This document shows positions 1 through 64,000 of a DNA stretch of 64,000 nt, piece after piece (positions within the stretch are counted from its first letter, which is position 1; every line of letters begins with the position of its first letter). The notes under the pieces are model-generated. The model searched no databases, was not told the DNA's origin, and was given only the letters and a program-made list of their open reading frames with translations. The translations under genes were made by a program, and so were the position numbers. The stretch comes from Pseudomonadota bacterium (GTDB taxonomy: Bacteria; Pseudomonadota; Gammaproteobacteria; Burkholderiales; Methylophilaceae). The DNA lies in the NCBI GenBank assembly GCA_029556915.1, contig JAKQIT010000142.1:62001-126000 (forward strand), read 5' to 3'.

Positions 1-1
1 T

Positions 2-553
2 TGGCCAGGTGTGTTAGAAATTGGGTTACGTGCGCACGGAAAAAATTTGCGCGTGATTGAAGACTGCCTCAATGGTAGGCGCACAATGTATGAGGACTCC
101 ATAAAGGAAGGACGAAATGGGCTCATTGGGCTACAGCAACGTATTGAAATCAACTCACCGCTTGAAATCGTACTATTGATGTTGGGGACAAATGATTTTC
201 AAGCAAACCATCATCACAATGCATCACACGCAGCTTTGGGCTTAAAAGCACTTATTCATAGTATCCGCACTGCCCCCATTGAACCCGGCATGCCTATTCC
301 AAAAATATTAGTGATTGCGCCACCACCAATCCAAACGCCAAAAGGTGAAATATCACAAAAATTTAAAGATGCAGACAAAAAATCAATTGGACTCGCAAAG
401 TTGTATGAAGAACTCAGTAGCCAAGAAGGATGTTATTTTTTTGACGCAGGCACAGTTACCCAATCAAGTAAAATAGATGGCGTGCATTTAGATGAAGAGC
501 AACATAAAGCACTTGGCTTGGCGCTGGTGAATTATTTAGTAAATATGGTGTGA
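2..553 (+). CDS. SGNH/GDSL-family hydrolase, 3' part (gene enters from left edge)
   Basis: This is an esterase- or lipase-like hydrolase of the SGNH fold, cut by the window edge. The reading frame is open to base 2, where the codons give W-P-G just before V-L-E-I-G. A W-P-G-V-L string is usual in family members after the catalytic GDS block, so the nucleophile serine block lies outside the window. The visible part keeps the GTND block (MLGTNDF, about 60 codons in) with its oxyanion-hole Asn, and the C-terminal DGVHLDEEQH block with the catalytic Asp and His. The substrate cannot be told from sequence. The frame ends just before a hairpin terminator. The internal GTG at base 11 is not taken as the start. 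Confidence 0.85.
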   Translation, partial: WPGVLEIGLRAHGKNLRVIEDCLNGRRTMYEDSIKEGRNGLIGLQQRIEINSPLEIVLLMLGTNDFQANHHHNASHAALGLKALIHSIRTAPIEPGMPIPKILVIAPPPIQTPKGEISQKFKDADKKSIGLAKLYEELSSQEGCYFFDAGTVTQSSKIDGVHLDEEQHKALGLALVNYLVNMV

Positions 554-595
554 CTGCTTTACCATAAAACCTGCTAAGACAAGATGTGAACAAAC

Positions 596-622
596 AAAAA
601 CCAGCACGAAGCTGGTTTTTTT
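596..622 (+). terminator. Rho-independent terminator after the SGNH hydrolase gene
   Basis: CCAGC (601-605) pairs with GCTGG (611-615) around a five-base loop. An A-run lies before the stem and seven T follow it. The symmetry would let it also end minus-strand transcripts coming from tRNA-Pro. Confidence 0.8.
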
Positions 623-642
623 GATGAAGTCTTTTATTTACT

Positions 643-719
643 TGGTCGGGACGGTGTGATTCGAACACACGACCCCTTGCACCCCATGCAAGTACGCTAC
701 CAGGCTGCGCTACGCCCCG
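643..719 (-). tRNA. tRNA-Pro, anticodon GGG
   Basis: The 77-nt minus-strand sequence folds as a tRNA. The acceptor stem CGGGGCG pairs with CGTCCCG (one G-T pair), the D-loop holds AGCCTGGTA, and the T-loop is TTCGAAT. The anticodon stem CTTGC/GCAAG carries loop ATGGGGT with anticodon GGG at plus-strand 683-685. The 3' CCA is encoded (643-645). It should read proline codons CCC and CCU. It follows the thrS-to-merR block on the same strand but has its own candidate -10 box. Confidence 0.96.
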
Positions 720-746
720 AACATTAGCAAACAAAGCTAACTTCGC

Positions 747-752
747 ATTATA
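747..752 (-). promoter_or_regulatory. Candidate -10 box for tRNA-Pro
   Basis: A perfect minus-strand TATAAT lies 28 bases upstream of the tRNA 5' end, giving a short leader of about 20 nt. No good -35 hexamer is seen at 16-18 bases, so support is from the -10 and its position only. Confidence 0.45.
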
Positions 753-798
753 TCGCATAACGTCATTTACCGCTGCGATGTCTTTAGAAAATTCTGCT

Positions 799-1227
799 TT
801 ATGCAGCTAGTTTTGCTGATATGCGGAGTAAATTTAATATTTCAAATAACTCTGCTTTTGCTGATGCAAAGTCAAAGCCTGTAGTTTCAACTTGACTACG
901 TTGACTTTCGGTTTCTTCTGAGGTAACTTGCATTACGTTAGCATTAACTTCAAGTTCACTTGCATCTTCTAAGCGATGGCGGGCACCACTGATTGTAAAT
1001 CCTTGCTCATACAATAAATCTCGGATACGTCTAATAAGCAATACTTCATGGTGCTGATAATAACGGCGGTTGCCACGGCGCTTGACAGGTTTTAGTTGGG
1101 TAAACTCTTGCTCCCAATATCTGAGTACATGTGGTTTTACACCACATAAATCGCTTACTTCACCTATCGTGAAATATCGTTTTGCAGGAATAGCTGGCAA
1201 TTGCACTTTTGTAGTAGATTCACCCAT
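799..1227 (-). CDS. MerR-family transcriptional regulator
   Basis: This is a 142-residue DNA-binding regulator. A MerR winged-helix domain spans about residues 17-85: [13 protein letters not shown] is the helix-turn-helix and VLRYWEQEF the recognition part, followed by [10 protein letters not shown] Leu-rich C-terminal helix (about 120-140) is probably for dimerization. There is no cysteine-rich metal or drug pocket, so it belongs to the short MerR type that is commonly found next to ihfA in betaproteobacteria. It lies downstream of ihfA on the same strand (81 bases apart). Its targets are unknown. The start is the ATG at 1227. Confidence 0.88.
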
Positions 1228-1308
1228 CGCTCGACACTCGTATTAAATATTTAAAAACCAATATACACTACTATCATTAGCCAGCAAATAGCCCATGTGG
1301 CCATTCAA

Positions 1309-1602
1309 CTAACTAGCGTAATGCTCTTCCACCTTACTTTTTAGTTTTTGACTCGCGTGGAATGTCACCACACGACGTGCTGAAATTGGCATTTCTTCGC
1401 CAGTTTTAGGATTACGGCCTGGACGCTCTGATTTTTTTCGTAATTCGAAATTACCAAAACCTGAGAGTTTGACTTCATCGCCAGCTTCTAAGGCAATACG
1501 TACCTCTTCAAAAAAGGCTTCTACCATATCTTTTGCTTCACGCTTATTCAAGCCCACTTGCTCGTACAGCAAGTCTGCAAGTTCAGCTTTTGTTAATGTC
1601 AT
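1309..1602 (-). CDS. ihfA: Integration host factor subunit alpha
   Basis: This nucleoid protein bends DNA by nearly 180 degrees as a heterodimer with IhfB; it takes part in transcription, replication and recombination. The 97 residues have the usual IHF-alpha length. They show the beta-arm motif [12 protein letters not shown] (about residues 62-73) containing the intercalating Pro, and the N-terminal helices beginning [15 protein letters not shown] strong ribosome site (GGGAG) precedes the ATG at 1602. It lies directly after pheT, the arrangement known from E. coli (pheST-ihfA). The partner ihfB is not in the window. Confidence 0.97.
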
Positions 1603-1635
1603 GTTGCGCTCCCGTATCGCTGTTTTTTTATTAAT

Positions 1636-3990
1636 TTAATTTCTAAGCTCTGCACCAAGCTTTGTTCGTAACAATTGTAACAGATTATTCATACTTGCAT
1701 CCACATCATTATCAGTCAAAGTTGACTCAGTATTATGCATAAGTACTGATAATGCAAGGCTTTTTTTATTTTCTGCAATACCTTTACCTTGGTACAAATC
1801 AAATAACGCCACCTCACCTACATATTGAATTTCAGCCTGTTTAATAATATTCAAAACATCTGCAACTGCAACACATTCATCTAGCACAACAGCCAAATCA
1901 CGCCTTACGGGCATGAACTTAGAAACTTCTTTATAAGTCGGCACAGTTTTACTTATAACTGAGGCAATTTCTAACTCAAACAAGTAAGTGCTTCTTGGTA
2001 AGTCATAATGTTGTTGCCATTTAGGGTGCAATTTACCCAACCAACCTATAGCCTGACCATTCAACACAATACGAGCCGACTGACCAGGGTGCAGTGCGCT
2101 ATGCTCCGCTTTTTCAAAAATTGCACTCGCACCTACTAAACTAGCCACATGCGCTTTCACATCAAAAAAGTCCGCTTCATTACTCGGGGCAGCCCATTGT
2201 TCTGGTTTTACGCTGCCATATACCAAGCCTGAAATACACGTTGTTTCTTGATACTTACCATCCAGTTGCTGATACACCGCACCAATTTCAAACAAAAATG
2301 CACGTTCTTGCTTGCGGTTTAAGTTATAAACCAAGGTATCTAGCAAGCCGCCCCAAAGGCCTGTACGCATCACGCTTAAATTACTTGCTATCGGGTTTTT
2401 TAGTTTAATCGGCGTAGGGTTGTCCATTAAGCCTTGTTCCCAACTTTCATCCACAAAGCTGTAGGTGACCACTTCTTGATAGCCATTGGCCACTAGCTTA
2501 TCGCGCACTTGATTCAAATGTTGCTGTTGCTCGGGCGCAGCTAACATATTTAATTTAGCCACGGGCGAAGTTGCTGGAATATGGTCATAGCCATGCAAAC
2601 GCGCTACTTCTTCTATTAAATCTTCTTCAATTTCAATATCAAAACGATAGCTTGGCGGCGTTACTGTTAAAACACCCTTTTCTTCAGCAAAACTAAATCC
2701 CAATTGCGTTAACAATTGTGCAACTTTAGCTTGTTCAAATTGAATTCCTAATACCGAAATTAAGCGCGACATACGCAACTTTACAGGGCGGCGCACGGGT
2801 AGCGCACTCGTTAACTCAACCACCTCACCTGCTTGACCACCACAAATTTGCTGAATTAAGTGAGTGGCATATTCCATCGCATTACGCGTATTGCCAAAAT
2901 CTACACCACGCTCAAAGCGGTAGGACGAATCAGTGCTTAAACCTAATCTTCGTGCTTTACCAGCAATCACGGATGGCGCAAAAAAAACGCTTTCTAAGAA
3001 AATATCTGTCGTTTCATCACTGACCGATGAAGGCTTACCCCCCATAATGCCTGCTAGGGCGAGCGCACCTTGCGCATCGGCAATCACAAGGTCATCTGTT
3101 TTAAGATTTACCGTTTGATCGTTCAATAAAGTGAGTGATTCGCCTGACTTTGCAAAACGCACTTGAATATCACCCGTTAATTTATTAGCATCAAAAGCAT
3201 GCATGGGTTGACCAAGCGCTAACAGCACATAATTGGTAATATCTACCACGGCACTAATGCTTCTCACACCACTACGCTCTAATCGTTTCACCATCCACGA
3301 AGGGGTTGCAGCTTTTGTGTAAACGCCTTGGATTAAACGGCCGCAATAGCGTGGGCAAGCCACTGGCTCGCTTACTTTAACTTCTTTTTTGGCTGTAATT
3401 TGTGCTGCTACAGGGGTTATGCTTTCAAATTGAGTAGTTGCCCCAGTAATTGCCGCAACATCGCGTGCTATGCCGGTTAAACTTAAGCAATCACTGCGGT
3501 TGGGCGTGAGTTTTAATGTGAGTAAATGGTCATCTAGGTCTAAATACTCACGAATACTTTGTCCAACAATGGCGTTGTTATCTAGTTCTAACAAACCCGT
3601 CGCCTCTGCACTGACACCTAGCTCTTTAGAAGAACACATCATGCCAAAAGACTCTACACCGCGCACTTTTGCTTGTTTAATAGAAATGCCCGGTAACTCA
3701 GCACCTACCATTGCACATGGCACCAATAATCCAGCGCGTGCATTGCTTGCACCACAAACAATTTGTAAAGGTTCTGCTAAACCAACATCCACACGACACA
3801 CTTGCAAACGGTCTGCATCAGGGTGTTTTTCTGCGGATAAAATTTTAGCCACTACCACTTTACTAAATGGCGTTGCTACTGGTTGCATGTCTTCGACTTC
3901 AAGCCCAGCCATGGTTAATGCATGACTAAGCGCTTGACTGTCTAGGTCAGTATTGACTAATGTTCGTAACCAATTTTCTGAAAATTGCAT
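1636..3990 (-). CDS. pheT: Phenylalanyl-tRNA synthetase beta subunit
   Basis: This is the large subunit of the alpha2-beta2 enzyme that charges tRNA-Phe in the cytoplasm. It is 784 residues against about 795 in E. coli. An EMAP/tRNA-binding domain spans about 40-150 (VAKILSAEKHPDADRLQVC). The B3/B4 editing domain, the B5 domain and the catalytic-like fold (VRRDLAVV region near the end) follow. The C-terminal FDX-ACB anticodon-binding domain covers about 690-784. The start codon lies 12 bases after the pheS stop, so the two are cotranscribed. Confidence 0.98.
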   Translation of the reverse strand: MQFSENWLRTLVNTDLDSQALSHALTMAGLEVEDMQPVATPFSKVVVAKILSAEKHPDADRLQVCRVDVGLAEPLQIVCGASNARAGLLVPCAMVGAELPGISIKQAKVRGVESFGMMCSSKELGVSAEATGLLELDNNAIVGQSIREYLDLDDHLLTLKLTPNRSDCLSLTGIARDVAAITGATTQFESITPVAAQITAKKEVKVSEPVACPRYCGRLIQGVYTKAATPSWMVKRLERSGVRSISAVVDITNYVLLALGQPMHAFDANKLTGDIQVRFAKSGESLTLLNDQTVNLKTDDLVIADAQGALALAGIMGGKPSSVSDETTDIFLESVFFAPSVIAGKARRLGLSTDSSYRFERGVDFGNTRNAMEYATHLIQQICGGQAGEVVELTSALPVRRPVKLRMSRLISVLGIQFEQAKVAQLLTQLGFSFAEEKGVLTVTPPSYRFDIEIEEDLIEEVARLHGYDHIPATSPVAKLNMLAAPEQQQHLNQVRDKLVANGYQEVVTYSFVDESWEQGLMDNPTPIKLKNPIASNLSVMRTGLWGGLLDTLVYNLNRKQERAFLFEIGAVYQQLDGKYQETTCISGLVYGSVKPEQWAAPSNEADFFDVKAHVASLVGASAIFEKAEHSALHPGQSARIVLNGQAIGWLGKLHPKWQQHYDLPRSTYLFELEIASVISKTVPTYKEVSKFMPVRRDLAVVLDECVAVADVLNIIKQAEIQYVGEVALFDLYQGKGIAENKKSLALSVLMHNTESTLTDNDVDASMNNLLQLLRTKLGAELRN

Positions 3991-4002
3991 ATCAAGCTTT
4001 CA

Positions 4003-5081
<1,079 letters not shown>

Positions 5082-5093
5082 ATTGCTTTACAC

Positions 5094-5453
5094 TTAAGCG
5101 GCTAAAGCAGTTTTTGCCATTTCTACAAATTTAGCAAAGGCAGCTTTATCAAACACTGCTAAGTCAGCTAATACTTTACGATCCACTTCCACTGAAGCTT
5201 TTTTCAAGCCATTCATGAAGCGGCTATAAGTTAAACCTAACTCACGTGCGCCTGCGTTAATACGCGCAATCCATAATGTACGGAATTGACGTTTTTTCTG
5301 ACGACGGTCACGATAAGCATATTGACCAGCCTTCATCACCGCTTGTTTAGCAACGCGGTAAACGTTTTTACGACGACCACGGTAGCCTTTAGCGGCTTTT
5401 AAGATTTTTTTGTGTCTAGCGCGAGCGATGACACCACGTTTTACTCTTGGCAT
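5094..5453 (-). CDS. rplT: 50S ribosomal protein L20
   Basis: This 119-residue basic protein begins [19 protein letters not shown] and contains [17 protein letters not shown], both typical of L20. L20 binds 23S rRNA and is needed early in 50S assembly. In E. coli it also represses translation of rpmI-rplT by binding the mRNA; I did not try to trace that structure here. The gene starts 10 bases after rpmI. Confidence 0.98.
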
Positions 5454-5463
5454 GTCAGGCTCC

Positions 5464-5661
5464 TTATTGCGTAGGCATCATGGCGCGAACGCGATTGATG
5501 TCTGTTGCTGAAATCATAGAAGTACCGCGCAACTTACGTTTTTGCTTGGTGGTTTTTTTGGTGAGGATATGGCGCAAGTGAGAGTGCGTACGCTTCACTT
5601 TACCATTACCTAAGAATTTGAAGCGCTTTTTCGCGCTACTCTTAGTTTTCATTTTTGGCAT
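5464..5661 (-). CDS. rpmI: 50S ribosomal protein L35
   Basis: The 65-residue product is strongly basic ([20 protein letters not shown], then a Lys/Arg/His-rich stretch) and of normal L35 length. It is a component of the large ribosomal subunit. The gene sits between infC and rplT as in most bacteria. A good ribosome site (AAGGAG on the minus strand) precedes the ATG at 5661. Confidence 0.98.
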
Positions 5662-5746
5662 TTTAGTCTCCTTTAGAGTGGTTAAGAGTGCTTAGGCATG
5701 CCTTTTAGCCGTGACACTCAGGTTTACTGCATTTTACTTAAAACTG

Positions 5747-6268
5747 TTAGCTCTTTCTCTGTGGAGCTAGCACCATTACCATTTGACGGCCTTCCATTTT
5801 TGGAAACTGCTCAACGATAGCAACCTCTTTTGTATCAGCTTCTACACGTCTTAACAAAGCCAAGCCAAACTCTTGGTGCGTAATCTCGCGGCCTCTAAAA
5901 CGTAAAGTGATTTTCGCTTTATCACCATCTTGTATAAATTTGATGATGTTACGTACTTTAATGTTGTAATCACCATCGTCAGTGCCTGGGCGAAATTTAA
6001 TTTCTTTCACCTGCACCTGCTTTTGTTTTAATTTAATTTCGTGCTGTCTTTTACTTTCGGCATATTTAAACTTGCCATAATCCATCAACCTACACACAGG
6101 CGGATTTGCATTGGGTGCTATTTCAACTAAGTCAATATCTGCTTCTTCTGCTTTTGCAAAAGCTTCACGCAAGCTCATGATGCCAAGCGGCTCGCCCTCA
6201 ATGCCAACCAAACGTACTTCCGAACCGGTAATATCACCGTTAATTCGGGTTTCTTTATCCTGTGCTAT
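5747..6268 (-). CDS. infC: Translation initiation factor IF-3, apparent AUA start codon
   Basis: IF-3 binds the 30S subunit, keeps subunits apart and checks the start codon. The frame continues upstream of the usual start-codon candidates: codons after 6268 give [12 protein letters not shown], the conserved IF-3 N terminus, then [15 protein letters not shown]. The only well-placed initiator is ATA at 6266-6268, eight bases after GGAG (6277-6280). An in-frame TAA lies just upstream of that GGAG and no ATG, GTG or TTG lies between. The TTG at 6211 would delete about 19 conserved residues. The 173-residue product matches the family (E. coli 180). Non-canonical starts in infC are a known device for autoregulation by IF-3. 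Confidence 0.93.
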
Positions 6269-6280
6269 ATTAAATTCTCC
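6266..6280 (-). promoter_or_regulatory. Ribosome binding site and AUA start of infC
   Basis: On the minus strand GGAG (6280-6277), then eight bases, then ATA. This decides the infC start. IF-3 discriminates against non-AUG starts, so the codon would give negative feedback, as established for AUU in E. coli infC. Confidence 0.8.
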
Positions 6281-6327
6281 AAATAATTAAGCCGCGCTTG
6301 ACAGAAAATCCCCACAAATTGGGAGCG

Positions 6328-8235
6328 TTAAACTTTAGCTTCTATTTCCGCTTTTAAGCGTTCAACCAACGCTTCAATCGGCATAGAACCTAAGTCTTCG
6401 CCTTTTCTGGTACGCACGGCCACATGTTCTGCTTGCATCTCTTTATCGCCAACAACCAACAGATATGGCAACTTTTGCAAGCTATGTTCGCGTATTTTAT
6501 ACGTAATCTTCTCATTTCTCAAGTCAAATTCGCATCTAATGCCATTTTTCTTTAAAGTTTCAACCACTTGGCCTACATATTCGGCTTGTCCTTCAGAAAT
6601 ATTCAACACCATCGCTTGCACAGGGGCTAGCCATAGTGGCATAGCGCCCGCATAGTTTTCGATCAAAATACCTAAAAAACGCTCCATCGAGCCGACAATC
6701 GCACGGTGCAGCATGACGGGACGTTTACGTGAATTATCTTCAGCCACGTATTCTGCACCCAAGCGTTCTGGCAAATTCGGGTCTAGCTGGATAGTGCCAC
6801 ATTGCCACATCCGGCCCAAACTATCTTTAAGGGTAAATTCAATTTTCGGGCCGTAAAACGCGCCCTCACCTGGCTGATATTCAAAATCTAAGTTGTTGAT
6901 TTTTAGCGCATTCGCCAAGGCGGTTTCAGCTCTATCCCAATCTTCATCGGTGCCAATGCGTTTTTCTGGGCGAGTAGAAAGCTTCACAATCACATCGTTA
7001 AAACCAAAGTCTCCATAGACTTTATAAAGCATCTTGATAAAGTCCGCCACTTCAGCTTCTACTTGCTCTTCGGCGCAAAAAATATGCGCATCATCTTGGG
7101 TAAAGCCGCGTACACGCATTAAGCCATGCAACGAGCCTGAAGGCTCATTACGGTGACATGAGCCAAATTCGGCCAAGCGTAAAGGCAAATCGCGATAACT
7201 GTGCAAAGTGTTGTTAAAAATCTGCACATGGCCGGGGCAATTCATCGGTTTTACTGCGTAGTCACGATTTTCTGATTTAGTCACAAACATATTGTCGCGA
7301 TAATTTTGCCAGTGGCCAGACTTCTCCCACAAGGTTCTATCCATGATGGTCGGGGTGCGCACTTCTTGATAATTGTATTCGCGGAACATTTTGCGCATAT
7401 ATTGCTCCACCTCTTGCCATATGCTCCAGCCGCGCGGATGCCAAAACACCATGCCTGGCGCATCGTCTTGCATGTGGAAATAATCGAGCTGCTTACCGAG
7501 TTTGCGGTGGTCGCGCTTTTCAGCTTCTTCTAGTTGAAATAAATAGGCTTCAAGCTCATCTTTATTGCGCCAAGCAGTGCCGTAAACGCGTTGCAACATT
7601 TCATTATTGTTATCGCCACGCCAATACGCGCCTGCTAACTTCATGAGTTTAAAGGCTTTTAATTTACCAGTACTAGGCACGTGCGGGCCACGACAAAGGT
7701 CTGTAAATTCGCCCTCGGTGTAAAGAGATACCTCTTCACCCGCAGGGATAGCGCTAATCAACTCCGCCTTATATTTTTCACCTATGCTATTAAAATAGGC
7801 AATCGCCTCATCGCGCGGTAACACTTTACGAGTGACCGGCTCATCTTTTTTGGCCAGCTCAGCCATTTTCTTTTCAATGGCAATTAAATCTTCAGGCGTA
7901 AACGCGCGTTTATATGAAAAATCATAATAAAAGCCATTATCAATGACTGGGCCGATGGTCACTTGCGCATCGTGGAACAACGTTTTCACCGCATAAGCCA
8001 ACAAGTGCGCGGTAGAGTGGCGAATAATTTCCAAGCCCTCGTCATTTTTATCAGTGATAATCGCCAAATCACTATCAGTTTCAATGAGATAACTAGTATC
8101 CACCAATTTGCCATTGACTTTACCCGCCAGCGCCGCCTTCGCCAAACCCGCACCGATGTTCAAAGCCACATCAGCCACCGTCACAGGCGCATCAAAGCTA
8201 CGTTGTGAACCATCAGGCAAGCGAATAACAGGCAT
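6328..8235 (-). CDS. thrS: Threonyl-tRNA synthetase
   Basis: This class II synthetase charges tRNA-Thr and edits mischarged Ser. With the start at 8235 ([12 protein letters not shown]) it has 635 residues (E. coli 642). A longer frame exists to 8286, but its extra 17 residues precede the normal TGS-domain start. Domains: TGS at about 1-60; editing domain with the HSTAHLL motif; catalytic core with the zinc ligands Cys (MNCPGH), His (DDAHIFC) and His ([12 protein letters not shown]); C-terminal anticodon-binding domain. It is the first gene of the thrS-infC-rpmI-rplT-pheST-ihfA-merR run, with a candidate promoter just upstream. Confidence 0.98.
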
Positions 8236-8274
8236 AAAATTAACTTTCAATAAGGCGATAAAAATTGAACGCGG

Positions 8275-8304
8275 ATTATCGCACAAACCTGCGCTTTACG
8301 GCAA
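8275..8304 (-). promoter_or_regulatory. Candidate sigma-70 promoter of thrS operon
   Basis: On the minus strand TTGCCG (8304-8299) is 18 bases from GATAAT (8280-8275). The -10 lies 40 bases before the thrS ATG. Read by eye only. Confidence 0.5.
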
Positions 8305-8408
8305 TTTGAAATCGCAATTATTGAGGTAAAACGCAGGGTTGTTGGCTATACTTTAATATATGAAAAATAGCCCGTTTATTTAGGACAAATGAAGACAACT
8401 TCTTTTTT

Positions 8409-8470
8409 CCAACCCACCAAGCCCGTCTAAATGCGGATTACAGAGGCATGAAAATCTCTCAATGGATTTT
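8409..8470 (-). repeat. REP-like palindrome copy 1 (degenerate)
   Basis: Right half matches the family (GCGGATTACAGAGGCATGAAAA, then TCTC) but the left arm is eroded to CCAAGCCCG. A downstream GATTTTTATG pairs with CATGAAAATC as a second small hairpin. It is the only copy between divergent genes. Confidence 0.65.
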
Positions 8471-8581
8471 TATGAACTTTTTTAATAAAATATTTGCAAA
8501 TAACAAAAGTTTGAATTTATTGATTTTTTACTCTACTTGAGGCATAGTCGTCTCACCAATAACACTAATAACGGAACGCAT

Positions 8582-9145
8582 ATGAAAATAATTAGATTTT
8601 TTCTTTTTGCAGCACTTACTACCAATCTTATTGGTTGCGCATCATTATCCGCACCACCATACAGCCCTGATTATCAAACCCTTGATAAATTAAAAACACT
8701 TAATATCCAAAAAATGGCATTAGGCGAGTTTCAGCCTAGAGACCCAGCCGCCTCAGTCAATAAAATTAGCTTAAGAGGGTCTTCCTTAAAAGCTCAAGAA
8801 GGCGCTTTCTCAATTTATCTAGAAAATGCAATGCGTGACGACTTAAAAGAAATAGGGGTGTTAGACCAAGCTTCAAGTACAAAAATTGATGCAATGGTCA
8901 TTAAAAATGATATAGATATTTCTGGCATCAGCAAGGGCTCAGGAAACATGGAGGTTAAAATCTCAATTCTGAAAGATGGCAATTTAGCACTTGAAAAGGT
9001 TTATACCACCACTACAAATTTTGAATCCTCATTTGCTGGTGCTGTTGCTATTGGCATTGGGCAAAGAGAGTACCCGAACTTAGTTAGAGCATTTCTTAAG
9101 GATATTTACAACGACCCTGAATTTATCAAAGCGGTGCAAAAATGA
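8582..9145 (+). CDS. Uncharacterized lipoprotein
   Basis: The 187-residue product begins MKIIRFFLFAALTTNLIGC: a signal peptide ending in a lipobox (LIGC, Cys at about 19), so it should be an outer- or inner-membrane lipoprotein facing the periplasm. The mature part has alternating polar beta-like segments and FESSFAGAVAIGIGQREYPNLV near the end; I recognise no named domain. The start at 8582 is chosen over 8537 because it puts the signal peptide at the N terminus. Its stop overlaps the next lipoprotein start (ATGA), which suggests translational coupling and a joint role. Confidence 0.82.
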   Translation: MKIIRFFLFAALTTNLIGCASLSAPPYSPDYQTLDKLKTLNIQKMALGEFQPRDPAASVNKISLRGSSLKAQEGAFSIYLENAMRDDLKEIGVLDQASSTKIDAMVIKNDIDISGISKGSGNMEVKISILKDGNLALEKVYTTTTNFESSFAGAVAIGIGQREYPNLVRAFLKDIYNDPEFIKAVQK

Positions 9146-9747
9146 TGTTAAAACTTAGTGGGATCAAATCAATCATTCGCTGTAGATTTTGGCTCATTCT
9201 TTTGCCGTTTATAGCGGCCTGTGCGCACCCTATCACGATTATTCCAAACAAAACGCCAGAGAGGATTGAGACCTCCCTTAGCACTAAAAAGGTGGCTTAT
9301 GTGATAAGTGAGGCGGATAGGAATAATCAAGTTACCACTTCTGGTGGCGGAGGTGACAAAGTAACTTATTATCCTTATCGCGATTTAGAAAAAGCTATTC
9401 GAGATGCACTACGCGCAGTCTATACAGATGTGATTGCAATTCAATCTAATGCTGACACTAAAACTATTGCTGATAATAATATTTCACTAATTTATACCCC
9501 AGAGATCACTACCACATCCAGCTCAGATTCAGCATTTACATGGCCACCCACCTATTTTAGAGTGGAGTTAACTTGCAGCGCCAATGAGCCAAACGGTAAA
9601 GAGCTGACTAAATTAAAAGTGACAGGAAGTGGGAACGCGGAATTCTCAGAGTTTAAGATCAATACTGGCCTTGCTGGCAGCCGAGCCTCTAGTGATTTAT
9701 CAGAAAAACTTAGGCAAGAAATATTAAAAAATCCTGCGTTGCAATAA
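9142..9747 (+). CDS. Uncharacterized lipoprotein, coupled to the preceding gene
   Basis: The 201-residue product has a long basic N-region and a hydrophobic stretch ending LLPFIAACAHP, a lipobox with Cys at about 28. The mature part has a Gly-rich SGGGGDK segment, then a mixed alpha/beta region (KAIRDALRAVYTDVIAIQS). No family is recognised. It overlaps the upstream lipoprotein gene by four bases. The two probably form a paired envelope component; the function is unknown. Confidence 0.8.
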   Translation: MMLKLSGIKSIIRCRFWLILLPFIAACAHPITIIPNKTPERIETSLSTKKVAYVISEADRNNQVTTSGGGGDKVTYYPYRDLEKAIRDALRAVYTDVIAIQSNADTKTIADNNISLIYTPEITTTSSSDSAFTWPPTYFRVELTCSANEPNGKELTKLKVTGSGNAEFSEFKINTGLAGSRASSDLSEKLRQEILKNPALQ

Positions 9748-9820
9748 GCTCAAAACCTTTGGTCCTGTTTAGTTTTAGCTTTGAATTCCATTGAAAAAAC
9801 ACTCCCACATTATTTAAACT

Positions 9821-9884
9821 AACTGCCAAGCCTTATTTTATGGGGCTTTCAGAGGCATAAAAATCTCTCGGGGATTTTTATGCC
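9821..9884 (-). repeat. REP-like palindrome copy 2, with a perfect second hairpin
   Basis: Core AAGCCTTATTTTATGGGGCTT with the CAGAGG arm. Right after it, 9854-9865 and 9873-9884 form 12-bp perfect arms (GGCATAAAAATC / GATTTTTATGCC) around the conserved TCTCGGG. Lies between the lipoprotein gene and mutS. Confidence 0.8.
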
Positions 9885-9982
9885 TAAAATGCAAACATTC
9901 GACTACGAATTTTTTGTAGATTTGATATACCTGATTCAACATATCAGCTACAATTTTTTGCTTAATCTTACCGTGTTTTTTT

Positions 9983-12556
9983 ATGCAGACCGATAGCCAA
10001 AATTTAGCTAACCACACACCCATGATGCGCCAATATTTAGCAATTAAGGCGCAATACCCCGATATGTTAGTGTTTTACCGCATGGGGGATTTTTACGAGC
10101 TATTTTTTGAAGATGCCGAGCGTGCATCGCGTTTGCTGGGCATTACCCTTACACAGCGCGGCACGAGCAATGGTGCGCCGATTAAAATGGCGGGCGTGCC
10201 TTATCATGCGGCGGAAGGTTATTTAGCTAAACTCGCCAAACTAGGCGAAGCCGTGGCAATTTGCGAGCAAATTGGCGACCCCGCCACCAGCAAAGGGCCC
10301 GTAGAGCGCCAAGTGGCACGCATTTTAACGCCTGGCACGCTCACCGACACCGCATTGCTTGATGAATCACGCGATAACCAGTTGCTTAGTATCTTTCAGG
10401 GCGATGGCGTGGTTGGACTGGCGCGACTTAATTTAGCCTCAGGTACATTTATTTTAAGTGAAATCGCCATTGGCTTGCTTAGCCAAGAAATTGAGCGCAT
10501 TGCGCCGAGCGAAATTTTGCTGGCGGATGATTTCACGCACCCTGCCATTAGCGCCACCAAAGCCACCAAAAAGCGTTTAAGTGCATGGCAGTTTGACTAT
10601 GACAGCGCGTTTAATGTGCTGACTGCGCAATTTAACACGCGCGATTTAAATGGCTTCGGCTGTGCTGACTTACACTCCGCCGTGTGCGCAGCAGGCGCTT
10701 TACTTGACTACGCCAAGCACACCCAACGCACCACGCTGCCGCACATTAACGCGTTTAGCGTTGAATCCACCAGCGAATATTTGCAGCTCGATGCCGCCAC
10801 ACGCCGCAATTTAGAAATTGATGTCACCTTGCGTGGAGAAGCCTCGCCCACGCTGTATTCGCTGCTCAATACCACTCAAACGGCGATGGGCGCGCGGCTG
10901 TTGCGCCATTGGTTGCACCACCCTTTGCAAAACCGTAATTTGGTGCTTAAACGGCATGAAGCGGTGGCTGAGTTGATTCAAAATGAAAGCCATTTGCCAC
11001 TTAGCCGCACCTTAAAAACGGTGGGCGATATTGAGCGCATTGTAGCGCGCGTGGCGCTTAAAACCGCACGGCCGCGCGATTTATCCAGCTTAGCGACCAG
11101 TTTGCAACAGTTGCCGCAACTACAAAGTTTGTTATCTACAGTGCAAACCAGCCTGTTACAAACACTAAACGCGCATTTAACCGCGCCGCATAACGTGGTG
11201 CACCTGCTTACCCACGCCATTAAAGCCGAGCCCAGCACCGTGTTGCGCGATGGTGGCGTGATAGCCGATGGTTACGATGCCGAGCTCGATGAATTGCGTG
11301 GCTTACAAAATAACCACGGTGAATTTTTACTGCAATATGAAGCCGCCGAAAAAGCCCGCACAGGCTTAACAAACCTGAAGGTGGAATACAACAGCGTGCA
11401 TGGCTTTTACATAGAAATGAGCCGCGCGCAGGCGGAAAATGCTCCGCCAGAATATCGCCGCCGCCAAACGCTTAAAAATGTAGAGCGCTTTATCACGCCA
11501 GAGCTTAAGGCTTTTGAAGACAAAGTGCTCAGCGCAAATGACCGTGCACTTGCGCGCGAAAAAATGCTATATGCTCAAATTTTAGAGCAATTGATGCCGT
11601 TTATTAGCGCCTTACAAACCAATGCTGGCGCAGTAGCTAGCTTGGATGTTTTGTGTAGCTTTGCTGAGCGCGCGCAAGCGCTAAATTATGTGGCGCCGAT
11701 ATTTAGCAATGAGGCTGGTATTCAAATTATAGGCGGCCGCCACCCTGTGGTAGAAAGTATCGCCCAACCTTTTGTGGCCAATGACGTTAGCCTAAACCCA
11801 TACCGCCAACTATTGCTCATTACTGGCCCAAATATGGGCGGTAAATCTACTTTTATGCGGCAAACGGCGTTAATTGTATTGCTCGCACATTGTGGCAGCT
11901 ACGTGCCAGCAACTTCGGTTATAATCGGAGAAATTGACCGTATTATGACGCGAATTGGCGCATCGGATGATTTAGCGGGCGGCAGATCAACCTTTATGGT
12001 AGAAATGACCGAAACTGCCAATATTTTGCACAATGCCACGGATAAAAGTTTGGTGTTGCTGGATGAAATTGGCCGCGGCACCAGCACCTTTGATGGCTTA
12101 AGCCTCGCTTGGGCGGTGGCCAAACAGCTACTTGAAAAAAACCGCGCCTACACACTGTTTGCCACCCATTATTTTGAGCTCACCCGCATAGTGGATGACT
12201 TTAAACAAGCCGCCAACGTGCATTTAGATGCGGTAGAACATGGAAATAACATTGTGTTTATGCACAAAGTTGAAGAAGGCGCCGCCAACCAAAGCTACGG
12301 CTTGCAAGTGGCGCAGTTAGCTGGCATCCCCAAAAGTGTGGTGGCCAGTGCCAAGCGAAAGCTGCAACAATTAGAGGCCAGCCAAATTGCGCAACATACA
12401 CATCAACCCGATATGTTTAGCCAAAACGAAGCGCCAATTGAAACCCCAACCCACCCTGCGCTTGCAGAACTTGAAGCGCTACAACCCGATGATTTAACCC
12501 CAAAACAAGCGCTGGAATTTTTGTATCAATTACAAAAAATTATCAAAAACACATAG
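9983..12556 (+). CDS. mutS: DNA mismatch repair protein MutS
   Basis: MutS recognises mismatches and small loops and starts repair with MutL, using ATP. It is 857 residues (E. coli 853). The mismatch-contacting motif GDFYELF is at about 34-40. The connector, lever and clamp domains follow. Walker [10 protein letters not shown] is at about 614, the Walker B region [12 protein letters not shown] at about 690, and ATHYFELT follows. The C-terminal tail includes a DMF motif-like segment (QPDMFSQ) and the helical tetramerization end. Base composition is more GC-rich, with many GCGC steps, than the neighbouring lipoprotein genes. No mutL is nearby. Expression is probably independent, as REP copy 2 lies upstream. 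Confidence 0.98.
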
Positions 12557-12597
12557 ATATTAAGCAATTGAAAATAGATAAAAAAATGATATTTGGC

Positions 12598-12627
12598 TTG
12601 ACTCTGGCTTTATTTTGCTTGTAATGT
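12598..12627 (+). promoter_or_regulatory. Candidate sigma-70 promoter for the 107-residue unknown gene
   Basis: TTGACT (12598-12603) is 18 bases from TAATGT (12622-12627), with the ATG 43 bases further on. Confidence 0.45.
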
Positions 12628-12670
12628 TTCTTTTATAAAGCATTACTTTAACCAAGCCGAAAAACCGATT

Positions 12671-12994
12671 ATGATTAAAACCTTGCCAAAAATTGAAGGT
12701 GAAATGACTTTTAGCGAAAGTTATAAACTGACATCGACATCAATTGAGCATGCGTATCAAACCTTGCGAAACCAATACGTGACAACTGAAACTGCCGCAT
12801 TTTTACGAAAAAATTTACCTATTCAAAATACTGAGGATTATTTTGACGATGAGATATACCTAGCGATTGATTATAAATACATCGACACAGCATCAGTAGT
12901 TGTAACCGTATTCTGGCATGGTGGACAAGATGTGCATGAAATTAAACTCCTAAACAACCAAGCTAAGTTAACTATCACAAACTACGCAGACTAA
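12671..12994 (+). CDS. Hypothetical protein, 107 residues
   Basis: A small, cytoplasmic-looking protein with no signal peptide or membrane segment. It has an acidic middle (TEDYFDDEIYLAIDYKY) and a beta-rich C-terminal half (ASVVVTVFWHGGQDVHEIKL). I recognise no family. Support as a gene comes from a candidate promoter upstream, a coding-like composition and absence of a better frame. It stands alone between mutS and a long repeat region, so it may be an accessory gene. Confidence 0.6.
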   Translation: MIKTLPKIEGEMTFSESYKLTSTSIEHAYQTLRNQYVTTETAAFLRKNLPIQNTEDYFDDEIYLAIDYKYIDTASVVVTVFWHGGQDVHEIKLLNNQAKLTITNYAD

Positions 12995-13067
12995 ATCTAA
13001 CCCCAAAATGTGCGTTAGAATTTTTGTACAAAATGAAAGAAATTTTAGATAAAAATTAATTTAAAAA

Positions 13068-13140
13068 TCGCCCGAGAGAATTTTGATGCTCTGGAAGCCG
13101 CATAGAATAAGGCTTGCAGAGGAGGTGAAATGATGTTGTG
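13068..13140 (+). repeat. REP-like palindrome copy 3
   Basis: CGCCCGAGAGAATTTT box, then CTCTGGAAGCC / GGCTTGCAGAG arms around a GCATAGAATAA loop, then GGTGAAATGATGTTGTG. A near-consensus copy between convergent genes. Confidence 0.88.
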
Positions 13141-13166
13141 CCAAAAATAGGCGTTTTTTATTAAAA

Positions 13167-13278
13167 ATGGATTCCCGCTTTCGCGGGAATGACGGGTGAT
13201 GTCAGCTGAGTGAAACGAAAAATCCAGCAGTTTGAACGTTACAACAATCTGGATTCTTCGCTATGCTCAGAATGACGG
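13167..13278. repeat. Three-unit cluster of a GGATTC...GAATGACGG repeat
   Basis: A unit of about 28-32 bp occurs three times: 13168-13195 (plus; its centre CCCGCTTTCGCGGG is itself a hairpin), 13196-13227 (minus, diverged) and 13249-13278 (plus). Units share TGGATTC at the start and a GAATGACGG-like end. Sequences of this kind are widespread in intergenic DNA of many proteobacteria and resemble the dRS3-type elements of Neisseria. Confidence 0.75.
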
Positions 13279-13297
13279 CACTCAAATGGTTTTGACT

Positions 13298-13517
13298 TTA
13301 AACTCCCCTGCTATCGCGCCTACATTTTATTTAATGATGGGAGTTTTCGGTAAGCGGCTGTTTGAGCCAAATTGATTTTATTTGGCGAGTTTCCGATTGC
13401 CGCCCATACTTATGCAAAAATCAGGAAACAAGCGGTAGGGGGTGTCTTTTTACTTTGGTTACTTTCTTTTGGACAAGCACAAGAAAGTAACTCGCCTAGG
13501 GGCGAAAAAGTACTTTT
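13298..13517 (+). repeat. Composite structured repeat, copy 1
   Basis: About 220 bp, closely similar to 50716-50936 in the same orientation. Shared blocks: CTCCCCTGCTA.CGCGCC, AAGCGGCTGTTTGAGCCAA, GGCGAGTTTCCGATTGCCGC, CAGGAAACAAGCGGTAGGGG, and a closing hairpin (GTTACTTTCTT / AAGAAAGTAAC). It ends five bases from the NIPSNAP gene stop codon. Confidence 0.85.
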
Positions 13518-13521
13518 TAAT

Positions 13522-13827
13522 CTACTTAAAAACGGGTCTGAAAAAACTGCGTTCATTACTGACAATACAACGCGTATCTTCAGCATACTTAAACGCAGCT
13601 AAACAATCTGCGTCTTGAAGAGATTTCGCACGATATTCTTCATAAAGAGCCAAACTAGGAAAAGTAAACATTGCTAAAGCAACATTATTTGCACCCTCAG
13701 ATGGCAAAAAATAGCCATGATGCTGCCCACCCATTTTTTCAACCAATGGAATCCAGAGTTTTCCATAACGCTCAAACTCTTCGAGCTTATAAGGGTCAAT
13801 TACATAGCGAAGATAACAAGTTATCAT
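13522..13827 (-). CDS. NIPSNAP-family protein
   Basis: This 101-residue protein matches the bacterial NIPSNAP type, a dimeric alpha/beta-barrel fold: MITCYLRYVIDPYKLEEFERYG at the start, GGQHHGYFLPSEGAN in the middle and ERSFFRPVF at the end. The length and both ends are normal, so it is complete even though its stop lies against composite repeat copy 1. The biochemical role of bacterial members is not established. It follows slyD on the same strand, six bases after its stop, and is probably cotranscribed. Confidence 0.85.
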   Translation of the reverse strand: MITCYLRYVIDPYKLEEFERYGKLWIPLVEKMGGQHHGYFLPSEGANNVALAMFTFPSLALYEEYRAKSLQDADCLAAFKYAEDTRCIVSNERSFFRPVFK

Positions 13828-13833
13828 GATTTA

Positions 13834-14313
13834 CTAGTGATGATGCCCACCCGCCCCATGCACATGCTGATGCGAAACCTCTTCAGCATTGGCAGTGCGT
13901 ACATCCGTAATCGTCGCGGTAAACACCACGCGCTCGCCCGCCCAAGGGTGGTTGCCATCTACCACCACTTTACCATCGGCAATTTCGGTTACGGTGTATA
14001 AAATCACTTCACCAGTTTCGTCTTCACCTTCAAATTGCATACCGACTTTTAACTCAGCCGCTGGAAAAGCACTGGCTGGCTCAATTTGCACTAATTCTTC
14101 ATCGTATTCACCAAAGGCATCATCTGGTTGTAAGTCAACAATCACCACATCGCCAATATTTTTACCATGTATGGCTTCTTCAACTTTTGGGAAAATATTA
14201 TCGTAACCGCCATGCAAATACGCCACTGGCTCAGAGCTAGCTTCTAGCACATTGCCATCGGCATCTTTTAGTTCGTAGGTCATGGTGACGACAGTATTCA
14301 TGGTGACTTGCAT
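13834..14313 (-). CDS. slyD: FKBP-type peptidyl-prolyl isomerase SlyD
   Basis: SlyD is a cytoplasmic proline isomerase and chaperone that also binds metals. The 159 residues show the FKBP half (VVTMTYELKDADGNVLE, GGYDNIFPKVEEAI), the inserted-flap chaperone domain (about 70-130, ending DGNHPWAG), then the FKBP end. The tail HQHVHGAGGHHH is His-rich and metal-binding but much shorter than in E. coli. A strong ribosome site (GAGG) precedes the ATG at 14313. NIPSNAP follows in the same direction. Confidence 0.95.
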   Translation of the reverse strand: MQVTMNTVVTMTYELKDADGNVLEASSEPVAYLHGGYDNIFPKVEEAIHGKNIGDVVIVDLQPDDAFGEYDEELVQIEPASAFPAAELKVGMQFEGEDETGEVILYTVTEIADGKVVVDGNHPWAGERVVFTATITDVRTANAEEVSHQHVHGAGGHHH

Positions 14314-14408
14314 GGTATATTCCTCTGTAAATTTTAAAAATTATTAGCGTGAATTTTAATCTATTTTAATCTGTAACGTGGTTAATATTTTACGCATTTC
14401 GTGCAAAA

Positions 14409-15998
14409 TTAACGGCCACGTCCACCAGTACGATGCTGCGCGTTTGGATTGTGGTTAGGCTTGCGCGGTTTTCCCTGTGCCTGATTTTGTCGATTAGGTG
14501 GCTGGCGTTGCTGCACAGTTGGCACAAATAAGCCAGTTTGCGGCATCGATTGATGGCGTGCCGCTTCAGACATATTTTTGGTGCTTTGACCAAGTGGCTT
14601 TGGCTGAACGCCTTGGATCAAAATACTTTCTTCCACGTAAGTTTTTTGGTTTCGCACCTGTGGCTGGCCATTGCGTGGCACATTATTTCTATTTTGACTT
14701 CTATTTTGGTTGCGCCCTACGTTTGGGTTTGCGCCGTCTGCGCGTGCTTCTTTAGGTTTACGTTGTTGCTGGCCTTGCCCATGCCCGCGTGGCGGCCTGC
14801 CATGGGGTTGTGTGGAACGCGGTGGCTCAGGCTCGGGTTTGTCAGAAGGTACAAAGCCTTCCACTTGCACTTTAGGAATCTCGCGTTTAATCAGCTTTTC
14901 AATGTCTTTCAGTAGCTTAAGTTCTTCTCTATCCACCAGTGAAACAGCCGCGCCACTGCTGCCTGCACGACCTGTACGGCCAATGCGGTGTACGTAGTCT
15001 TCTGGCACGTTGGGCAATTCAAAATTCACCACTTGCGGCAATTGGTCAATATCCAAGCCACGCGCGGCAATATCAGTCGCCACCAGCACACGTACTTCAC
15101 CTGCTTTAAAACCTGCTAATGCTTTGGTGCGCGCACCTTGGCTTTTATTGCCGTGAATCGCAGCAGCAACAATGCCATCGCGCTCTAATTTTTCTGCTAA
15201 GCGGTTGGCACCATGTTTGGTGCGAGTAAAAATAAGCACTTGTTGCCAGTTGTTTTGTTGAATTAAATAGCTCATTAATTGGCGTTTATGCGCTTGCGCC
15301 ACCATGTGCACGGTTTGTTCCACCAACTCGCTCGCGGTGTTGCGACGGGCCACTTCAACAAAGCCGGGGTTATGCAGCAAGCCATCGGCCAGTGCTTTTA
15401 TTTCATCAGAAAACGTGGCTGAAAACAGCAAATTTTGGCGTTGCTTAGGCAACATGGCCAAAATCTTTTTAATGTCGCGAATAAAACCCATGTCGAGCAT
15501 GCGGTCTGCTTCATCCAACACTAAAATTTCCACACCTGATAAGTCAATATGTTGCTCACCCGCATGGTCAAGCAAGCGGCCAGGGGTTGCCACTAAAATA
15601 TCCAGTGGCTTTTTTAAGCGCGCAATTTGCGGGTTAGCATTCACGCCACCAAAAATCACCGTTGAGGTGAGCGGTAAATATTTGCCGTACGTTTGTACAG
15701 ACTCTTCAATTTGCGCGGCTAGTTCACGCGTAGGTGATAACACTAAGCAACGCGGGCGCCCTGCTTTTTTATCGGTAAGCGGCTTGTGGCTCAAAATATG
15801 CAAAATCGGCAAAGTAAACCCTGCTGTTTTGCCAGTGCCGGTTTGCGCGCCAGCAAGCAAATCGCCACCACTTAACACGAGTGGTATTGCTTTGGCTTGA
15901 ATAGGGGTTGGAGAGGTGTAACCAGCGTCAATAATGGCGCGTAAAATGGGTTCGGATAAGCCTAACTCGTTAAAGTTAAGCGGTGTTTCAGTGGTCAA
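14409..15998 (-). CDS. rhlE: DEAD-box ATP-dependent RNA helicase, RhlE type
   Basis: This 529-residue RNA helicase has the Q motif ([14 protein letters not shown]), Walker [13 protein letters not shown] box [16 protein letters not shown], and [10 protein letters not shown] in the second RecA domain (up to about 375). The tail of about 150 residues is Gln/Asn/Arg/Pro-rich, low complexity and probably RNA-binding. The best start is TTG at 15998 (M-T-T-E-T-P), nine bases after GGAG; no ATG fits. A minus-strand TATAAT at 16159-16164 would give a leader of about 150 nt, a length often tied to cold or autoregulation in helicase genes, but this is only inference. Confidence 0.93.
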
Positions 15999-16232
15999 AG
16001 TATAAAGCTCCAGCTTGATGTAGCCACCCTATTACTTATGAAGCAACACCAATCGAGGAAGGCAAAGTTATTATCTTTAGCGTGATTTGAAAAATCAGAA
16101 AGATTAAGTAAGAAACCTACGCAGATTGGTTGGCGCAGGATTTGAGTTTGTAGCTGGCATTATACGGAAGATTTAAATTAAAGCGAGCATTGCGCTGAAA
16201 TCAACCCATGCAAAATATGAGCCAAGCGAAAA

Positions 16233-16535
16233 CTACTTAGCCCACTTGCCATTCACATTGATTACTTTACAAGCAGGTTCACCTTTTTCAAGATACTGTT
16301 TGCACTGCGCAATAGCTCCCAAAATTGCATGTTTACGGCTGGTGAGATCGGACACCCAGCCCCAAGCACCACTTGAAGATTGCGCAAAAGCTTTATTGGT
16401 TTTTGCAGGCAAATATTCTTCATTAAAGCCCTTTAAGGCGTCGTTGCTTAAAATACGCTCCGTGCCCGCAGCTGCAACATTAGCGATTAAAAACAAACTC
16501 ACCCATAAAAATTTTGTAACGATTTTTTTCATCAT
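16233..16535 (-). CDS. Small secreted protein of unknown function
   Basis: About 100 residues with a signal peptide (MMKKIVTKFLWVSLFLIANVAAAG, cleavage after VAAA likely). The mature part carries paired cysteines (AQCKQYLEKGEPACKVINVNG), which could form a disulfide in the periplasm. The motif of a Trp-rich segment plus AL..C...C is seen in several unrelated exported domains, so no function is proposed. The start at 16535 is chosen because it follows GAG and gives a normal signal peptide. Confidence 0.72.
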   Translation of the reverse strand: MMKKIVTKFLWVSLFLIANVAAAGTERILSNDALKGFNEEYLPAKTNKAFAQSSSGAWGWVSDLTSRKHAILGAIAQCKQYLEKGEPACKVINVNGKWAK

Positions 16536-16650
16536 ATTGTTCTCGATAACGGTAAATTTAATCAAGCAAGCATCTTCGTTTTGATGAATATTCTACAACT
16601 TTATCGGCAATATTTCACGTCTAAACATGATGCTAAACAACTAAGCTAAA

Positions 16651-16722
16651 CGCCCGAGAGAATTTTACACCTCTGGAAGCCGCATTGATACTGGCTTACA
16701 GAGGATGTGAAATGATTTGTTG
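16651..16722 (+). repeat. REP-like palindrome copy 4
   Basis: CGCCCGAGAGAATTTT box, CCTCTGGAAGCC / GGCTTACAGAGG arms, loop GCATTGATACT, then TGTGAAATGATTTGTTGT. Lies 3' of the nuclease gene. Confidence 0.88.
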
Positions 16723-16824
16723 TTAAAAAAGGCTATTTTGAAAGATTTTTTGTTTCAATTTTAAGCAAAAAAATTCACCTAAAACTGTCACTCTTTACAA
16801 CGTTCAGATTGACAACATTCGAGA

Positions 16825-17316
16825 CTACCTCGCATGCAACTTGCGCCAAACCCAAGGAGCTACAGCTTTGCCATCTACCCAAAGCCCCAGTTTCTGCTCT
16901 TTTGCTTTTACTTGCGCTTGTTCAACTTCCCAATCGCCCCCATACTTTTCATCATGCCAAGCCAAACCAAGTGCTACCAAATGCAAACTCGCATCTACTT
17001 GATTACACTGCAATCTACCCAGTGAACGTAGGTATTTATCTTTCGCCACAATATCAGTTGTTGCCACAATATTTTTGCCTTGGCAAAGCTTAATAAGCGC
17101 GCGGCGTGATTTTACACCAAACGGCTGAGTGCGTTCGGGTGCATCCATTTCGGTAATGCGCAGTTTAATGTCGTTTTTTTGGCTAAAGGTGTTTTTGGGG
17201 TGTAGTTTTACGGTGTCGCCATCGTAGACATAAGTCACCATATATTGCGTTTCATCTGCCTTGCAGGGTGAAATCAAGGCGAATAAAACTAGACAGCTAA
17301 AGCAAAAGCTACGCAT
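16825..17316 (-). CDS. Secreted thermonuclease-family (SNase-like) nuclease
   Basis: An OB-fold nuclease of 163 residues with a signal peptide ([20 protein letters not shown]). The core shows [22 protein letters not shown] with the catalytic Arg and Asp/Glu region, and a following RSLGRL arginine block, then [10 protein letters not shown] and the C-terminal LGLW. It likely hydrolyses DNA or RNA with calcium in the periplasm or outside. The start at 17316 (MRSFC) overlaps the end of nadB by eight bases (ATGCGTAG), so the two are coupled; a longer frame to 17349 would bury the signal peptide. Confidence 0.85.
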
Positions 17317-18970
17317 CAACTGATGGGCGGCCTTGACCTTGCTTTCCATCTAACAAACTATAGTAATTCGATGGTACTAGCACGGTTGGTATTGGGTCTG
17401 GCTCAGTTTCAGGGTAATCTTTACTATAGTGCAGGCCACGGCTTTCTTTACGTGAAATTGCACTTTCTACAATCAATTCAGCTACTTGCAATAAATTACG
17501 CAACTCGATTAAGTCATTACTGATTTTAAAGTTGCTGTAAAACTCATGCACCTCATCGCGCAACATGTGCAGACGATGCAAAGCGCGGCTCAGGCGTTTA
17601 TCGGTGCGCACAATGCCTACGTAGTTCCACATAAAGCGGCGTAGCTCATCCCATGTGTGGGTAATCAGCACCTCTTCATCTGCGTCAGTCACGCGGCTTT
17701 CATCCCAATGCGGCAATAGTGGCGAGGCTTTAGCTGGCTGACTTAAAATATCTTCCGCTGCGCGCTGACCAAATACTAAACATTCCAGCAAAGAGTTGCT
17801 CGCTAAACGGTTTGCCCCATGCAAGCCCGTGCAGGCGGTTTCGCCTATCGCATATAAGTTTTTGATGTCGGTACGACCTTGATCGTCCGTCATTACACCT
17901 CCACAAGTGTAATGTGCGGCTGGCACCACAGGAATAGGTGTTTTGCTAATATCAATGCCAAAGCTCAAGCAGCGTTTGTGAATGTTGGGAAAATGCTCTT
18001 GTATAAAATCTAACGGTTTGTGCGTAATGTCCAAATACACGCAATCGATACCGCGCTTTTTCATTTCAAAGTCAATGGCGCGGGCAACCACATCGCGCGG
18101 GGCGAGTTCTTCACGCGCGTCATGTTCTGGCATAAAACGTGTGCCATCGGGCAACCGCAACAAACCACCCTCACCGCGCACCGCCTCACTAATTAAAAAT
18201 GATTTTGCGTGGGGATGATATAAACAAGTAGGGTGAAACTGCACAAATTCTAAATTGGCCACACGGCAGCCCGCGCGCCATGCCATTGCAATGCCATCCC
18301 CCGTGCTCACATCTGGGTTGGTAGTGTACAAATATACTTTGCCCGCACCACCCGTGGCCAGCACGGTATTTTGCGCGGCTATGGTAATCACCTTACCCGT
18401 AAATTTATCAAGCACATAAGCACCCAAACAGGCATTATCGTCACCCGGTTTAATTTTCGCTCTTACAACTTTGCGCCGATTCATTTTACGCGTGGTGATT
18501 AAATCTACCGCAATGTGGTTTTCCATCATTGTGATATTAGGGTGCTGTTTTACTTTTTCTGATAATGTGGTTTGTACGGCGTGCCCAGTCGCATCCGCCG
18601 CGTGAATAATACGGCGGTGGCTGTGGCCGCCCTCGCGGGTTAAATGGTAACCGCTGTTATCGGCCTCGCGAGTAAAACCCACGCCTTGCGCAATGAGCCA
18701 TTCGATAGATGTTTTGGCATTTTCAGCCACTAATCTCGTTACAGCCTCATCGCACAAACCACCGCCCGCCACTAGCGTATCGCGCACATGATTTTCGATA
18801 GAATCATCATTACTTAATACCGCCGAAATACCGCCCTGCGCCCAATCACTGGCAGCGTCATTAATACCGCGCTTACTCACCAAACAAACACTTTTGTGCT
18901 CAGCTGTACGCAAGGCTAATGTTAGCCCCGCAAGGCCGCTACCTATAATTAAAACGTCATATTGCTGCAT
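17309..18970 (-). CDS. nadB: L-aspartate oxidase
   Basis: NadB oxidises L-aspartate to iminoaspartate, the first step of de novo NAD synthesis, using FAD. With the start at 18970 ([17 protein letters not shown]) it has 553 residues (E. coli 540). Visible: the FAD dinucleotide fold at the N terminus, [11 protein letters not shown], the active-site region [14 protein letters not shown], and the C-terminal helical domain ([16 protein letters not shown]). The frame is open to 19114, but the extra 48 residues are not family-like. nadE is about 43 kb away. The gene is divergent from rpoE, the same neighbourhood as in E. coli. Confidence 0.97.
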
Positions 18971-19005
18971 AGTGTGCTGTGTGCTTGTTTGAAGATAAAT
19001 AGAGT

Positions 19006-19033
19006 GAACTAATAAGAGTTTATCGCTGTCTTT
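19006..19033 (+). promoter_or_regulatory. Candidate sigma-E promoter of rpoE
   Basis: GAACTA (19006-19011), 16 bases, then GTCTTT (19028-19033). This resembles the sigma-E consensus GAACTT-N16-TCTRA and lies about 80 bases before the rpoE ATG. E. coli rpoE is known to be autoregulated from such a site. Confidence 0.5.
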
Positions 19034-19112
19034 GAAATAGGCAATAGCAAAGCCGTAAAAATGCTTAAAAATATTTTGCTTGCTGGCTTGACCACAACTA
19101 AGGGAATACACC

Positions 19113-19892
19113 ATGATGCAATTTGATAAAATACTTAAAATGACAGAGTTAAATTTAGTGCAACCTGCTGCGCAAAATATCGTCAGGCAAGGTTATACTT
19201 CACCTCATCATGTATCAGAAAATAAAAACACTGCATTTACACCTGCGGATAAATTAAGTTTAGTCACCGTGAAAACGCCTACACAACCGCTACCCGATAC
19301 CCGTGAAATTGACCACGAGCTTGTGCTGCGCGCGCAACGTGGTGATAAGCGTGCTTTTGGATTATTGGTGGATAAGTATCAGCGCAAGCTCGCGCGCTTG
19401 CTTTCACGCATGGTGCGTGACCAAGCCGAAATAGAAGACATTGTGCAAGAAGCTTTTATTAAAGCCTACCGCGCGCTACCAAACTTTAGAGGTGACAGTG
19501 CCTTTTACACATGGCTATATCGCATAGGCATTAACACCGCTAAAAATTATTTAGTGTCGATGGGGCGTAGGCCAACTGTGAGTAGCAATGTAGAAATTGA
19601 GGACGCTGAAAATTTTGAAGATGGTGATGAACTGCGGACGATGGAAACGCCTGAATCTGCCATGGCAACTAAACAAATTGCGCAAACAGTGAATGATACC
19701 GTAGCGAGTTTGCCGGAAGAGTTGCGCACTGCCATTACCCTGCGTGAAATAGATGGCTTGAGCTACGAAGAAATTGCTACTGTAATGGATTGTCCTATTG
19801 GCACGGTACGCTCACGCATTTTTAGAGCTCGCGAGACAATCTCAGCAAAATTAAAACCATTATTAGACACACCAGAAAACAAACGCTGGTAG
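19113..19892 (+). CDS. rpoE: ECF RNA polymerase sigma factor, sigma-E
   Basis: This is the extracytoplasmic stress sigma factor. Region 2 spans about 70-165 ([35 protein letters not shown]) and region 4 about 195-250 ([30 protein letters not shown]). The product is 259 residues, about 60 longer than E. coli RpoE: a non-conserved N-terminal segment precedes the usual [18 protein letters not shown]. The start at 19113 is supported by AAGGGA seven bases upstream; no later start has a comparable site. It heads rpoE-rseA-rseB-rseC-mucD. Confidence 0.95.
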
Positions 19893-19943
19893 TCATTATT
19901 GAATTTAAAAGCGTATTTTAGAAAAAAGTTTTAGGGGCAACAC

Positions 19944-20471
19944 ATGAGCGAACAATTATCTGCACTAATAGACAACGAGCTGTCACCTGAAGAAGCCGAG
20001 CACGTATTGGCTGCATTGCATGCCAGTAGCAATACGGCACAAACGTGGGAACAATATCACTTGATTGGCGATGCTATGCGTGGTGGTGATGGATTAAGCA
20101 CAAACTTCAAGCGCAATTTAATGCGTAAAATTGAAGTTGAGCCTACGGTATTGTCACCCAATGCCACTTTGAAAAATACCGATGTTCAGCATACAAATGT
20201 TGAGCGTGAAATGCCAGCCGCATGGGCGATGGCCGCTTCAATGGCTGGCGTGATGATGGTGGGCTGGATGCTATGGCAAACCCAAACGAGCCAAGATGGC
20301 ACCATGTTGATGGCAAACCAAGCCAACAACAAGCCAAATATCCAAGTGGCGCAGCAAGATGCGCCTGCGTTAGCCGAAGCTGATATTCCAGATGAGTATT
20401 TAGTGGCGCACCAAGCCACTGCTCCAACTGCTAGCTCATATTATATTCAACCTGCTAGTTTTTCTAAATAA
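19944..20471 (+). CDS. rseA: Anti-sigma-E factor RseA
   Basis: A 175-residue single-pass inner-membrane protein that holds sigma-E inactive until proteolysed. The N-terminal anti-sigma domain (MSEQLSALIDNELSPEEAE, WEQYHLIGDAMRG) covers about 1-60. One membrane segment, AWAMAASMAGVMMVGWMLW, is at about 93-111. The short periplasmic tail ends YYIQPASFSK and would be the site bound by RseB. It lies 51 bases after rpoE. Confidence 0.93.
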   Translation: MSEQLSALIDNELSPEEAEHVLAALHASSNTAQTWEQYHLIGDAMRGGDGLSTNFKRNLMRKIEVEPTVLSPNATLKNTDVQHTNVEREMPAAWAMAASMAGVMMVGWMLWQTQTSQDGTMLMANQANNKPNIQVAQQDAPALAEADIPDEYLVAHQATAPTASSYYIQPASFSK

Positions 20472-20498
20472 TGCGCATGATGGCTTATGGTTGTTAGT

Positions 20499-21461
20499 AT
20501 GAAACGTTTTTTTGTCAGTTGTGTTTTAGCATGTATGACACTGAATGCTTATGGGCAAAGTGACGCTGTCCACTGGCAAATGTTGCAAAAAGCGTCTGCG
20601 GCAGCGCACGTATTAAGCTATCAGGGTATTTTTGTATGCCAATCAAACAAACAACAAGCCAAATCAGTGCAAATTAAACACTTGTATGATGGGCAACAAG
20701 AGTTTACCCGCAATATAGTGCTGGATGGCGCACCGCGAGAAATGTTTAGCCAAGGCAATGACTTGGTGATATACAACCCTAAAAACGAAAAAATCGTGAT
20801 TGAAAAACGCCGCCGTCATCATTTGTTTCCCGATGTTTTGCCGGCAGATATTGAAAGCTTGAAACCTTACTACACCCTAACTAGCGGTAGTTCTGAGCGC
20901 GTTGCAGGCCGTGATGTGCAAATTTTATTATTAGAACCAAAAGACCAATATCGCAACCGTCACCAATTTTGGATTGATGCTGAATATGGCCTTGTTTTAA
21001 AAACCGTGACATTAAACAGCCGAAATGAAACCATCGACAACGTGGCTTTTAGCCAGCTTAACTTATTTAACACGGTTGATTTAGACTGGTTTAAACCAAA
21101 AATAGACAGCAATAAACATTATGTGATGGAAGAAAACTCGCCCATTGCTGACAACAGCCCTAGCCCACACTGGCAGCTAAATGACTTGCCAGCGGGCTTT
21201 CGCAAAGTTGACCAAATGGCATTAACGGTAAAAGGCAAGCAATTGCCGATTACGCAAATTGTTTTTTCTGACGGCCTAGCTACTGTGTCTTTATTTATAG
21301 AGCCGTTAGCTAAAAATGGAAAACAAAAGCAAGGTGCAAGCAACGTGGGCAATACTAATGTGTACTCTCGCGTTGCAGGTTTTTTACAAGTGACTGCGCT
21401 GGGCGAAGTGCCAGAAGCCACCACAGCGCACATTGCCAATGCTGTTACATTTATCAAATGA
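20499..21461 (+). CDS. rseB: Sigma-E regulatory protein RseB (MucB)
   Basis: A periplasmic protein that binds RseA and protects it from proteolysis until envelope signals arrive. The N-terminal signal peptide (MKRFFVSCVLACMTLNAYG) is followed by the large lipid-sensing domain (YQGIFVCQ through DLDWFKP) and a smaller C-terminal domain beginning near WQLNDLPAGFR that would contact RseA. About 320 residues is normal. The start is taken as 20499 rather than 20487 because it gives a clean signal peptide; neither has a strong ribosome site. Confidence 0.93.
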   Translation: MKRFFVSCVLACMTLNAYGQSDAVHWQMLQKASAAAHVLSYQGIFVCQSNKQQAKSVQIKHLYDGQQEFTRNIVLDGAPREMFSQGNDLVIYNPKNEKIVIEKRRRHHLFPDVLPADIESLKPYYTLTSGSSERVAGRDVQILLLEPKDQYRNRHQFWIDAEYGLVLKTVTLNSRNETIDNVAFSQLNLFNTVDLDWFKPKIDSNKHYVMEENSPIADNSPSPHWQLNDLPAGFRKVDQMALTVKGKQLPITQIVFSDGLATVSLFIEPLAKNGKQKQGASNVGNTNVYSRVAGFLQVTALGEVPEATTAHIANAVTFIK

Positions 21462-21487
21462 TACCTCCACTATTTTAGTAAAGCCTT

Positions 21488-21961
21488 ATGTTAGAAGAAT
21501 ACGCAGTTGTCACCGCCTGCCAAGGTAATGAAGCCACACTTGAGTTAGAACGCCGCACCGCTTGTGGTCTATGTGGGCAAAAACGTGGTTGTGGCAATGC
21601 CACATGGGGCAAACTGTTAGGACACAATAGTCACAACTTTACCGCTCAAAACACAGTCAATGCGCAAGTGGGTGATAGTGTGGTGGTAGGCATAGAAGAA
21701 AATGCCGTACTCAAAACCTCTTTTTTACTCTACGGTGTGCCCCTGCTGGGTTTAATCGTAGGGACTGTAGTGGCAAATGCAATATTTGCAAATCAATTTT
21801 ATGTAATGATTGGCGCAGCTTTAGGTTTATTTGTTAGTTTTATGTGGGTTAAAGGACATTTGACTGGCCACACTCATGCTGGAAAATCTTACCAACAAAG
21901 TTTCCAAGCTAAAATTTTGCGATTTGCAGAAAATGATGCAAATGCTGCTTGCAAGTCTTGA
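21488..21961 (+). CDS. rseC: SoxR-reducing system / sigma-E operon protein RseC (MucC)
   Basis: A 157-residue inner-membrane protein of the RseC/MucC family. The N-terminal cytoplasmic part carries a Cys-rich motif (CGLCGQKRGC, about residues 28-37), a likely iron-sulfur or redox site. Two membrane helices follow (SFLLYGVPLLGLIVGTVVA and FYVMIGAALGLFVSF). In E. coli the protein takes part in reducing SoxR and modulates sigma-E. It is placed between rseB and mucD as expected. Confidence 0.92.
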   Translation: MLEEYAVVTACQGNEATLELERRTACGLCGQKRGCGNATWGKLLGHNSHNFTAQNTVNAQVGDSVVVGIEENAVLKTSFLLYGVPLLGLIVGTVVANAIFANQFYVMIGAALGLFVSFMWVKGHLTGHTHAGKSYQQSFQAKILRFAENDANAACKS

Positions 21962-22042
21962 AATACTCAACAAAATCCCCAGATAAATCTTAAAATGTAG
22001 TAAGAAAATTTGAACCCTAATTTTAATAAACGAGGTCTATAC

Positions 22043-23464
22043 ATGTTAAAAAATTGGATAACGGCCATCAGCTTTTGTCTGACGACCCTTTCTACGCAAG
22101 CATTTGCTGAACTACCAGATTTTACGCAACTAGCAGATAAGCACGGTGCAGAAGTTGTTAACATTAGTGTCACGCAAAGCATGCGTAGCAATGCAGGCAT
22201 GTCGCCTTTTGGTGGTTTAGAAGGTGATGAACAATTACAAGAATTTTTAAGACGTTTTGGTATCCCCAATATGCCTGGCATGCCTGGGCAAAATGGCGAG
22301 CCACAGCCTGATTACAAATCACAATCACTAGGTTCAGGTTTTATTATCAGTAGCGATGGTTATATTTTAACCAATGCCCACGTGGTGAACGGTGCGGATG
22401 AAGTGATTATCAAACTATCCGACAAACGCGAATTTAAAGCCAAAATTATTGGCACAGATAAACGTACCGATGTGGCCTTAATTAAAATTGATGCCACTGG
22501 TTTACCAAAAGCCAACATTGGCGACCCAAGCAAACTGAAAGTGGGCGAATGGGTGGCGGCAATTGGCTCACCTTTTGGCCTTGAAAACACCATGACGGCG
22601 GGTATTGTGAGTGCAAAAGGTCGCGCCCTGCCACAAGAAAATTTTGTGCCTTTTATTCAAACCGATGTGGCCATCAACCCTGGTAATTCAGGCGGCCCTT
22701 TGTATAATTTAAATGGTGAAGTGGTCGGCATTAACTCACAAATTTATAGCCGCAGTGGTGGCTCCATGGGCTTATCATTTAGCATTCCAATTGATGTCGC
22801 GATTGATGTTTCTAATCAGTTAAAAGCTTCAGGCAAGGTCACACGCGGCTGGCTTGGCATTGCAATTCAAGAGCTCACCAAAGAACTCGCTGAATCATTT
22901 GGTATGAAAAACACCAATGGCGCATTAGTGGCAGGAGTTGAAAAAAATAGCCCTGCTGACAAAGGTGGCTTAGAAGCTGGCGACGTGATTGTTAAATTTG
23001 ATGGCAAAACCATCATTACATCAGCCGATTTACCACGCGCAGTTGGCGCAACCAAGCCAGGCAAAGTGGCTGCTGTTGAAATTTTACGCAAAGGCAACGC
23101 AAAATTGCTTAATGTGGGCGTAGGTGAAATGCCTAACGACCCCAACGATGACGCGCAACCTAGCAAGCAAACTGCACCTAAGGCCGAAGCGAACAAAATT
23201 GGCTTAACCCTTAAAGAGTTAACGCCTGCGCAGAAGAAAAAGCTCAATGGTAAAAATGGCTTGCTCGTTATTGAAAGTACCGGCGCTGCCGCCCAAGCGG
23301 GCATTCGCCGTGGTGATGTGATTTTGGGTTTAAACAACTCAGAATCTCAAAGTGTTGAGCAATTTAACAAGCAAATTAACGCCGTAGCTGCTGGCAAAAC
23401 GGTGGCAGTGTTAGTGCAACGTGCAGAAAACACCTTGTACGTGCCGATTAAAATCACGAAATAA
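22043..23464 (+). CDS. mucD: Do-family periplasmic serine protease with two PDZ domains (MucD/DegP)
   Basis: A periplasmic protease and chaperone that degrades misfolded envelope proteins and completes the sigma-E operon. The start at 22043 (MLKNWITAISFCLTTLSTQA) has GAGG eight bases upstream and a signal peptide ending at AFA. The catalytic triad is visible: His in LTNAHVV (about 113), Asp in TDVALIKID (about 142) and Ser in NPGNSGGPL (about 215). Two PDZ domains follow (TRGWLGIAIQ onward and IGLTLKEL onward). 473 residues is normal. A hairpin terminator follows. Confidence 0.96.
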   Translation: MLKNWITAISFCLTTLSTQAFAELPDFTQLADKHGAEVVNISVTQSMRSNAGMSPFGGLEGDEQLQEFLRRFGIPNMPGMPGQNGEPQPDYKSQSLGSGFIISSDGYILTNAHVVNGADEVIIKLSDKREFKAKIIGTDKRTDVALIKIDATGLPKANIGDPSKLKVGEWVAAIGSPFGLENTMTAGIVSAKGRALPQENFVPFIQTDVAINPGNSGGPLYNLNGEVVGINSQIYSRSGGSMGLSFSIPIDVAIDVSNQLKASGKVTRGWLGIAIQELTKELAESFGMKNTNGALVAGVEKNSPADKGGLEAGDVIVKFDGKTIITSADLPRAVGATKPGKVAAVEILRKGNAKLLNVGVGEMPNDPNDDAQPSKQTAPKAEANKIGLTLKELTPAQKKKLNGKNGLLVIESTGAAAQAGIRRGDVILGLNNSESQSVEQFNKQINAVAAGKTVAVLVQRAENTLYVPIKITK

Positions 23465-23488
23465 TTAACTCAAATATTGGTCATTTTT

Positions 23489-23513
23489 AACCCGCCTTTT
23501 GGCGGGTTTTTTT
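23489..23513 (+). terminator. Terminator of the rpoE-rseABC-mucD operon
   Basis: AACCCGCC (23489-23496) pairs with GGCGGGTT (23501-23508) around TTTT, followed by a T-run to 23513. Confidence 0.9.
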
Positions 23514-23534
23514 GCACGAAAAACCGATTAAAAA

Positions 23535-23607
23535 TCCCCCGTGAAAAAATTATGCCTCTGTAACCCGCATGGATACTGGCTTGCAGAGGTGGTCAAATGA
23601 TGTTGTG
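23535..23607 (+). repeat. REP-like palindrome copy 5
   Basis: CCTCTGTAACCC / GGCTTGCAGAGG arms (partly mismatched), loop GCATGGATACT, then GGTCAAATGATGTTGTG; the CCGAGAGA box is diverged to CCCGTGAAA. Between convergent mucD and clsB. Confidence 0.83.
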
Positions 23608-23637
23608 TGAATTTAAGTGAAAAAACGTTTAAAAATA

Positions 23638-24822
23638 TTACTGCTCGGCATGTCCAATGACACCTAAAAACACGCGCACCAGACCATACACAATCCAAGA
23701 AAAAAACCGCTTAAAAATATTGCCGCGCGCCCATGCTTGGGGCGGAATAACTATGGCATCATTTTCAATCGTTGCCAACACATCCGCGCGTAAGGTACTA
23801 GCAAACTGATGATCTTGCACAATAATATTAGCCTCGCGCGATAGCAACAAGCTAAACGGGTCAATATTGGATGAGCCCACTGTCGCCCAAAAACTGTCTA
23901 TCACCGCCACTTTGCTGTGCATAAAACTTTTGCGGTATTCATAAACTTCAATGCCACCATTTAAAAGCTCGCTATAAAACGCGTGGGTAGCAAACATCAA
24001 GTAATATTCGAGGCGACCTTGCAGTAATAGTTTTACGTGCACACCACGTTGTGCAGCTGCTAATAAAGCCTTGCGAAATTTTCTGCCTGGCACAAAATAA
24101 GCATTGGCGATGATGATTTCACTGTGCGCATGAGCAATGGCGGCTAAATACGCCTCTTCAATATCGCGCCGATGTAGCACGTTATCGCGCAATACAAAAG
24201 CAGCTTGTATGCCGCCTTTTTTATATTTGGCGGTGGGCGCTTGTGTATGCGGCATGATCGTACGCTGACCAAAGCCATTTTCAGCGCGCATTCGCAGCCA
24301 CGCCATGCGCCGCCACAGTTTTTGCACACTTTTGTTTAAATGGCTAAGTAATTTCCCTTCTACACGCACTGCGTAATCAATGCGCGGCGGCACGTTATTG
24401 GGCGCAGGGTTAGGAATATCAAAATCATCAATAATATTGATGCCGCCGACAAAACCCACTTTGCCATCAATCACCGCAACCTTATGATGCAAGCGTCTGA
24501 GCCGATTTTTTTTGAACGTCCAAGGCGAAATTTTAGGACGATAAAACATCACTTGCACGCCTGATTCTTCTAACATTTGTACAAAACTTGGGGCAAGCTC
24601 TTTGCTGCCAAAACCATCAAGCAACAAATGGGTCGCCACGCCGCGTCTGGCAGCGGTAATGAGGGCATTGCCAATGCTGATGCCTACCGCATCTTGGGCA
24701 TAAATGTAGGTTTGGATGAAAATAAAAGCTTGTGCTTGCCCAATGGCAACTTCTAGTGCAGGAAAATATTCCGCACCGTTGCGTAACAGTTGAATATGAT
24801 TGCCGCCAATAAATTGCGTCAT
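23638..24822 (-). CDS. clsB: Cardiolipin synthase B
   Basis: A phospholipase-D-superfamily enzyme that makes cardiolipin at the inner membrane. The 394 residues contain both HKD motifs: HHKVAVIDGKVGFVGG at about 112 and HSKVAVIDSFWATVGSSN at about 300. It lacks the two N-terminal membrane helices of ClsA, which points to the ClsB (YbhO) type; a hydrophobic C-terminal segment (FFSWIVYGLVRVFLGVIG) may dock it to the membrane. The upstream EEP-family gene is the YbhP-like partner, as in the E. coli ybhP-ybhO pair. Confidence 0.92.
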   Translation of the reverse strand: MTQFIGGNHIQLLRNGAEYFPALEVAIGQAQAFIFIQTYIYAQDAVGISIGNALITAARRGVATHLLLDGFGSKELAPSFVQMLEESGVQVMFYRPKISPWTFKKNRLRRLHHKVAVIDGKVGFVGGINIIDDFDIPNPAPNNVPPRIDYAVRVEGKLLSHLNKSVQKLWRRMAWLRMRAENGFGQRTIMPHTQAPTAKYKKGGIQAAFVLRDNVLHRRDIEEAYLAAIAHAHSEIIIANAYFVPGRKFRKALLAAAQRGVHVKLLLQGRLEYYLMFATHAFYSELLNGGIEVYEYRKSFMHSKVAVIDSFWATVGSSNIDPFSLLLSREANIIVQDHQFASTLRADVLATIENDAIVIPPQAWARGNIFKRFFSWIVYGLVRVFLGVIGHAEQ

Positions 24823-24847
24823 GGTTAATTTATTACCAAATTTTTGC

Positions 24848-25636
24848 TCAGCGCTTCCTTAAAGTGGTGGATAAAATGGCATGATCCGACACTTTCATAA
24901 AATGCGATCCTGCGTGCACTTGCGCGTGTTTGATCTCAAAACCACGCACATAAATACGATCTAAAGGCAGCATAGGCAACCAAGATGGAAAACTACGCGC
25001 ATGTTGCCCGCTATGCTGCTCAAACACCTCGTGCAAATGCAAATGCTGAGCAAATGCACGGCCTGTACGCATGTTCCAATCATTAAAATCGCCTGCAATA
25101 ATCAGTGGCGCATCTGCCGGCACATGTTGCTCGATATAACGAGCAATCAAGCCGAGCTGCCGCCGTCGCCAATGTGCAAACAAACCCAAGTGCACACAAA
25201 TAGCGTGTAAAGGCATCTCCCACTTAGGGACATTTAACTCGCAATGCAACATGCCGCGCTGCTCAATATGGTGCGCAGAAATATCTTGGTTATGCGTATT
25301 GAGAATCGGAAACTTGGACAAGATTGCATTGCCATGGTGCCCTGCAGGGTAAACCGCATTTTTGCCGTATGAAGAATCCGCCCAAATTTGCTCGGTTAAA
25401 AACGCCATTTGCCCGGCTTGCGGCCATGCAGAAAAACGCTTGCTATGATTATCATGCGCGTCGCGCACCTCTTGCAAAAAAACCACATCCGCATGTAACT
25501 GCTGCAATAACTCGCGCTGATGATGCAAAGAAAATTGTGCATTAAAATGGGTAGTGCCTTTATGGATATTAAAGGTGGCAATATGTAAGGTATTGTGCAA
25601 ATCAAAGTCACTTAAAAAGTGTAGATTGTTTATCAT
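24848..25636 (-). CDS. Endonuclease/exonuclease/phosphatase-family protein (YbhP-like)
   Basis: This 262-residue protein has the metal-dependent EEP fold: LHIATFNIHKG (catalytic Asn), VVFLQEVRD (metal Glu), the central His in AICVHLGLF, IAGDFNDW (catalytic Asp and Asn) and the final SDHAILS (catalytic His). It lies 25 bases upstream of clsB, the pairing seen for ybhP-ybhO, so a role tied to phospholipid headgroups is plausible, but this is inference. The start at 25636 (MINNLHFL) is preferred; the longer frame to 25762 would overlap the divergent deacetylase gene at 25714. Confidence 0.85.
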   Translation of the reverse strand: MINNLHFLSDFDLHNTLHIATFNIHKGTTHFNAQFSLHHQRELLQQLHADVVFLQEVRDAHDNHSKRFSAWPQAGQMAFLTEQIWADSSYGKNAVYPAGHHGNAILSKFPILNTHNQDISAHHIEQRGMLHCELNVPKWEMPLHAICVHLGLFAHWRRRQLGLIARYIEQHVPADAPLIIAGDFNDWNMRTGRAFAQHLHLHEVFEQHSGQHARSFPSWLPMLPLDRIYVRGFEIKHAQVHAGSHFMKVSDHAILSTTLRKR

Positions 25637-25713
25637 ACAACAAAAGCACATGAGACGATTTATTGCTAAAAAATTCAGGCTAATTTGCTTTTTGGCGAAT
25701 ACAATGTGTTTGT

Positions 25714-26736
25714 ATGAATAGACGTGAACTTTTATTAGGCAGTGCGGCGTTTGCAGGTGCAATGCTATTTGGGCGCGCGCAGGCAGCGCAAGCTAAACCC
25801 TCGCAAGCAGCTTATATTTCACACGCTCATTGCTTAAAGCACAATATGGGCGCGCAACACCCAGAGCAACCCGCCCGTTTACTGGCGATTGAAAGTGCCC
25901 TAGAAAACGCTGGCTTACTCAACCAAATGCAACGTTTTGATGCGCCAAAAGCCTCAAAAATGCAATTAGCGCGCGTGCACACACCAACTTATATTGACCA
26001 TATTTTTAAGGTTTCCCCCAAAATGGGTCTCAATGATAGCTTAGTACTGCTAGATGCCGACACCGCCATGAACCCCGATAGTTTAGAAGCTACCTTGCGT
26101 GCTTCTGGCGCGGCGGTGTTAGCGGTTGATTTAGTGATGCAAAATAAGTCCAAACAAGTGTTTTGCAACACGCGCCCACCCGGCCACCACGCGGGGCGCG
26201 CCAATGCCGCCGGCTTTTGCATTTTTAACAACGTGGCCGTGGCTACCGCCCACGCTATGGCGCACTATGGTGTGCAACGTGTAGCAATCATTGATTTTGA
26301 CGTGCACCACGGCGACGGCACAGAAGATATTTTTCATGATGACGCGCGCGTGATGTTGTGCTCCAGTTTTCGCCACCCCTATTACCCGCACAAAGGCGCA
26401 GATAGCGGCAACGAGCACATGCTAAATGCGCCATTAGCTGCTGGCAGTGATGGCAATGCACTACGTGAGGTTTTTAATCAACAATGGCTACCTGCACTTA
26501 CCAAATTTAAGCCACAACTCATTATATTTTCCGCAGGTTTTGACGCGCACGCAGAAGACAAAATGGGCGGCCTAACGTGGCTGGATGAAGATTACGCGTG
26601 GATTACCCAGCAAGTAAAAATGATTGCTAACCAATTTTCACAAGGCCGCATGGTTTCGGTGCTTGAAGGCGGCTACGCGCTGGATGCACTCGGGCGTAGC
26701 GCAGTGGCGCATGTTAAAGCGATGATAGACATATGA
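25714..26736 (+). CDS. Histone-deacetylase-family amidohydrolase with twin-arginine leader
   Basis: A zinc-dependent deacetylase/amidohydrolase of the class II HDAC type. Catalytic features: the His pair in NTRPPGHHAGR (about 151-160), zinc ligands Asp and His in DFDVHHGDGTEDIF (about 195), and the third zinc ligand in SAGFDAHAED (about 270). Natural substrates in bacteria are usually acetylated polyamines or small molecules. The N terminus MNRRELLLGSAAFAGAMLFG looks like a Tat signal, which is unusual for this family and suggests export as a folded metalloenzyme. It overlaps the next gene by four bases (ATGA). Confidence 0.9.
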   Translation: MNRRELLLGSAAFAGAMLFGRAQAAQAKPSQAAYISHAHCLKHNMGAQHPEQPARLLAIESALENAGLLNQMQRFDAPKASKMQLARVHTPTYIDHIFKVSPKMGLNDSLVLLDADTAMNPDSLEATLRASGAAVLAVDLVMQNKSKQVFCNTRPPGHHAGRANAAGFCIFNNVAVATAHAMAHYGVQRVAIIDFDVHHGDGTEDIFHDDARVMLCSSFRHPYYPHKGADSGNEHMLNAPLAAGSDGNALREVFNQQWLPALTKFKPQLIIFSAGFDAHAEDKMGGLTWLDEDYAWITQQVKMIANQFSQGRMVSVLEGGYALDALGRSAVAHVKAMIDI

Positions 26737-27587
26737 CCAAAGCCCTTATCGTCGGCTGTGGCGATTTAGGCCAAGCCATCGCCACCCAACTCGCTTCGCT
26801 CGGCTTCAACACCTTTGGTGTGCGCCGCCAAGCTTCAAGCCTTGCTGGTGTGCACATGCTGCAAGCCGATGTAACACTGCCAGCAAGCCTTACCCAACTC
26901 ACTGATATTCAACCAGAAATTCTTATTTATTGCGTAGCGGCGAACGGCCAAACCGATGCGCAATATCAAGCGCATTATGTGGAGGGTTTACGCAATGTGT
27001 TAGCCACGCAAGCAGATAACGCGCAGCTGAAGCATGTGTTTTTTGTTTCCAGCACGCGCGTGTATGGGCAGGTGACAGATGAGTTATTGGATGATGCCCT
27101 TATAAATGAAACCGTGCCTGCAGTGGCGGCGGATTTTGGTGGCGAGCGTTTGTTAGAGGCTGAGCGATTATTAGAAAATTTACCTTGCGCACATACAGCG
27201 CTGCGCTTATCGGGCATTTATGGCGCTGGGCGTTTGCGCATGATTAATCTAGCTAAAAACCCCACCACTTGGCCTGTGCAAAATAGCTGGACTAACCGTA
27301 TTCACCGCGATGATGCAGCGAGTTTTATGGTGCATTTAGTGCAACAAGTCGCCAACAATGTTGCGCTTTTGCCCTGCTATATCGTCACCGATAGCGCCCC
27401 TGTGAGCCAATATGAAGTGCTGCAATGGTTAGCTGCGCAGCAAAAAGTAGCATTTGAAACAAAAATGCCGCCCATACAAGGAGGCAAACGCTTAAGCAAC
27501 CAAGCCATGTTAGCCAGTGGATTTCAATTAAAATACCCAGATTATCGCGCTGGCTATGCGGCTTTGTTAGCGGCTGAGTCTGCTTAG
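26733..27587 (+). CDS. NAD-dependent epimerase/dehydratase (YeeZ-like extended SDR)
   Basis: This 284-residue Rossmann protein begins MTKALIVGCGDLGQAIA (nucleotide-binding glycine motif). It has a mid-protein VSSTRVYGQ serine segment and RLSGIYGAGRL, as in atypical extended short-chain dehydrogenases. The Tyr-x3-Lys catalytic pair of classical members is not evident, so catalytic activity is uncertain. It is translationally coupled to the deacetylase gene. Its TAG stop overlaps the left end of the MITE-like element at 27586. Confidence 0.83.
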   Translation: MTKALIVGCGDLGQAIATQLASLGFNTFGVRRQASSLAGVHMLQADVTLPASLTQLTDIQPEILIYCVAANGQTDAQYQAHYVEGLRNVLATQADNAQLKHVFFVSSTRVYGQVTDELLDDALINETVPAVAADFGGERLLEAERLLENLPCAHTALRLSGIYGAGRLRMINLAKNPTTWPVQNSWTNRIHRDDAASFMVHLVQQVANNVALLPCYIVTDSAPVSQYEVLQWLAAQQKVAFETKMPPIQGGKRLSNQAMLASGFQLKYPDYRAGYAALLAAESA

Positions 27588-27730
27588 GAAACGCGGAATA
27601 AGTCGGCGAACGGGATGAGGTGCAAGGCGCACGGAGCACAAAACATGAGACATATCAATGAGATAGACGAGTTGGTGAGCACCGCGCAACGAAGCTATTC
27701 GCCCGTACAGACACTTATTCCGTGTTCCCT
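27586..27730. mobile_element. MITE-like element with 18-bp terminal inverted repeats
   Basis: Left end AGGAAACGCGGAATAAGT (27586-27603) matches the complement of the right end at 27713-27730 in 16 of 18 positions. The 109-base interior has no ORF of meaning. It fills nearly the whole gap between the epimerase gene and the convergent lipoprotein gene. No transposase is in the window; no clear target duplication was seen. Confidence 0.6.
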
Positions 27731-27733
27731 TAA

Positions 27734-28360
27734 TTATTTTAACCCTTCTAGCTTGCCTACTAGGTCTGCATCTTTAATGGCAGACTTCAATGCATCCATA
27801 TCGGCGCCTCTTGCGCTCACAGTTAGCATAAAGCGATTCGCCACCACCAAGGTCACTTCGTTAAAAATATTATTTGCATCGGTTTTATCTTGCTTTTCAG
27901 AGCCTTTGTTATCGCCCACAGAATAAGGCTTGGTGTAGCCGGTTTGCGTTTCACTTTCAGTGCCCATCATAATGCCCAGTTGCGATAAGCCAAAAATCGC
28001 TGAACCCGATTCGCCCGCACCATCATAGACTTGCAGCTCATAATGAATCGCGTCTTTTTCATACTTAGCATTAGCCGTGAGTATGCCCATCGCGTTGGTG
28101 ATTTCAAAACTTGATCTTGCAATGCCGGCAATGCTGTCTGGCAATATAGATTTAAGCTGGTCGTTAGTGACTGGAGTTAATTTTTTGAGTTCTTCAGTGT
28201 TTTTTTGCGTATCTTTAGAGACATCAGCCAAATCATTTAGCTTGCCAACCGCACTAATCGCATCTCCAATGGATGGCTCATCGGTTTTTGCTTCTTCTTT
28301 TTTTCCACAAGCACCCAACGCTAACAATAACGCTAAGCTCAACACCAGTTTTTTTGACAT
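27734..28360 (-). CDS. Uncharacterized lipoprotein
   Basis: The 208-residue product has a lipoprotein signal (MSKKLVLSLALLLALGAC, Cys at 18) followed by a Lys/Glu-rich linker, a helical segment (ISAVGKLNDLADVSKDTQKN) and a mixed domain ending KLEGLK. No named family is recognised. The start at 28360 lies five bases after GAGGAAGG, a strong ribosome site; the GTG at 28366 overlaps it. The stop is three bases from the MITE-like element. Confidence 0.82.
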   Translation of the reverse strand: MSKKLVLSLALLLALGACGKKEEAKTDEPSIGDAISAVGKLNDLADVSKDTQKNTEELKKLTPVTNDQLKSILPDSIAGIARSSFEITNAMGILTANAKYEKDAIHYELQVYDGAGESGSAIFGLSQLGIMMGTESETQTGYTKPYSVGDNKGSEKQDKTDANNIFNEVTLVVANRFMLTVSARGADMDALKSAIKDADLVGKLEGLK

Positions 28361-28467
28361 AAACACCTTCCTCTTAAAGTTAAAATCTAATTAAATTCTT
28401 ATCAATTGATGGCAACATTGTCGGCTTGCCCGGCCTATTTTTCAACCTATTTTTTAGCTTAAATGAA

Positions 28468-28538
28468 CACAACATCATTTCACCACCTCGGCAAGCCTTA
28501 TTCTATGCGGCTTACAGAGGCATAAAAATCTCTCGGGG
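28468..28538 (-). repeat. REP-like palindrome copy 6
   Basis: CACAACATCATTTCACC box, CCTCGGCAAGCC / GGCTTACAGAGG arms, loop TTATTCTATGC, then ATAAAAATCTCTCGGGG. Lies 3' of the amidotransferase gene. Confidence 0.87.
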
Positions 28539-28588
28539 TAAAATAAGCCTATTTTCATCAACAATTCAGGGCTTATTTGTAGAGTTTT

Positions 28589-29293
28589 TTAAACCAGCCC
28601 TTTTACCCATTGCCCGTACACTTGACTGGCCACTTTATTAAGAAAAAAGCAGTGTAAAGGCAACGTTTCTTGCATCACATCTGCCTGCTGTACGCCGGGG
28701 CTACTTGCAGAGGCTTGCAACTCATCTTGGCCTAAATCACACCACATTTTCACCATATCGGCGGTGACTTCAACATGGGTTTGAAACCCTAAATGCTTGC
28801 CAACTGAAAACGCTTGGTTTTGGCAATGTTGGCTGGCTAACACATGCGTAGCGCCAGCTGGTAAGCTAAACGTTTCGCCGTGCCAATGAAAGGCGTTAAA
28901 AATTTCTATTTCACCAAACCATTGTTTTGCTGCCGGGTTGTCTGACACTTTCACTTCACCCCAACCAATTTCTTTCACCGCATTTTGTGTAATGGTGCCG
29001 CCTAGCGCTTTGCTCATGAGTTGACCTCCCAAACAATGCCCTAACACAGGAATGTCTCGTTTTATCGCTTCACGAATTAAATCCAGCACCACATTAATCC
29101 ACGGTAAATCATCATTTACACTCATCGGGCCGCCCATCAGCACCACGCCGCTATAGCCTGCTATAGAAGCTGGCAAGGTTTCAAGCTCAAAGGTATTCAC
29201 AACCTGCCAAGGGATATTTTGCTGCGTTAAAAAATCCCCTAAAAAGCCAGGGCCTTCATGCGCTACATGCTTAAAAATAATGACTGGTTTCAT
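28589..29293 (-). CDS. Class I glutamine amidotransferase (GMP synthase-like)
   Basis: A stand-alone class I glutamine amidotransferase of 234 residues. The nucleophile Cys is in PVLGHCLGGQLM (about residue 88), and the catalytic His is likely in the GFQTHVEV segment (about 170, with its Glu two residues on). MGGPMSV forms the oxyanion region. Such free-standing proteins (YfeJ type) hydrolyse glutamine or related gamma-glutamyl compounds; the ammonia acceptor is unknown. Located 32 bases after rluE on the same strand. Confidence 0.87.
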   Translation of the reverse strand: MKPVIIFKHVAHEGPGFLGDFLTQQNIPWQVVNTFELETLPASIAGYSGVVLMGGPMSVNDDLPWINVVLDLIREAIKRDIPVLGHCLGGQLMSKALGGTITQNAVKEIGWGEVKVSDNPAAKQWFGEIEIFNAFHWHGETFSLPAGATHVLASQHCQNQAFSVGKHLGFQTHVEVTADMVKMWCDLGQDELQASASSPGVQQADVMQETLPLHCFFLNKVASQVYGQWVKGLV

Positions 29294-29325
29294 ATTATAT
29301 TTTTAGGGTGCGTAATTGAAAAAAT

Positions 29326-29874
29326 TTATATTTGACGCCACTCTCCCACGCTTAAATTATCTAGCGTGTAATGGCCAATCGCATAGCGAATTAAGCGCAA
29401 AGTGGGAAAACCAATTTTCGCGGTCATACGGCGCACTTGGCGGTTTTTACCCTCACTAATTTTAATCTCAAGCCATGTGGTCGGAATCGCTTTGCGCTCA
29501 CGGATAGGTGGCACACGCGGCCACAAGTTGGCTGGCGCATCCATTAAGCGTACTTGCGCTGGGCGCGTTGTAAAATCGCCCAAATCAACCCCTTTACGCA
29601 AAGGTGCTAAATCCACATCTGTTGGCGCACCTTCAACCTGCACCCAATAAGTTTTCAATTCTTTGTATTTTGGATCACTTAAACGGTGTTGCAAGGCGCC
29701 ATCATCGGTTAGAATAAGCAATCCCTCGCTATCGGTGTCTAATCGCCCTGCGGCGTACACATTGGGGATAGCAATAAAGTCTATTAACGTGGCGTGCCCG
29801 AGTTTTCCATTTGGAAGGCTATGTGGACTGAACTGGCACACGACGTTAAAAGGTTTATTAAACAAAACAATCAT
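29326..29874 (-). CDS. rluE: 23S rRNA pseudouridine(2457) synthase
   Basis: A 182-residue RsuA-family pseudouridine synthase lacking the S4 domain, like RluE. The catalytic Asp is in [13 protein letters not shown] (about residue 46). [21 protein letters not shown] is the conserved C-terminal motif. By family it modifies U2457 of 23S rRNA. Divergent from icd with only 30 bases between the starts, so their promoters must overlap or lie in each other's coding region. Confidence 0.93.
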
Positions 29875-29904
29875 TTGAATTAAATTAGCATAAGGAAAAT
29901 AGGC

Positions 29905-31158
29905 ATGGCTTCTAAAATCACCGTACCAAGCACTGGCACTAAAATCACCGTCAATAAAGATAACACGTTAAATGTGCCGAATAACCCCATTATCCCATTT
30001 ATTGAGGGCGATGGTATAGGCATCGATATTACCCCGCCGATGATTAAAGTGGTAGATGCTGCAGTGAATAAAGCTTACAACGGCACACGTAAAATTTCTT
30101 GGATGGAAGTATTTGCGGGCGAAAAATCTACCAAAGTTTACGATGCGAATACTTGGCTTTCAGATGAAACCATGAAAGCGCTCAAAGAATATGTGATTTC
30201 AATTAAAGGCCCTCTCACAACCCCTGTTGGCGGCGGCATTCGTTCTCTTAATGTCACGTTACGCCAAGAATTGGATTTGTATGTTTGTTTACGTCCTATT
30301 CAATATTTTCAAGGTGTGCCCAGCCCCGTCAAACACCCAGAAAAAACCGACATGGTGATTTTTAGAGAAAACACGGAAGACATTTACGCAGGCATTGAGT
30401 GGGCGGCAGAAAGCGATGAAGCTAAAAAAGTCATCGCTTTTTTAAGTGATATGGGCGTGCGTAAAAAAATTCGTTTTCCAGAATCATCCGCCATTGGCAT
30501 CAAGCCAGTTTCAATGGATGGCAGCAAACGCTTAATTCGCAAAGCCATTCAATATGCCATTGATAACAATCGTAAATCAGTCACTATTACCCACAAAGGT
30601 AACATTATGAAATACACTGAAGGTGGCTTTAGGGACTGGGGTTATGAACTTGCCAAAGAAGAGTTTGGTGCGGTAGAAATAGATGGCGGCCCATGGCTGG
30701 AAATTAGAAATAAAGCCCTACCGAATGGCATTGTCATTAAAGACTGTATCGCCGACGCATTCTTACAAGAAATCTTGTTGCACCCTAGTGATTATGATGT
30801 GGTTGCGGCGCTCAATTTAAATGGCGATTACATGAGCGATGCGCTGGCCGCACAAGTAGGCGGCATTGGTATTGCGCCAGGCGCCAATTTAAGCGACACC
30901 GTTGCCATGTTTGAAGCAACGCACGGTACCGCGCCAAAAATTGCTGGCAAAGATTTAGCCAACCCTAGTTCAATTATTCTATCAGCGGAAATGATGTTGC
31001 GTCACATGGGCTGGACTGAAGCTGCCGATTTAGTACTAAAAGGTGTAGCAAAAGCGATTATCAGCAAACGTGTGACTGGTGATTTCTCAAGTCAAATGGA
31101 AGGTGCAACCCAAGTAGGCACTGCCCAATTTGGTGAAGAAATTATCGCTAACATGTAA
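29905..31158 (+). CDS. icd: Isocitrate dehydrogenase, NADP type
   Basis: Converts isocitrate to 2-oxoglutarate with NADP, linking carbon flow to glutamate synthesis. The 417 residues are close to the E. coli enzyme (416): [17 protein letters not shown] at about 28, the phosphate-site region [23 protein letters not shown] at about 105, [11 protein letters not shown] at about 150, and the NADP site [17 protein letters not shown] at about 335. AAGGA precedes the ATG. Obligate methylotrophs keep this enzyme for biosynthesis even when the TCA cycle is incomplete. Confidence 0.97.
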
Positions 31159-31202
31159 ATTTACTCAGCATGTCAAAAATAACGCCATAAACCCTGCTTT
31201 TA

Positions 31203-31267
31203 TTAAACGTGCAAAGCTTGTAGATAAACACTACTATTTAACAAAAACATAAGCTTTGCACGCTTAA
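31203..31267. repeat. 17-bp inverted repeat between icd and pilB
   Basis: TTAAACGTGCAAAGCTT (31203-31219) matches the complement of 31251-31267 in 16 of 17 positions, with a 31-base spacer. It is unrelated to the REP family. It could end icd transcription or bind a regulator; there is no T-run directly after it. Confidence 0.7.
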
Positions 31268-31407
31268 TGTCTGATTTATACCACTTTTTTTCTTTTTTAA
31301 ATGCATAAATGCTTTACAAAAAAATGTCTTAAGGGCATCATTAGCAGGTAGTACTGTGATTTTTTTAAGTTTTAGGAATAATCTTTCACGCATTCAATGG
31401 TTTTTAA

Positions 31408-33126
31408 ATGTCATCAGTAGCAACAGCACAAAAATTATGCGGCCTTGCACGCACTTTAATTCAGGAAAAAGCGCTTTCTGAAGAAGAGGCTATGGCGCTA
31501 CAAGCTAAGGCGGCGACCGCCAATGTGCCATTTATCACGCAGTTAATTGCCAGCAAAAAACTCAGCGCCATGGCGATTGCAGAGACTTCCGCCAAAGCAT
31601 TTGGTTTTCCTTACTTCAATTTAGACAGTTTTAATACCGACTACCTACCTAGTAAAAAAATTGATTTGCAGTTGATGCGCGACAACCGTGTTTTAGCATT
31701 GCAGGTACGAAATAATGTACTGTTTGTGGCGATTTCAGACCCAACTAATTTACACGCACTAGACAGCGTGCAGTTTCAAATGGGGATGGCCCTTTCCCCC
31801 ATCATTGTAGAAGACGACAAACTCGGTCGCTGGATTGACAAAGTTATTGAAGCAAGCGACTCAAAACTAAGCTCTCTGAACTCGGGCGATGAGTACGACT
31901 TGGGTGAAGATAGCCACGAAGAGCCAGAAGTCGATTTGCAATCACAAGAAGTTGATGACGCACCCGTTGTTAAGTTTTTAAATAAAATGCTATTAGATGC
32001 GATTAACATGGGTGCATCAGACTTGCACTTTGAGCCTTATGAAAAATTTTATCGTGTACGCTACCGTGTGGATGGTATTCTGCGCGAAATCACCCAACCG
32101 CCTCTTTCAATCAAGGAAAAGCTGGCTTCACGCATTAAAGTCATTTCGAGCTTAGATATTGCTGAGAAACGCATTCCGCAAGATGGTCGCATGAAGTTAG
32201 TTGTTTCTAAATCTCGCACCATCGATTTTCGCGTCAGCACTTTGCCACTCATCAATGGCGAGAAAATTGTGATGCGTATTTTAGACCCGAGCAGTGCTAC
32301 GCTTGGCATTGAGGCATTGGGCTATGAACCCATTCAAAAAGAGCGCCTATTAAACGCAGTAAGCCGGCCATATGGATTGGTACTGGTTACAGGGCCAACG
32401 GGGTCGGGCAAAACTGTTTCGCTCTATACTTGCTTAAATATTTTGAATAACCCTGGCGTGAATATATCAACCGCAGAAGATCCTTGCGAAATTCCACTTG
32501 CGGGAATCAATCAGGTTAATGTTAATGATAAGCAGGGTCTTACTTTTGCTGCCGCATTAAAGTCGTTTCTAAGGCAAGACCCTGACATCATTATGATTGG
32601 TGAGATTCGCGATTTAGAAACTGCTGACATGGCAATTAAGGCTGCTTCGACTGGTCACATGGTGCTTTCAACGTTGCATACTAATGATGCACCTTCCACC
32701 CTCACGCGTTTATTAAATATGGGTGTAGCGCCTTTTAACATCGCCTCAGCAGTATCACTCATTACTGCACAACGCTTAGCTAGACGCCTATGTAAAAGCT
32801 GTAAAGTTCCTATTGATGTACCACAACAAGCCTTGTTAGATGTAGGTTTTATAGAAGAAGATTTTAAAGAAAGTTTTCAGATTTACGGCCCCAAAGAAGG
32901 CGGTTGCGAGATGTGTAATGATGGCTATAAGGGTCGTGTTGGTATTTATCAGGTCATGCCCATTACCGATGAAATGAGTCGTTTGATTATGTCTAATTGC
33001 AATGCACATGATATCGCCGACCAAGCTAAGCGTGATGGAGTGAATGATTTAAGACGTTCTGGCATATTAAAGGTGATGCAGGGTTTAACTTCTGTCGCAG
33101 AAGTCGAAGCTTGCACAAACGAATAA
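31408..33126 (+). CDS. pilB: Type IV pilus assembly ATPase PilB
   Basis: A cytoplasmic hexameric ATPase driving pilus extension. It is 572 residues: N-terminal MshEN-like domain (about 1-150), then the secretion-ATPase core with ASDLHFEPYE, Walker A GPTGSGKT at about 328, Asp box DPDIIMIGEIRD at about 395 and the His box TGHMVLSTLHTND. A four-Cys zinc site (CKSCK and CEMC, about 455-512) is present. pilC follows after 70 bases. The usual third gene pilD is absent from this locus. Confidence 0.96.
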   Translation: MSSVATAQKLCGLARTLIQEKALSEEEAMALQAKAATANVPFITQLIASKKLSAMAIAETSAKAFGFPYFNLDSFNTDYLPSKKIDLQLMRDNRVLALQVRNNVLFVAISDPTNLHALDSVQFQMGMALSPIIVEDDKLGRWIDKVIEASDSKLSSLNSGDEYDLGEDSHEEPEVDLQSQEVDDAPVVKFLNKMLLDAINMGASDLHFEPYEKFYRVRYRVDGILREITQPPLSIKEKLASRIKVISSLDIAEKRIPQDGRMKLVVSKSRTIDFRVSTLPLINGEKIVMRILDPSSATLGIEALGYEPIQKERLLNAVSRPYGLVLVTGPTGSGKTVSLYTCLNILNNPGVNISTAEDPCEIPLAGINQVNVNDKQGLTFAAALKSFLRQDPDIIMIGEIRDLETADMAIKAASTGHMVLSTLHTNDAPSTLTRLLNMGVAPFNIASAVSLITAQRLARRLCKSCKVPIDVPQQALLDVGFIEEDFKESFQIYGPKEGGCEMCNDGYKGRVGIYQVMPITDEMSRLIMSNCNAHDIADQAKRDGVNDLRRSGILKVMQGLTSVAEVEACTNE

Positions 33127-33196
33127 AAATGCGTGTATGCAAAAACTCGTTATTTTTAAATGCAATTTGCAGCAGAAATAAGCATAGGGGATTGAT

Positions 33197-34417
33197 ATGG
33201 CAGTAAATGCTAAGGCCACCAAAGAAGTTATTTACTCTTGGGAAGGCAAAGACAAAAAAGGTAAAGTTGTCAAAGGTGAAATGAAAGCATCTGGGGACTC
33301 CTTTGTGAGTGCCACTTTACGTCGCCAAGGAATTACTGTAACAAAAATCAAAAAGCAAAGTGCATTTAAAGGCAAAGGTACTGTAAGCGACAAAGATGTC
33401 ACTCTTTTTACACGTCAACTAGCCACCATGATGAAGTCTGGAGTTCCTTTACTGCAATCATTTGACATTGTGGGTAAAGGTCATAGCAACCCAGCTGTTG
33501 GCAAACTATTATTAGACCTCAAAACTGACGTAGAAACTGGTAGTAGCTTAAGTGCCGCATTCCGCAAATATCCACTTTATTTTGACACCCTTTATTGCAA
33601 CTTAGTGGGTGCGGGTGAGCAGGCAGGTATTTTAGATACACTTCTGGACCGCCTTGCTACTTACAAAGAAAAAATTCAGGCAATTAAGTCAAAAATTAAA
33701 TCTGCACTTTTTTACCCAGTGTCAATTATTGTCGTAGCATTTATTATTGTCGCTGTTATTATGATTTACGTTATTCCTGCCTTTAAAGAGCTATTTTCTG
33801 GCTTCGGTGCCGACTTACCTGCGCCAACAATGATTGTCATGAATATATCTGATTTTTTTGTAGAGTGGTGGTGGGCTATATTTGGCACTATTGGATTTGG
33901 TGTTTGGTTTTTCTTCTACACTTGGAAAAGATCAGAGAGTATGCAAGCTAGTATGGATAGGCTCTTGCTTAAGATTCCCATTTTTGGACCGCTCATTCGA
34001 AAAGCTACCATCGCACGCTGGACACGTACACTTGCTACCATGTTCCAAGCGGGCGTGCCTTTAGTGGAAGCACTAGATTCTGTTGCTGGCGCTGCAGGTA
34101 ACCGAGTCTATTATGATGCAACCAAGCGCATTCAAAGTGAAATTAGCACTGGCACAAGTTTAACTGTTGCCATGCAAAATGCCGATGTATTCCCTAGTAT
34201 GGTATTACAAATGTCCGCCATTGGTGAAGAATCAGGTGCTCTAGATTCAATGTTAGGCAAAGTAGCAGACTTCTTTGAAGCTGAGGTTGACGATGCAGTA
34301 GAAGCGCTAGCTAGCTTAATGGAACCTGTCATTATGGTTGTATTAGGTACATTGATTGGTGGCCTTGTGGTAGCGATGTACTTACCAATATTCAAAATGG
34401 GTGCAGTCGTTTCATAA
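33197..34417 (+). CDS. pilC: Type IV pilus inner-membrane platform protein PilC
   Basis: A 406-residue inner-membrane protein of the GspF/PilC family that anchors the pilus machine. It has two repeated cytoplasmic domains (FTRQLATMMKSGVPLLQSFD and WTRTLATMFQAGVPLVEALD) and three membrane helices (about 172-195, 220-243 and 375-400). It begins with the usual YSWEGKDKKGKVVKGEM. A ribosome site (AGGGG) precedes the ATG. A hairpin with a G-tract follows its stop, so the transcript probably ends here. Confidence 0.96.
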   Translation: MAVNAKATKEVIYSWEGKDKKGKVVKGEMKASGDSFVSATLRRQGITVTKIKKQSAFKGKGTVSDKDVTLFTRQLATMMKSGVPLLQSFDIVGKGHSNPAVGKLLLDLKTDVETGSSLSAAFRKYPLYFDTLYCNLVGAGEQAGILDTLLDRLATYKEKIQAIKSKIKSALFYPVSIIVVAFIIVAVIMIYVIPAFKELFSGFGADLPAPTMIVMNISDFFVEWWWAIFGTIGFGVWFFFYTWKRSESMQASMDRLLLKIPIFGPLIRKATIARWTRTLATMFQAGVPLVEALDSVAGAAGNRVYYDATKRIQSEISTGTSLTVAMQNADVFPSMVLQMSAIGEESGALDSMLGKVADFFEAEVDDAVEALASLMEPVIMVVLGTLIGGLVVAMYLPIFKMGAVVS

Positions 34418-34445
34418 CAGCCCACTTGACAAATAAATTAAAAAG

Positions 34446-34488
34446 AATGGCTAACAAAAAAGGGGGGGGGAACTGTTAGTCATTTTTT
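34446..34488 (+). terminator. Hairpin after pilC with a nine-G tract in the loop
   Basis: AATGGCTAACA (34446-34456) pairs with TGTTAGTCATT (34474-34484) with one mismatch, followed by TTTT. The 17-base loop contains A5 and G9 (34462-34470). A plausible terminator whose loop could change length by slippage. Confidence 0.6.
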
Positions 34489-34545
34489 GACAAAACTTGC
34501 CACAACCCAATCCTGTCTATTTAGAAAATGTTAAAACAAAAATAA

Positions 34546-34610
34546 CAACCAAATTCATTTAAACGCTCTGCAAGCCAGTATTCATGCGGCTTACAAGGGC
34601 TTTATTTTTT
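34546..34610 (-). repeat. REP-like palindrome copy 7
   Basis: CTCTGCAAGCC / GGCTTACAAGGG arms with loop AGTATTCATGC. The ATCATTTCACC box is weak (TTCATTTAAAC) and the TCTCGGG box is lost, replaced by a T-run, so this copy could act as a terminator. Confidence 0.78.
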
Positions 34611-34693
34611 ATCGCACTATTTTTACAAAAAAAATGAACCAAGTTCAGCGACAAATATAACGTTTCATCTTACAATTCCCTTAAAATTTTTAA

Positions 34694-34722
34694 TTGGATA
34701 AGCGGTCAATTTAGCTGATAAT
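34694..34722 (+). promoter_or_regulatory. Candidate sigma-70 promoter of kup
   Basis: TTGGAT (34694-34699), 17 bases, then GATAAT (34717-34722); start codon 31 bases further on. Confidence 0.5.
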
Positions 34723-34752
34723 ATTAGACATTCCACAATATTACTTTTAGCT

Positions 34753-36633
34753 ATGTCTGCCAATCACAACAAAACTAAGCTTTCCGCCATTACACTTGCT
34801 GCCTTAGGCGTTGTTTTTGGTGATATTGGTACCAGCCCACTATACACAATCAAAGAAGTCTTTTCAGTTGGCACGCACCCTGTACCACTTAACGAAGTCA
34901 ATATGTTTGGTATATTGTCTCTAATTGTGTGGTCGCTCATTATGGTAGTTTCGGTCAAATATGTTGCGTTTATTATGCGCGCAGATAACCGTGGTGAAGG
35001 TGGCATCATGGCGTTATTGGCACTAGCAAGCCAGAACGCCGCAGGCAACCCGAAAAAATTACGCACAATTATGCTGCTAGGCATATTGGGAGCTTGTATG
35101 TTTTATGCAGATGGCATGATTACACCAGCCATTTCTGTGCTGTCTGCTGTCGAAGGTTTAGAAGTAGCCGCGCCTGTACTTCACCCATTAATTTTACCAA
35201 TCACATTGGTAGTGTTATTTGCTTTATTTTGGGCACAAAGTCATGGCACGGCATTAGTTGGTGCTTTTTTTGGTCCCATTATGTTGCTTTGGTTTAGTAC
35301 ACTGGCTTTGCTGGGCATTTCTGGTATTGTGCAAAATCCTACAATTCTACATGCGCTTAACCCTATTTATGCGATTCAGTTTTTTTCAACCAGCCCTTGG
35401 ATTGCCTTTGTAGCGTTAGGTGCTGTGGTGCTCTCTGTCACAGGAGCTGAAGCTTTGTACGCGGATATGGGACACTTTGGTCGTTTCCCTATCCGTCTAG
35501 CTTGGTTCGGCTTTGTATTACCAGCACTTATTTTAAATTACTTCGGGCAAGGTGCACTTGTCCTACTGCATCCAGAAACGGTTAAGAACCCTTTCTACTT
35601 ATTAGCGCCTGATTGGATGCTCTACCCACTCATCGTATTGGCCACTTTGGCGGCGGTGATTGCTTCACAAGCGGTAATCACAGGCGCATTCTCTGTTTCA
35701 CGTCAAGCATTGCAACTCGGATTTTTACCCCGCATGCATGTAGAACATACCTCCGAAAGCGAAGAAGGACAGATCTACATGCCTCGCGTTAACTGGGGGT
35801 TAATGTTGGCAGTTATGGTACTGGTGTTAAGTTTTAAAACATCGGGTAACTTAGCGGCCGCTTACGGTCTTGCCGTCACGGGGGACATGATTATCACTAC
35901 ACTGCTTGCGGGCATTGTATTTCATCACCTGTGGGGTTGGAGCAAGACTCGCACAGGCCTGTTGGTAGCCTTGTTTTTAGTGTTCGACTTGTCGTTTTTT
36001 AGTGCCAATGTACTCAAAATACCAGATGGGGGCTGGGTGCCATTAGTGCTTGGAATTATCATTTTCACTTTAATGCTCACGTGGAAAACCGGCCGCTCAC
36101 ATCTATACACGCGACTTAAAAATGAAGCAATGGCGCTCGAACCATTTATTGCTGCGATTGGTGCACACCCTCCTACCCGCGTAGCTGGAACAGCAATTTT
36201 CATGACACCTAATCCTGATGGTGTACCGCACGCAATGTTGCATAACTTAAAGCACAACAAAGTGCTGCATGAAAATGTTGTGATTTTAACAGTGAAATTT
36301 TTAGATTTTCCCCACACATCCGCCGAAGAGCGCGTCAACGTAGTGGCGCTTCCGCATAAGTTTTATCAAGTCACCGTTCGCTATGGTTTTAAAGATGAGC
36401 CTGACTTACCTCGTGACCTTAAGGTATGTGCTGAATCGGGTCTGGTGTTAGATGATATGGATACCTCATACTTTATTGGTAAAGAAATCCTCATCGCCAG
36501 CGAAAAATCAGGAATGTCCATTTGGCGCAAAAAAATCTTTATCGGCTTATTTAGAAGTGCTGAAACCATTACTAATCAATTTAAACTCCCACCTAACCGA
36601 GTAGTCGAATTGGGCTCTCAGTTGAAAATATAG
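34753..36633 (+). CDS. kup: Low-affinity potassium transporter Kup
   Basis: An inner-membrane proton-potassium symporter of 626 residues (E. coli 622). The start region AALGVVFGDIGTSPLYTIKEVF is the family signature. About 12 membrane helices fill residues 15-440, including MFYADGMITPAISVLSAVEG and GAEALYADMGHFGRFPIR; a cytoplasmic C-terminal domain (about 440-626) follows. Single-gene unit preceded by its own promoter candidate. No osmoregulatory motif was identified. Confidence 0.97.
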   Translation: MSANHNKTKLSAITLAALGVVFGDIGTSPLYTIKEVFSVGTHPVPLNEVNMFGILSLIVWSLIMVVSVKYVAFIMRADNRGEGGIMALLALASQNAAGNPKKLRTIMLLGILGACMFYADGMITPAISVLSAVEGLEVAAPVLHPLILPITLVVLFALFWAQSHGTALVGAFFGPIMLLWFSTLALLGISGIVQNPTILHALNPIYAIQFFSTSPWIAFVALGAVVLSVTGAEALYADMGHFGRFPIRLAWFGFVLPALILNYFGQGALVLLHPETVKNPFYLLAPDWMLYPLIVLATLAAVIASQAVITGAFSVSRQALQLGFLPRMHVEHTSESEEGQIYMPRVNWGLMLAVMVLVLSFKTSGNLAAAYGLAVTGDMIITTLLAGIVFHHLWGWSKTRTGLLVALFLVFDLSFFSANVLKIPDGGWVPLVLGIIIFTLMLTWKTGRSHLYTRLKNEAMALEPFIAAIGAHPPTRVAGTAIFMTPNPDGVPHAMLHNLKHNKVLHENVVILTVKFLDFPHTSAEERVNVVALPHKFYQVTVRYGFKDEPDLPRDLKVCAESGLVLDDMDTSYFIGKEILIASEKSGMSIWRKKIFIGLFRSAETITNQFKLPPNRVVELGSQLKI

Positions 36634-36738
36634 TTTGGGTTAGCACTAGTTTAAGTCAACTTTTTAATACTACTACATTCAACCAAAGGCCTAGCGTATG
36701 CGTTAAGACGGCATTGTTGAATTATCGAAAGGCATCTC

Positions 36739-37554
36739 ATGAAATATTTTTCACTCATTATTGTCGCAATCACCACTCTACAATTTTCTGGCTGCGCAAC
36801 TACAACTAAAGATAGCGTGTCAGGCGTTAAACGTTCTCAATTTATGCTATTACCCGCAGCATCTGTCGATAAAATGTCAGCGCAAGCCTACAACCAAACC
36901 ATACAAGAAGCGAATAAAAAACAAGCGCTTAACGTTGATAAAGCGCAAGTGGATCGTGTGCGTGCTATTTCAAACCGCTTGATTGCACAAGTCGGCGTGT
37001 TTCGTCCTGATGCCTCCAAATGGGCTTGGGAAGTCAACGTTGAAAAAAATGACCAGTTAAATGCATACTGTATGCCGGGTGGAAAAATCATGGTGCTCAC
37101 CGGCATGATGGATAAATTGCAAGCCACTGATGATGAGTTGGCAGCAGTGATTGGCCATGAAATTGCCCACGCGTTGCGCGAGCATGGTCGTGAACGTATG
37201 TCACAAGCCTATGTACAACAATTTGGCCTTCAAGCACTCGCCTCAATGGTGACAGGTGCAAGTGGTGGCGCATTAGTTAAAGGTGCGGGCATGGGGTCGC
37301 AACTCTTTTTTGCACTACCTAACGGGCGTGAGCAAGAACGTGAGTCTGACCGTATTGGGCTAGAGTTGGCTGCTCGCGCAGGCTTTAACCCAGATGCGGC
37401 TGTGACATTATGGGAAAAAATGAGTGCTGCGAATAAAGGCGCGCCACCAGAGTTTTTAAGTACGCACCCCGCCAGTGAAAACCGCATTGCCGATTTAAAA
37501 GCACTCGCGCCAAAAGTGCGCCCACTTTATGAGGCTGCAAAAGCGGGTAAATAA
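36739..37554 (+). CDS. M48-family metallopeptidase, lipoprotein
   Basis: A zinc protease probably anchored in the outer membrane facing the periplasm. The 271 residues start with a lipoprotein signal ending LQFSGCA (Cys at about 19). The zinc site HEIAH is at 140-144, and the third ligand is likely Glu in EQERESDRIG (about 197). The domain resembles LoiP/YcaL, which take part in outer-membrane protein quality control. STHPASENRI near the end is typical of the family. Single gene. Confidence 0.93.
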   Translation: MKYFSLIIVAITTLQFSGCATTTKDSVSGVKRSQFMLLPAASVDKMSAQAYNQTIQEANKKQALNVDKAQVDRVRAISNRLIAQVGVFRPDASKWAWEVNVEKNDQLNAYCMPGGKIMVLTGMMDKLQATDDELAAVIGHEIAHALREHGRERMSQAYVQQFGLQALASMVTGASGGALVKGAGMGSQLFFALPNGREQERESDRIGLELAARAGFNPDAAVTLWEKMSAANKGAPPEFLSTHPASENRIADLKALAPKVRPLYEAAKAGK

Positions 37555-37589
37555 GGCTTAAAAATATTCAATTTTTAAGCGTAATTTTT

Positions 37590-37660
37590 GCCCGAGCAAA
37601 AAATACTGCCCTGCGAGCCGCCTAGAATAAGGCTTGCAGCGGCATGCAAAAGAAGATGTG
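37590..37660 (+). repeat. REP-like palindrome copy 8
   Basis: GCCCGAGCAAAAAA box, CCCTGCGAGCC / GGCTTGCAGCGG arms, loop GCCTAGAATAA, then GCAAAAGAAGATGTG. Diverged copy between the M48 protease and dapD. Confidence 0.8.
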
Positions 37661-37777
37661 GATTTTAAGCCAAATTTAACAGTTTTAATTTTAAGCGCAT
37701 TTCTCATGCGCTTTATTTTTTTGCCGCGCTAATTTAGGTTAAAATAACGTTTTTTAATTAGCCAACAAGCCGAGAGA

Positions 37778-38608
37778 ATGATGGATCCACGTCAAAGTAT
37801 TATTGAAGCCGCGTTCGAAGACCGCGCCAACATTAACCCAGCCAACGCATCAGCAGAAATTAAATCTACCGTTGCATCTGTGCTTGCCGATTTAGATAGC
37901 GGCAAATTACGTGTCGCTAGCCGCATTGGGGACACCCAGCAATGGGAAACCCATCAATGGCTTAAAAAGGCCGTTTTATTGTCGTTTCGTTTAGAAGACA
38001 ATGTGTTGATGGATGACGGTGTGACCAAATATTTTGACAAAGTACCACCAAAATTTGCCAACTACACTGAAGCAGATTTTAAAGCTGGTGGCTTCCGCGT
38101 GGTGCCAAACGCGATTGTGCGTCGTGGTTCATTTATTGCAAAAAACACCGTATTAATGCCAAGCTACGTCAATATTGGCGCGTACGTGGGTGAAGGTAGC
38201 ATGGTGGATACTTGGGCAACTGTTGGTTCATGTGCGCAAATTGGTAAAAACGTGCACTTAAGTGGCGGCGTGGGCATTGGTGGTGTGTTAGAACCCGTGC
38301 AAGCCGGCCCCACCATTATTGGTGACAATTGCTTTATTGGTGCGCGTTCTGAAGTGGTTGAGGGCGTGATTGTTGAAGACAATTGTGTCATCTCTATGGG
38401 TGTTTATATCGGCCAGTCCACTAAAATTTACGATCGCGAAACAGGCGAAGTGTTTTATGGTCGCGTACCAGCCGGTTCAGTCGTGGTTTCAGGCAATTTA
38501 CCCTCAAAAGATGGTAGCTATAGCCTTTACTGCGCTGTGATTGTTAAAAAAGTCGATGCTAAAACTTTAGGTAAAGTCGGTATTAACGAGCTGTTGCGTG
38601 GTATTTAA
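37778..38608 (+). CDS. dapD: 2,3,4,5-tetrahydropyridine-2,6-dicarboxylate N-succinyltransferase
   Basis: Adds a succinyl group to tetrahydrodipicolinate in the lysine and diaminopimelate pathway. The 276 residues (E. coli 274) have an N-terminal helical part and a left-handed beta-helix of hexapeptide repeats from about 110 to 235 ([21 protein letters not shown]). dapE and dapB also lie in the window (4 and 9 kb away), giving the succinylase branch. Two ATG codons in tandem (37778 and 37781) are possible starts. A hairpin terminator follows. Confidence 0.97.
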
Positions 38609-38720
38609 CAAACCAATGGGGATTGTTTAGTTTTCAACAAATTTTACAATTGTGTCGTAATTTTGACGAAATAACTTTAGTCAACCATCCATTTCACATA
38701 AAAAATCACCCCCTAAATTA

Positions 38721-38760
38721 GGCTGCAAGCGAGCATTCATGCGCTTTTGCAGCCTTTTTT
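38721..38760 (+). terminator. dapD terminator, possibly derived from a REP-like element
   Basis: GGCTGCAAGCG pairs with CGCTTTTGCAGCC (two-base bulge), loop AGCATTCATG, then six T. The TGCAAGC arm and ATTCATGCG loop resemble the REP family, but no flanking boxes are present. Confidence 0.8.
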
Positions 38761-38849
38761 ACACCCTTTAGTTTTACCTTGGCACACACATTGCAAATAC
38801 AGCATTATCAATTTTAATAGGATGTCTTACCAAAGGTAGGGTTGTTAAC

Positions 38850-40424
38850 ATGATAATGAGTCAATTTAATACACTTTTAATCTCTTTCGCACTGCTACTG
38901 AGCTGCATGGCTGGTTTTTTTGTGGCGCTTTACTATCATCGTCATCAACGCAGTGTGAGTCAGGCTGACGTTGAACATGTCAACAACATAGTCGATGCAC
39001 AAGTACCTAACCTAGCCTTTGTAGGTGAGCTAGCCGTTGAAGAAAATGCCAACGCTGAAAGTTCAGAACTCAATCAATTAGCCCTGCTTGACCATTTAAC
39101 ACAATTACCTAACCGCCGCGCGATGATGCAATATCTTGAAACGGCTATTAACCGTAGCGAGCGCAACGGTTCTAGCCTTGCGCTAGCGTTTATTGATGTG
39201 GATAACTTTAAACATATCAATGACACACATGGCCATCAAGTGGGCGATGAAGTGCTACAAAAAATTGCGAAAAGATTAGTAGCCGCAGTGCGTGGCTGCG
39301 ACAAAGTAGCGCGCTTGGGCGGCGATGAATTTATTGCCATCATTGAAGATGTTGAAGTTGATCAAGATTGTATCGCGATTGTGGAACGCATGGTGAGCTC
39401 AGTACGCGAATCATGCAACGTAGCACACACAGAAATGCATTTATCTGTATCTGTTGGCGTGGCGATGTATCCTAAATCTGGTGATATTGACGAATTGATT
39501 CAAGCGGCAGATAAAGCCATGTATCGCGCCAAAAAAGATGGCAAAAATCAATATCGCTTTTTTGATGAAGAAATTGCGCTGGCTGCTGAGCAATTGCTTG
39601 AAATGCAATTTGATATTAGAAACGCACTTGCAAATGAAGAATTTGTATTGCATTACCAAATTAAAATCGACAGCATCACCCGCACCCCCGTAGGCGCTGA
39701 AGCATTTTTACGCTGGCAGCACCCTACACGCGGCTTATTACCTCCATCAGACTTTATGGAAGCTGCTGAGCGTGTGGGTTTAAGTTATGCAATTCATGAA
39801 TGGGTAAATGTGCAGTGCTGCCGCACCTTGCAACAGTTACAACACTTACATATTCCATTTCACATTGCCATTAACTTATCGCATCAACAAATGGCCAACC
39901 CAAACTTGGTGGGTGAAATAACTGAATTGCTTAATCAGTACGATTTACCACCTTCTAGCGTCATTTTTGAAATCACCGAAGATGCAGCGCTCAGAAATCA
40001 AAGTTTGTTTAATGCACAATTGGAACGCTTTAAAACAGCGCATATTAAAGTGGCGATTGATGACTTTGGTACGCAATCTTCAAGTATCGTGAATTTACAA
40101 AATATGCCGGTGAGCGAGCTGAAACTTGACCCAACATTTACTGCGCAAATTACACATAACCATAAAACACGTAGCGTTATTCAAGCCATTATTGAGCTTG
40201 CCCATGTGCTTGGTTTAAATGTGGTGGCAGAAAACATTGAAACTGAAGAGCAACGCAAAGCATTAGCTGGGTTAGGTTGCGACCACATGCAAGGTTATTT
40301 ATTTTCACGCCCCATGCCAGAAGAAAGACTGTTGGGCTTGCTAGTTAACCTTAACTTGCAGCTTGAAACTTCTGGCCAAGCCTTCATGAAAAACTTTCAA
40401 TCCGCACCCAATGCGCACCGATAA
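38850..40424 (+). CDS. Membrane-anchored diguanylate cyclase/phosphodiesterase (GGDEF-EAL)
   Basis: A 524-residue cyclic-di-GMP protein. One N-terminal membrane helix (about 7-28) is followed by a short periplasm- or cytoplasm-facing linker with no sensor domain. The GGDEF domain (about 78-235) has an intact RLGGDEF active site and an RxxD inhibitory site (RGCD) five residues upstream. The EAL domain (about 250-505) has EAF instead of EAL, but the metal and catalytic residues appear kept: N in INLS, E in EITE, DD in IDDFG, K in LKLD, E in AENIE and Q in QGY. Loop 6 reads DFGTQSSS rather than DFGTGYSS. Both activities are therefore possible. Confidence 0.93.
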   Translation: MIMSQFNTLLISFALLLSCMAGFFVALYYHRHQRSVSQADVEHVNNIVDAQVPNLAFVGELAVEENANAESSELNQLALLDHLTQLPNRRAMMQYLETAINRSERNGSSLALAFIDVDNFKHINDTHGHQVGDEVLQKIAKRLVAAVRGCDKVARLGGDEFIAIIEDVEVDQDCIAIVERMVSSVRESCNVAHTEMHLSVSVGVAMYPKSGDIDELIQAADKAMYRAKKDGKNQYRFFDEEIALAAEQLLEMQFDIRNALANEEFVLHYQIKIDSITRTPVGAEAFLRWQHPTRGLLPPSDFMEAAERVGLSYAIHEWVNVQCCRTLQQLQHLHIPFHIAINLSHQQMANPNLVGEITELLNQYDLPPSSVIFEITEDAALRNQSLFNAQLERFKTAHIKVAIDDFGTQSSSIVNLQNMPVSELKLDPTFTAQITHNHKTRSVIQAIIELAHVLGLNVVAENIETEEQRKALAGLGCDHMQGYLFSRPMPEERLLGLLVNLNLQLETSGQAFMKNFQSAPNAHR

Positions 40425-40475
40425 ATAGCCTAATTACACTCTTTAAATTAAGGCTGTTTTTCGTAATCTTCCTAT

Positions 40476-40532
40476 CAGCACCTCTGCAAGCCAGTCTGCA
40501 TGGGGCTTACAGAGGTGCTAATTTTTCTCGGG
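40476..40532 (-). repeat. REP-like palindrome copy 9
   Basis: CAGCACCTCTGCAAGCC / GGGCTTACAGAGGTGCT arms extended to 14 or more paired bases, loop AGTCTGCATG, then TTTTTCTCGGGC. Lies 3' of the GGDEF-EAL gene. Confidence 0.85.
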
Positions 40533-40626
40533 CAAATTTTTGGATAAAATAAAGCTATTTTTCATCTTCACATCAAGCCCGCATAAAACTGTTAAAATAC
40601 CACTTTAACTTTTTACCTTTAACACC

Positions 40627-40973
40627 ATGCAACTGTTTGGCATCCCCAATTGCAACACCGTAAAAAAAGCGCGCGATTGGCTTGACCAACACAATATCGT
40701 TTACACGTTTCACGACTTCAAAAAAAATGGTGTCAGCCAAGCCCTGCTAGAAAATTGGCTAAGTCAAATGCCGTGGGGAAAATTAGTCAACCGCGCTGGC
40801 ATGACGTGGCGCAATTTGTCTGAGCCTGAAAAAGCTGCTGTGGTAGATGTAGCCTCTGCTATGCAGTTAATGCAAGCAAAAACATCGGTGATTAAACGCC
40901 CAATTTTAGTTAAAAGCGGCAAAATTTTAGCTTTGGGTTTTGATGAATCCAATTATCAAAAAATTCATAACAT

Positions 40974-40977
<4 letters not shown>
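40627..40977 (+). CDS. ArsC/Spx-family reductase-like protein (YffB type)
   Basis: A 116-residue thioredoxin-fold protein of the ArsC family: MQLFGIPNCNTVKKARDWL with a single N-terminal Cys, then RPILVKSGKILALGFDE near the end. It matches the YffB type, which in E. coli also sits beside dapE. Arsenate reduction is not established for this type; a glutathione-linked thiol role has been proposed. It overlaps the next gene by four bases. Confidence 0.9.
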
Positions 40978-43689
<2,712 letters not shown>

Positions 43690-43724
43690 GTCTTCGCTAA
43701 ACTGCTCATTTTTCAGGCAAACCA

Positions 43725-44858
43725 TTGAACAACACCATTACTTGGCAAGAAGCCAAACAAAGCAAAATCTGCGTTTGGCATTCAGAAAATGCCGCCTCTG
43801 CGCCTAAAAAAGTGCAAATCGCCGATGACACTATCAAAGCCGACGACGCTTACAAATTGTGCTGTGAAGGCACAGCATTACTTTGGCGTGGCGATTTTCA
43901 AAATGCCAAGCAACTATTACAAGCCCTGTCGCGCCGCATCGATCGCCCTGGCAAAAAACCAAAAAAAACTGCGGCTACAATGCTAGAAGCGTTTCATTTG
44001 CATCGCCAAGCGCAATCACAAAAAGCGCGCATTTTAGGCATGTTAGTGGTGGAAATTAGCGTGGGCTACCACATTAACTTACGCCGCGCACCAGATGTAA
44101 AAGCCGCTTGCGAGCACGCTTATGGCAAAAGCACTGAAAATATAGTCGTGAGTTTGCGTGAAATTTTAGGCTTAATCGGCGCTTACGAATGGCATAAAAA
44201 TGGCGTAGAAATCGCCGCGATTAACAACAAAATTTACCCCAGTTATGGCGTTTTCTCGCCGATTCGCGGTGAATATTTAGATTTGGTAGATAAAGCGCCA
44301 CTGCCAAATCCATGTAATATTGCATTTGATATTGGCACGGGTACGGGCATTTTGTCAGCGATTTTAGCGCATCGTGGCATTAAAAAAATTATCGCCACAG
44401 ACAATGCCCCACGTGCGCTAGTTTGCGCTAAGCACAATTTTGAGCAATTACAGCTTAGCAACTACGTGACATTGATTGACACCAACCTTTATCCATCAAG
44501 CAATGAAAAAGCTGATTTAATCGTCTGCAACCCACCGTGGTTGCCTGCACACCCCAGTTCGGCATTAGAATCCGCCATCTATGATGAAAAAAGCCAAATG
44601 CTCAAAGGTTTTTTAAACGGCCTGAATGCACATTTAACAGATTCGGGTGAAGGCTGGCTGATTTTATCTGATTTTGCTGAACACCTAGGCTTAAGAACGT
44701 GTGAGGAGTTGCAAAACTGGATTGATACTGCTGGCTTAAAAGTGATTGAAAAGTTAGACACCAAAGCCAAACACAACAAGCCGCTTGATAGCAATGACCC
44801 TTTGCATGAAGCACGTAAGTTGGAAATTACTTCTCTATGGCGGCTAAAAAAGCTGTAA
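43725..44858 (+). CDS. Class I SAM-dependent methyltransferase with NPPW motif
   Basis: A 377-residue methyltransferase related to the N5-glutamine family. The SAM motif is FDIGTGTGILSAILA (about 206-220), and NPPWLP (about 267-272) is the substrate-amide motif. The N-terminal 190 residues, including a Lys-rich PGKKPKKTAATM segment and KIYPSYGVFSPIRGEYL, are not a standard PrmB/PrmC domain. The target is unknown, perhaps a protein glutamine or asparagine. It starts with TTG at 43725, preceded by AGG, 35 bases after prmB; there is no nearby ATG. Last gene of the yffB-dapE-prmB unit. Confidence 0.85.
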   Translation: MNNTITWQEAKQSKICVWHSENAASAPKKVQIADDTIKADDAYKLCCEGTALLWRGDFQNAKQLLQALSRRIDRPGKKPKKTAATMLEAFHLHRQAQSQKARILGMLVVEISVGYHINLRRAPDVKAACEHAYGKSTENIVVSLREILGLIGAYEWHKNGVEIAAINNKIYPSYGVFSPIRGEYLDLVDKAPLPNPCNIAFDIGTGTGILSAILAHRGIKKIIATDNAPRALVCAKHNFEQLQLSNYVTLIDTNLYPSSNEKADLIVCNPPWLPAHPSSALESAIYDEKSQMLKGFLNGLNAHLTDSGEGWLILSDFAEHLGLRTCEELQNWIDTAGLKVIEKLDTKAKHNKPLDSNDPLHEARKLEITSLWRLKKL

Positions 44859-44891
44859 AAAAACTGCCGTTTTTAGCGCTTTTTTAAAACA

Positions 44892-44955
44892 AATCATTTC
44901 ACCACCTCTGGAAGCCGCATGCAGACTGGCTTGCAGAGGCACAAAAATTTCTCGG
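44892..44955 (-). repeat. REP-like palindrome copy 10, loop inverted relative to flanks
   Basis: Flanks ATCATTTCACC and TTTCTCGG are in the minus orientation, but the loop reads CCGCATGCAGACTGG, the plus-orientation form. Arms CCTCTGGAAGCC / GGCTTGCAGAGG. Between convergent methyltransferase and fur genes. Confidence 0.87.
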
Positions 44956-44977
44956 CTAATTTTAAGTGATAAAACGC

Positions 44978-45400
44978 TTACTTTTTACTATCGCAATTTG
45001 GGTTGCATGCACCGTATATGGTGAGCGAGTGGTCTTGCATTTCAAAGCCTAATTTTTCAGCGGCAGATTTTTGTCTTTTTTCAATTTCCGCATCGTAAAA
45101 CTCTTCAACGCGGCCGCATTTAATGCACACGATATGGTCGTGATGGCTACCGCCATTGAGTTCAAACACCGCTTTGCCACTTTCAAAATGGTGACGAATT
45201 AGCAAGCCAGCTTGCTCAAATTGTGTCAGCACACGGTAAACTGTGGCTAATCCCACGTCTTCACCAGCATTAATCATCACTTTATAAATATCTTCTGCCG
45301 ACAAATGACGATCTTTACTGTTTTCAAACAGGCTTAGAATTCTCAATCTTGGCAATGTGGCTTTTAAGCCAGCATTTTTTAAGTCGTTTTGGTCATGCAT
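44978..45400 (-). CDS. fur: Ferric uptake regulator
   Basis: An iron-dependent repressor of 140 residues. Winged-helix DNA-binding domain at about 1-83 (LKATLPRLRILSLF, GLATVYRVLTQFEQAGL). The dimerization domain carries the metal ligands HHDHIVCIKCG and the second Cys pair CNPNC near the C terminus. The start at 45400 (MHDQNDLKNAG) has AGG eight bases upstream; the longer frame to 45430 is less likely. A Fur box precedes feoAB 12 kb away in this window. Divergent from bamE, an arrangement usual in betaproteobacteria. Confidence 0.96.
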   Translation of the reverse strand: MHDQNDLKNAGLKATLPRLRILSLFENSKDRHLSAEDIYKVMINAGEDVGLATVYRVLTQFEQAGLLIRHHFESGKAVFELNGGSHHDHIVCIKCGRVEEFYDAEIEKRQKSAAEKLGFEMQDHSLTIYGACNPNCDSKK

Positions 45401-45446
45401 GATGGTTACCTTAAAGGGTTGCGCGCGCACAAAAAGCTTGCAGAAT

Positions 45447-45475
45447 TTGGGTGCTTGGCGGCAACGTGTTATATT
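45447..45475 (+). promoter_or_regulatory. Candidate sigma-70 promoter of bamE
   Basis: TTGGGT (45447-45452), 17 bases, then TATATT (45470-45475); start codon 29 bases downstream. Confidence 0.5.
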
Positions 45476-45503
45476 AACGCTTATTCAAATTAAAGTCATT
45501 TTT

Positions 45504-46547
45504 ATGCGTTATTTACCTACTTTACGTTACCTGCTTATTTTAATTGCCCTCGCCTGCACCGCCTGCGGCACGGCATTACCATCGGTTAAACCGTATAAAC
45601 TCGATATTCAGCAAGGCAACGTAGTGACCTCAAAAATGCTCTTGCAATTACGCCCTGGCATGACTAAATCGCAAGTGCGCTATATTATGGGCACACCGCT
45701 GATTCAAGATAGTTTTCACGGTAATCGCTGGGATTACGTTTACCAAATGCGTGAGCAAGGTAAAGTGATAGAACAACGTCGCGTGATTTTAGACTTTGAA
45801 AATGAGTTGCTAGCTAAAGTGCGTGGCGATGTAACGCCATCTTCAGGCGATAAAGCGGCCACAGAATCTGACACAACAAATACTGGCACTCGCACTATTA
45901 ACCCAAGTGCTAAACCTGCTGAAAAAGGTGTGCTAGATAAATTAAAATTCTGGAAAAAAGACGAAGTTAAACCAGAAAACACTAAACCTACTGATGCTAC
46001 TAGCCCAGCAAAAGAAGTAGAAAAAGCCGCACCAGAAGCCAGCAAACCAACTGAGGCTGTGCAAAAAGTAGAAGACGCTGTTAATCAGGCTGTTGAAGCT
46101 GCGCCTGCTACAGCGCCTGCTTTGCCAACTTTACCGGTAGAAAGTGCACCCGCTGAAGAAGGTAAATCTATTTTATCTGTGCCACTAGAATTACCTAGTA
46201 CAACTGCACCCGTTGCACCCGCGCCTGTAGAACAAGTACCAGAAGTTGCGCCTGCAAAGGCTAACCCAAAAGTTGAAGTACCTGAAGTTGAAACGCCTAA
46301 AGTTGCAGAACCGGCAAAACCTGTTGCCGTTGAGCCTGTTGCAACTCAACCTGTTGAAAGCATCAAAGAAAAAGCGGTAGAAAAAGTATTGCCAAATAAA
46401 GAAGTGGAAATGCGCAATGCAAAATCAGAAGTGATAACGCCAGTTGAAAGTAAAGCAGAAACTGAAAAATATAAAGAAAACAATGAGTTACCTGAAGAAG
46501 ACGAGCCAGGATTTTTTGATAAAATGTTAGAGAAAATTGGTTTTTAA
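45504..46547 (+). CDS. bamE: Outer-membrane assembly lipoprotein BamE with a long C-terminal tail
   Basis: BamE is a lipoprotein of the BAM complex that inserts beta-barrel proteins in the outer membrane. The signal ends IALACTACG (lipobox Cys about 19). The SmpA/OmlA core is at about 35-105: LLQLRPGMTKSQVRYIMGTPL, WDYVYQMREQG, RRVILDFEN. Normal BamE is about 110 residues; this product has 347. The extra 240 residues are rich in Pro, Ala, Glu, Lys and Val with few aromatics, apart from two short amphipathic pieces, GVLDKLKFWKKDE and GFFDKMLEKIGF at the very end. dapB follows two bases after the stop. Confidence 0.93.
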   Translation: MRYLPTLRYLLILIALACTACGTALPSVKPYKLDIQQGNVVTSKMLLQLRPGMTKSQVRYIMGTPLIQDSFHGNRWDYVYQMREQGKVIEQRRVILDFENELLAKVRGDVTPSSGDKAATESDTTNTGTRTINPSAKPAEKGVLDKLKFWKKDEVKPENTKPTDATSPAKEVEKAAPEASKPTEAVQKVEDAVNQAVEAAPATAPALPTLPVESAPAEEGKSILSVPLELPSTTAPVAPAPVEQVPEVAPAKANPKVEVPEVETPKVAEPAKPVAVEPVATQPVESIKEKAVEKVLPNKEVEMRNAKSEVITPVESKAETEKYKENNELPEEDEPGFFDKMLEKIGF

Positions 46548-46549
46548 TC

Positions 46550-47359
46550 ATGGCAAAACCTATCAAAGTGGTTATCGCTGGTTGCACGGGTCGTATGGGC
46601 CATGCATTACTAGAGTGCGTGTTTGCTGATGCAGATTTAGCATTACACGGTGCGGTTGATCGTGCCAGCAACCCACAAATCGGCCGCGATGCTGGCGAAC
46701 TATTTGGCAAAAATGCGGGCGTTAAAATTTCAGCCAGTATGGACGATGCGCTTAAAGGCGCAGATGTATTGGTAGATTTCACACGTCCAGAAGCCAGTAT
46801 GCAATACCTCGCCGCCTGCGAAAAGGCGAATGTAAAAATGGTGATTGGTACCACTGGTTTTTCGGCTGAAGAAAAAGCCCTCATTACTAAAACTGCTGAA
46901 AAAATCAGCGTTGTGTTTGCGCCCAATATGAGCGTGGGCGTGACTTTGCTCATCAACTTGGTTGAGCAAGCGGCAAAAGTATTAGCACAAGGCTACGACA
47001 TTGAAGTGGTAGAAATGCACCACCGCCACAAAGTGGATGCGCCTTCAGGCACTGCGTTGCGCTTGGGCGAAGCGGCTGCCAAAGGCATCGGCAAGTCACT
47101 AGACGAATGCGCGGTTTATGCGCGTGAAGGCGTAACAGGCGAACGTGAAGCAGGCACTATCGGTTTTGCCACCATGCGTGGCGGTGATGTGGTGGGCGAC
47201 CATACGGTGGTGCTGGCGGGCGTGGGTGAACGCGTAGAACTCACTCATAAAGCGAGCAGTCGTGCGACCTTTGCACTAGGTGCGTTACGCGCTGCCAAGT
47301 TTTTAGTGGATAAAAAAACGGGATTATTTGATATGCAGGATGTACTGGGTTTTAAGTAA
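46550..47359 (+). CDS. dapB: 4-hydroxy-tetrahydrodipicolinate reductase
   Basis: Reduces the dapA product to tetrahydrodipicolinate with NAD(P)H, in the lysine/diaminopimelate pathway. The 269 residues (E. coli 273) have the nucleotide motif VVIAGCTGRMGHALLE, VIGTTGFS, and the substrate-binding EMHHRHKVDAPSGTALRLGEA with catalytic His and Lys (about 158-163). It begins two bases after bamE and is likely cotranscribed. Confidence 0.97.
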   Translation: MAKPIKVVIAGCTGRMGHALLECVFADADLALHGAVDRASNPQIGRDAGELFGKNAGVKISASMDDALKGADVLVDFTRPEASMQYLAACEKANVKMVIGTTGFSAEEKALITKTAEKISVVFAPNMSVGVTLLINLVEQAAKVLAQGYDIEVVEMHHRHKVDAPSGTALRLGEAAAKGIGKSLDECAVYAREGVTGEREAGTIGFATMRGGDVVGDHTVVLAGVGERVELTHKASSRATFALGALRAAKFLVDKKTGLFDMQDVLGFK

Positions 47360-47400
47360 CCCCTTTTCTCATATACCCTAGCTTTAAAAATGGCTTAAAA

Positions 47401-47796
47401 ATGTCACGCATGAACAAACTCGCCATTGCTATTGCATTGGGCTTTTTCGGCTTTATTATTTGGATTATTTTTCGCACCGATACCAACCAGCCAACCGTGT
47501 TTCACCGCATCGCGCTCGCCCTGCCATATGGCGATAAAATCGGTCATTTCTGCATCTTTTTTATCCTCACACTCAGCGCAAATCTCGCATTTCAATTAAA
47601 GCGCATTCGCGTTTTCGGCGCGCACTTATTTTTTGGTGCGGTGCTGATTTTGCTTTTTGGGCTGGCAGAAGAACTCAGCCAACTTTATTTTCCAAAACGC
47701 ACGTTTGACCTCAAAGATATTACGGCTGATTTACTTGGCATTTTTACAGCGAGTTTTGCGACAAAATGGCTAGCAAAAAAATTTAAAATTAGCTAA
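47401..47796 (+). CDS. VanZ-family membrane protein
   Basis: A 131-residue integral membrane protein with about four helices: a first helix at about 5-25, the conserved DKIGHFCIFFILTLSANLAF motif, then VLILLFGLAEELSQLYFP and the ITADLLGIFTASFATKWL helix. The DK..H..F and EE..Q patterns are typical of VanZ-like proteins, whose function outside teicoplanin resistance is not settled. Follows dapB by 41 bases. Confidence 0.82.
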   Translation: MSRMNKLAIAIALGFFGFIIWIIFRTDTNQPTVFHRIALALPYGDKIGHFCIFFILTLSANLAFQLKRIRVFGAHLFFGAVLILLFGLAEELSQLYFPKRTFDLKDITADLLGIFTASFATKWLAKKFKIS

Positions 47797-47837
47797 AAGA
47801 TTAGTTAAGAAAAGAACTTAAAAAAACCTTAAATTAA

Positions 47838-47909
47838 CACAATATCAATTCACCTCCTCTGTAACCCAGTATCTATAAGGGTTACAGAGGCATAAAATTC
47901 GCTCGGCGA
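47838..47909 (-). repeat. REP-like palindrome copy 11, with compensated stem changes
   Basis: CAATATCAATTCACC box, CCTCTGTAACCC / GGGTTACAGAGG perfectly paired arms, loop AGTATCTATAA, then ATAAAATTCGCTCGGC. Both arms differ from the consensus in step. Between convergent vanZ-like and rluB genes. Confidence 0.88.
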
Positions 47910-47940
47910 TATTTATGTGTCAAAAAAAGGCATTTATTGC

Positions 47941-49071
47941 TTAGCCACGCCCGCGGTTTCTGTCGCTTTTATGCTGCATTTTAGAGGGCGTTAAATCGCT
48001 GGTTTGGCGCACGCGTCTATTGGCTGGCTTTCTGGGTTTTGATGTATTTGACGCTGGTTTTTTAGTCACAGAGTTGGGCGCTTGATTACCACGATAATTT
48101 GAACGCCCATCTTCAGCAGCATCTCTAGGCAGTCTATCTAGCGCGCTGATGCGTTGCTTGCGCACTTTGGGCACAAATACACTAGTCGCTTTGTCTTTTT
48201 CGCGCTGTGTTAATTGCCTTAATGGCGCTTTTGGCACTGGCAAGCCCGCCCATTCTAGCAAGCCCACCACTTCTTTTTGCTCTAATTTAAGCATGGTGCC
48301 GCGTTTCACGCGTGGTGGTAAATTCACTGGGCCAAAGCGCACGCGCATCAAACGGCTGACAGGTAACTGAAAAGCTTCAAACAAGCGACGCACTTCGCGG
48401 TTACGGCCTTCACGCAATATCACTTGATACCAATGATTCGCCCCTTCGCCACCTTGGGGACGAATGCTATCAAAGTTAGCCGGGCCATCTTCAAGCTCGA
48501 TGCCTTGCGTGAGCTGCAACATTTGACCTTCTGTTAACTCACCAAAAATACGCACAGCGTATTCGCGCTCCACCTCATAGCGCGGATGCATAAAGTGGTT
48601 TGCCAACTCACCTGACGTGGTAAAAATCAACAAACCGCTGGTGTTCATATCCAAGCGGCCAATCGCAATCCACTTGCCATGTTTCACTTTTGGCAACTTA
48701 TCAAACACACTCGCGCGGCCTTCTGGGTCATCCTGGCTGACAATTTCGCCTTCAGGCTTATGATAAATCAGCACTTGTGGCAATTCGGCTTCAAATGGCA
48801 ATTTAAGTGGGCGGCTATCTAAACGCACCACATCATGCTCACTTACACCCTGACCTACCGTGGCTGGCTGACCATTCACTGTAACGCGACCACTGGCAAT
48901 GAGTTCTTCCATATCGCGGCGTGAACCCAAGCCAGCCAAAGCCAGCAGTTTGTGCAGACGTTGCGTGGGCGCTGGTGGCGCGTTTTCATCCACTTCAATT
49001 TTTTTGAAATCGGTTTTTGGGCGACGTGGAGTCGCTTGTGGATCGCGCTGGGTTTTAAAGGGGCGTGCCAT
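47941..49071 (-). CDS. rluB: 23S rRNA pseudouridine(2605) synthase
   Basis: An RsuA/RluB-type pseudouridine synthase of 376 residues. The S4 RNA-binding domain is at about 38-95 (RLHKLLALAGLGSRRDMEELIASG). The catalytic Asp is in IGRLDMNTSGLLIFT (about 144). EGRNREVRRLFEAF is the conserved late motif. Residues from about 270 are a basic, low-complexity tail rich in Arg, Lys, Asn and Pro, as in other RluB proteins. It follows scpB on the same strand. Confidence 0.95.
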   Translation of the reverse strand: MARPFKTQRDPQATPRRPKTDFKKIEVDENAPPAPTQRLHKLLALAGLGSRRDMEELIASGRVTVNGQPATVGQGVSEHDVVRLDSRPLKLPFEAELPQVLIYHKPEGEIVSQDDPEGRASVFDKLPKVKHGKWIAIGRLDMNTSGLLIFTTSGELANHFMHPRYEVEREYAVRIFGELTEGQMLQLTQGIELEDGPANFDSIRPQGGEGANHWYQVILREGRNREVRRLFEAFQLPVSRLMRVRFGPVNLPPRVKRGTMLKLEQKEVVGLLEWAGLPVPKAPLRQLTQREKDKATSVFVPKVRKQRISALDRLPRDAAEDGRSNYRGNQAPNSVTKKPASNTSKPRKPANRRVRQTSDLTPSKMQHKSDRNRGRG

Positions 49072-49154
49072 GGTGTTTCGCTAATGGGATTGAATAACCA
49101 GCATTTTACCGCATAAGCATATAAAACTCAGATATTCCTTCAACTTAGTATTAC

Positions 49155-49706
49155 CTATCTGTCGAGCGGAATTTCCTGCTGTGCAAAGTCTTCCATCGGT
49201 GGCAATTCGGCGAGTGAGCGTAAATTTAAATCATCTAAAAAGTGCTTAGTGGTGGCATAAAGTGAGGGTCTGCCTGGCACTTCGCGCTGGCCAACCACAT
49301 CAATCCAATCGCGTTCTTGCAATTGACGCATCACGTTAGGGTTCACCGCCACCCCGCGAATCTCTTCAATATCACCCCGCGTGACTGGTTGACGATAAGC
49401 AATAATTGCTAGAGTTTCCATCACCGCGCGTGAATATTTTGGCTGTTTTTCAGGGTTTAAGCGCGCAATAAAGGCGCTATATTCTGGCTTAGCTTGAAAG
49501 CGATAACCGGTTGCTACTTGCACAAGCTCCATGGTGCGTGGCTCCCAATCATTTTTTAGCTCATCCAATACCATACGTAAAGTCGCGCGCTCCATGCGGC
49601 CGGCAAACAGTTTGAGCATATCATCTAAACTTAAAGGCTGCGGTGAAGTAAGCAAAGCGGCTTCCAGCACTTGCTTCATTTCTATAATATTTTCCGGTTC
49701 TTTCAT
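49155..49706 (-). CDS. scpB: Segregation and condensation protein B
   Basis: A kleisin-associated winged-helix protein of the SMC-ScpAB condensin. About 183 residues with two winged helices: MKQVLEAALLTSPQPLSLDDM at the start and AIIAYRQPVTRGDIEEIRGV in the second, then LYATTKHFLDDL. The ATG at 49706 is chosen; a TTG two codons upstream (49712) is also possible. It directly follows scpA. An smc gene is not in the window. Confidence 0.94.
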   Translation of the reverse strand: MKEPENIIEMKQVLEAALLTSPQPLSLDDMLKLFAGRMERATLRMVLDELKNDWEPRTMELVQVATGYRFQAKPEYSAFIARLNPEKQPKYSRAVMETLAIIAYRQPVTRGDIEEIRGVAVNPNVMRQLQERDWIDVVGQREVPGRPSLYATTKHFLDDLNLRSLAELPPMEDFAQQEIPLDR

Positions 49707-49713
49707 GTTCAAA

Positions 49714-50508
49714 TTATTCTGCTGAGTTAACTTGCAAATAAATCGGCGAAAAAGCTTCTTGTTGCGTAATGCGAATTAAGCCTTCTTTTGCCAATTCTAA
49801 AATGGCTAAAAAATTCACCACCAATTTTGGCAAACCCTCATTCACCACGTCAAATAACTGCGAAAATTCCACCAAACCATCAGCTTTTAAGCGACGTAAA
49901 ATCTGGCTCATGTGCTCGCGTACAGAAAGCTCCGCTCGGCCAATTTTGTGGTGGCTGTTGAGTTTTGCACGTTTCAACACATTGCGCCACGCCTCCACCA
50001 GCTCATCTAAGCTGACTTCTGGCGGCTTAATTTCGCTGACATGCTGATAATACGCCGCCGCTACCACAAACTCTTCACCCGCTTTAGGCATGTCATCTAA
50101 ACGTTGTGCAGCGAGTTTAATGGCTTCGTATTCCATTAAACGGCGCACCAACTCGGCGCGTGGGTCATCCTCTTCAGTAATTTCAGCAGGTTTTGGCAAC
50201 AACATGCGCGATTTAATTTCAATCAGCACCGCCGACATCAACAAATAATCGGCGGCTAGCTCTAAATTAATCGCCTTCATTTTTTCTACATAGCCCATAT
50301 ATTGCGCGGTGAGTTGCGCCATCGGAATATCAAGAATATCGAGATTATGCTTGCGGATGAGGTAAAGCAATAAATCCAGCGGGCCTTCAAACGACTCTAA
50401 ATACACCGCCAACGCATCGGGCGGAATGTACAAATCTTGCGGTAGCTCAGTTAAAAGCTCGCCTTTGATTTTGGCCTGAACGCTGGTTAAAAGAGAGGTT
50501 TCTGACAT
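49714..50508 (-). CDS. scpA: Segregation and condensation protein A
   Basis: The kleisin subunit of SMC-ScpAB, bridging SMC heads in chromosome condensation. The 264 residues begin with the typical FEGPLDLLLYLIRKHNLDILDIPMAQLTAQYM (about 39-70) and end with a winged helix (VVNFLAILELAKEGLIRITQQEAFSPIYL). Its upstream flank is the accessory repeat region at 50.5-51.0 kb, unlike the compact trpS-scpA order I would expect in related genomes. Confidence 0.94.
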   Translation of the reverse strand: MSETSLLTSVQAKIKGELLTELPQDLYIPPDALAVYLESFEGPLDLLLYLIRKHNLDILDIPMAQLTAQYMGYVEKMKAINLELAADYLLMSAVLIEIKSRMLLPKPAEITEEDDPRAELVRRLMEYEAIKLAAQRLDDMPKAGEEFVVAAAYYQHVSEIKPPEVSLDELVEAWRNVLKRAKLNSHHKIGRAELSVREHMSQILRRLKADGLVEFSQLFDVVNEGLPKLVVNFLAILELAKEGLIRITQQEAFSPIYLQVNSAE

Positions 50509-50596
50509 GCGATTATTGTAATGTAATTAACGCCGATGAACGCAAATACACACAGATTTTTTGCGTAATAAAAAGTACGATAAATTAACGATAAAT

Positions 50597-50668
50597 CGCC
50601 CGAGAGATTTTTGATACCCTGCAAGCCGCATGGATACTGGCTTAGCGGGGAGGTGAAATGATATGTGC
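50597..50668 (+). repeat. REP-like palindrome copy 12
   Basis: CGCCCGAGAGATTTTT box, CCCTGCAAGCC / GGCTTAGCGGGG arms (partly mismatched), loop GCATGGATACT, then AGGTGAAATGATATGTGC. Confidence 0.87.
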
Positions 50669-50715
50669 AAAAAATAAGTCAAAAATTGATAAATTTTTGC
50701 TCAACATTTGGTGTT

Positions 50716-50936
50716 AAAACTCCCCCTGCTACCGCGCCTGAGATTTGCATAATAATGGGGAGGTTTCGGCAAGCGGCTGTTTGAGCCAAGTGATTTTATT
50801 GGCGAGTTTCCGATTGCCGCCACATTGTTATGCAAATCTCAGGAAACAAGCGGTAGGGGGTAGCGTTCTTTTTGGATACTTTTTCTTGACTAAGCAAGAA
50901 AAAGTATCTCGCCGATGGGCGAAAAGGTATTTTTGA
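50716..50936 (+). repeat. Composite structured repeat, copy 2
   Basis: About 220 bp, parallel to 13298-13517. It contains a 16-bp perfect inverted repeat (50737-50752 with 50828-50843), an outer pair (CCCCCTGCTACCGC against GCGGTAGGGGG) and a terminal hairpin (ATACTTTTTCTTG / CAAGAAAAAGTAT). Copy 1 keeps the order but its left inner arm has decayed. Confidence 0.87.
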
Positions 50937-50946
50937 AATTACATTC

Positions 50947-50969
50947 GGCGTACCGCAAGCAGGTACGCC
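50947..50969. repeat. 8-bp perfect hairpin
   Basis: GGCGTACC (50947-50954) and GGTACGCC (50962-50969) around GCAAGCA, just 3' of the minus-strand secreted-protein gene. No T-run, so an intrinsic terminator is doubtful. Confidence 0.6.
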
Positions 50970-50977
50970 CTACCGTG

Positions 50978-51565
50978 CTAGCATGGTAAATTACCCTGAA
51001 ACTCTGCTAATGATTGATGTCTCTTCTTATGCAAGGAAATTAGTCTGGCACTGTACCAACGACTATCACATTCAATTGCAGTTGTATATCTATCAATTTT
51101 TAACTGCGCCGCCCCACGAAAAGTTTTTAGATTTAAATGATTGGCATGTTTTTCTTCTAAAGTGTAGTTGTCAAACTGCTTTTTTTGCTTCATTAGCTCT
51201 TTGTATTCCGAGCTACTTAATAACAACTTAGCAGCTTTATCTCCATTGGTGAAAAGTATTACGTCTGGGGGTGTGTCATAGCCTGGGCTTGAACTATGTG
51301 GAGTAGGAAGAAAATTCATAGATGTTGGGTTTGGGTAAAATAAAACTTTAGGTTTAAGTGGCTCATCATCATAACCACCTAATCCTACTTGGTAGTCACC
51401 ATCAATCAGAATTGAGCCAGAAAAGCTTGCTTTCCCATATTGGTCTATATTTTTGAGTTTTAATGGAGTTTTCTCTATAGCTAAATAACTAACATCATCA
51501 GCATGAGCTTGAGTAAAAACAAAGACAAATATAAGAGAAATGACTCCAATAAAAAACTTACCCAT
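50978..51565 (-). CDS. Hypothetical secreted protein at the 3' end of the trpS operon
   Basis: The 195-residue product has a clear signal peptide (MGKFFIGVISLIFVFVFTQAHA) and a mature part with no recognised domain: a beta-rich start (GSILIDGDYQVGLGGYDDE), a Pro/Ser-rich middle and a charged helical end. The mature part has two Cys (AIECDSRW and the last residue), which could pair. The ATG overlaps the trpS stop by eight bases (ATGGGTAA), so it is read through from trpS. It is more AT-rich than trpS and borders the repeat region, which suggests an acquired gene. Confidence 0.75.
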   Translation of the reverse strand: MGKFFIGVISLIFVFVFTQAHADDVSYLAIEKTPLKLKNIDQYGKASFSGSILIDGDYQVGLGGYDDEPLKPKVLFYPNPTSMNFLPTPHSSSPGYDTPPDVILFTNGDKAAKLLLSSSEYKELMKQKKQFDNYTLEEKHANHLNLKTFRGAAQLKIDRYTTAIECDSRWYSARLISLHKKRHQSLAEFQGNLPC

Positions 51566-52760
51566 AATTCAATCCCATTGCATCTCTCACTTCCCGCATC
51601 GTCTCCCTCGCCACTTTACGCGCTTTCTCACACCCTTCGGCCACAATATTCTTCACTAAAGTTGGGTCTTCGGCATATTGCGCGGCGCGCTCTTGAATGG
51701 GTTTGAGTTCTTTTAATACACCTTCAATCACTGGGCCTTTGCATTCAATGCAGCCAATCGCCGCATTTTTACAGCCATTTTGCACCCATTGCTGGGTAGT
51801 TTCATCGGAGTAAATTTCATGTAATTGCCAAACTGGGCATTTAGCTGGGTCGCCCGGGTCGGTGCGCCGAATACGCGCGGGGTCAGTCGGCATGGTTTTG
51901 ATTTTTTTGGTAATTGCGTCAGGCTCTTCACGCAATGAAATGGTGTTGTTGTAGGACTTAGACATTTTTTGCCCATCCAAGCCCGGCATTTTTGAGGCAG
52001 GAGTGAGTTTATATTCAGGTTCCACCAAAATTATTTTGCCGCCGCCCTCTAAGTAGCCTAGCAAGCGCTCTTTATCGCCCATGCTCATGCCTTGTTGTTC
52101 TTCTATCATGGCGCGGGCAGATTCTAGCGCTTCTTCATCGCCGCTTTGTTGGTAAGCGTTGCGCATTTCTTCATACAAGCCAGCACGTTTATTGCCGAGC
52201 TTTTTAATTGCGGCTTCGGCTTTTTCTTCAAAGCCTGTTTCTTTGCCGTAAATGTGGTTAAAACGGCGGGCGATTTCACGGGTAAATTCAATATGTGGAA
52301 TTTGGTCTTCGCCCACCGGCACTTGGGTAGCTTTGTAAATCAAAATATCCGCACTTTGTAATAGTGGATAGCCTAAAAAACCGTAAGTGGATAAATCTTT
52401 GCTGGATAATTTTTCTTGTTGGTCTTTATAAGTGGGCACGCGCTCTAGCCAACTCAGTGGTGTAATCATGCTTAATAATGTGTGTAATTCGGCATGTTCT
52501 GGCACGCGCGACTGAATAAAAATCGTGGCGCTAGCCGGGTCAACCCCTGCGGCAAGCCAATCAATGACCATTTCCCACACGGATTCTTCAATCACTTCTG
52601 GTGTATCGTAATGTGTGGTTAAGGCGTGCCAATCGGCCACAAAAAATAGGCATTCATGCTCATGCTGCAAGCGTATCCAATTTTTAAGTACGCCGTTGTA
52701 ATGCCCTAAATGCAGGTTGCCGGTTGGGCGCATGCCCGATAAAATGCGTTCGATTGCCAT
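51558..52760 (-). CDS. trpS: Tryptophanyl-tRNA synthetase
   Basis: A class I synthetase that charges tRNA-Trp. The 400 residues carry the HIGH-type motif HLGHYNG (about 17-23) and KMSKSYNN (about 266-273). It is longer than E. coli TrpS (334) because of an insert of about 65 residues between roughly 172 and 240 (EEKAEAAIKKLGNKRAGLYEEM), a form I associate with betaproteobacteria. The operon order rnm-yciO-M50-trpS is on the minus strand. Confidence 0.96.
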   Translation of the reverse strand: MAIERILSGMRPTGNLHLGHYNGVLKNWIRLQHEHECLFFVADWHALTTHYDTPEVIEESVWEMVIDWLAAGVDPASATIFIQSRVPEHAELHTLLSMITPLSWLERVPTYKDQQEKLSSKDLSTYGFLGYPLLQSADILIYKATQVPVGEDQIPHIEFTREIARRFNHIYGKETGFEEKAEAAIKKLGNKRAGLYEEMRNAYQQSGDEEALESARAMIEEQQGMSMGDKERLLGYLEGGGKIILVEPEYKLTPASKMPGLDGQKMSKSYNNTISLREEPDAITKKIKTMPTDPARIRRTDPGDPAKCPVWQLHEIYSDETTQQWVQNGCKNAAIGCIECKGPVIEGVLKELKPIQERAAQYAEDPTLVKNIVAEGCEKARKVARETMREVRDAMGLNYG

Positions 52761-52808
52761 GTGAGTTTTTTAAAAACCTTAAATTAAATAGGTGCTTATT
52801 ATAACAAG

Positions 52809-53444
52809 TTAAAAGAGACTAAAAATAATGCTGTGCACAATTGCGATGAGTGGATCTAAAATTTTACCTAACACCCCAGTAAATAATAAGGCGATTAAAA
52901 TAATAAAGCCAAAGCGCTCAATTTGAGCAAAGCGCACGGCTAAATCATGGGGTAGCAAGCTCACGGCAATACGTCCACCATCTAGCGGCGGCAAGGGCAG
53001 TAGATTAAGTACCATCAGCACAATATTGATGCTGATTCCTGCTTTTGCCATCAGTGCAAGCGGCACGGCAACATTATCTGGTGCGCTCATGGTGAGTTTA
53101 AACACAATCGCCCAAATAATTGCCATGATAAAGTTAGATGCCGGCCCTGCTGCGGCCACCCAAAGCATGTCTTTTTTTGGGTTGCGTAATGCGGCAAAAT
53201 TAACAGGCACAGGCTTAGCCCAGCCAAATAAAATACCGCCTAAAAAAATGGTCATCGCTGGCAGTAAAATTGTGCCGAATAGGTCGATATGCTTAAATGG
53301 ATTTAAGGTGATGCGCCCAGCTTTATCAGCCGTAAAGTCACCAAAATGCCTAGCGGCATAGCCATGCGCGGCTTCATGCACGGTAATGGCCAAAATAACA
53401 GGCGGTGCGAACATGATGATTTTTTGTATGATTGAGAATTCCAT
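52809..53444 (-). CDS. Site-2 protease family (M50) membrane metalloprotease
   Basis: A 211-residue intramembrane zinc protease of the short M50 type. The zinc site HEAAH is at 23-27 within the first membrane helix, and the third ligand Asp is in LLPLPPLDGGRI (about 154). About five membrane helices. Substrates of this short form are unknown. Lies nine bases after yciO and 48 before trpS on the same strand, an order commonly kept in betaproteobacteria. Confidence 0.93.
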   Translation of the reverse strand: MEFSIIQKIIMFAPPVILAITVHEAAHGYAARHFGDFTADKAGRITLNPFKHIDLFGTILLPAMTIFLGGILFGWAKPVPVNFAALRNPKKDMLWVAAAGPASNFIMAIIWAIVFKLTMSAPDNVAVPLALMAKAGISINIVLMVLNLLPLPPLDGGRIAVSLLPHDLAVRFAQIERFGFIILIALLFTGVLGKILDPLIAIVHSIIFSLF

Positions 53445-53453
53445 TTTTTCCTC

Positions 53454-54089
53454 TTAGTGATTATCTTCTAAGCCAAACGGTGCTAAATCACCCTGCCCCG
53501 CCCGAACCAGTGTAGGCACATCGCCTGTTAAATCTATTACTGATGTTGCACCAGCCGCACAATGCCCCGCATCAATCACTAAATCAAGTTGATGCTCTAA
53601 TCGGTCACGAATTTCCCACGCCTCTGACATGGGCTCATCTTCACCCGTAATATGTAATGTCATACTCAACATGGGCGCATCAATCGCTTCTAATATGGCT
53701 TGCACCACGGCGTGATTTGGCACGCGAATGCCCACCGCATTACGTTTGGCGTGCTGCAGCTTTTTAGGCACTTCACGCGTGGCATTTAAAATAAAAGTGT
53801 AAGCGCCGGGCGTGTTTGCTTTTAGCAAACGAAATTGGCTATTATTCACCATGGCATAGGTACCTAGCTCGCTTAAATTGCGACACACCAGCGTAAACAG
53901 GTGCTTATCGTCCACGCCACGAATTTGCCGAATGCGCGTTTGCGCATCGCTAAACCCGAGCATACACCCTAAGGCATAACCTGAATCTGTCGGGTAGGCA
54001 ATCACGCCACCCTCTTGCAAAATTTCGGCCGTATGCTTAATCAGACGCGGCTGGGGATTATCTAAATGAATATTAAACAGTTGCGACAT
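53454..54089 (-). CDS. yciO: YciO-family protein (Sua5/YrdC domain)
   Basis: A 211-residue YrdC-fold protein. MSQLFNIHLDNPQPRLI and YPTDSGYALGCMLG closely resemble E. coli YciO, and NTPGAYTFIL, KRNAVGIRVP and TSVIDLTGD are the family blocks. Related YrdC/TsaC enzymes make threonylcarbamoyl-AMP for tRNA t6A; YciO itself appears to be a side branch with a different or weaker activity. Two bases after rnm, likely coupled. Confidence 0.92.
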   Translation of the reverse strand: MSQLFNIHLDNPQPRLIKHTAEILQEGGVIAYPTDSGYALGCMLGFSDAQTRIRQIRGVDDKHLFTLVCRNLSELGTYAMVNNSQFRLLKANTPGAYTFILNATREVPKKLQHAKRNAVGIRVPNHAVVQAILEAIDAPMLSMTLHITGEDEPMSEAWEIRDRLEHQLDLVIDAGHCAAGATSVIDLTGDVPTLVRAGQGDLAPFGLEDNH

Positions 54090-54091
54090 AT

Positions 54092-54958
54092 TTAAGCGGC
54101 TAAACCATCACCCAAACCAGCCACCTCAGGCCAATCAAGCCAAACGGGCACGCAATTATTGGGTAAAGCTGGTAAACGCCCCATTTCCATAAAACTAATA
54201 CCAACGCCGTGATAATCTGACCCTTGCGATGACTTTAAACCAAATTGGTGGGCGATTTTCGCAAACTGCTGATATTGCGGTGGCGTGTGGCTACCGGTGA
54301 CCACTTCAATAGCCGTGCCGCCATATTTTCTAAACTCATGCATCAATAATAACATGTTAATCATGCCTAAATCATAGCGACCAGGGTGGGCGATGACTGC
54401 GATACCACCACTCTCTTTAATTAAAGTAACGGCTTGCTCTAAACTCATCCATTGATGGTCAACAAAGCCAGGTTTACCTTTGACTAAAAACTTTTTAAAC
54501 ACAGACTTTGTGTCTTTAGCATGCCCACTTTCAACTAAAAAGCGTGCAAAATGCACACGGGTAATGACATTTTGCTTAGCAATATTCTTTGCAGCTTCAT
54601 AAGCGCCCAAAATACCAACCTTGGCCAATCCTTCGCCCATTTGTTGCGCCCGCAAGTCGCGGTCGGCATACACTTGATTCAGCGCTTGATTTAGAGCAGC
54701 GTTTTGTGGGTCAATTTTTAAGCCAACAATATGGATGGTTCGTTTTTTCCATGTAACCGAAATTTCAACGCCATCAATAAACTGCATATCATAAAGTTTG
54801 GCAGCTTCTCTGGCGATAGCCAAGCCGCCCAAGTTATCATGGTCGGTGAGGGCTAATACTTTAATGCCTTGCCCAGCCGCATAAGCAACTAAATCTTGTG
54901 GCGACCGCATACCATCTGAAACGGTAGAGTGGCAGTGTAAATCAATCGGGTCTGACAT
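54092..54958 (-). CDS. rnm: PHP-domain nucleoside-bisphosphate phosphatase / RNase AM
   Basis: A metal-dependent PHP-family phosphoesterase of 288 residues. Metal ligands: DLHCHSTVSDG at the N terminus, LTDHDNLGG (about 38), GVEIS (about 63), AVIAHPGRY (about 190) and GSDYHG (about 250). E. coli YciV/RNase AM removes 5' nucleotides from rRNA, and the family also dephosphorylates 3',5'-bisphosphonucleosides. First gene of the rnm-yciO-M50-trpS operon, divergent from yciB, matching the yciV/yciO link in E. coli. Confidence 0.93.
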   Translation of the reverse strand: MSDPIDLHCHSTVSDGMRSPQDLVAYAAGQGIKVLALTDHDNLGGLAIAREAAKLYDMQFIDGVEISVTWKKRTIHIVGLKIDPQNAALNQALNQVYADRDLRAQQMGEGLAKVGILGAYEAAKNIAKQNVITRVHFARFLVESGHAKDTKSVFKKFLVKGKPGFVDHQWMSLEQAVTLIKESGGIAVIAHPGRYDLGMINMLLLMHEFRKYGGTAIEVVTGSHTPPQYQQFAKIAHQFGLKSSQGSDYHGVGISFMEMGRLPALPNNCVPVWLDWPEVAGLGDGLAA

Positions 54959-55074
54959 TTAGGTCAACCATAAAATAGCTCAAAAAAACAAAAAGTGTAT
55001 AATGCGCTTGAAATTAACACCTTATGACACAACATTCATCATATCAAATTAGCCGCACACTCTAAAGCACACAT

Positions 55075-55713
55075 ATGAAGTTTTTATTTGACCTTTTCCC
55101 TGTTATTTTCTTTTTTTTCACGCTTAAAGTATCAGAAAAAACGGCGGGGGCTGGCGCTTTTTTGAGAAGCATTTTAGATGCTGTAGGCATCCACACCGCT
55201 GTTAAACCAGATATGGTGCCTATTATGCTGGCCACTGTAGCCGTTATTGTTGCCAGCATTATACAAATTGCATGGGTTAAGCTACGCCACGGTAAGGTAG
55301 AAAAAACATTGTGGATTAGTGCGGTTTTAGTAGTGGTGCTGGGTTTTCTCACCCTATATTTGCAAGACGATGCATTTATTAAGTGGAAACCAACCATTTT
55401 ATATTGGTTATTCGCCGCTGCCATTTTTATTAGCCAATGGTTTTGGAATAAAAATATTATCCGAGCCATGATGGATAAAAATGTAGAGTTACCTGAGCAT
55501 GTATGGACAAAAATGAATCTCTCTTGGGCAGGTTTTTTTACAGGGCTGGGTTTTTTAAACCTTTTCGTGGCCAAAACATTCAGCACTGACACTTGGGCTA
55601 CCTTCAAGTTATTTGGCGCAACAGGCATTATGTTTGTGTTTATTATTGTGCAAATGTTAATGATACAAAAGTACCTACCTAAAGAAGACGAATCTAAAAA
55701 GGATGAGTCATAA
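55075..55713 (+). CDS. yciB: Inner-membrane septation protein A (YciB)
   Basis: A 212-residue integral membrane protein with five or six helices, beginning [19 protein letters not shown] as in YciB/Isp[22 protein letters not shown] and [17 protein letters not shown] are family blocks. It is linked to cell-envelope elongation and septum formation, partly redundant with YciC/DcrB; the mechanism is unsettled. The stop overlaps the yciI start (TAATG). Confidence 0.95.
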
Positions 55714-56012
55714 TGTGGTATGCGATTATGGCTGAAGATGCTCCCAATAGCCTTGAGCAACGACTGAATCATCGTCCTGCACATTTGGCGCGTCTAACCG
55801 CTTTGCAAGATGCAGGACGATTGTTACTGGCGGGACCTTTTCCTGCCATTGACAGCACAGACCCTGGCGCGGCAGGCTTTACTGGCAGTTTAATTGTGGC
55901 TGAGTTTAGCAGTTTAGATGAAGCTAAAACGTGGGCTAACGCTGACCCATTTGTGGCTGCAGGTGTCTATGCCAATGTTATCGTGAAACCTTTTCGCAAA
56001 ACGCTACCCTAA
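55713..56012 (+). CDS. yciI: YciI-family protein
   Basis: A 99-residue ferredoxin-like-fold protein: [42 protein letters not shown], and [15 protein letters not shown] at the end. The conserved His (in RPAHLAR) and Asp residues suggest a small enzyme or binder, but the family role is not known. AAGGATG upstream serves as ribosome site within the end of yciB. In order yciB-yciI-bolA-PPIase. Confidence 0.92.
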
Positions 56013-56016
56013 GTTG

Positions 56017-56280
56017 ATGATGGATTTAGTTACCGAGATTACCCAACGCTTGCAAGTGCTTGAACCTACCCAGTTGGAAATAACCGATGAAAGTCACCTG
56101 CACGCAGGGCATGCAGGCAATATGGGGGGCGGACACTTTAGCTTGCGCATAACAAGCTCGCATTTTTTTGAAAAATCACCGATAATACGCCATCGTCTTA
56201 TTTATCAAGCCCTTACAGATTTAATACCAACAAAAATTCACGCGTTAAGCATTCAAGCGCACGCACCTAGTGAAATTTAA
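56017..56280 (+). CDS. BolA-family protein
   Basis: An 87-residue BolA-fold protein with the signature LEITDESHLHAGHAG (about 20-35) and HFSLRITSSHFFEKSPIIRHRLIY, lacking a C-terminal Cys extension. BolA proteins act with monothiol glutaredoxins in iron-sulfur handling, or as regulators of morphology. The ATG at 56017 (or 56020) is preferred to the TTG at 56014. Four bases after yciI. Confidence 0.88.
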   Translation: MMDLVTEITQRLQVLEPTQLEITDESHLHAGHAGNMGGGHFSLRITSSHFFEKSPIIRHRLIYQALTDLIPTKIHALSIQAHAPSEI

Positions 56281-56347
56281 CTCAGGTGAAATTAACCCAA
56301 GTGAAATTTAACCCCTAATTTTTATTTTTAACCATGAGGATGTTCGC

Positions 56348-57136
56348 ATGAAATTAACCCAAACCTTAATCGCCGCAGCCGTTTTAGCTTTATCATCAAA
56401 CGCTTTTGCAGCAGAAACCATTGCCACCGTTAACGGCAAAGGCATCAATAAATCTGTTTATGACTACATTGCTAAAGATGCAACAGCACGTGGCCAAAAA
56501 GTAGATGACCAAGTTAAAATGGCCATTACCAACAAGTTGGTAGATTCCGAAATTGTTTACCAAGAAGCGCAAAAACTTGGTCTAGATAAAACATCTGACT
56601 ACCAAGCGCGTGAAGAGCTTACTCGCCGTGAATTACTGACTTCTGCTTACTTACAAGATTTTGTGAAGAAAAACCCAATTTCAGAAACCGACAAAAAAGC
56701 TGCTTATGAAGAATACAAAAAAGCTTATGGCGAAAAAGAATATAGTGCTCGTCATATTTTGGTAAAAACGGAAGCTGAAGCCAAAGAAATTATTGCTAAA
56801 TTGCAAAAAGGTTCAGATTTTGCCAAATTAGCCAAAGAGAAATCATTAGACCCAGGCTCAAAAGATAAAGGCGGCGATTTAGGTTGGTTCTCACCAGCAA
56901 CAATGGTAAAACCATTTAGCGATGCCGTAGCAGCTTTGCCAAAAGGCAAAACAACAGCCGAACCAGTACAAACACAATTTGGCTGGCACGTGATTAAAAT
57001 GATAGACACGCGTGCATCACAGCCTTTATCTTATGACAAAGTAAAAGAGGGTTTAGAGAAAAACTTGCAACAACGTAATTTAGAAAAAATGATGGCAGAT
57101 TTACGCGCAAAAGCAAAAGTTGATATTGCAAAATAA
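56348..57136 (+). CDS. Periplasmic parvulin-type peptidyl-prolyl isomerase
   Basis: A folding helper of 262 residues. The signal peptide ends ALSSNAFA. A SurA-like N-terminal helical region (about 25-125) precedes one parvulin domain (about 130-225: YSARHILVKTEAEAKEII, SLDPGSKDKGGDLGWFSP, VQTQFGWHVIKM). It is related to PrsA/PpiC-type foldases that assist outer-membrane proteins. GAGGATG gives a strong ribosome site. A terminator follows, closing the yciB operon. Confidence 0.93.
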   Translation: MKLTQTLIAAAVLALSSNAFAAETIATVNGKGINKSVYDYIAKDATARGQKVDDQVKMAITNKLVDSEIVYQEAQKLGLDKTSDYQAREELTRRELLTSAYLQDFVKKNPISETDKKAAYEEYKKAYGEKEYSARHILVKTEAEAKEIIAKLQKGSDFAKLAKEKSLDPGSKDKGGDLGWFSPATMVKPFSDAVAALPKGKTTAEPVQTQFGWHVIKMIDTRASQPLSYDKVKEGLEKNLQQRNLEKMMADLRAKAKVDIAK

Positions 57137-57163
57137 GTTTTCTTAATCTGTTTTCTTGCTAAT

Positions 57164-57192
57164 AAAAAAAGACTCATTTCGAGTCTTTTTTT
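57164..57192 (+). terminator. Terminator of the yciB-yciI-bolA-PPIase operon
   Basis: AAAAAAAGACTC (57164-57175) pairs with GAGTCTTTTTTT (57181-57192) around ATTTC. Confidence 0.9.
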
Positions 57193-57215
57193 ATTTATCT
57201 GCCCCAGTAAAAAAT

Positions 57216-57286
57216 GTCCGAGAGAAAACAGCACCTCTGCAAGCCCCATAGAATAAGGCTTGCAGAGCATCACAAATAATGTTTGT
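57216..57286 (+). repeat. REP-like palindrome copy 13
   Basis: GTCCGAGAGAAAAC box, CCTCTGCAAGCC / GGCTTGCAGAG arms (perfect), loop CCATAGAATAA, then TCACAAATAATGTTTG. Lies 24 bases after the operon terminator. Confidence 0.87.
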
Positions 57287-57378
57287 TTGAAAATTAGCCA
57301 GTTAAGGCTTTTTTATCAAAAAATATTGCAGTTACAATTTAAGTGATATAAGTCAACTACAACTTGCAAAAACTGTGA

Positions 57379-57397
57379 GATAATAAGAACTATTATC
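57379..57397 (+). promoter_or_regulatory. Fur box upstream of feoAB
   Basis: GATAATAAGAACTATTATC (19 bp) has perfect outer arms GATAAT/ATTATC matching the Fur consensus ends, 25 bases before the feoA ATG. It overlaps the likely -10 region, so iron-loaded Fur would block transcription. Confidence 0.75.
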
Positions 57398-57422
57398 ATT
57401 TAAGAAGCTCATATAGAGTACT

Positions 57423-57650
57423 ATGCAAAGTTTGACGCAACTCGCTATTGGTCAACCCGCCACCATATCTGCTATTGAAGCGGATGAGTCGCTTTTTCAT
57501 CGCCTATCTGCACTTGGCTTTCGCGTGGGCAAACCTCTAAGTATCATTCGCCGCGCCAATTTTAATGGCCCACTGCAAGTGCGCCTTGGTACAACCGATA
57601 TTATTTTGCGCACTGCCGAAGCAGCACGCATCCACATAAGCACTAGCTAA
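57423..57650 (+). CDS. feoA: Ferrous iron transport protein A
   Basis: A 75-residue SH3-like protein that supports FeoB. ISAIEADESLFHRLSALGFRVGKPLSII and VRLGTTDIILRTAEAARI are typical FeoA blocks. Sits one base before feoB and 25 bases after a Fur box. Confidence 0.94.
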   Translation: MQSLTQLAIGQPATISAIEADESLFHRLSALGFRVGKPLSIIRRANFNGPLQVRLGTTDIILRTAEAARIHISTS

Positions 57651-57651
57651 T

Positions 57652-59442
57652 ATGAAGCGCATCGCATTATTAGGCATGCCTAATACGGGTAAATCTACCC
57701 TGTTTAATCGCATTAGCGGCGCTTCTGCGCGCGTGGGTAATTGGCCTGGCATTACTGTTGATTTAGCCAGCGCTAAAATTTTGCTCGGCGGGCATATTGC
57801 TCAATTGATTGATTTGCCTGGCATTTATGATTTACATGGCTTTTCTGAGGATGAGCAAGTCGTTAGGCATTTTTTAGAAAACAATGCCATAGATTTAGTT
57901 GTCATTGTGCTTAACAGTGCACAAATCGACCGTCAATTATCGCTTGTACTACAAATCAAAAAACTCAACTTACCAGCTGTATTAGCATTGAATATGTCTG
58001 ACGAAGCCAAACATGCTGGCATTACGATAGACACTGAAAGCCTCACCACCGCCCTTAACATGCCAGTAGTAGCCATTAGCGCTAAGTATGGCGATGGTTT
58101 ACCCAAAGCTTTGCAGGCAGCCACGCAAATCATTAGCCAAAATAAAACGGCAACCAACCCGCAAGAAATCGCCCAGTTGTTGCAAGAAGACAGTCAAATT
58201 GAGCGCGAAATGGAAACCTTAGTGGCGCGCCATGTGCAAATTCCTGCCACACTTAGTGACAGCACCACAGATAAAATTGACCGCGTTTTGCTGCACAAGT
58301 GGTTGGGTTTGCCGCTATTTTTTGCCGCGATGTTTTTACTGTTTCAGTTTATTTTTACCGCAGGCAAACCCCTGCAAGATGGTTTGGCTTGGCTGTTAGA
58401 AATGGTGCGCTCCAGCGCACTAGAGCCCCTTTTTGCCAATGCACCAGCATGGCTAAGCGGCCTGATGTTAGATGGCATTTATAATGGTGTAACCACCGTG
58501 GCGGCTTTTGTGCCCATTATTATTTTATTTTTCATTGTGATGGCGATGGTTGAAGACAGCGGTTATTTGTCTCGTGCTGCTTTTTTAATGGACGCATTGA
58601 TGGCAAAAATGGGCTTGGATGGTCGCGGCTTTGTAATGATGCTGATGGGCTTTGGTTGTAACGTACCAGCGCTGATGGGCACGCGTATTATGCGCTCACG
58701 CCCCATGCGTTTGCTCACCATGCTAGTGATTCCATTGTCACTTTGCTCGGCGCGCTTACAAGTGTTTATTTTTATGATAACGGCACTTTTTACTGCGCAG
58801 CAAGCGCCCATTGTGCTGTTCGCATTGTATGTGATGAGCTTTGCCACCATGTTTTTAACGGCGATTTTATTTCAGGGCCAATACAAAAATGCTGAGCCAT
58901 TTTTATTAGAGCTACCGCCCTATCGCTTTCCTACTGCGCGCCAAATATTACTGCGTGGCTGGCAAGAAGTCAGACATTTTCTCAATCGCGCCACAAAGTT
59001 TATCATCATTGGCGTGGTGCTAGTGTGGGCGTTAACGCATTTTCCTACCGATGTGCCACCTGCGAGTACCGGCACGTATGCAGGGCAAATCGGCGCTTTT
59101 TTTGCCCCTGTGTTAGCGCCGATTGGCATTGATAACCAATTTGCCATCGCGCTCATTTTTGGCTTTGTCGCTAAAGAAATTGTAGTCGGTTCGCTCGCAG
59201 TTATTTTTGGCTTGCAAGGCGATGCACTCACCGCGCAAGTGGCCATGCAAATTGATTGGGTGCAAGCCATGAGTTTTATGCTATTCACACTCATTTATAC
59301 GCCGTGCTTATCCACGGTGGCTACACTCAAAAGTGAATCAAAAAGTACCGCGTATATGTGGCTTTCAATCGTTTGGTCGCTCGCTTTGGCTTGGGTGGTG
59401 AGCTTTATTTTTTACCAAGGTGCGCGAGCCTTGGGATATTAA
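57652..59442 (+). CDS. feoB: Ferrous iron transporter B
   Basis: The inner-membrane Fe(II) transporter with an N-terminal G domain: G1 GMPNTGKST (8-16), G3 DLPGIYDL (about 57), G4 NMSDEAKH (about 114). Membrane helices fill about 215-590, with the Gate motifs including VPALMGTRIMRSRPMRLLTMLVIPLSLCSAR near 340-370. It is 596 residues, shorter than E. coli FeoB (773), a length common in betaproteobacteria. No feoC is seen downstream. Confidence 0.95.
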   Translation: MKRIALLGMPNTGKSTLFNRISGASARVGNWPGITVDLASAKILLGGHIAQLIDLPGIYDLHGFSEDEQVVRHFLENNAIDLVVIVLNSAQIDRQLSLVLQIKKLNLPAVLALNMSDEAKHAGITIDTESLTTALNMPVVAISAKYGDGLPKALQAATQIISQNKTATNPQEIAQLLQEDSQIEREMETLVARHVQIPATLSDSTTDKIDRVLLHKWLGLPLFFAAMFLLFQFIFTAGKPLQDGLAWLLEMVRSSALEPLFANAPAWLSGLMLDGIYNGVTTVAAFVPIIILFFIVMAMVEDSGYLSRAAFLMDALMAKMGLDGRGFVMMLMGFGCNVPALMGTRIMRSRPMRLLTMLVIPLSLCSARLQVFIFMITALFTAQQAPIVLFALYVMSFATMFLTAILFQGQYKNAEPFLLELPPYRFPTARQILLRGWQEVRHFLNRATKFIIIGVVLVWALTHFPTDVPPASTGTYAGQIGAFFAPVLAPIGIDNQFAIALIFGFVAKEIVVGSLAVIFGLQGDALTAQVAMQIDWVQAMSFMLFTLIYTPCLSTVATLKSESKSTAYMWLSIVWSLALAWVVSFIFYQGARALGY

Positions 59443-59462
59443 ATTTTTAGCTAAAATTAAAC

Positions 59463-59540
59463 CAACATCATTTGTTCACCTCTGTAAGCCAGTATCCATG
59501 CGGCTTCCAGAGGCATAAAAATCTCTCGGGGGATTTTTTA
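59463..59540 (-). repeat. REP-like palindrome copy 14, with second hairpin
   Basis: CAACATCATTTGTTCACC box, CCTCTGTAAGCC / GGCTTCCAGAGG arms, loop AGTATCCATGC. Then CATAAAAATC / GATTTTTTATG flank TCTCGGGG as a second hairpin. Between convergent feoB and the DUF486 gene. Confidence 0.88.
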
Positions 59541-59879
59541 TGTGCGAAACATAAAATAAACTGCGCCCATCAGGCACAAGCCGGCCCACAAAAAATCAAG
59601 TTTCAGTGGCTGATTCATATACAAAACAGCGAACGGCACAAAGACGGATAAAGTAATCACTTCTTGCAATATTTTGAGTTGCGCTAGTGACATCACGGTA
59701 AAACCGATGCGATTAGCTGGCACTTGAAATAAATATTCCATCAGTGCCACCCCCCAGCTCACCAGCGCAGCAATGAGCCAATGTTTATGATTGAGATTTT
59801 TAAGGTGGGCGTACCAAGCAAACGTCATGAAGACGTTGGAGATGGTGAGCAAAAGAATGGTTTTGAGAATGGTGGTCAT
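59538..59879 (-). CDS. DUF486-family small membrane protein
   Basis: A 113-residue protein with four membrane helices resembling a half drug/metabolite transporter: LLTISNVFMTFAWYAHL, VSWGVALMEYLFQVPANRIG, LKILQEVITLSVFVPFAVLY and LDFLWAGLCLMGAVYFMF. These segments are typical of DUF486. The substrate is unknown. The start at 59879 (MTTILKTILL) is preferred over 59912. Its 3' end touches REP copy 14. Confidence 0.88.
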   Translation of the reverse strand: MTTILKTILLLTISNVFMTFAWYAHLKNLNHKHWLIAALVSWGVALMEYLFQVPANRIGFTVMSLAQLKILQEVITLSVFVPFAVLYMNQPLKLDFLWAGLCLMGAVYFMFRT

Positions 59880-59996
59880 AAAAACTGATAGATTTTTAAT
59901 ATAAAACAGCAATCACACGAAAGCTAGCCGCAGGCAGTACTGCTGGGTACGACGAGGCGAAGCTGACAAAGTGAGTGCTGAATTTATATTAACAAA

Positions 59997-61966
<1,970 letters not shown>

Positions 61967-61970
61967 ATTT

Positions 61971-62921
61971 TTAATAATTACCACCCGCCGCTTTAATCAT
62001 TTGCACAATTTCAGTGTGTTGACCTTTAAGTGCGTACACCAGTGCAGTTAGGCTATATTTGTCTTTGGCTTTTACATTCACCTTGTTATCAAGTAACAGC
62101 TGCACTAAGTCAGATTTGCCACTTGCCACAGCCACATGCAAAATTGGCGTACCTTCGGCATCTTTGTGGTTCACATCAGCACCCGCAGCAACCAATACTT
62201 TGGCGGCCTCTAATTGCGCGTTTTTAATCGCCCATGTTAACGCGGTCCATTGCGTACGGTCTTGCTGGTTAACCTTGGCGCCTTGTTTTGTAAGAAGTTC
62301 TACTGCAGGCGCATGACCTTGGCGTGCCGCAATCATTAGCGCAGTTGCACCTAATTTATCTTGCGCATTCACATTGGCTTTGTGGTTAAGTAAAGTGGTA
62401 ATGGTTGCAACATCACCACTTTTTGCTGCGTACATCAACACGGTTTTACCACTATCGCTCTTAGCGTTAATATCAATGCCTTGCTTCACAATTAAATCAA
62501 CAGTGGGAGCAAAACCAGAAGATGCCGCTAAACCTAGCGCACTCCAACCTGATGCATCGCGAATTTTCGGGTCAGCCCCTTTATCAAGAAGCACGCCAAC
62601 AGTAGTCACGTGATTCTTTTTTGCAGCATACATCAATGGTGTCCAGCCACTATTATCTGTAGCGTTTATGTCTGCTCCTTTAGCAATCAGCGCAGATACA
62701 ACTTCTGCTCTATCTTTGCGAGCGGCATACATCAAAGCGTTTACACCATTTTCATCTTTAATATTTGGGCTTGCACCGCTGGCTAACATGGCGTTTACAG
62801 TTGATAAATCCCCTTTTGAAGAGGCTGTGAGCAAGTATGAAACATCTTCAGTCGCAATTACAGGCGTAGCCAGCAGACAAGCCAAGAAAACTACTAAGAT
62901 TTTTTTGATTAGACGATTCAT
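61971..62921 (-). CDS. Exported ankyrin-repeat protein
   Basis: A 316-residue protein made of about nine ankyrin repeats of 33 residues, each with the G-x-TALMYAA type helix start and DVN/GADxN turn. The signal peptide ([23 protein letters not shown]) puts it in the periplasm. Ankyrin repeats bind other proteins; no enzymatic part exists. It overlaps the sucD stop by one base (TAATG) and lies four bases before nadE, so it is cotranslated with metabolic genes whose products are cytoplasmic, which is odd. Confidence 0.92.
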   Translation of the reverse strand: MNRLIKKILVVFLACLLATPVIATEDVSYLLTASSKGDLSTVNAMLASGASPNIKDENGVNALMYAARKDRAEVVSALIAKGADINATDNSGWTPLMYAAKKNHVTTVGVLLDKGADPKIRDASGWSALGLAASSGFAPTVDLIVKQGIDINAKSDSGKTVLMYAAKSGDVATITTLLNHKANVNAQDKLGATALMIAARQGHAPAVELLTKQGAKVNQQDRTQWTALTWAIKNAQLEAAKVLVAAGADVNHKDAEGTPILHVAVASGKSDLVQLLLDNKVNVKAKDKYSLTALVYALKGQHTEIVQMIKAAGGNY

Positions 62922-63799
62922 TATTGTTTTGCTTTAATCGCGGCAAGCACTGCCTCACCCAAACCTGCCGGTGAATTAGCCACCACCGCACCGGCTAACT
63001 CAAGCGCACGAATTTTATCCGCGGCCTTACCACTTCCCCCAGAAATAATTGCCCCTGCATGTCCCATGCGTTTGCCCGCAGGTGCCGTTTGCCCTGCGAT
63101 GTAGGCAGCCACAGGCTTAGTGACATTACTTTTGATGAATTCTGCAGCGGCTTCTTCATCAGAGCCACCAATCTCACCCACCATGATAATCGCCTCTGTT
63201 TCGTTGTCAGCCTCAAACATTTGCAAACACTCAATAAAGTTTAAGCCTTTAATGGGGTCACCACCGATGCCGACACAAGTGCTTTGGCCCAAGCCTAATG
63301 CTGTGGTTTGGTACACCGCCTCATATGTGAGCGTGCCAGAGCGCGAAACCACGCCCACTTTGCCACGCAGATGAATGCTACCAGGCATAATGCCAATTTT
63401 GCATTCATCTGGCGTGATAATCCCTGGGCAATTTGGGCCAATTAACTTAGTGCCATTGGCTTTCAGTGCTGCTTTTACGTTTAGCATATCCAACACAGGA
63501 ATGCCCTCTGTAATACATACCACCAGTTCAATTCCTGCATCACTCGCCTCTAGTATTGAATCAGCCGCAAAAGCGGGTGGCACGTAAATCACGCTGGCAT
63601 TTGCGCCCGTTTCTCGCACCGCATCGCGCATGGTATTAAATACAGGTAAGCCTAAATGTAATTGACCACCCTTACCCGGCGTGACCCCACCTACCACTTT
63701 TGTACCATAAGCTAATGCTTGTTCAGAGTGAAATGTGCCTTGTTTACCAGTAAAGCCTTGGCATAATATTTTGGTGTTTTTGTTGACTAAGATACTCAT
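62921..63799 (-). CDS. sucD: Succinyl-CoA synthetase alpha subunit
   Basis: Catalytic subunit of ADP-forming succinyl-CoA ligase. The 292 residues (E. coli 289) contain the CoA-binding [36 protein letters not shown] and the phosphohistidine His in [14 protein letters not shown] (about 248). One base separates it from sucC. If the host lacks 2-oxoglutarate dehydrogenase, as many Methylophilaceae do, it would act biosynthetically; that cannot be judged from this window. Confidence 0.97.
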
Positions 63800-63800
63800 A

Positions 63801-64000
63801 CTAATTCACCGCCTTTACAGCCTGTTGTGCGGCATCGGTTAAGTTTTCTGCCGAAATAATATTGAGCCCACTCTCACGTAACATTTTCTTACCCAGCTCA
63901 ACGTTTGTGCCTTCTAAACGGACTACAACAGGAATGGTCATTCCCACCTCTTTTACCGCAGTGATAATCCCTTCAGCGATAATATCGCAACGCATGATAC
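63801..64000 (-). CDS. sucC: Succinyl-CoA synthetase beta subunit, C-terminal part (runs off right edge)
   Basis: The frame stays open to the window end, and the last visible residues ([40 protein letters not shown]) are the C-terminal end of SucC, whose conserved Arg-Cys-Asp and RLEGTN strings are present. The rest of the gene lies beyond base 64000. The ATG at 63995 is internal, not the start. Confidence 0.93.

Follow-up and report, generated by a model that had tools for sequence, protein, structure and literature searches.

Closest described systems

An association of extragenic palindromes with gyrase and with gene ends has been noted for many years, with no clear reason for it. The BIME-2/REP elements of E. 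coli are published gyrase targets, and the E. coli gyrase motif is described as symmetric, with a 36-bp centre and flanks of 10.75-bp GC periodicity, 130 bp in total (PMC6379681); for all gyrases tested in a preprint, a 10-11-bp GC periodicity is reported (PMC12324340). The palindromic family described here, from a Methylotenera-type (Methylophilaceae) genome, shares its extragenic position with BIME-2/REP but is unrelated in sequence, carries no GTAG tag, occurs as single copies rather than clusters, and has helix-phased flanks. With the GTAG REP families that accompany RAYT proteins (PMC3733652, PMC2817692), it has in common its copy number, extragenic bias, and occasional copies in genes, whereas the palindromes that accompany RAYTs in this genus are of the GTAG type, rare and separate from this family. 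It is also similar to the strong gyrase site (SGS) of phage Mu and to the gyrase motif of E. coli (PMC6379681) in its symmetric centre of ~33-36 bp, its two helix-phased arms, and, on one reading of the Mu dyad, its AT maxima ~40 bp out; however, its period is 11.3 rather than 10.75 bp, its phased domain spans ~270 rather than 130 bp, and known strong gyrase sites are few and single, whereas this conserved palindrome is present in an estimated ~500 copies. No description of the family was seen in the open-access literature, covered largely at listing level, and the string "Methylo" is absent from the text of PMC3733652 and PMC12306157.

Layout and copy number of the family

The window, that is, the whole 64-kb stretch of DNA analysed, had been described in an earlier note as holding 14 palindromic copies with a shared layout, all of which were confirmed. 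Each consists of a box (CCGAGAGA-), an arm (CTCTGNAAGCC), an 11-base loop, a second arm (GGCTTNCAGAG), and a second box (AATGATGTTG); the palindrome measures 33 bp, and the two conserved boxes lie ~24-34 bp from its centre. A covariance model (CM) built from 43 copies, 8 of those from the window, recovered the 14 loci at E ≤ 2e-9 (23 rows, the other 9 being the opposite strand of the same loci), and arm matches with ≤1 mismatch numbered 26 in the window vs 2.9 in shuffles (shuffle maximum 6). The copies, with the phasing (r) of their two arms, are as follows:

8383..8475, minus strand: copy 1 (degenerate), divergent gap; CM 52.5 bits; arms r 0.18/0.19
9792..9884, minus strand: copy 2 (degenerate), tandem gap upstream of mutS; CM 52.8 bits; arms r 0.02/0.07, barely in phase
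13059..13151, plus strand: copy 3, convergent gap; CM 95.5 bits; arms r 0.28/0.29
16641..16733, plus strand: copy 4, tandem gap; CM 91.9 bits; arms r 0.36/0.34
23526..23618, plus strand: copy 5, convergent gap; CM 90.5 bits; arms r 0.63/0.19
28457..28549, minus strand: copy 6, tandem gap; CM 92.1 bits; arms r 0.28/0.27
34537..34628, minus strand: copy 7 (degenerate), tandem gap; CM 57.6 bits; arms r 0.15/0.10
37579..37671, plus strand: copy 8 (degenerate), tandem gap; CM 56.8 bits; arms r 0.44/0.20
40452..40544, minus strand: copy 9, tandem gap, uninterrupted 16-bp stem (fold); CM 78.6 bits; arms r 0.30/0.29
44876..44968, minus strand: copy 10, tandem gap, hairpin core in the opposite orientation to its boxes, as read from the loop; CM 80.7 bits; arms r 0.34/0.22
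47827..47919, minus strand: copy 11, convergent gap; CM 88.2 bits; arms r 0.29/0.48
50587..50679, plus strand: copy 12, tandem gap; CM 83.3 bits; arms r 0.36/0.32
57205..57297, plus strand: copy 13, tandem gap; CM 72.5 bits; arms r 0.19/0.30
59450..59542, minus strand: copy 14, convergent gap (feoB end); CM 97.8 bits, the highest of the 150 genome candidates scored; arms r 0.01/0.23
12985..13225, no strand: one complete phased domain as an example, reaching 120 bp to either side of the hairpin centre at 13105, from the mean AT profile of 129 copies and the 11.3-bp power; this span (centre ± 120 bp) is applicable to every copy

Copies are also abundant elsewhere in the genome. Core matches with ≤2 mismatches were found at 278 places in 3.28 Mb, against 0 for a reversed-pattern control, and at least 150 candidates of a genome-wide search with the model passed at E ≤ 6.2e-12 (150 of the 150 scored). 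Once 36 opposite-strand rows had been removed, the model gave 134 loci (74 + 60) in 864 kb, from which a genome total of ~508 copies, or about 500, is extrapolated. The dense family proposed in the earlier note is supported; its figure of one copy per ~4.6 kb holds in the window, and in the wider sample the density is ~one per 6.4 kb.

Placement relative to genes

The elements had also been said never to lie inside a gene, which is true of the window (0/14) but not of the genome: among 129 copies of the wider sample, 116 were in intergenic gaps, 2 at edges, and 11 in called ORFs, the last figure standing against 88% expected at random. A Pfam search with nine of these 11 ORFs gave a family match for each, although in three the copy is close to a called start that may have been placed too early. 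Gene-internal copies were tried as a measure of insertion size and rejected, since the PolA linker (48 residues in G000) lies within the range of 19 relatives (41-73) and there is therefore no net insertion to measure; the MutL comparison covered G010 only.

Every occupied gap held a single copy (116/116). Convergent gaps were strongly over-represented, with 48 observed where 21.8 would be expected from gap length (p 1.7e-8) or 23.4 from gap count (p 1.8e-7), and divergent gaps numbered 8 vs ~22 expected. In tandem gaps, the element centre lay a median of 73 bp past the upstream stop, and orientation relative to the upstream gene showed no strong bias (24 same, 36 opposite). Element presence varies between species, and filled gaps are longer by a median of about 150 bp (+152 bp in 20 comparisons, vs −8 bp in 77; p 9e-5).

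The preference for gene ends and convergent gaps, together with the short distance from the upstream stop, would suit elements acting mainly in RNA, as bidirectional terminators or 3′-end stabilisers, and the hairpins of two of four copies folded better than all shuffles (z −4.4 and −4.8; the other two −1.9). We nevertheless consider such a role very improbable: the consensus lacks a T-run directly after the hairpin, RNAalifold gave no consensus fold for the element, the orientation bias is weak, and terminator-like hairpins do not have the phased flanks described below, which in the elements extend into coding DNA. Pair counts were mixed, and Rfam at the gathering threshold returned only a tRNA in the window, with no match for the element.

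Relationship to RAYT proteins and REP/BIME elements

Neither membership of the REP/BIME group nor spread by a RAYT, as put forward in the earlier note, agrees with what was found. The family does resemble the REP superfamily in being a short palindrome with >100 extragenic copies per genome, but it lacks the unpaired GTAG (or CGTC) tag at the stem end: within 16 nt of the hairpin in 129 copies, GTAG occurred 0 times on the left and 0 on the right, CTAC 0 and 2 times, CGTC 0 and 2 times, and GACG 2 and 0 times. The alternating palindromes clustered in one gap that define a BIME were likewise absent from the 116 occupied gaps, and a RAYT gene between two inverted copies of the same repeat was not found. 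The genome's only Y1/RAYT touches one element copy, which has replaced the conserved C-terminal tail that is present in 15 of 15 relatives' RAYTs; on its 5′ side is a classical GTAG palindrome. Such palindromes are rare, a strict stem test giving 6 in 400 kb of G000. Of 30 RAYT loci of the genus that were fetched, 16 were tested, and a GTAG palindrome lay 5′ of the gene at 9 of these and 3′ at 7; as an exception, one RAYT of G034 has an element copy upstream, beside its GTAG palindromes. The distribution across species is also discordant, with two of five element-rich species having no intact RAYT: G035, with at least 70 element matches, gave no RAYT match, and G001, with 53, has a RAYT fragment only, whereas in G020 ten RAYT matches stand against a single element match.

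Mobilisation in trans by a RAYT, with the hairpin as transposase substrate, would account for the high copy number, the mostly extragenic and species-variable presence, and the gene-internal copies, which are reported for REPs as well (PMC3733652). Covariation in the outer stem, the variable and mostly mismatched mid-stem base (Watson-Crick in 28/129 copies vs 39.8 expected), and the contacts at the genome's own RAYT and at the G034 RAYT point the same way. Even so, a RAYT-driven REP family was rejected as improbable because the RAYTs of the genus, this one included, bear GTAG palindromes instead of the element, the tail of the genome's own RAYT was lost to it, the element-rich G035 and G001 have no intact RAYT, and the tags and clusters are missing; the phased flanks, moreover, are missing from E. 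coli REPs.

Helix-phased AT-rich flanks

With the copies superimposed at their hairpin centres, the AT content of the flanks swung between ~0.4 and 0.98 with a period of 11.3 bp and mirror symmetry, forming AT patches on both sides at ~40, 51, 62, 74, 85, 97, and 108 bp; the phased domain of each copy occupies some 230-270 bases, with the palindrome in the middle. The Fourier amplitude at 11 bp was 0.114/0.098 (left/right), vs at most 0.042/0.030 in 2000 random-shift controls, and at distances of 46-113 bp from the centre 123 of 129 copies had both arms in phase, vs 25% of 537 points in element-free gaps (by subrange, 113/129 at 46-68 bp, 117/129 at 46-90 bp, and 108/129 at 68-113 bp). Local 11.3-bp power was raised out to ~135 bp each side (x2.1 at 34-68 bp, x1.7 at 68-102 bp, and x1.26 at 102-136 bp) and equalled background further out. 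With 41 terminator-like hairpins, stop codons, or start codons as anchors, amplitudes were 0.001-0.024 vs 0.07-0.11 for the elements, and E. coli REPs (n=26) had no phased flanks. In two sister species, G035 and G034, 20 high-scoring copies each showed the same phase as in this genome, and 13 copies from G001 showed the pattern weakly.

The phasing continues into coding DNA, where at 102-135 bp out it is equal at all three codon positions and is therefore not simply silent adaptation. Background coherence, only 0.10 over 34 bp far from elements, was rejected as the source of such long flanks. Palindrome-free sites were sought with a phased-kernel scan and discarded, as there was no excess over an antiphase kernel; at score 4, 80 of 214 phased peaks were near an element and the antiphase kernel gave 206 peaks, and phasing alone therefore does not single out the elements. 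The phased flanks suggest a wrapping protein.

Genome-wide periodicity of ~11 bp is usually ascribed to DNA bending in the nucleoid. In this and some related species, the genome-wide AT periodicity is 11.2 bp, and its possible role as a partner of the elements, initially suggested by G000 and G001 vs G010, was rejected because G003, G012, and G024 (2, 2, and 9 model hits) are periodic and the element-rich G034 is little so. That this value matches the 11.3-bp period of the elements is in favour of a reading without gyrase, in which a nucleoid protein such as HU, IHF, or some unknown wrapper would bind the elements as sites of curvature, or their intrinsic bend would pin the tip of a supercoil loop. 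A phased AT domain of ~135 bp each side also exceeds the gyrase footprint, and the placement suits any supercoil-related role. We regard this explanation as unlikely, though to be taken seriously: by itself it leaves the conserved 33-bp palindrome, which has the size of the gyrase centre, unexplained, as it does the agreement with the phase of the Mu site.

Comparison with strong gyrase sites

In our judgement there is about an even chance that each copy is a site on double-stranded DNA that is wrapped by a protein, most likely DNA gyrase, making the family a dispersed candidate for a strong-gyrase-site-like element. The 33-bp palindrome would be the central segment bound and cleaved by gyrase, with the cut probably near the loop, while the boxes (~24-34 bp) and AT patches (to ~108 bp) would wrap round the two GyrA C-terminal domains with their AT-rich minor grooves facing inward. 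With most sites at gene ends, and especially in gaps between converging genes, gyrase would be captured at the places where positive supercoils driven by transcription meet, to the presumed benefit of the cell.

The elements have the symmetric helix-phased arms round a ~36-bp centre of a strong gyrase site, at a period of 11.3 rather than 10.75 bp, and GyrA matches along its full length. In the Mu strong gyrase site, at a period of 10.75, AT maxima lie 40.2 bp to either side of 17877.5, which is compatible with the annotated cut at 17879/17880, this dyad being one of two readings of that cut and the other, 17881.5, being asymmetric; those of the elements lie 40.0 bp out on both sides at period 10.75 and 39.6 bp at 11.3. 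Given the ambiguity of the dyad, we put the probability that such a phase match, taken alone, arises by chance at a few per cent. In a scan of the Mu genome with the element profile under 12 settings, 6-229 positions outscored the best position close to the strong gyrase site, which therefore never came first; in 5 of the 12, the best near-site position was ~one turn off, at 17888-17889.

Several observations count against gyrase: this Mu ranking and the failure of phasing alone to pick out the elements, a period that exceeds the 10.75 bp of E. coli, a phased domain about twice the gyrase footprint, the absence of phased flanks from E. coli REPs (n=26) that nonetheless bind gyrase, the equal phasing at all three codon positions at 102-135 bp, the weakness of the pattern in G001, and a genome-wide 11.2-bp periodicity that does not track the elements.

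Implications

Abundance and the presence of a RAYT in the same genome are insufficient to call a palindrome a REP, as this genome shows, where the RAYT has a GTAG palindrome of its own alongside an unrelated and far more abundant palindrome family. Almost all copies of that family bear a wrapping signature that is strong and measurable, and since the genus includes species with and without it, the placement of topoisomerase activity by dispersed repeats becomes directly testable. We tentatively propose, at somewhat short of an even chance, that these elements represent a class of dispersed DNA-wrapping elements not described before, gained and lost one by one, in which several hundred palindromes with helix-phased flanks per genome would put a strong gyrase capture site at ~2/3 of convergent gene ends and so may set local supercoiling chromosome-wide, in only some species of one genus.

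Census and distribution of the element

The 14 window copies described in the earlier note were confirmed with their shared layout. A covariance model trained on 43 copies, eight of them from the window, recovered all 14 loci at E ≤ 2e-9, and the 23 rows returned for the window comprised these loci plus nine opposite-strand rows of the same loci. The scan of genome and relatives proposed in that note found copies elsewhere in the host genome (G000) and in related genomes. Genome-wide, at least 150 loci passed the model (all of the 150 candidates scored), and the core with ≤2 mismatches occurred at 278 places, compared with none for the reversed pattern. A detailed 864-kb sample (the window, C14:1-400000, C12:1-240000, and 160 kb of C16, all from G000), searched at thresholds of E 0.01 and 1e-4, yielded 134 loci once opposite-strand rows were removed, which extrapolates to ∼508 copies in the genome. 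Of these loci, 129 could be centered and form the sample for all flank, placement, and anatomy counts; the five uncentered loci exceed 100 bases, four carrying a nested insert and one a variant of it.

Exact core matches in other genomes included, among those listed, at least five Methylotenera sp. MAGs and many unclassified Proteobacteria MAGs; lone matches in Sulfuricella, two Pseudomonas, a Gammaproteobacteria MAG, Clostridiales, and Ruminococcus lacked the boxes and look like chance. Among the 61 genomes searched, those rich in elements were G000, G034, and G035 (at least 70 hits each), G009 (65), and G001 (53); eight further genomes of the genus had one to nine hits, whereas the 24 searched from other families of the order gave no hit.

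Anatomy of the palindrome and its nested insert

The center of the element is a palindrome of 33 bp whose loop spans 11 bases, bounded by a left box, CCGAG.GA, 26–33 bp left of the hairpin center and a right box, AATGATGTTG, ∼24–34 bp to its right. Relative to these outer boxes the loop was forward in 108 copies and inverted in 21 of 129 (about one sixth; 44876-44968 in the window), and these flipped hairpin cores suggest in-place flipping of the palindrome. At the mid-arm base most copies carry a mismatch: only 28 of 129 form a Watson-Crick pair, where base composition predicts 39.8. Position 17 of the outer stem covaried (87 paired vs. 68.6 expected, n = 129). On these grounds the hairpin may be of importance, although RNAalifold found no consensus fold for the element.

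A nested sequence of ∼56–60 bp, which forms a separate hairpin (TACCAGTNCTTGGCATC...GCACTAAGTCGAATGCG), occurred 21 times in G000 (loci L292-L312), in all 21 at the same mid-arm point of the palindrome, with either arm used. Two of these loci have a degenerate arm, and three (L307, L308, and L312) share a common downstream flank. Elsewhere it was found in G034 (six), G024 (two), and G003, G012, G018, and G027 (one each). It looks like a site-specific insertion into the palindrome.

Examples of the nested sequence
L016:466-614, nested sequence
L009:14931-15079, nested sequence
L018:3743-3892, nested sequence
L090:2653-2802, variant at the same mid-arm point whose inner hairpin differs

Placement and turnover

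The earlier note placed none of the 14 window copies inside a gene; in the wider sample, with genes called by a simple ORF caller, 116 of 129 copies lay in gaps (48 convergent, 60 tandem, 8 divergent) and two at edges, and 11 fell within ORFs. Convergent gaps were overrepresented (48 vs. 21.8 expected by gap length, p 1.7e-8; by gap count, p 1.8e-7) and divergent gaps underrepresented (8 vs. 22.3 by gap length, p 3e-4; by gap count, p 7e-4). The 48 copies compare with 73 convergent gaps of ≥60 bp (0.66), and two elements never shared one gap in the 129-copy sample; in the window, four of six such convergent gaps were filled.

Nine of the 11 ORFs holding a copy were submitted to Pfam, and all nine matched a family. 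In four of them the copy lay between domains: those of MutL, an anthranilate/PABA synthase, DNA polymerase I, and an ABC exporter, although the exporter copy is the weakest model row (26.5 bits) and may be chance. A Glu/Gln tRNA-synthetase-like protein and a ZIP transporter carry it inside the matched domain, and the remaining three have it close to the called start, which may be placed too early. In-frame copies have likewise been published for REPs of other bacteria (PMC3733652).

In-frame copies in linkers between Pfam domains
L007:2390-4306, MutL
L014:16457-17851, anthranilate/PABA synthase
L097:7093-9879, DNA polymerase I

Gene pairs filled in G000 were also filled in the relative in seven of 27 comparisons (G035 3/3, G034 2/5, G001 2/9, others 0/10), and pairs empty in G000 were filled in the relative in one of 78. 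Across 20 filled/empty comparisons, which share gene pairs and are non-independent, the filled gap was longer by a median of 152 bp (quartiles 51–176; some negative, 10th percentile −241), compared with a median difference of −8 in 77 similarly non-independent none/none pairs (p 9e-5); therefore, a unit of ∼150 bp, exceeding the 93-bp core, seems to be gained and lost.

Relationship to RAYT proteins

Spread by a RAYT (REP-associated tyrosine transposase), as for REP/BIME elements, had been raised in the earlier note along with a search for a Y1/RAYT gene flanked by the same palindrome. A single Y1 protein was found in G000, a clear RAYT (NF047646, 196 bits, cut-off 80), with a GTAG palindrome, the classical REP type, on its 5′ side. 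Where its C-terminal tail would be, the tail box and palindrome of one element copy stand instead, whereas all 15 relatives' RAYTs compared retain the conserved tail W.S.FH..V..G....W or a near-variant. According to published work, a RAYT invariably lies between two inverted REPs (PMC2817692). Across the genus, GTAG palindromes lay within 350 bp of the RAYT on the 5′ side in nine and on the 3′ side in seven of 16 loci tested (30 fetched), with ∼0.01 per 700 bp expected by chance in G000. In element-rich G035 no RAYT was matched, and in G001, also element-rich, the sole match was a fragment; G020, with one element hit, has ten RAYT matches. Two cases run contrary: there are four RAYT matches in G009, a genome rich in elements, and one G034 RAYT has an element copy just upstream and GTAG palindromes on both sides. 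The RAYT-REP reading was rejected on the tail loss, the GTAG palindromes at RAYTs, and the element-rich genomes without an intact RAYT.

The GTAG palindromes beside RAYT genes of the genus belong to several distinct families, among them GTAGGTTGGGCTGA and GTAGGGCGGATGAGC types.

RAYT flanks with GTAG palindromes
L022, L023, L024, L025, L027, L028, L031, L032, L037

Helix-phased flanks and comparison with gyrase sites

In a conservation profile of 60 copies, patches made up only of A and T recurred at 11-bp intervals to the left and right. In the 129 copies, flank AT fraction oscillated between ∼0.4 and 0.98 near the center, remained visibly periodic at 120 bp, and peaked mirror-symmetrically near 40, 51, 62, 74, 85, 97, and 108 bp from the hairpin center. 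AT amplitude at 11 bp was 0.114/0.098, compared with a maximum of 0.042/0.030 in 2000 random-shift controls, and 0.07–0.11 at elements against 0.001–0.024 when 41 terminator-like hairpins, stop codons, or start codons served as anchors. Both arms were in phase over 46–113 bp in 123 of 129 copies, vs. 25% of 537 points in element-free gaps; by span, the counts were 113/129 (46–68 bp), 117/129 (46–90 bp), and 108/129 (68–113 bp). All 14 window copies were positive on both arms, copy 2 barely on both and copy 14 barely on one. G035 and G034, with 20 high-scoring copies examined from each, reproduced the pattern at the same phase, and 13 G001 copies showed it weakly. Local 11.3-bp power was raised out to ∼135 bp and phase coherence was detectable to ∼235 bp; a genome scan by phasing alone did not identify the elements. 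Phasing in coding flanks nearly equaled that in noncoding flanks and was equal across the three codon positions at 102–135 bp; therefore, either elements insert or persist preferentially beside DNA that was in register beforehand, or the ends of coding regions have adapted at every codon position.

In the stretches examined, genome-wide 11.2-bp AT periodicity varied within the genus, setting G000, G001, G003, G012, G024, and G035 apart from G007, G034, and G010 (GC 0.51), the last being without it.

The Escherichia coli gyrase motif is described as symmetric, with a 36-bp center and two 47-bp flanks whose GC content varies with a 10.75-bp period, accounted for by DNA wrapping around the GyrA C-terminal domains; cleavage sites are overrepresented in BIME-2 and at positions downstream of transcribed operons (PMC6379681). 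A preprint reports 10–11-bp GC periodicity in all gyrases tested, weak in one topo IV (PMC12324340). The elements share with the E. coli motif its central size, symmetry, helix-phased arms, and gene-end placement. In phage Mu, where the gyrase cut is annotated at 17879/17880, the AT content of the two arms mirrors itself around 17877.5, one of two readings of that cut, and peaks 40.2 bp away at a period of 10.75; fitted at that period, the elements have maxima at 40.0 bp on both sides. Against gyrase, the elements' own period is ∼11.3 bp rather than 10.75 bp and their phased domain is longer than a gyrase footprint. In addition, 6–229 Mu positions outscored the gyrase site across 12 settings of a scan with the element profile (the best position near the site was one turn off in five of 12), and phased flanks were lacking at the 26 REPs examined in 250 kb of E. 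coli. For these reasons gyrase, the agent proposed to act at the elements, is given an even chance, and another wrapping or bending agent is considered less likely. We place the element between strong gyrase sites and REP elements, since it shows the tested anatomical feature of the former and lacks three tested features of the latter. No description of the family was found among the open-access papers searched; should several hundred dispersed copies prove to capture gyrase, the element would deserve a more novel standing.
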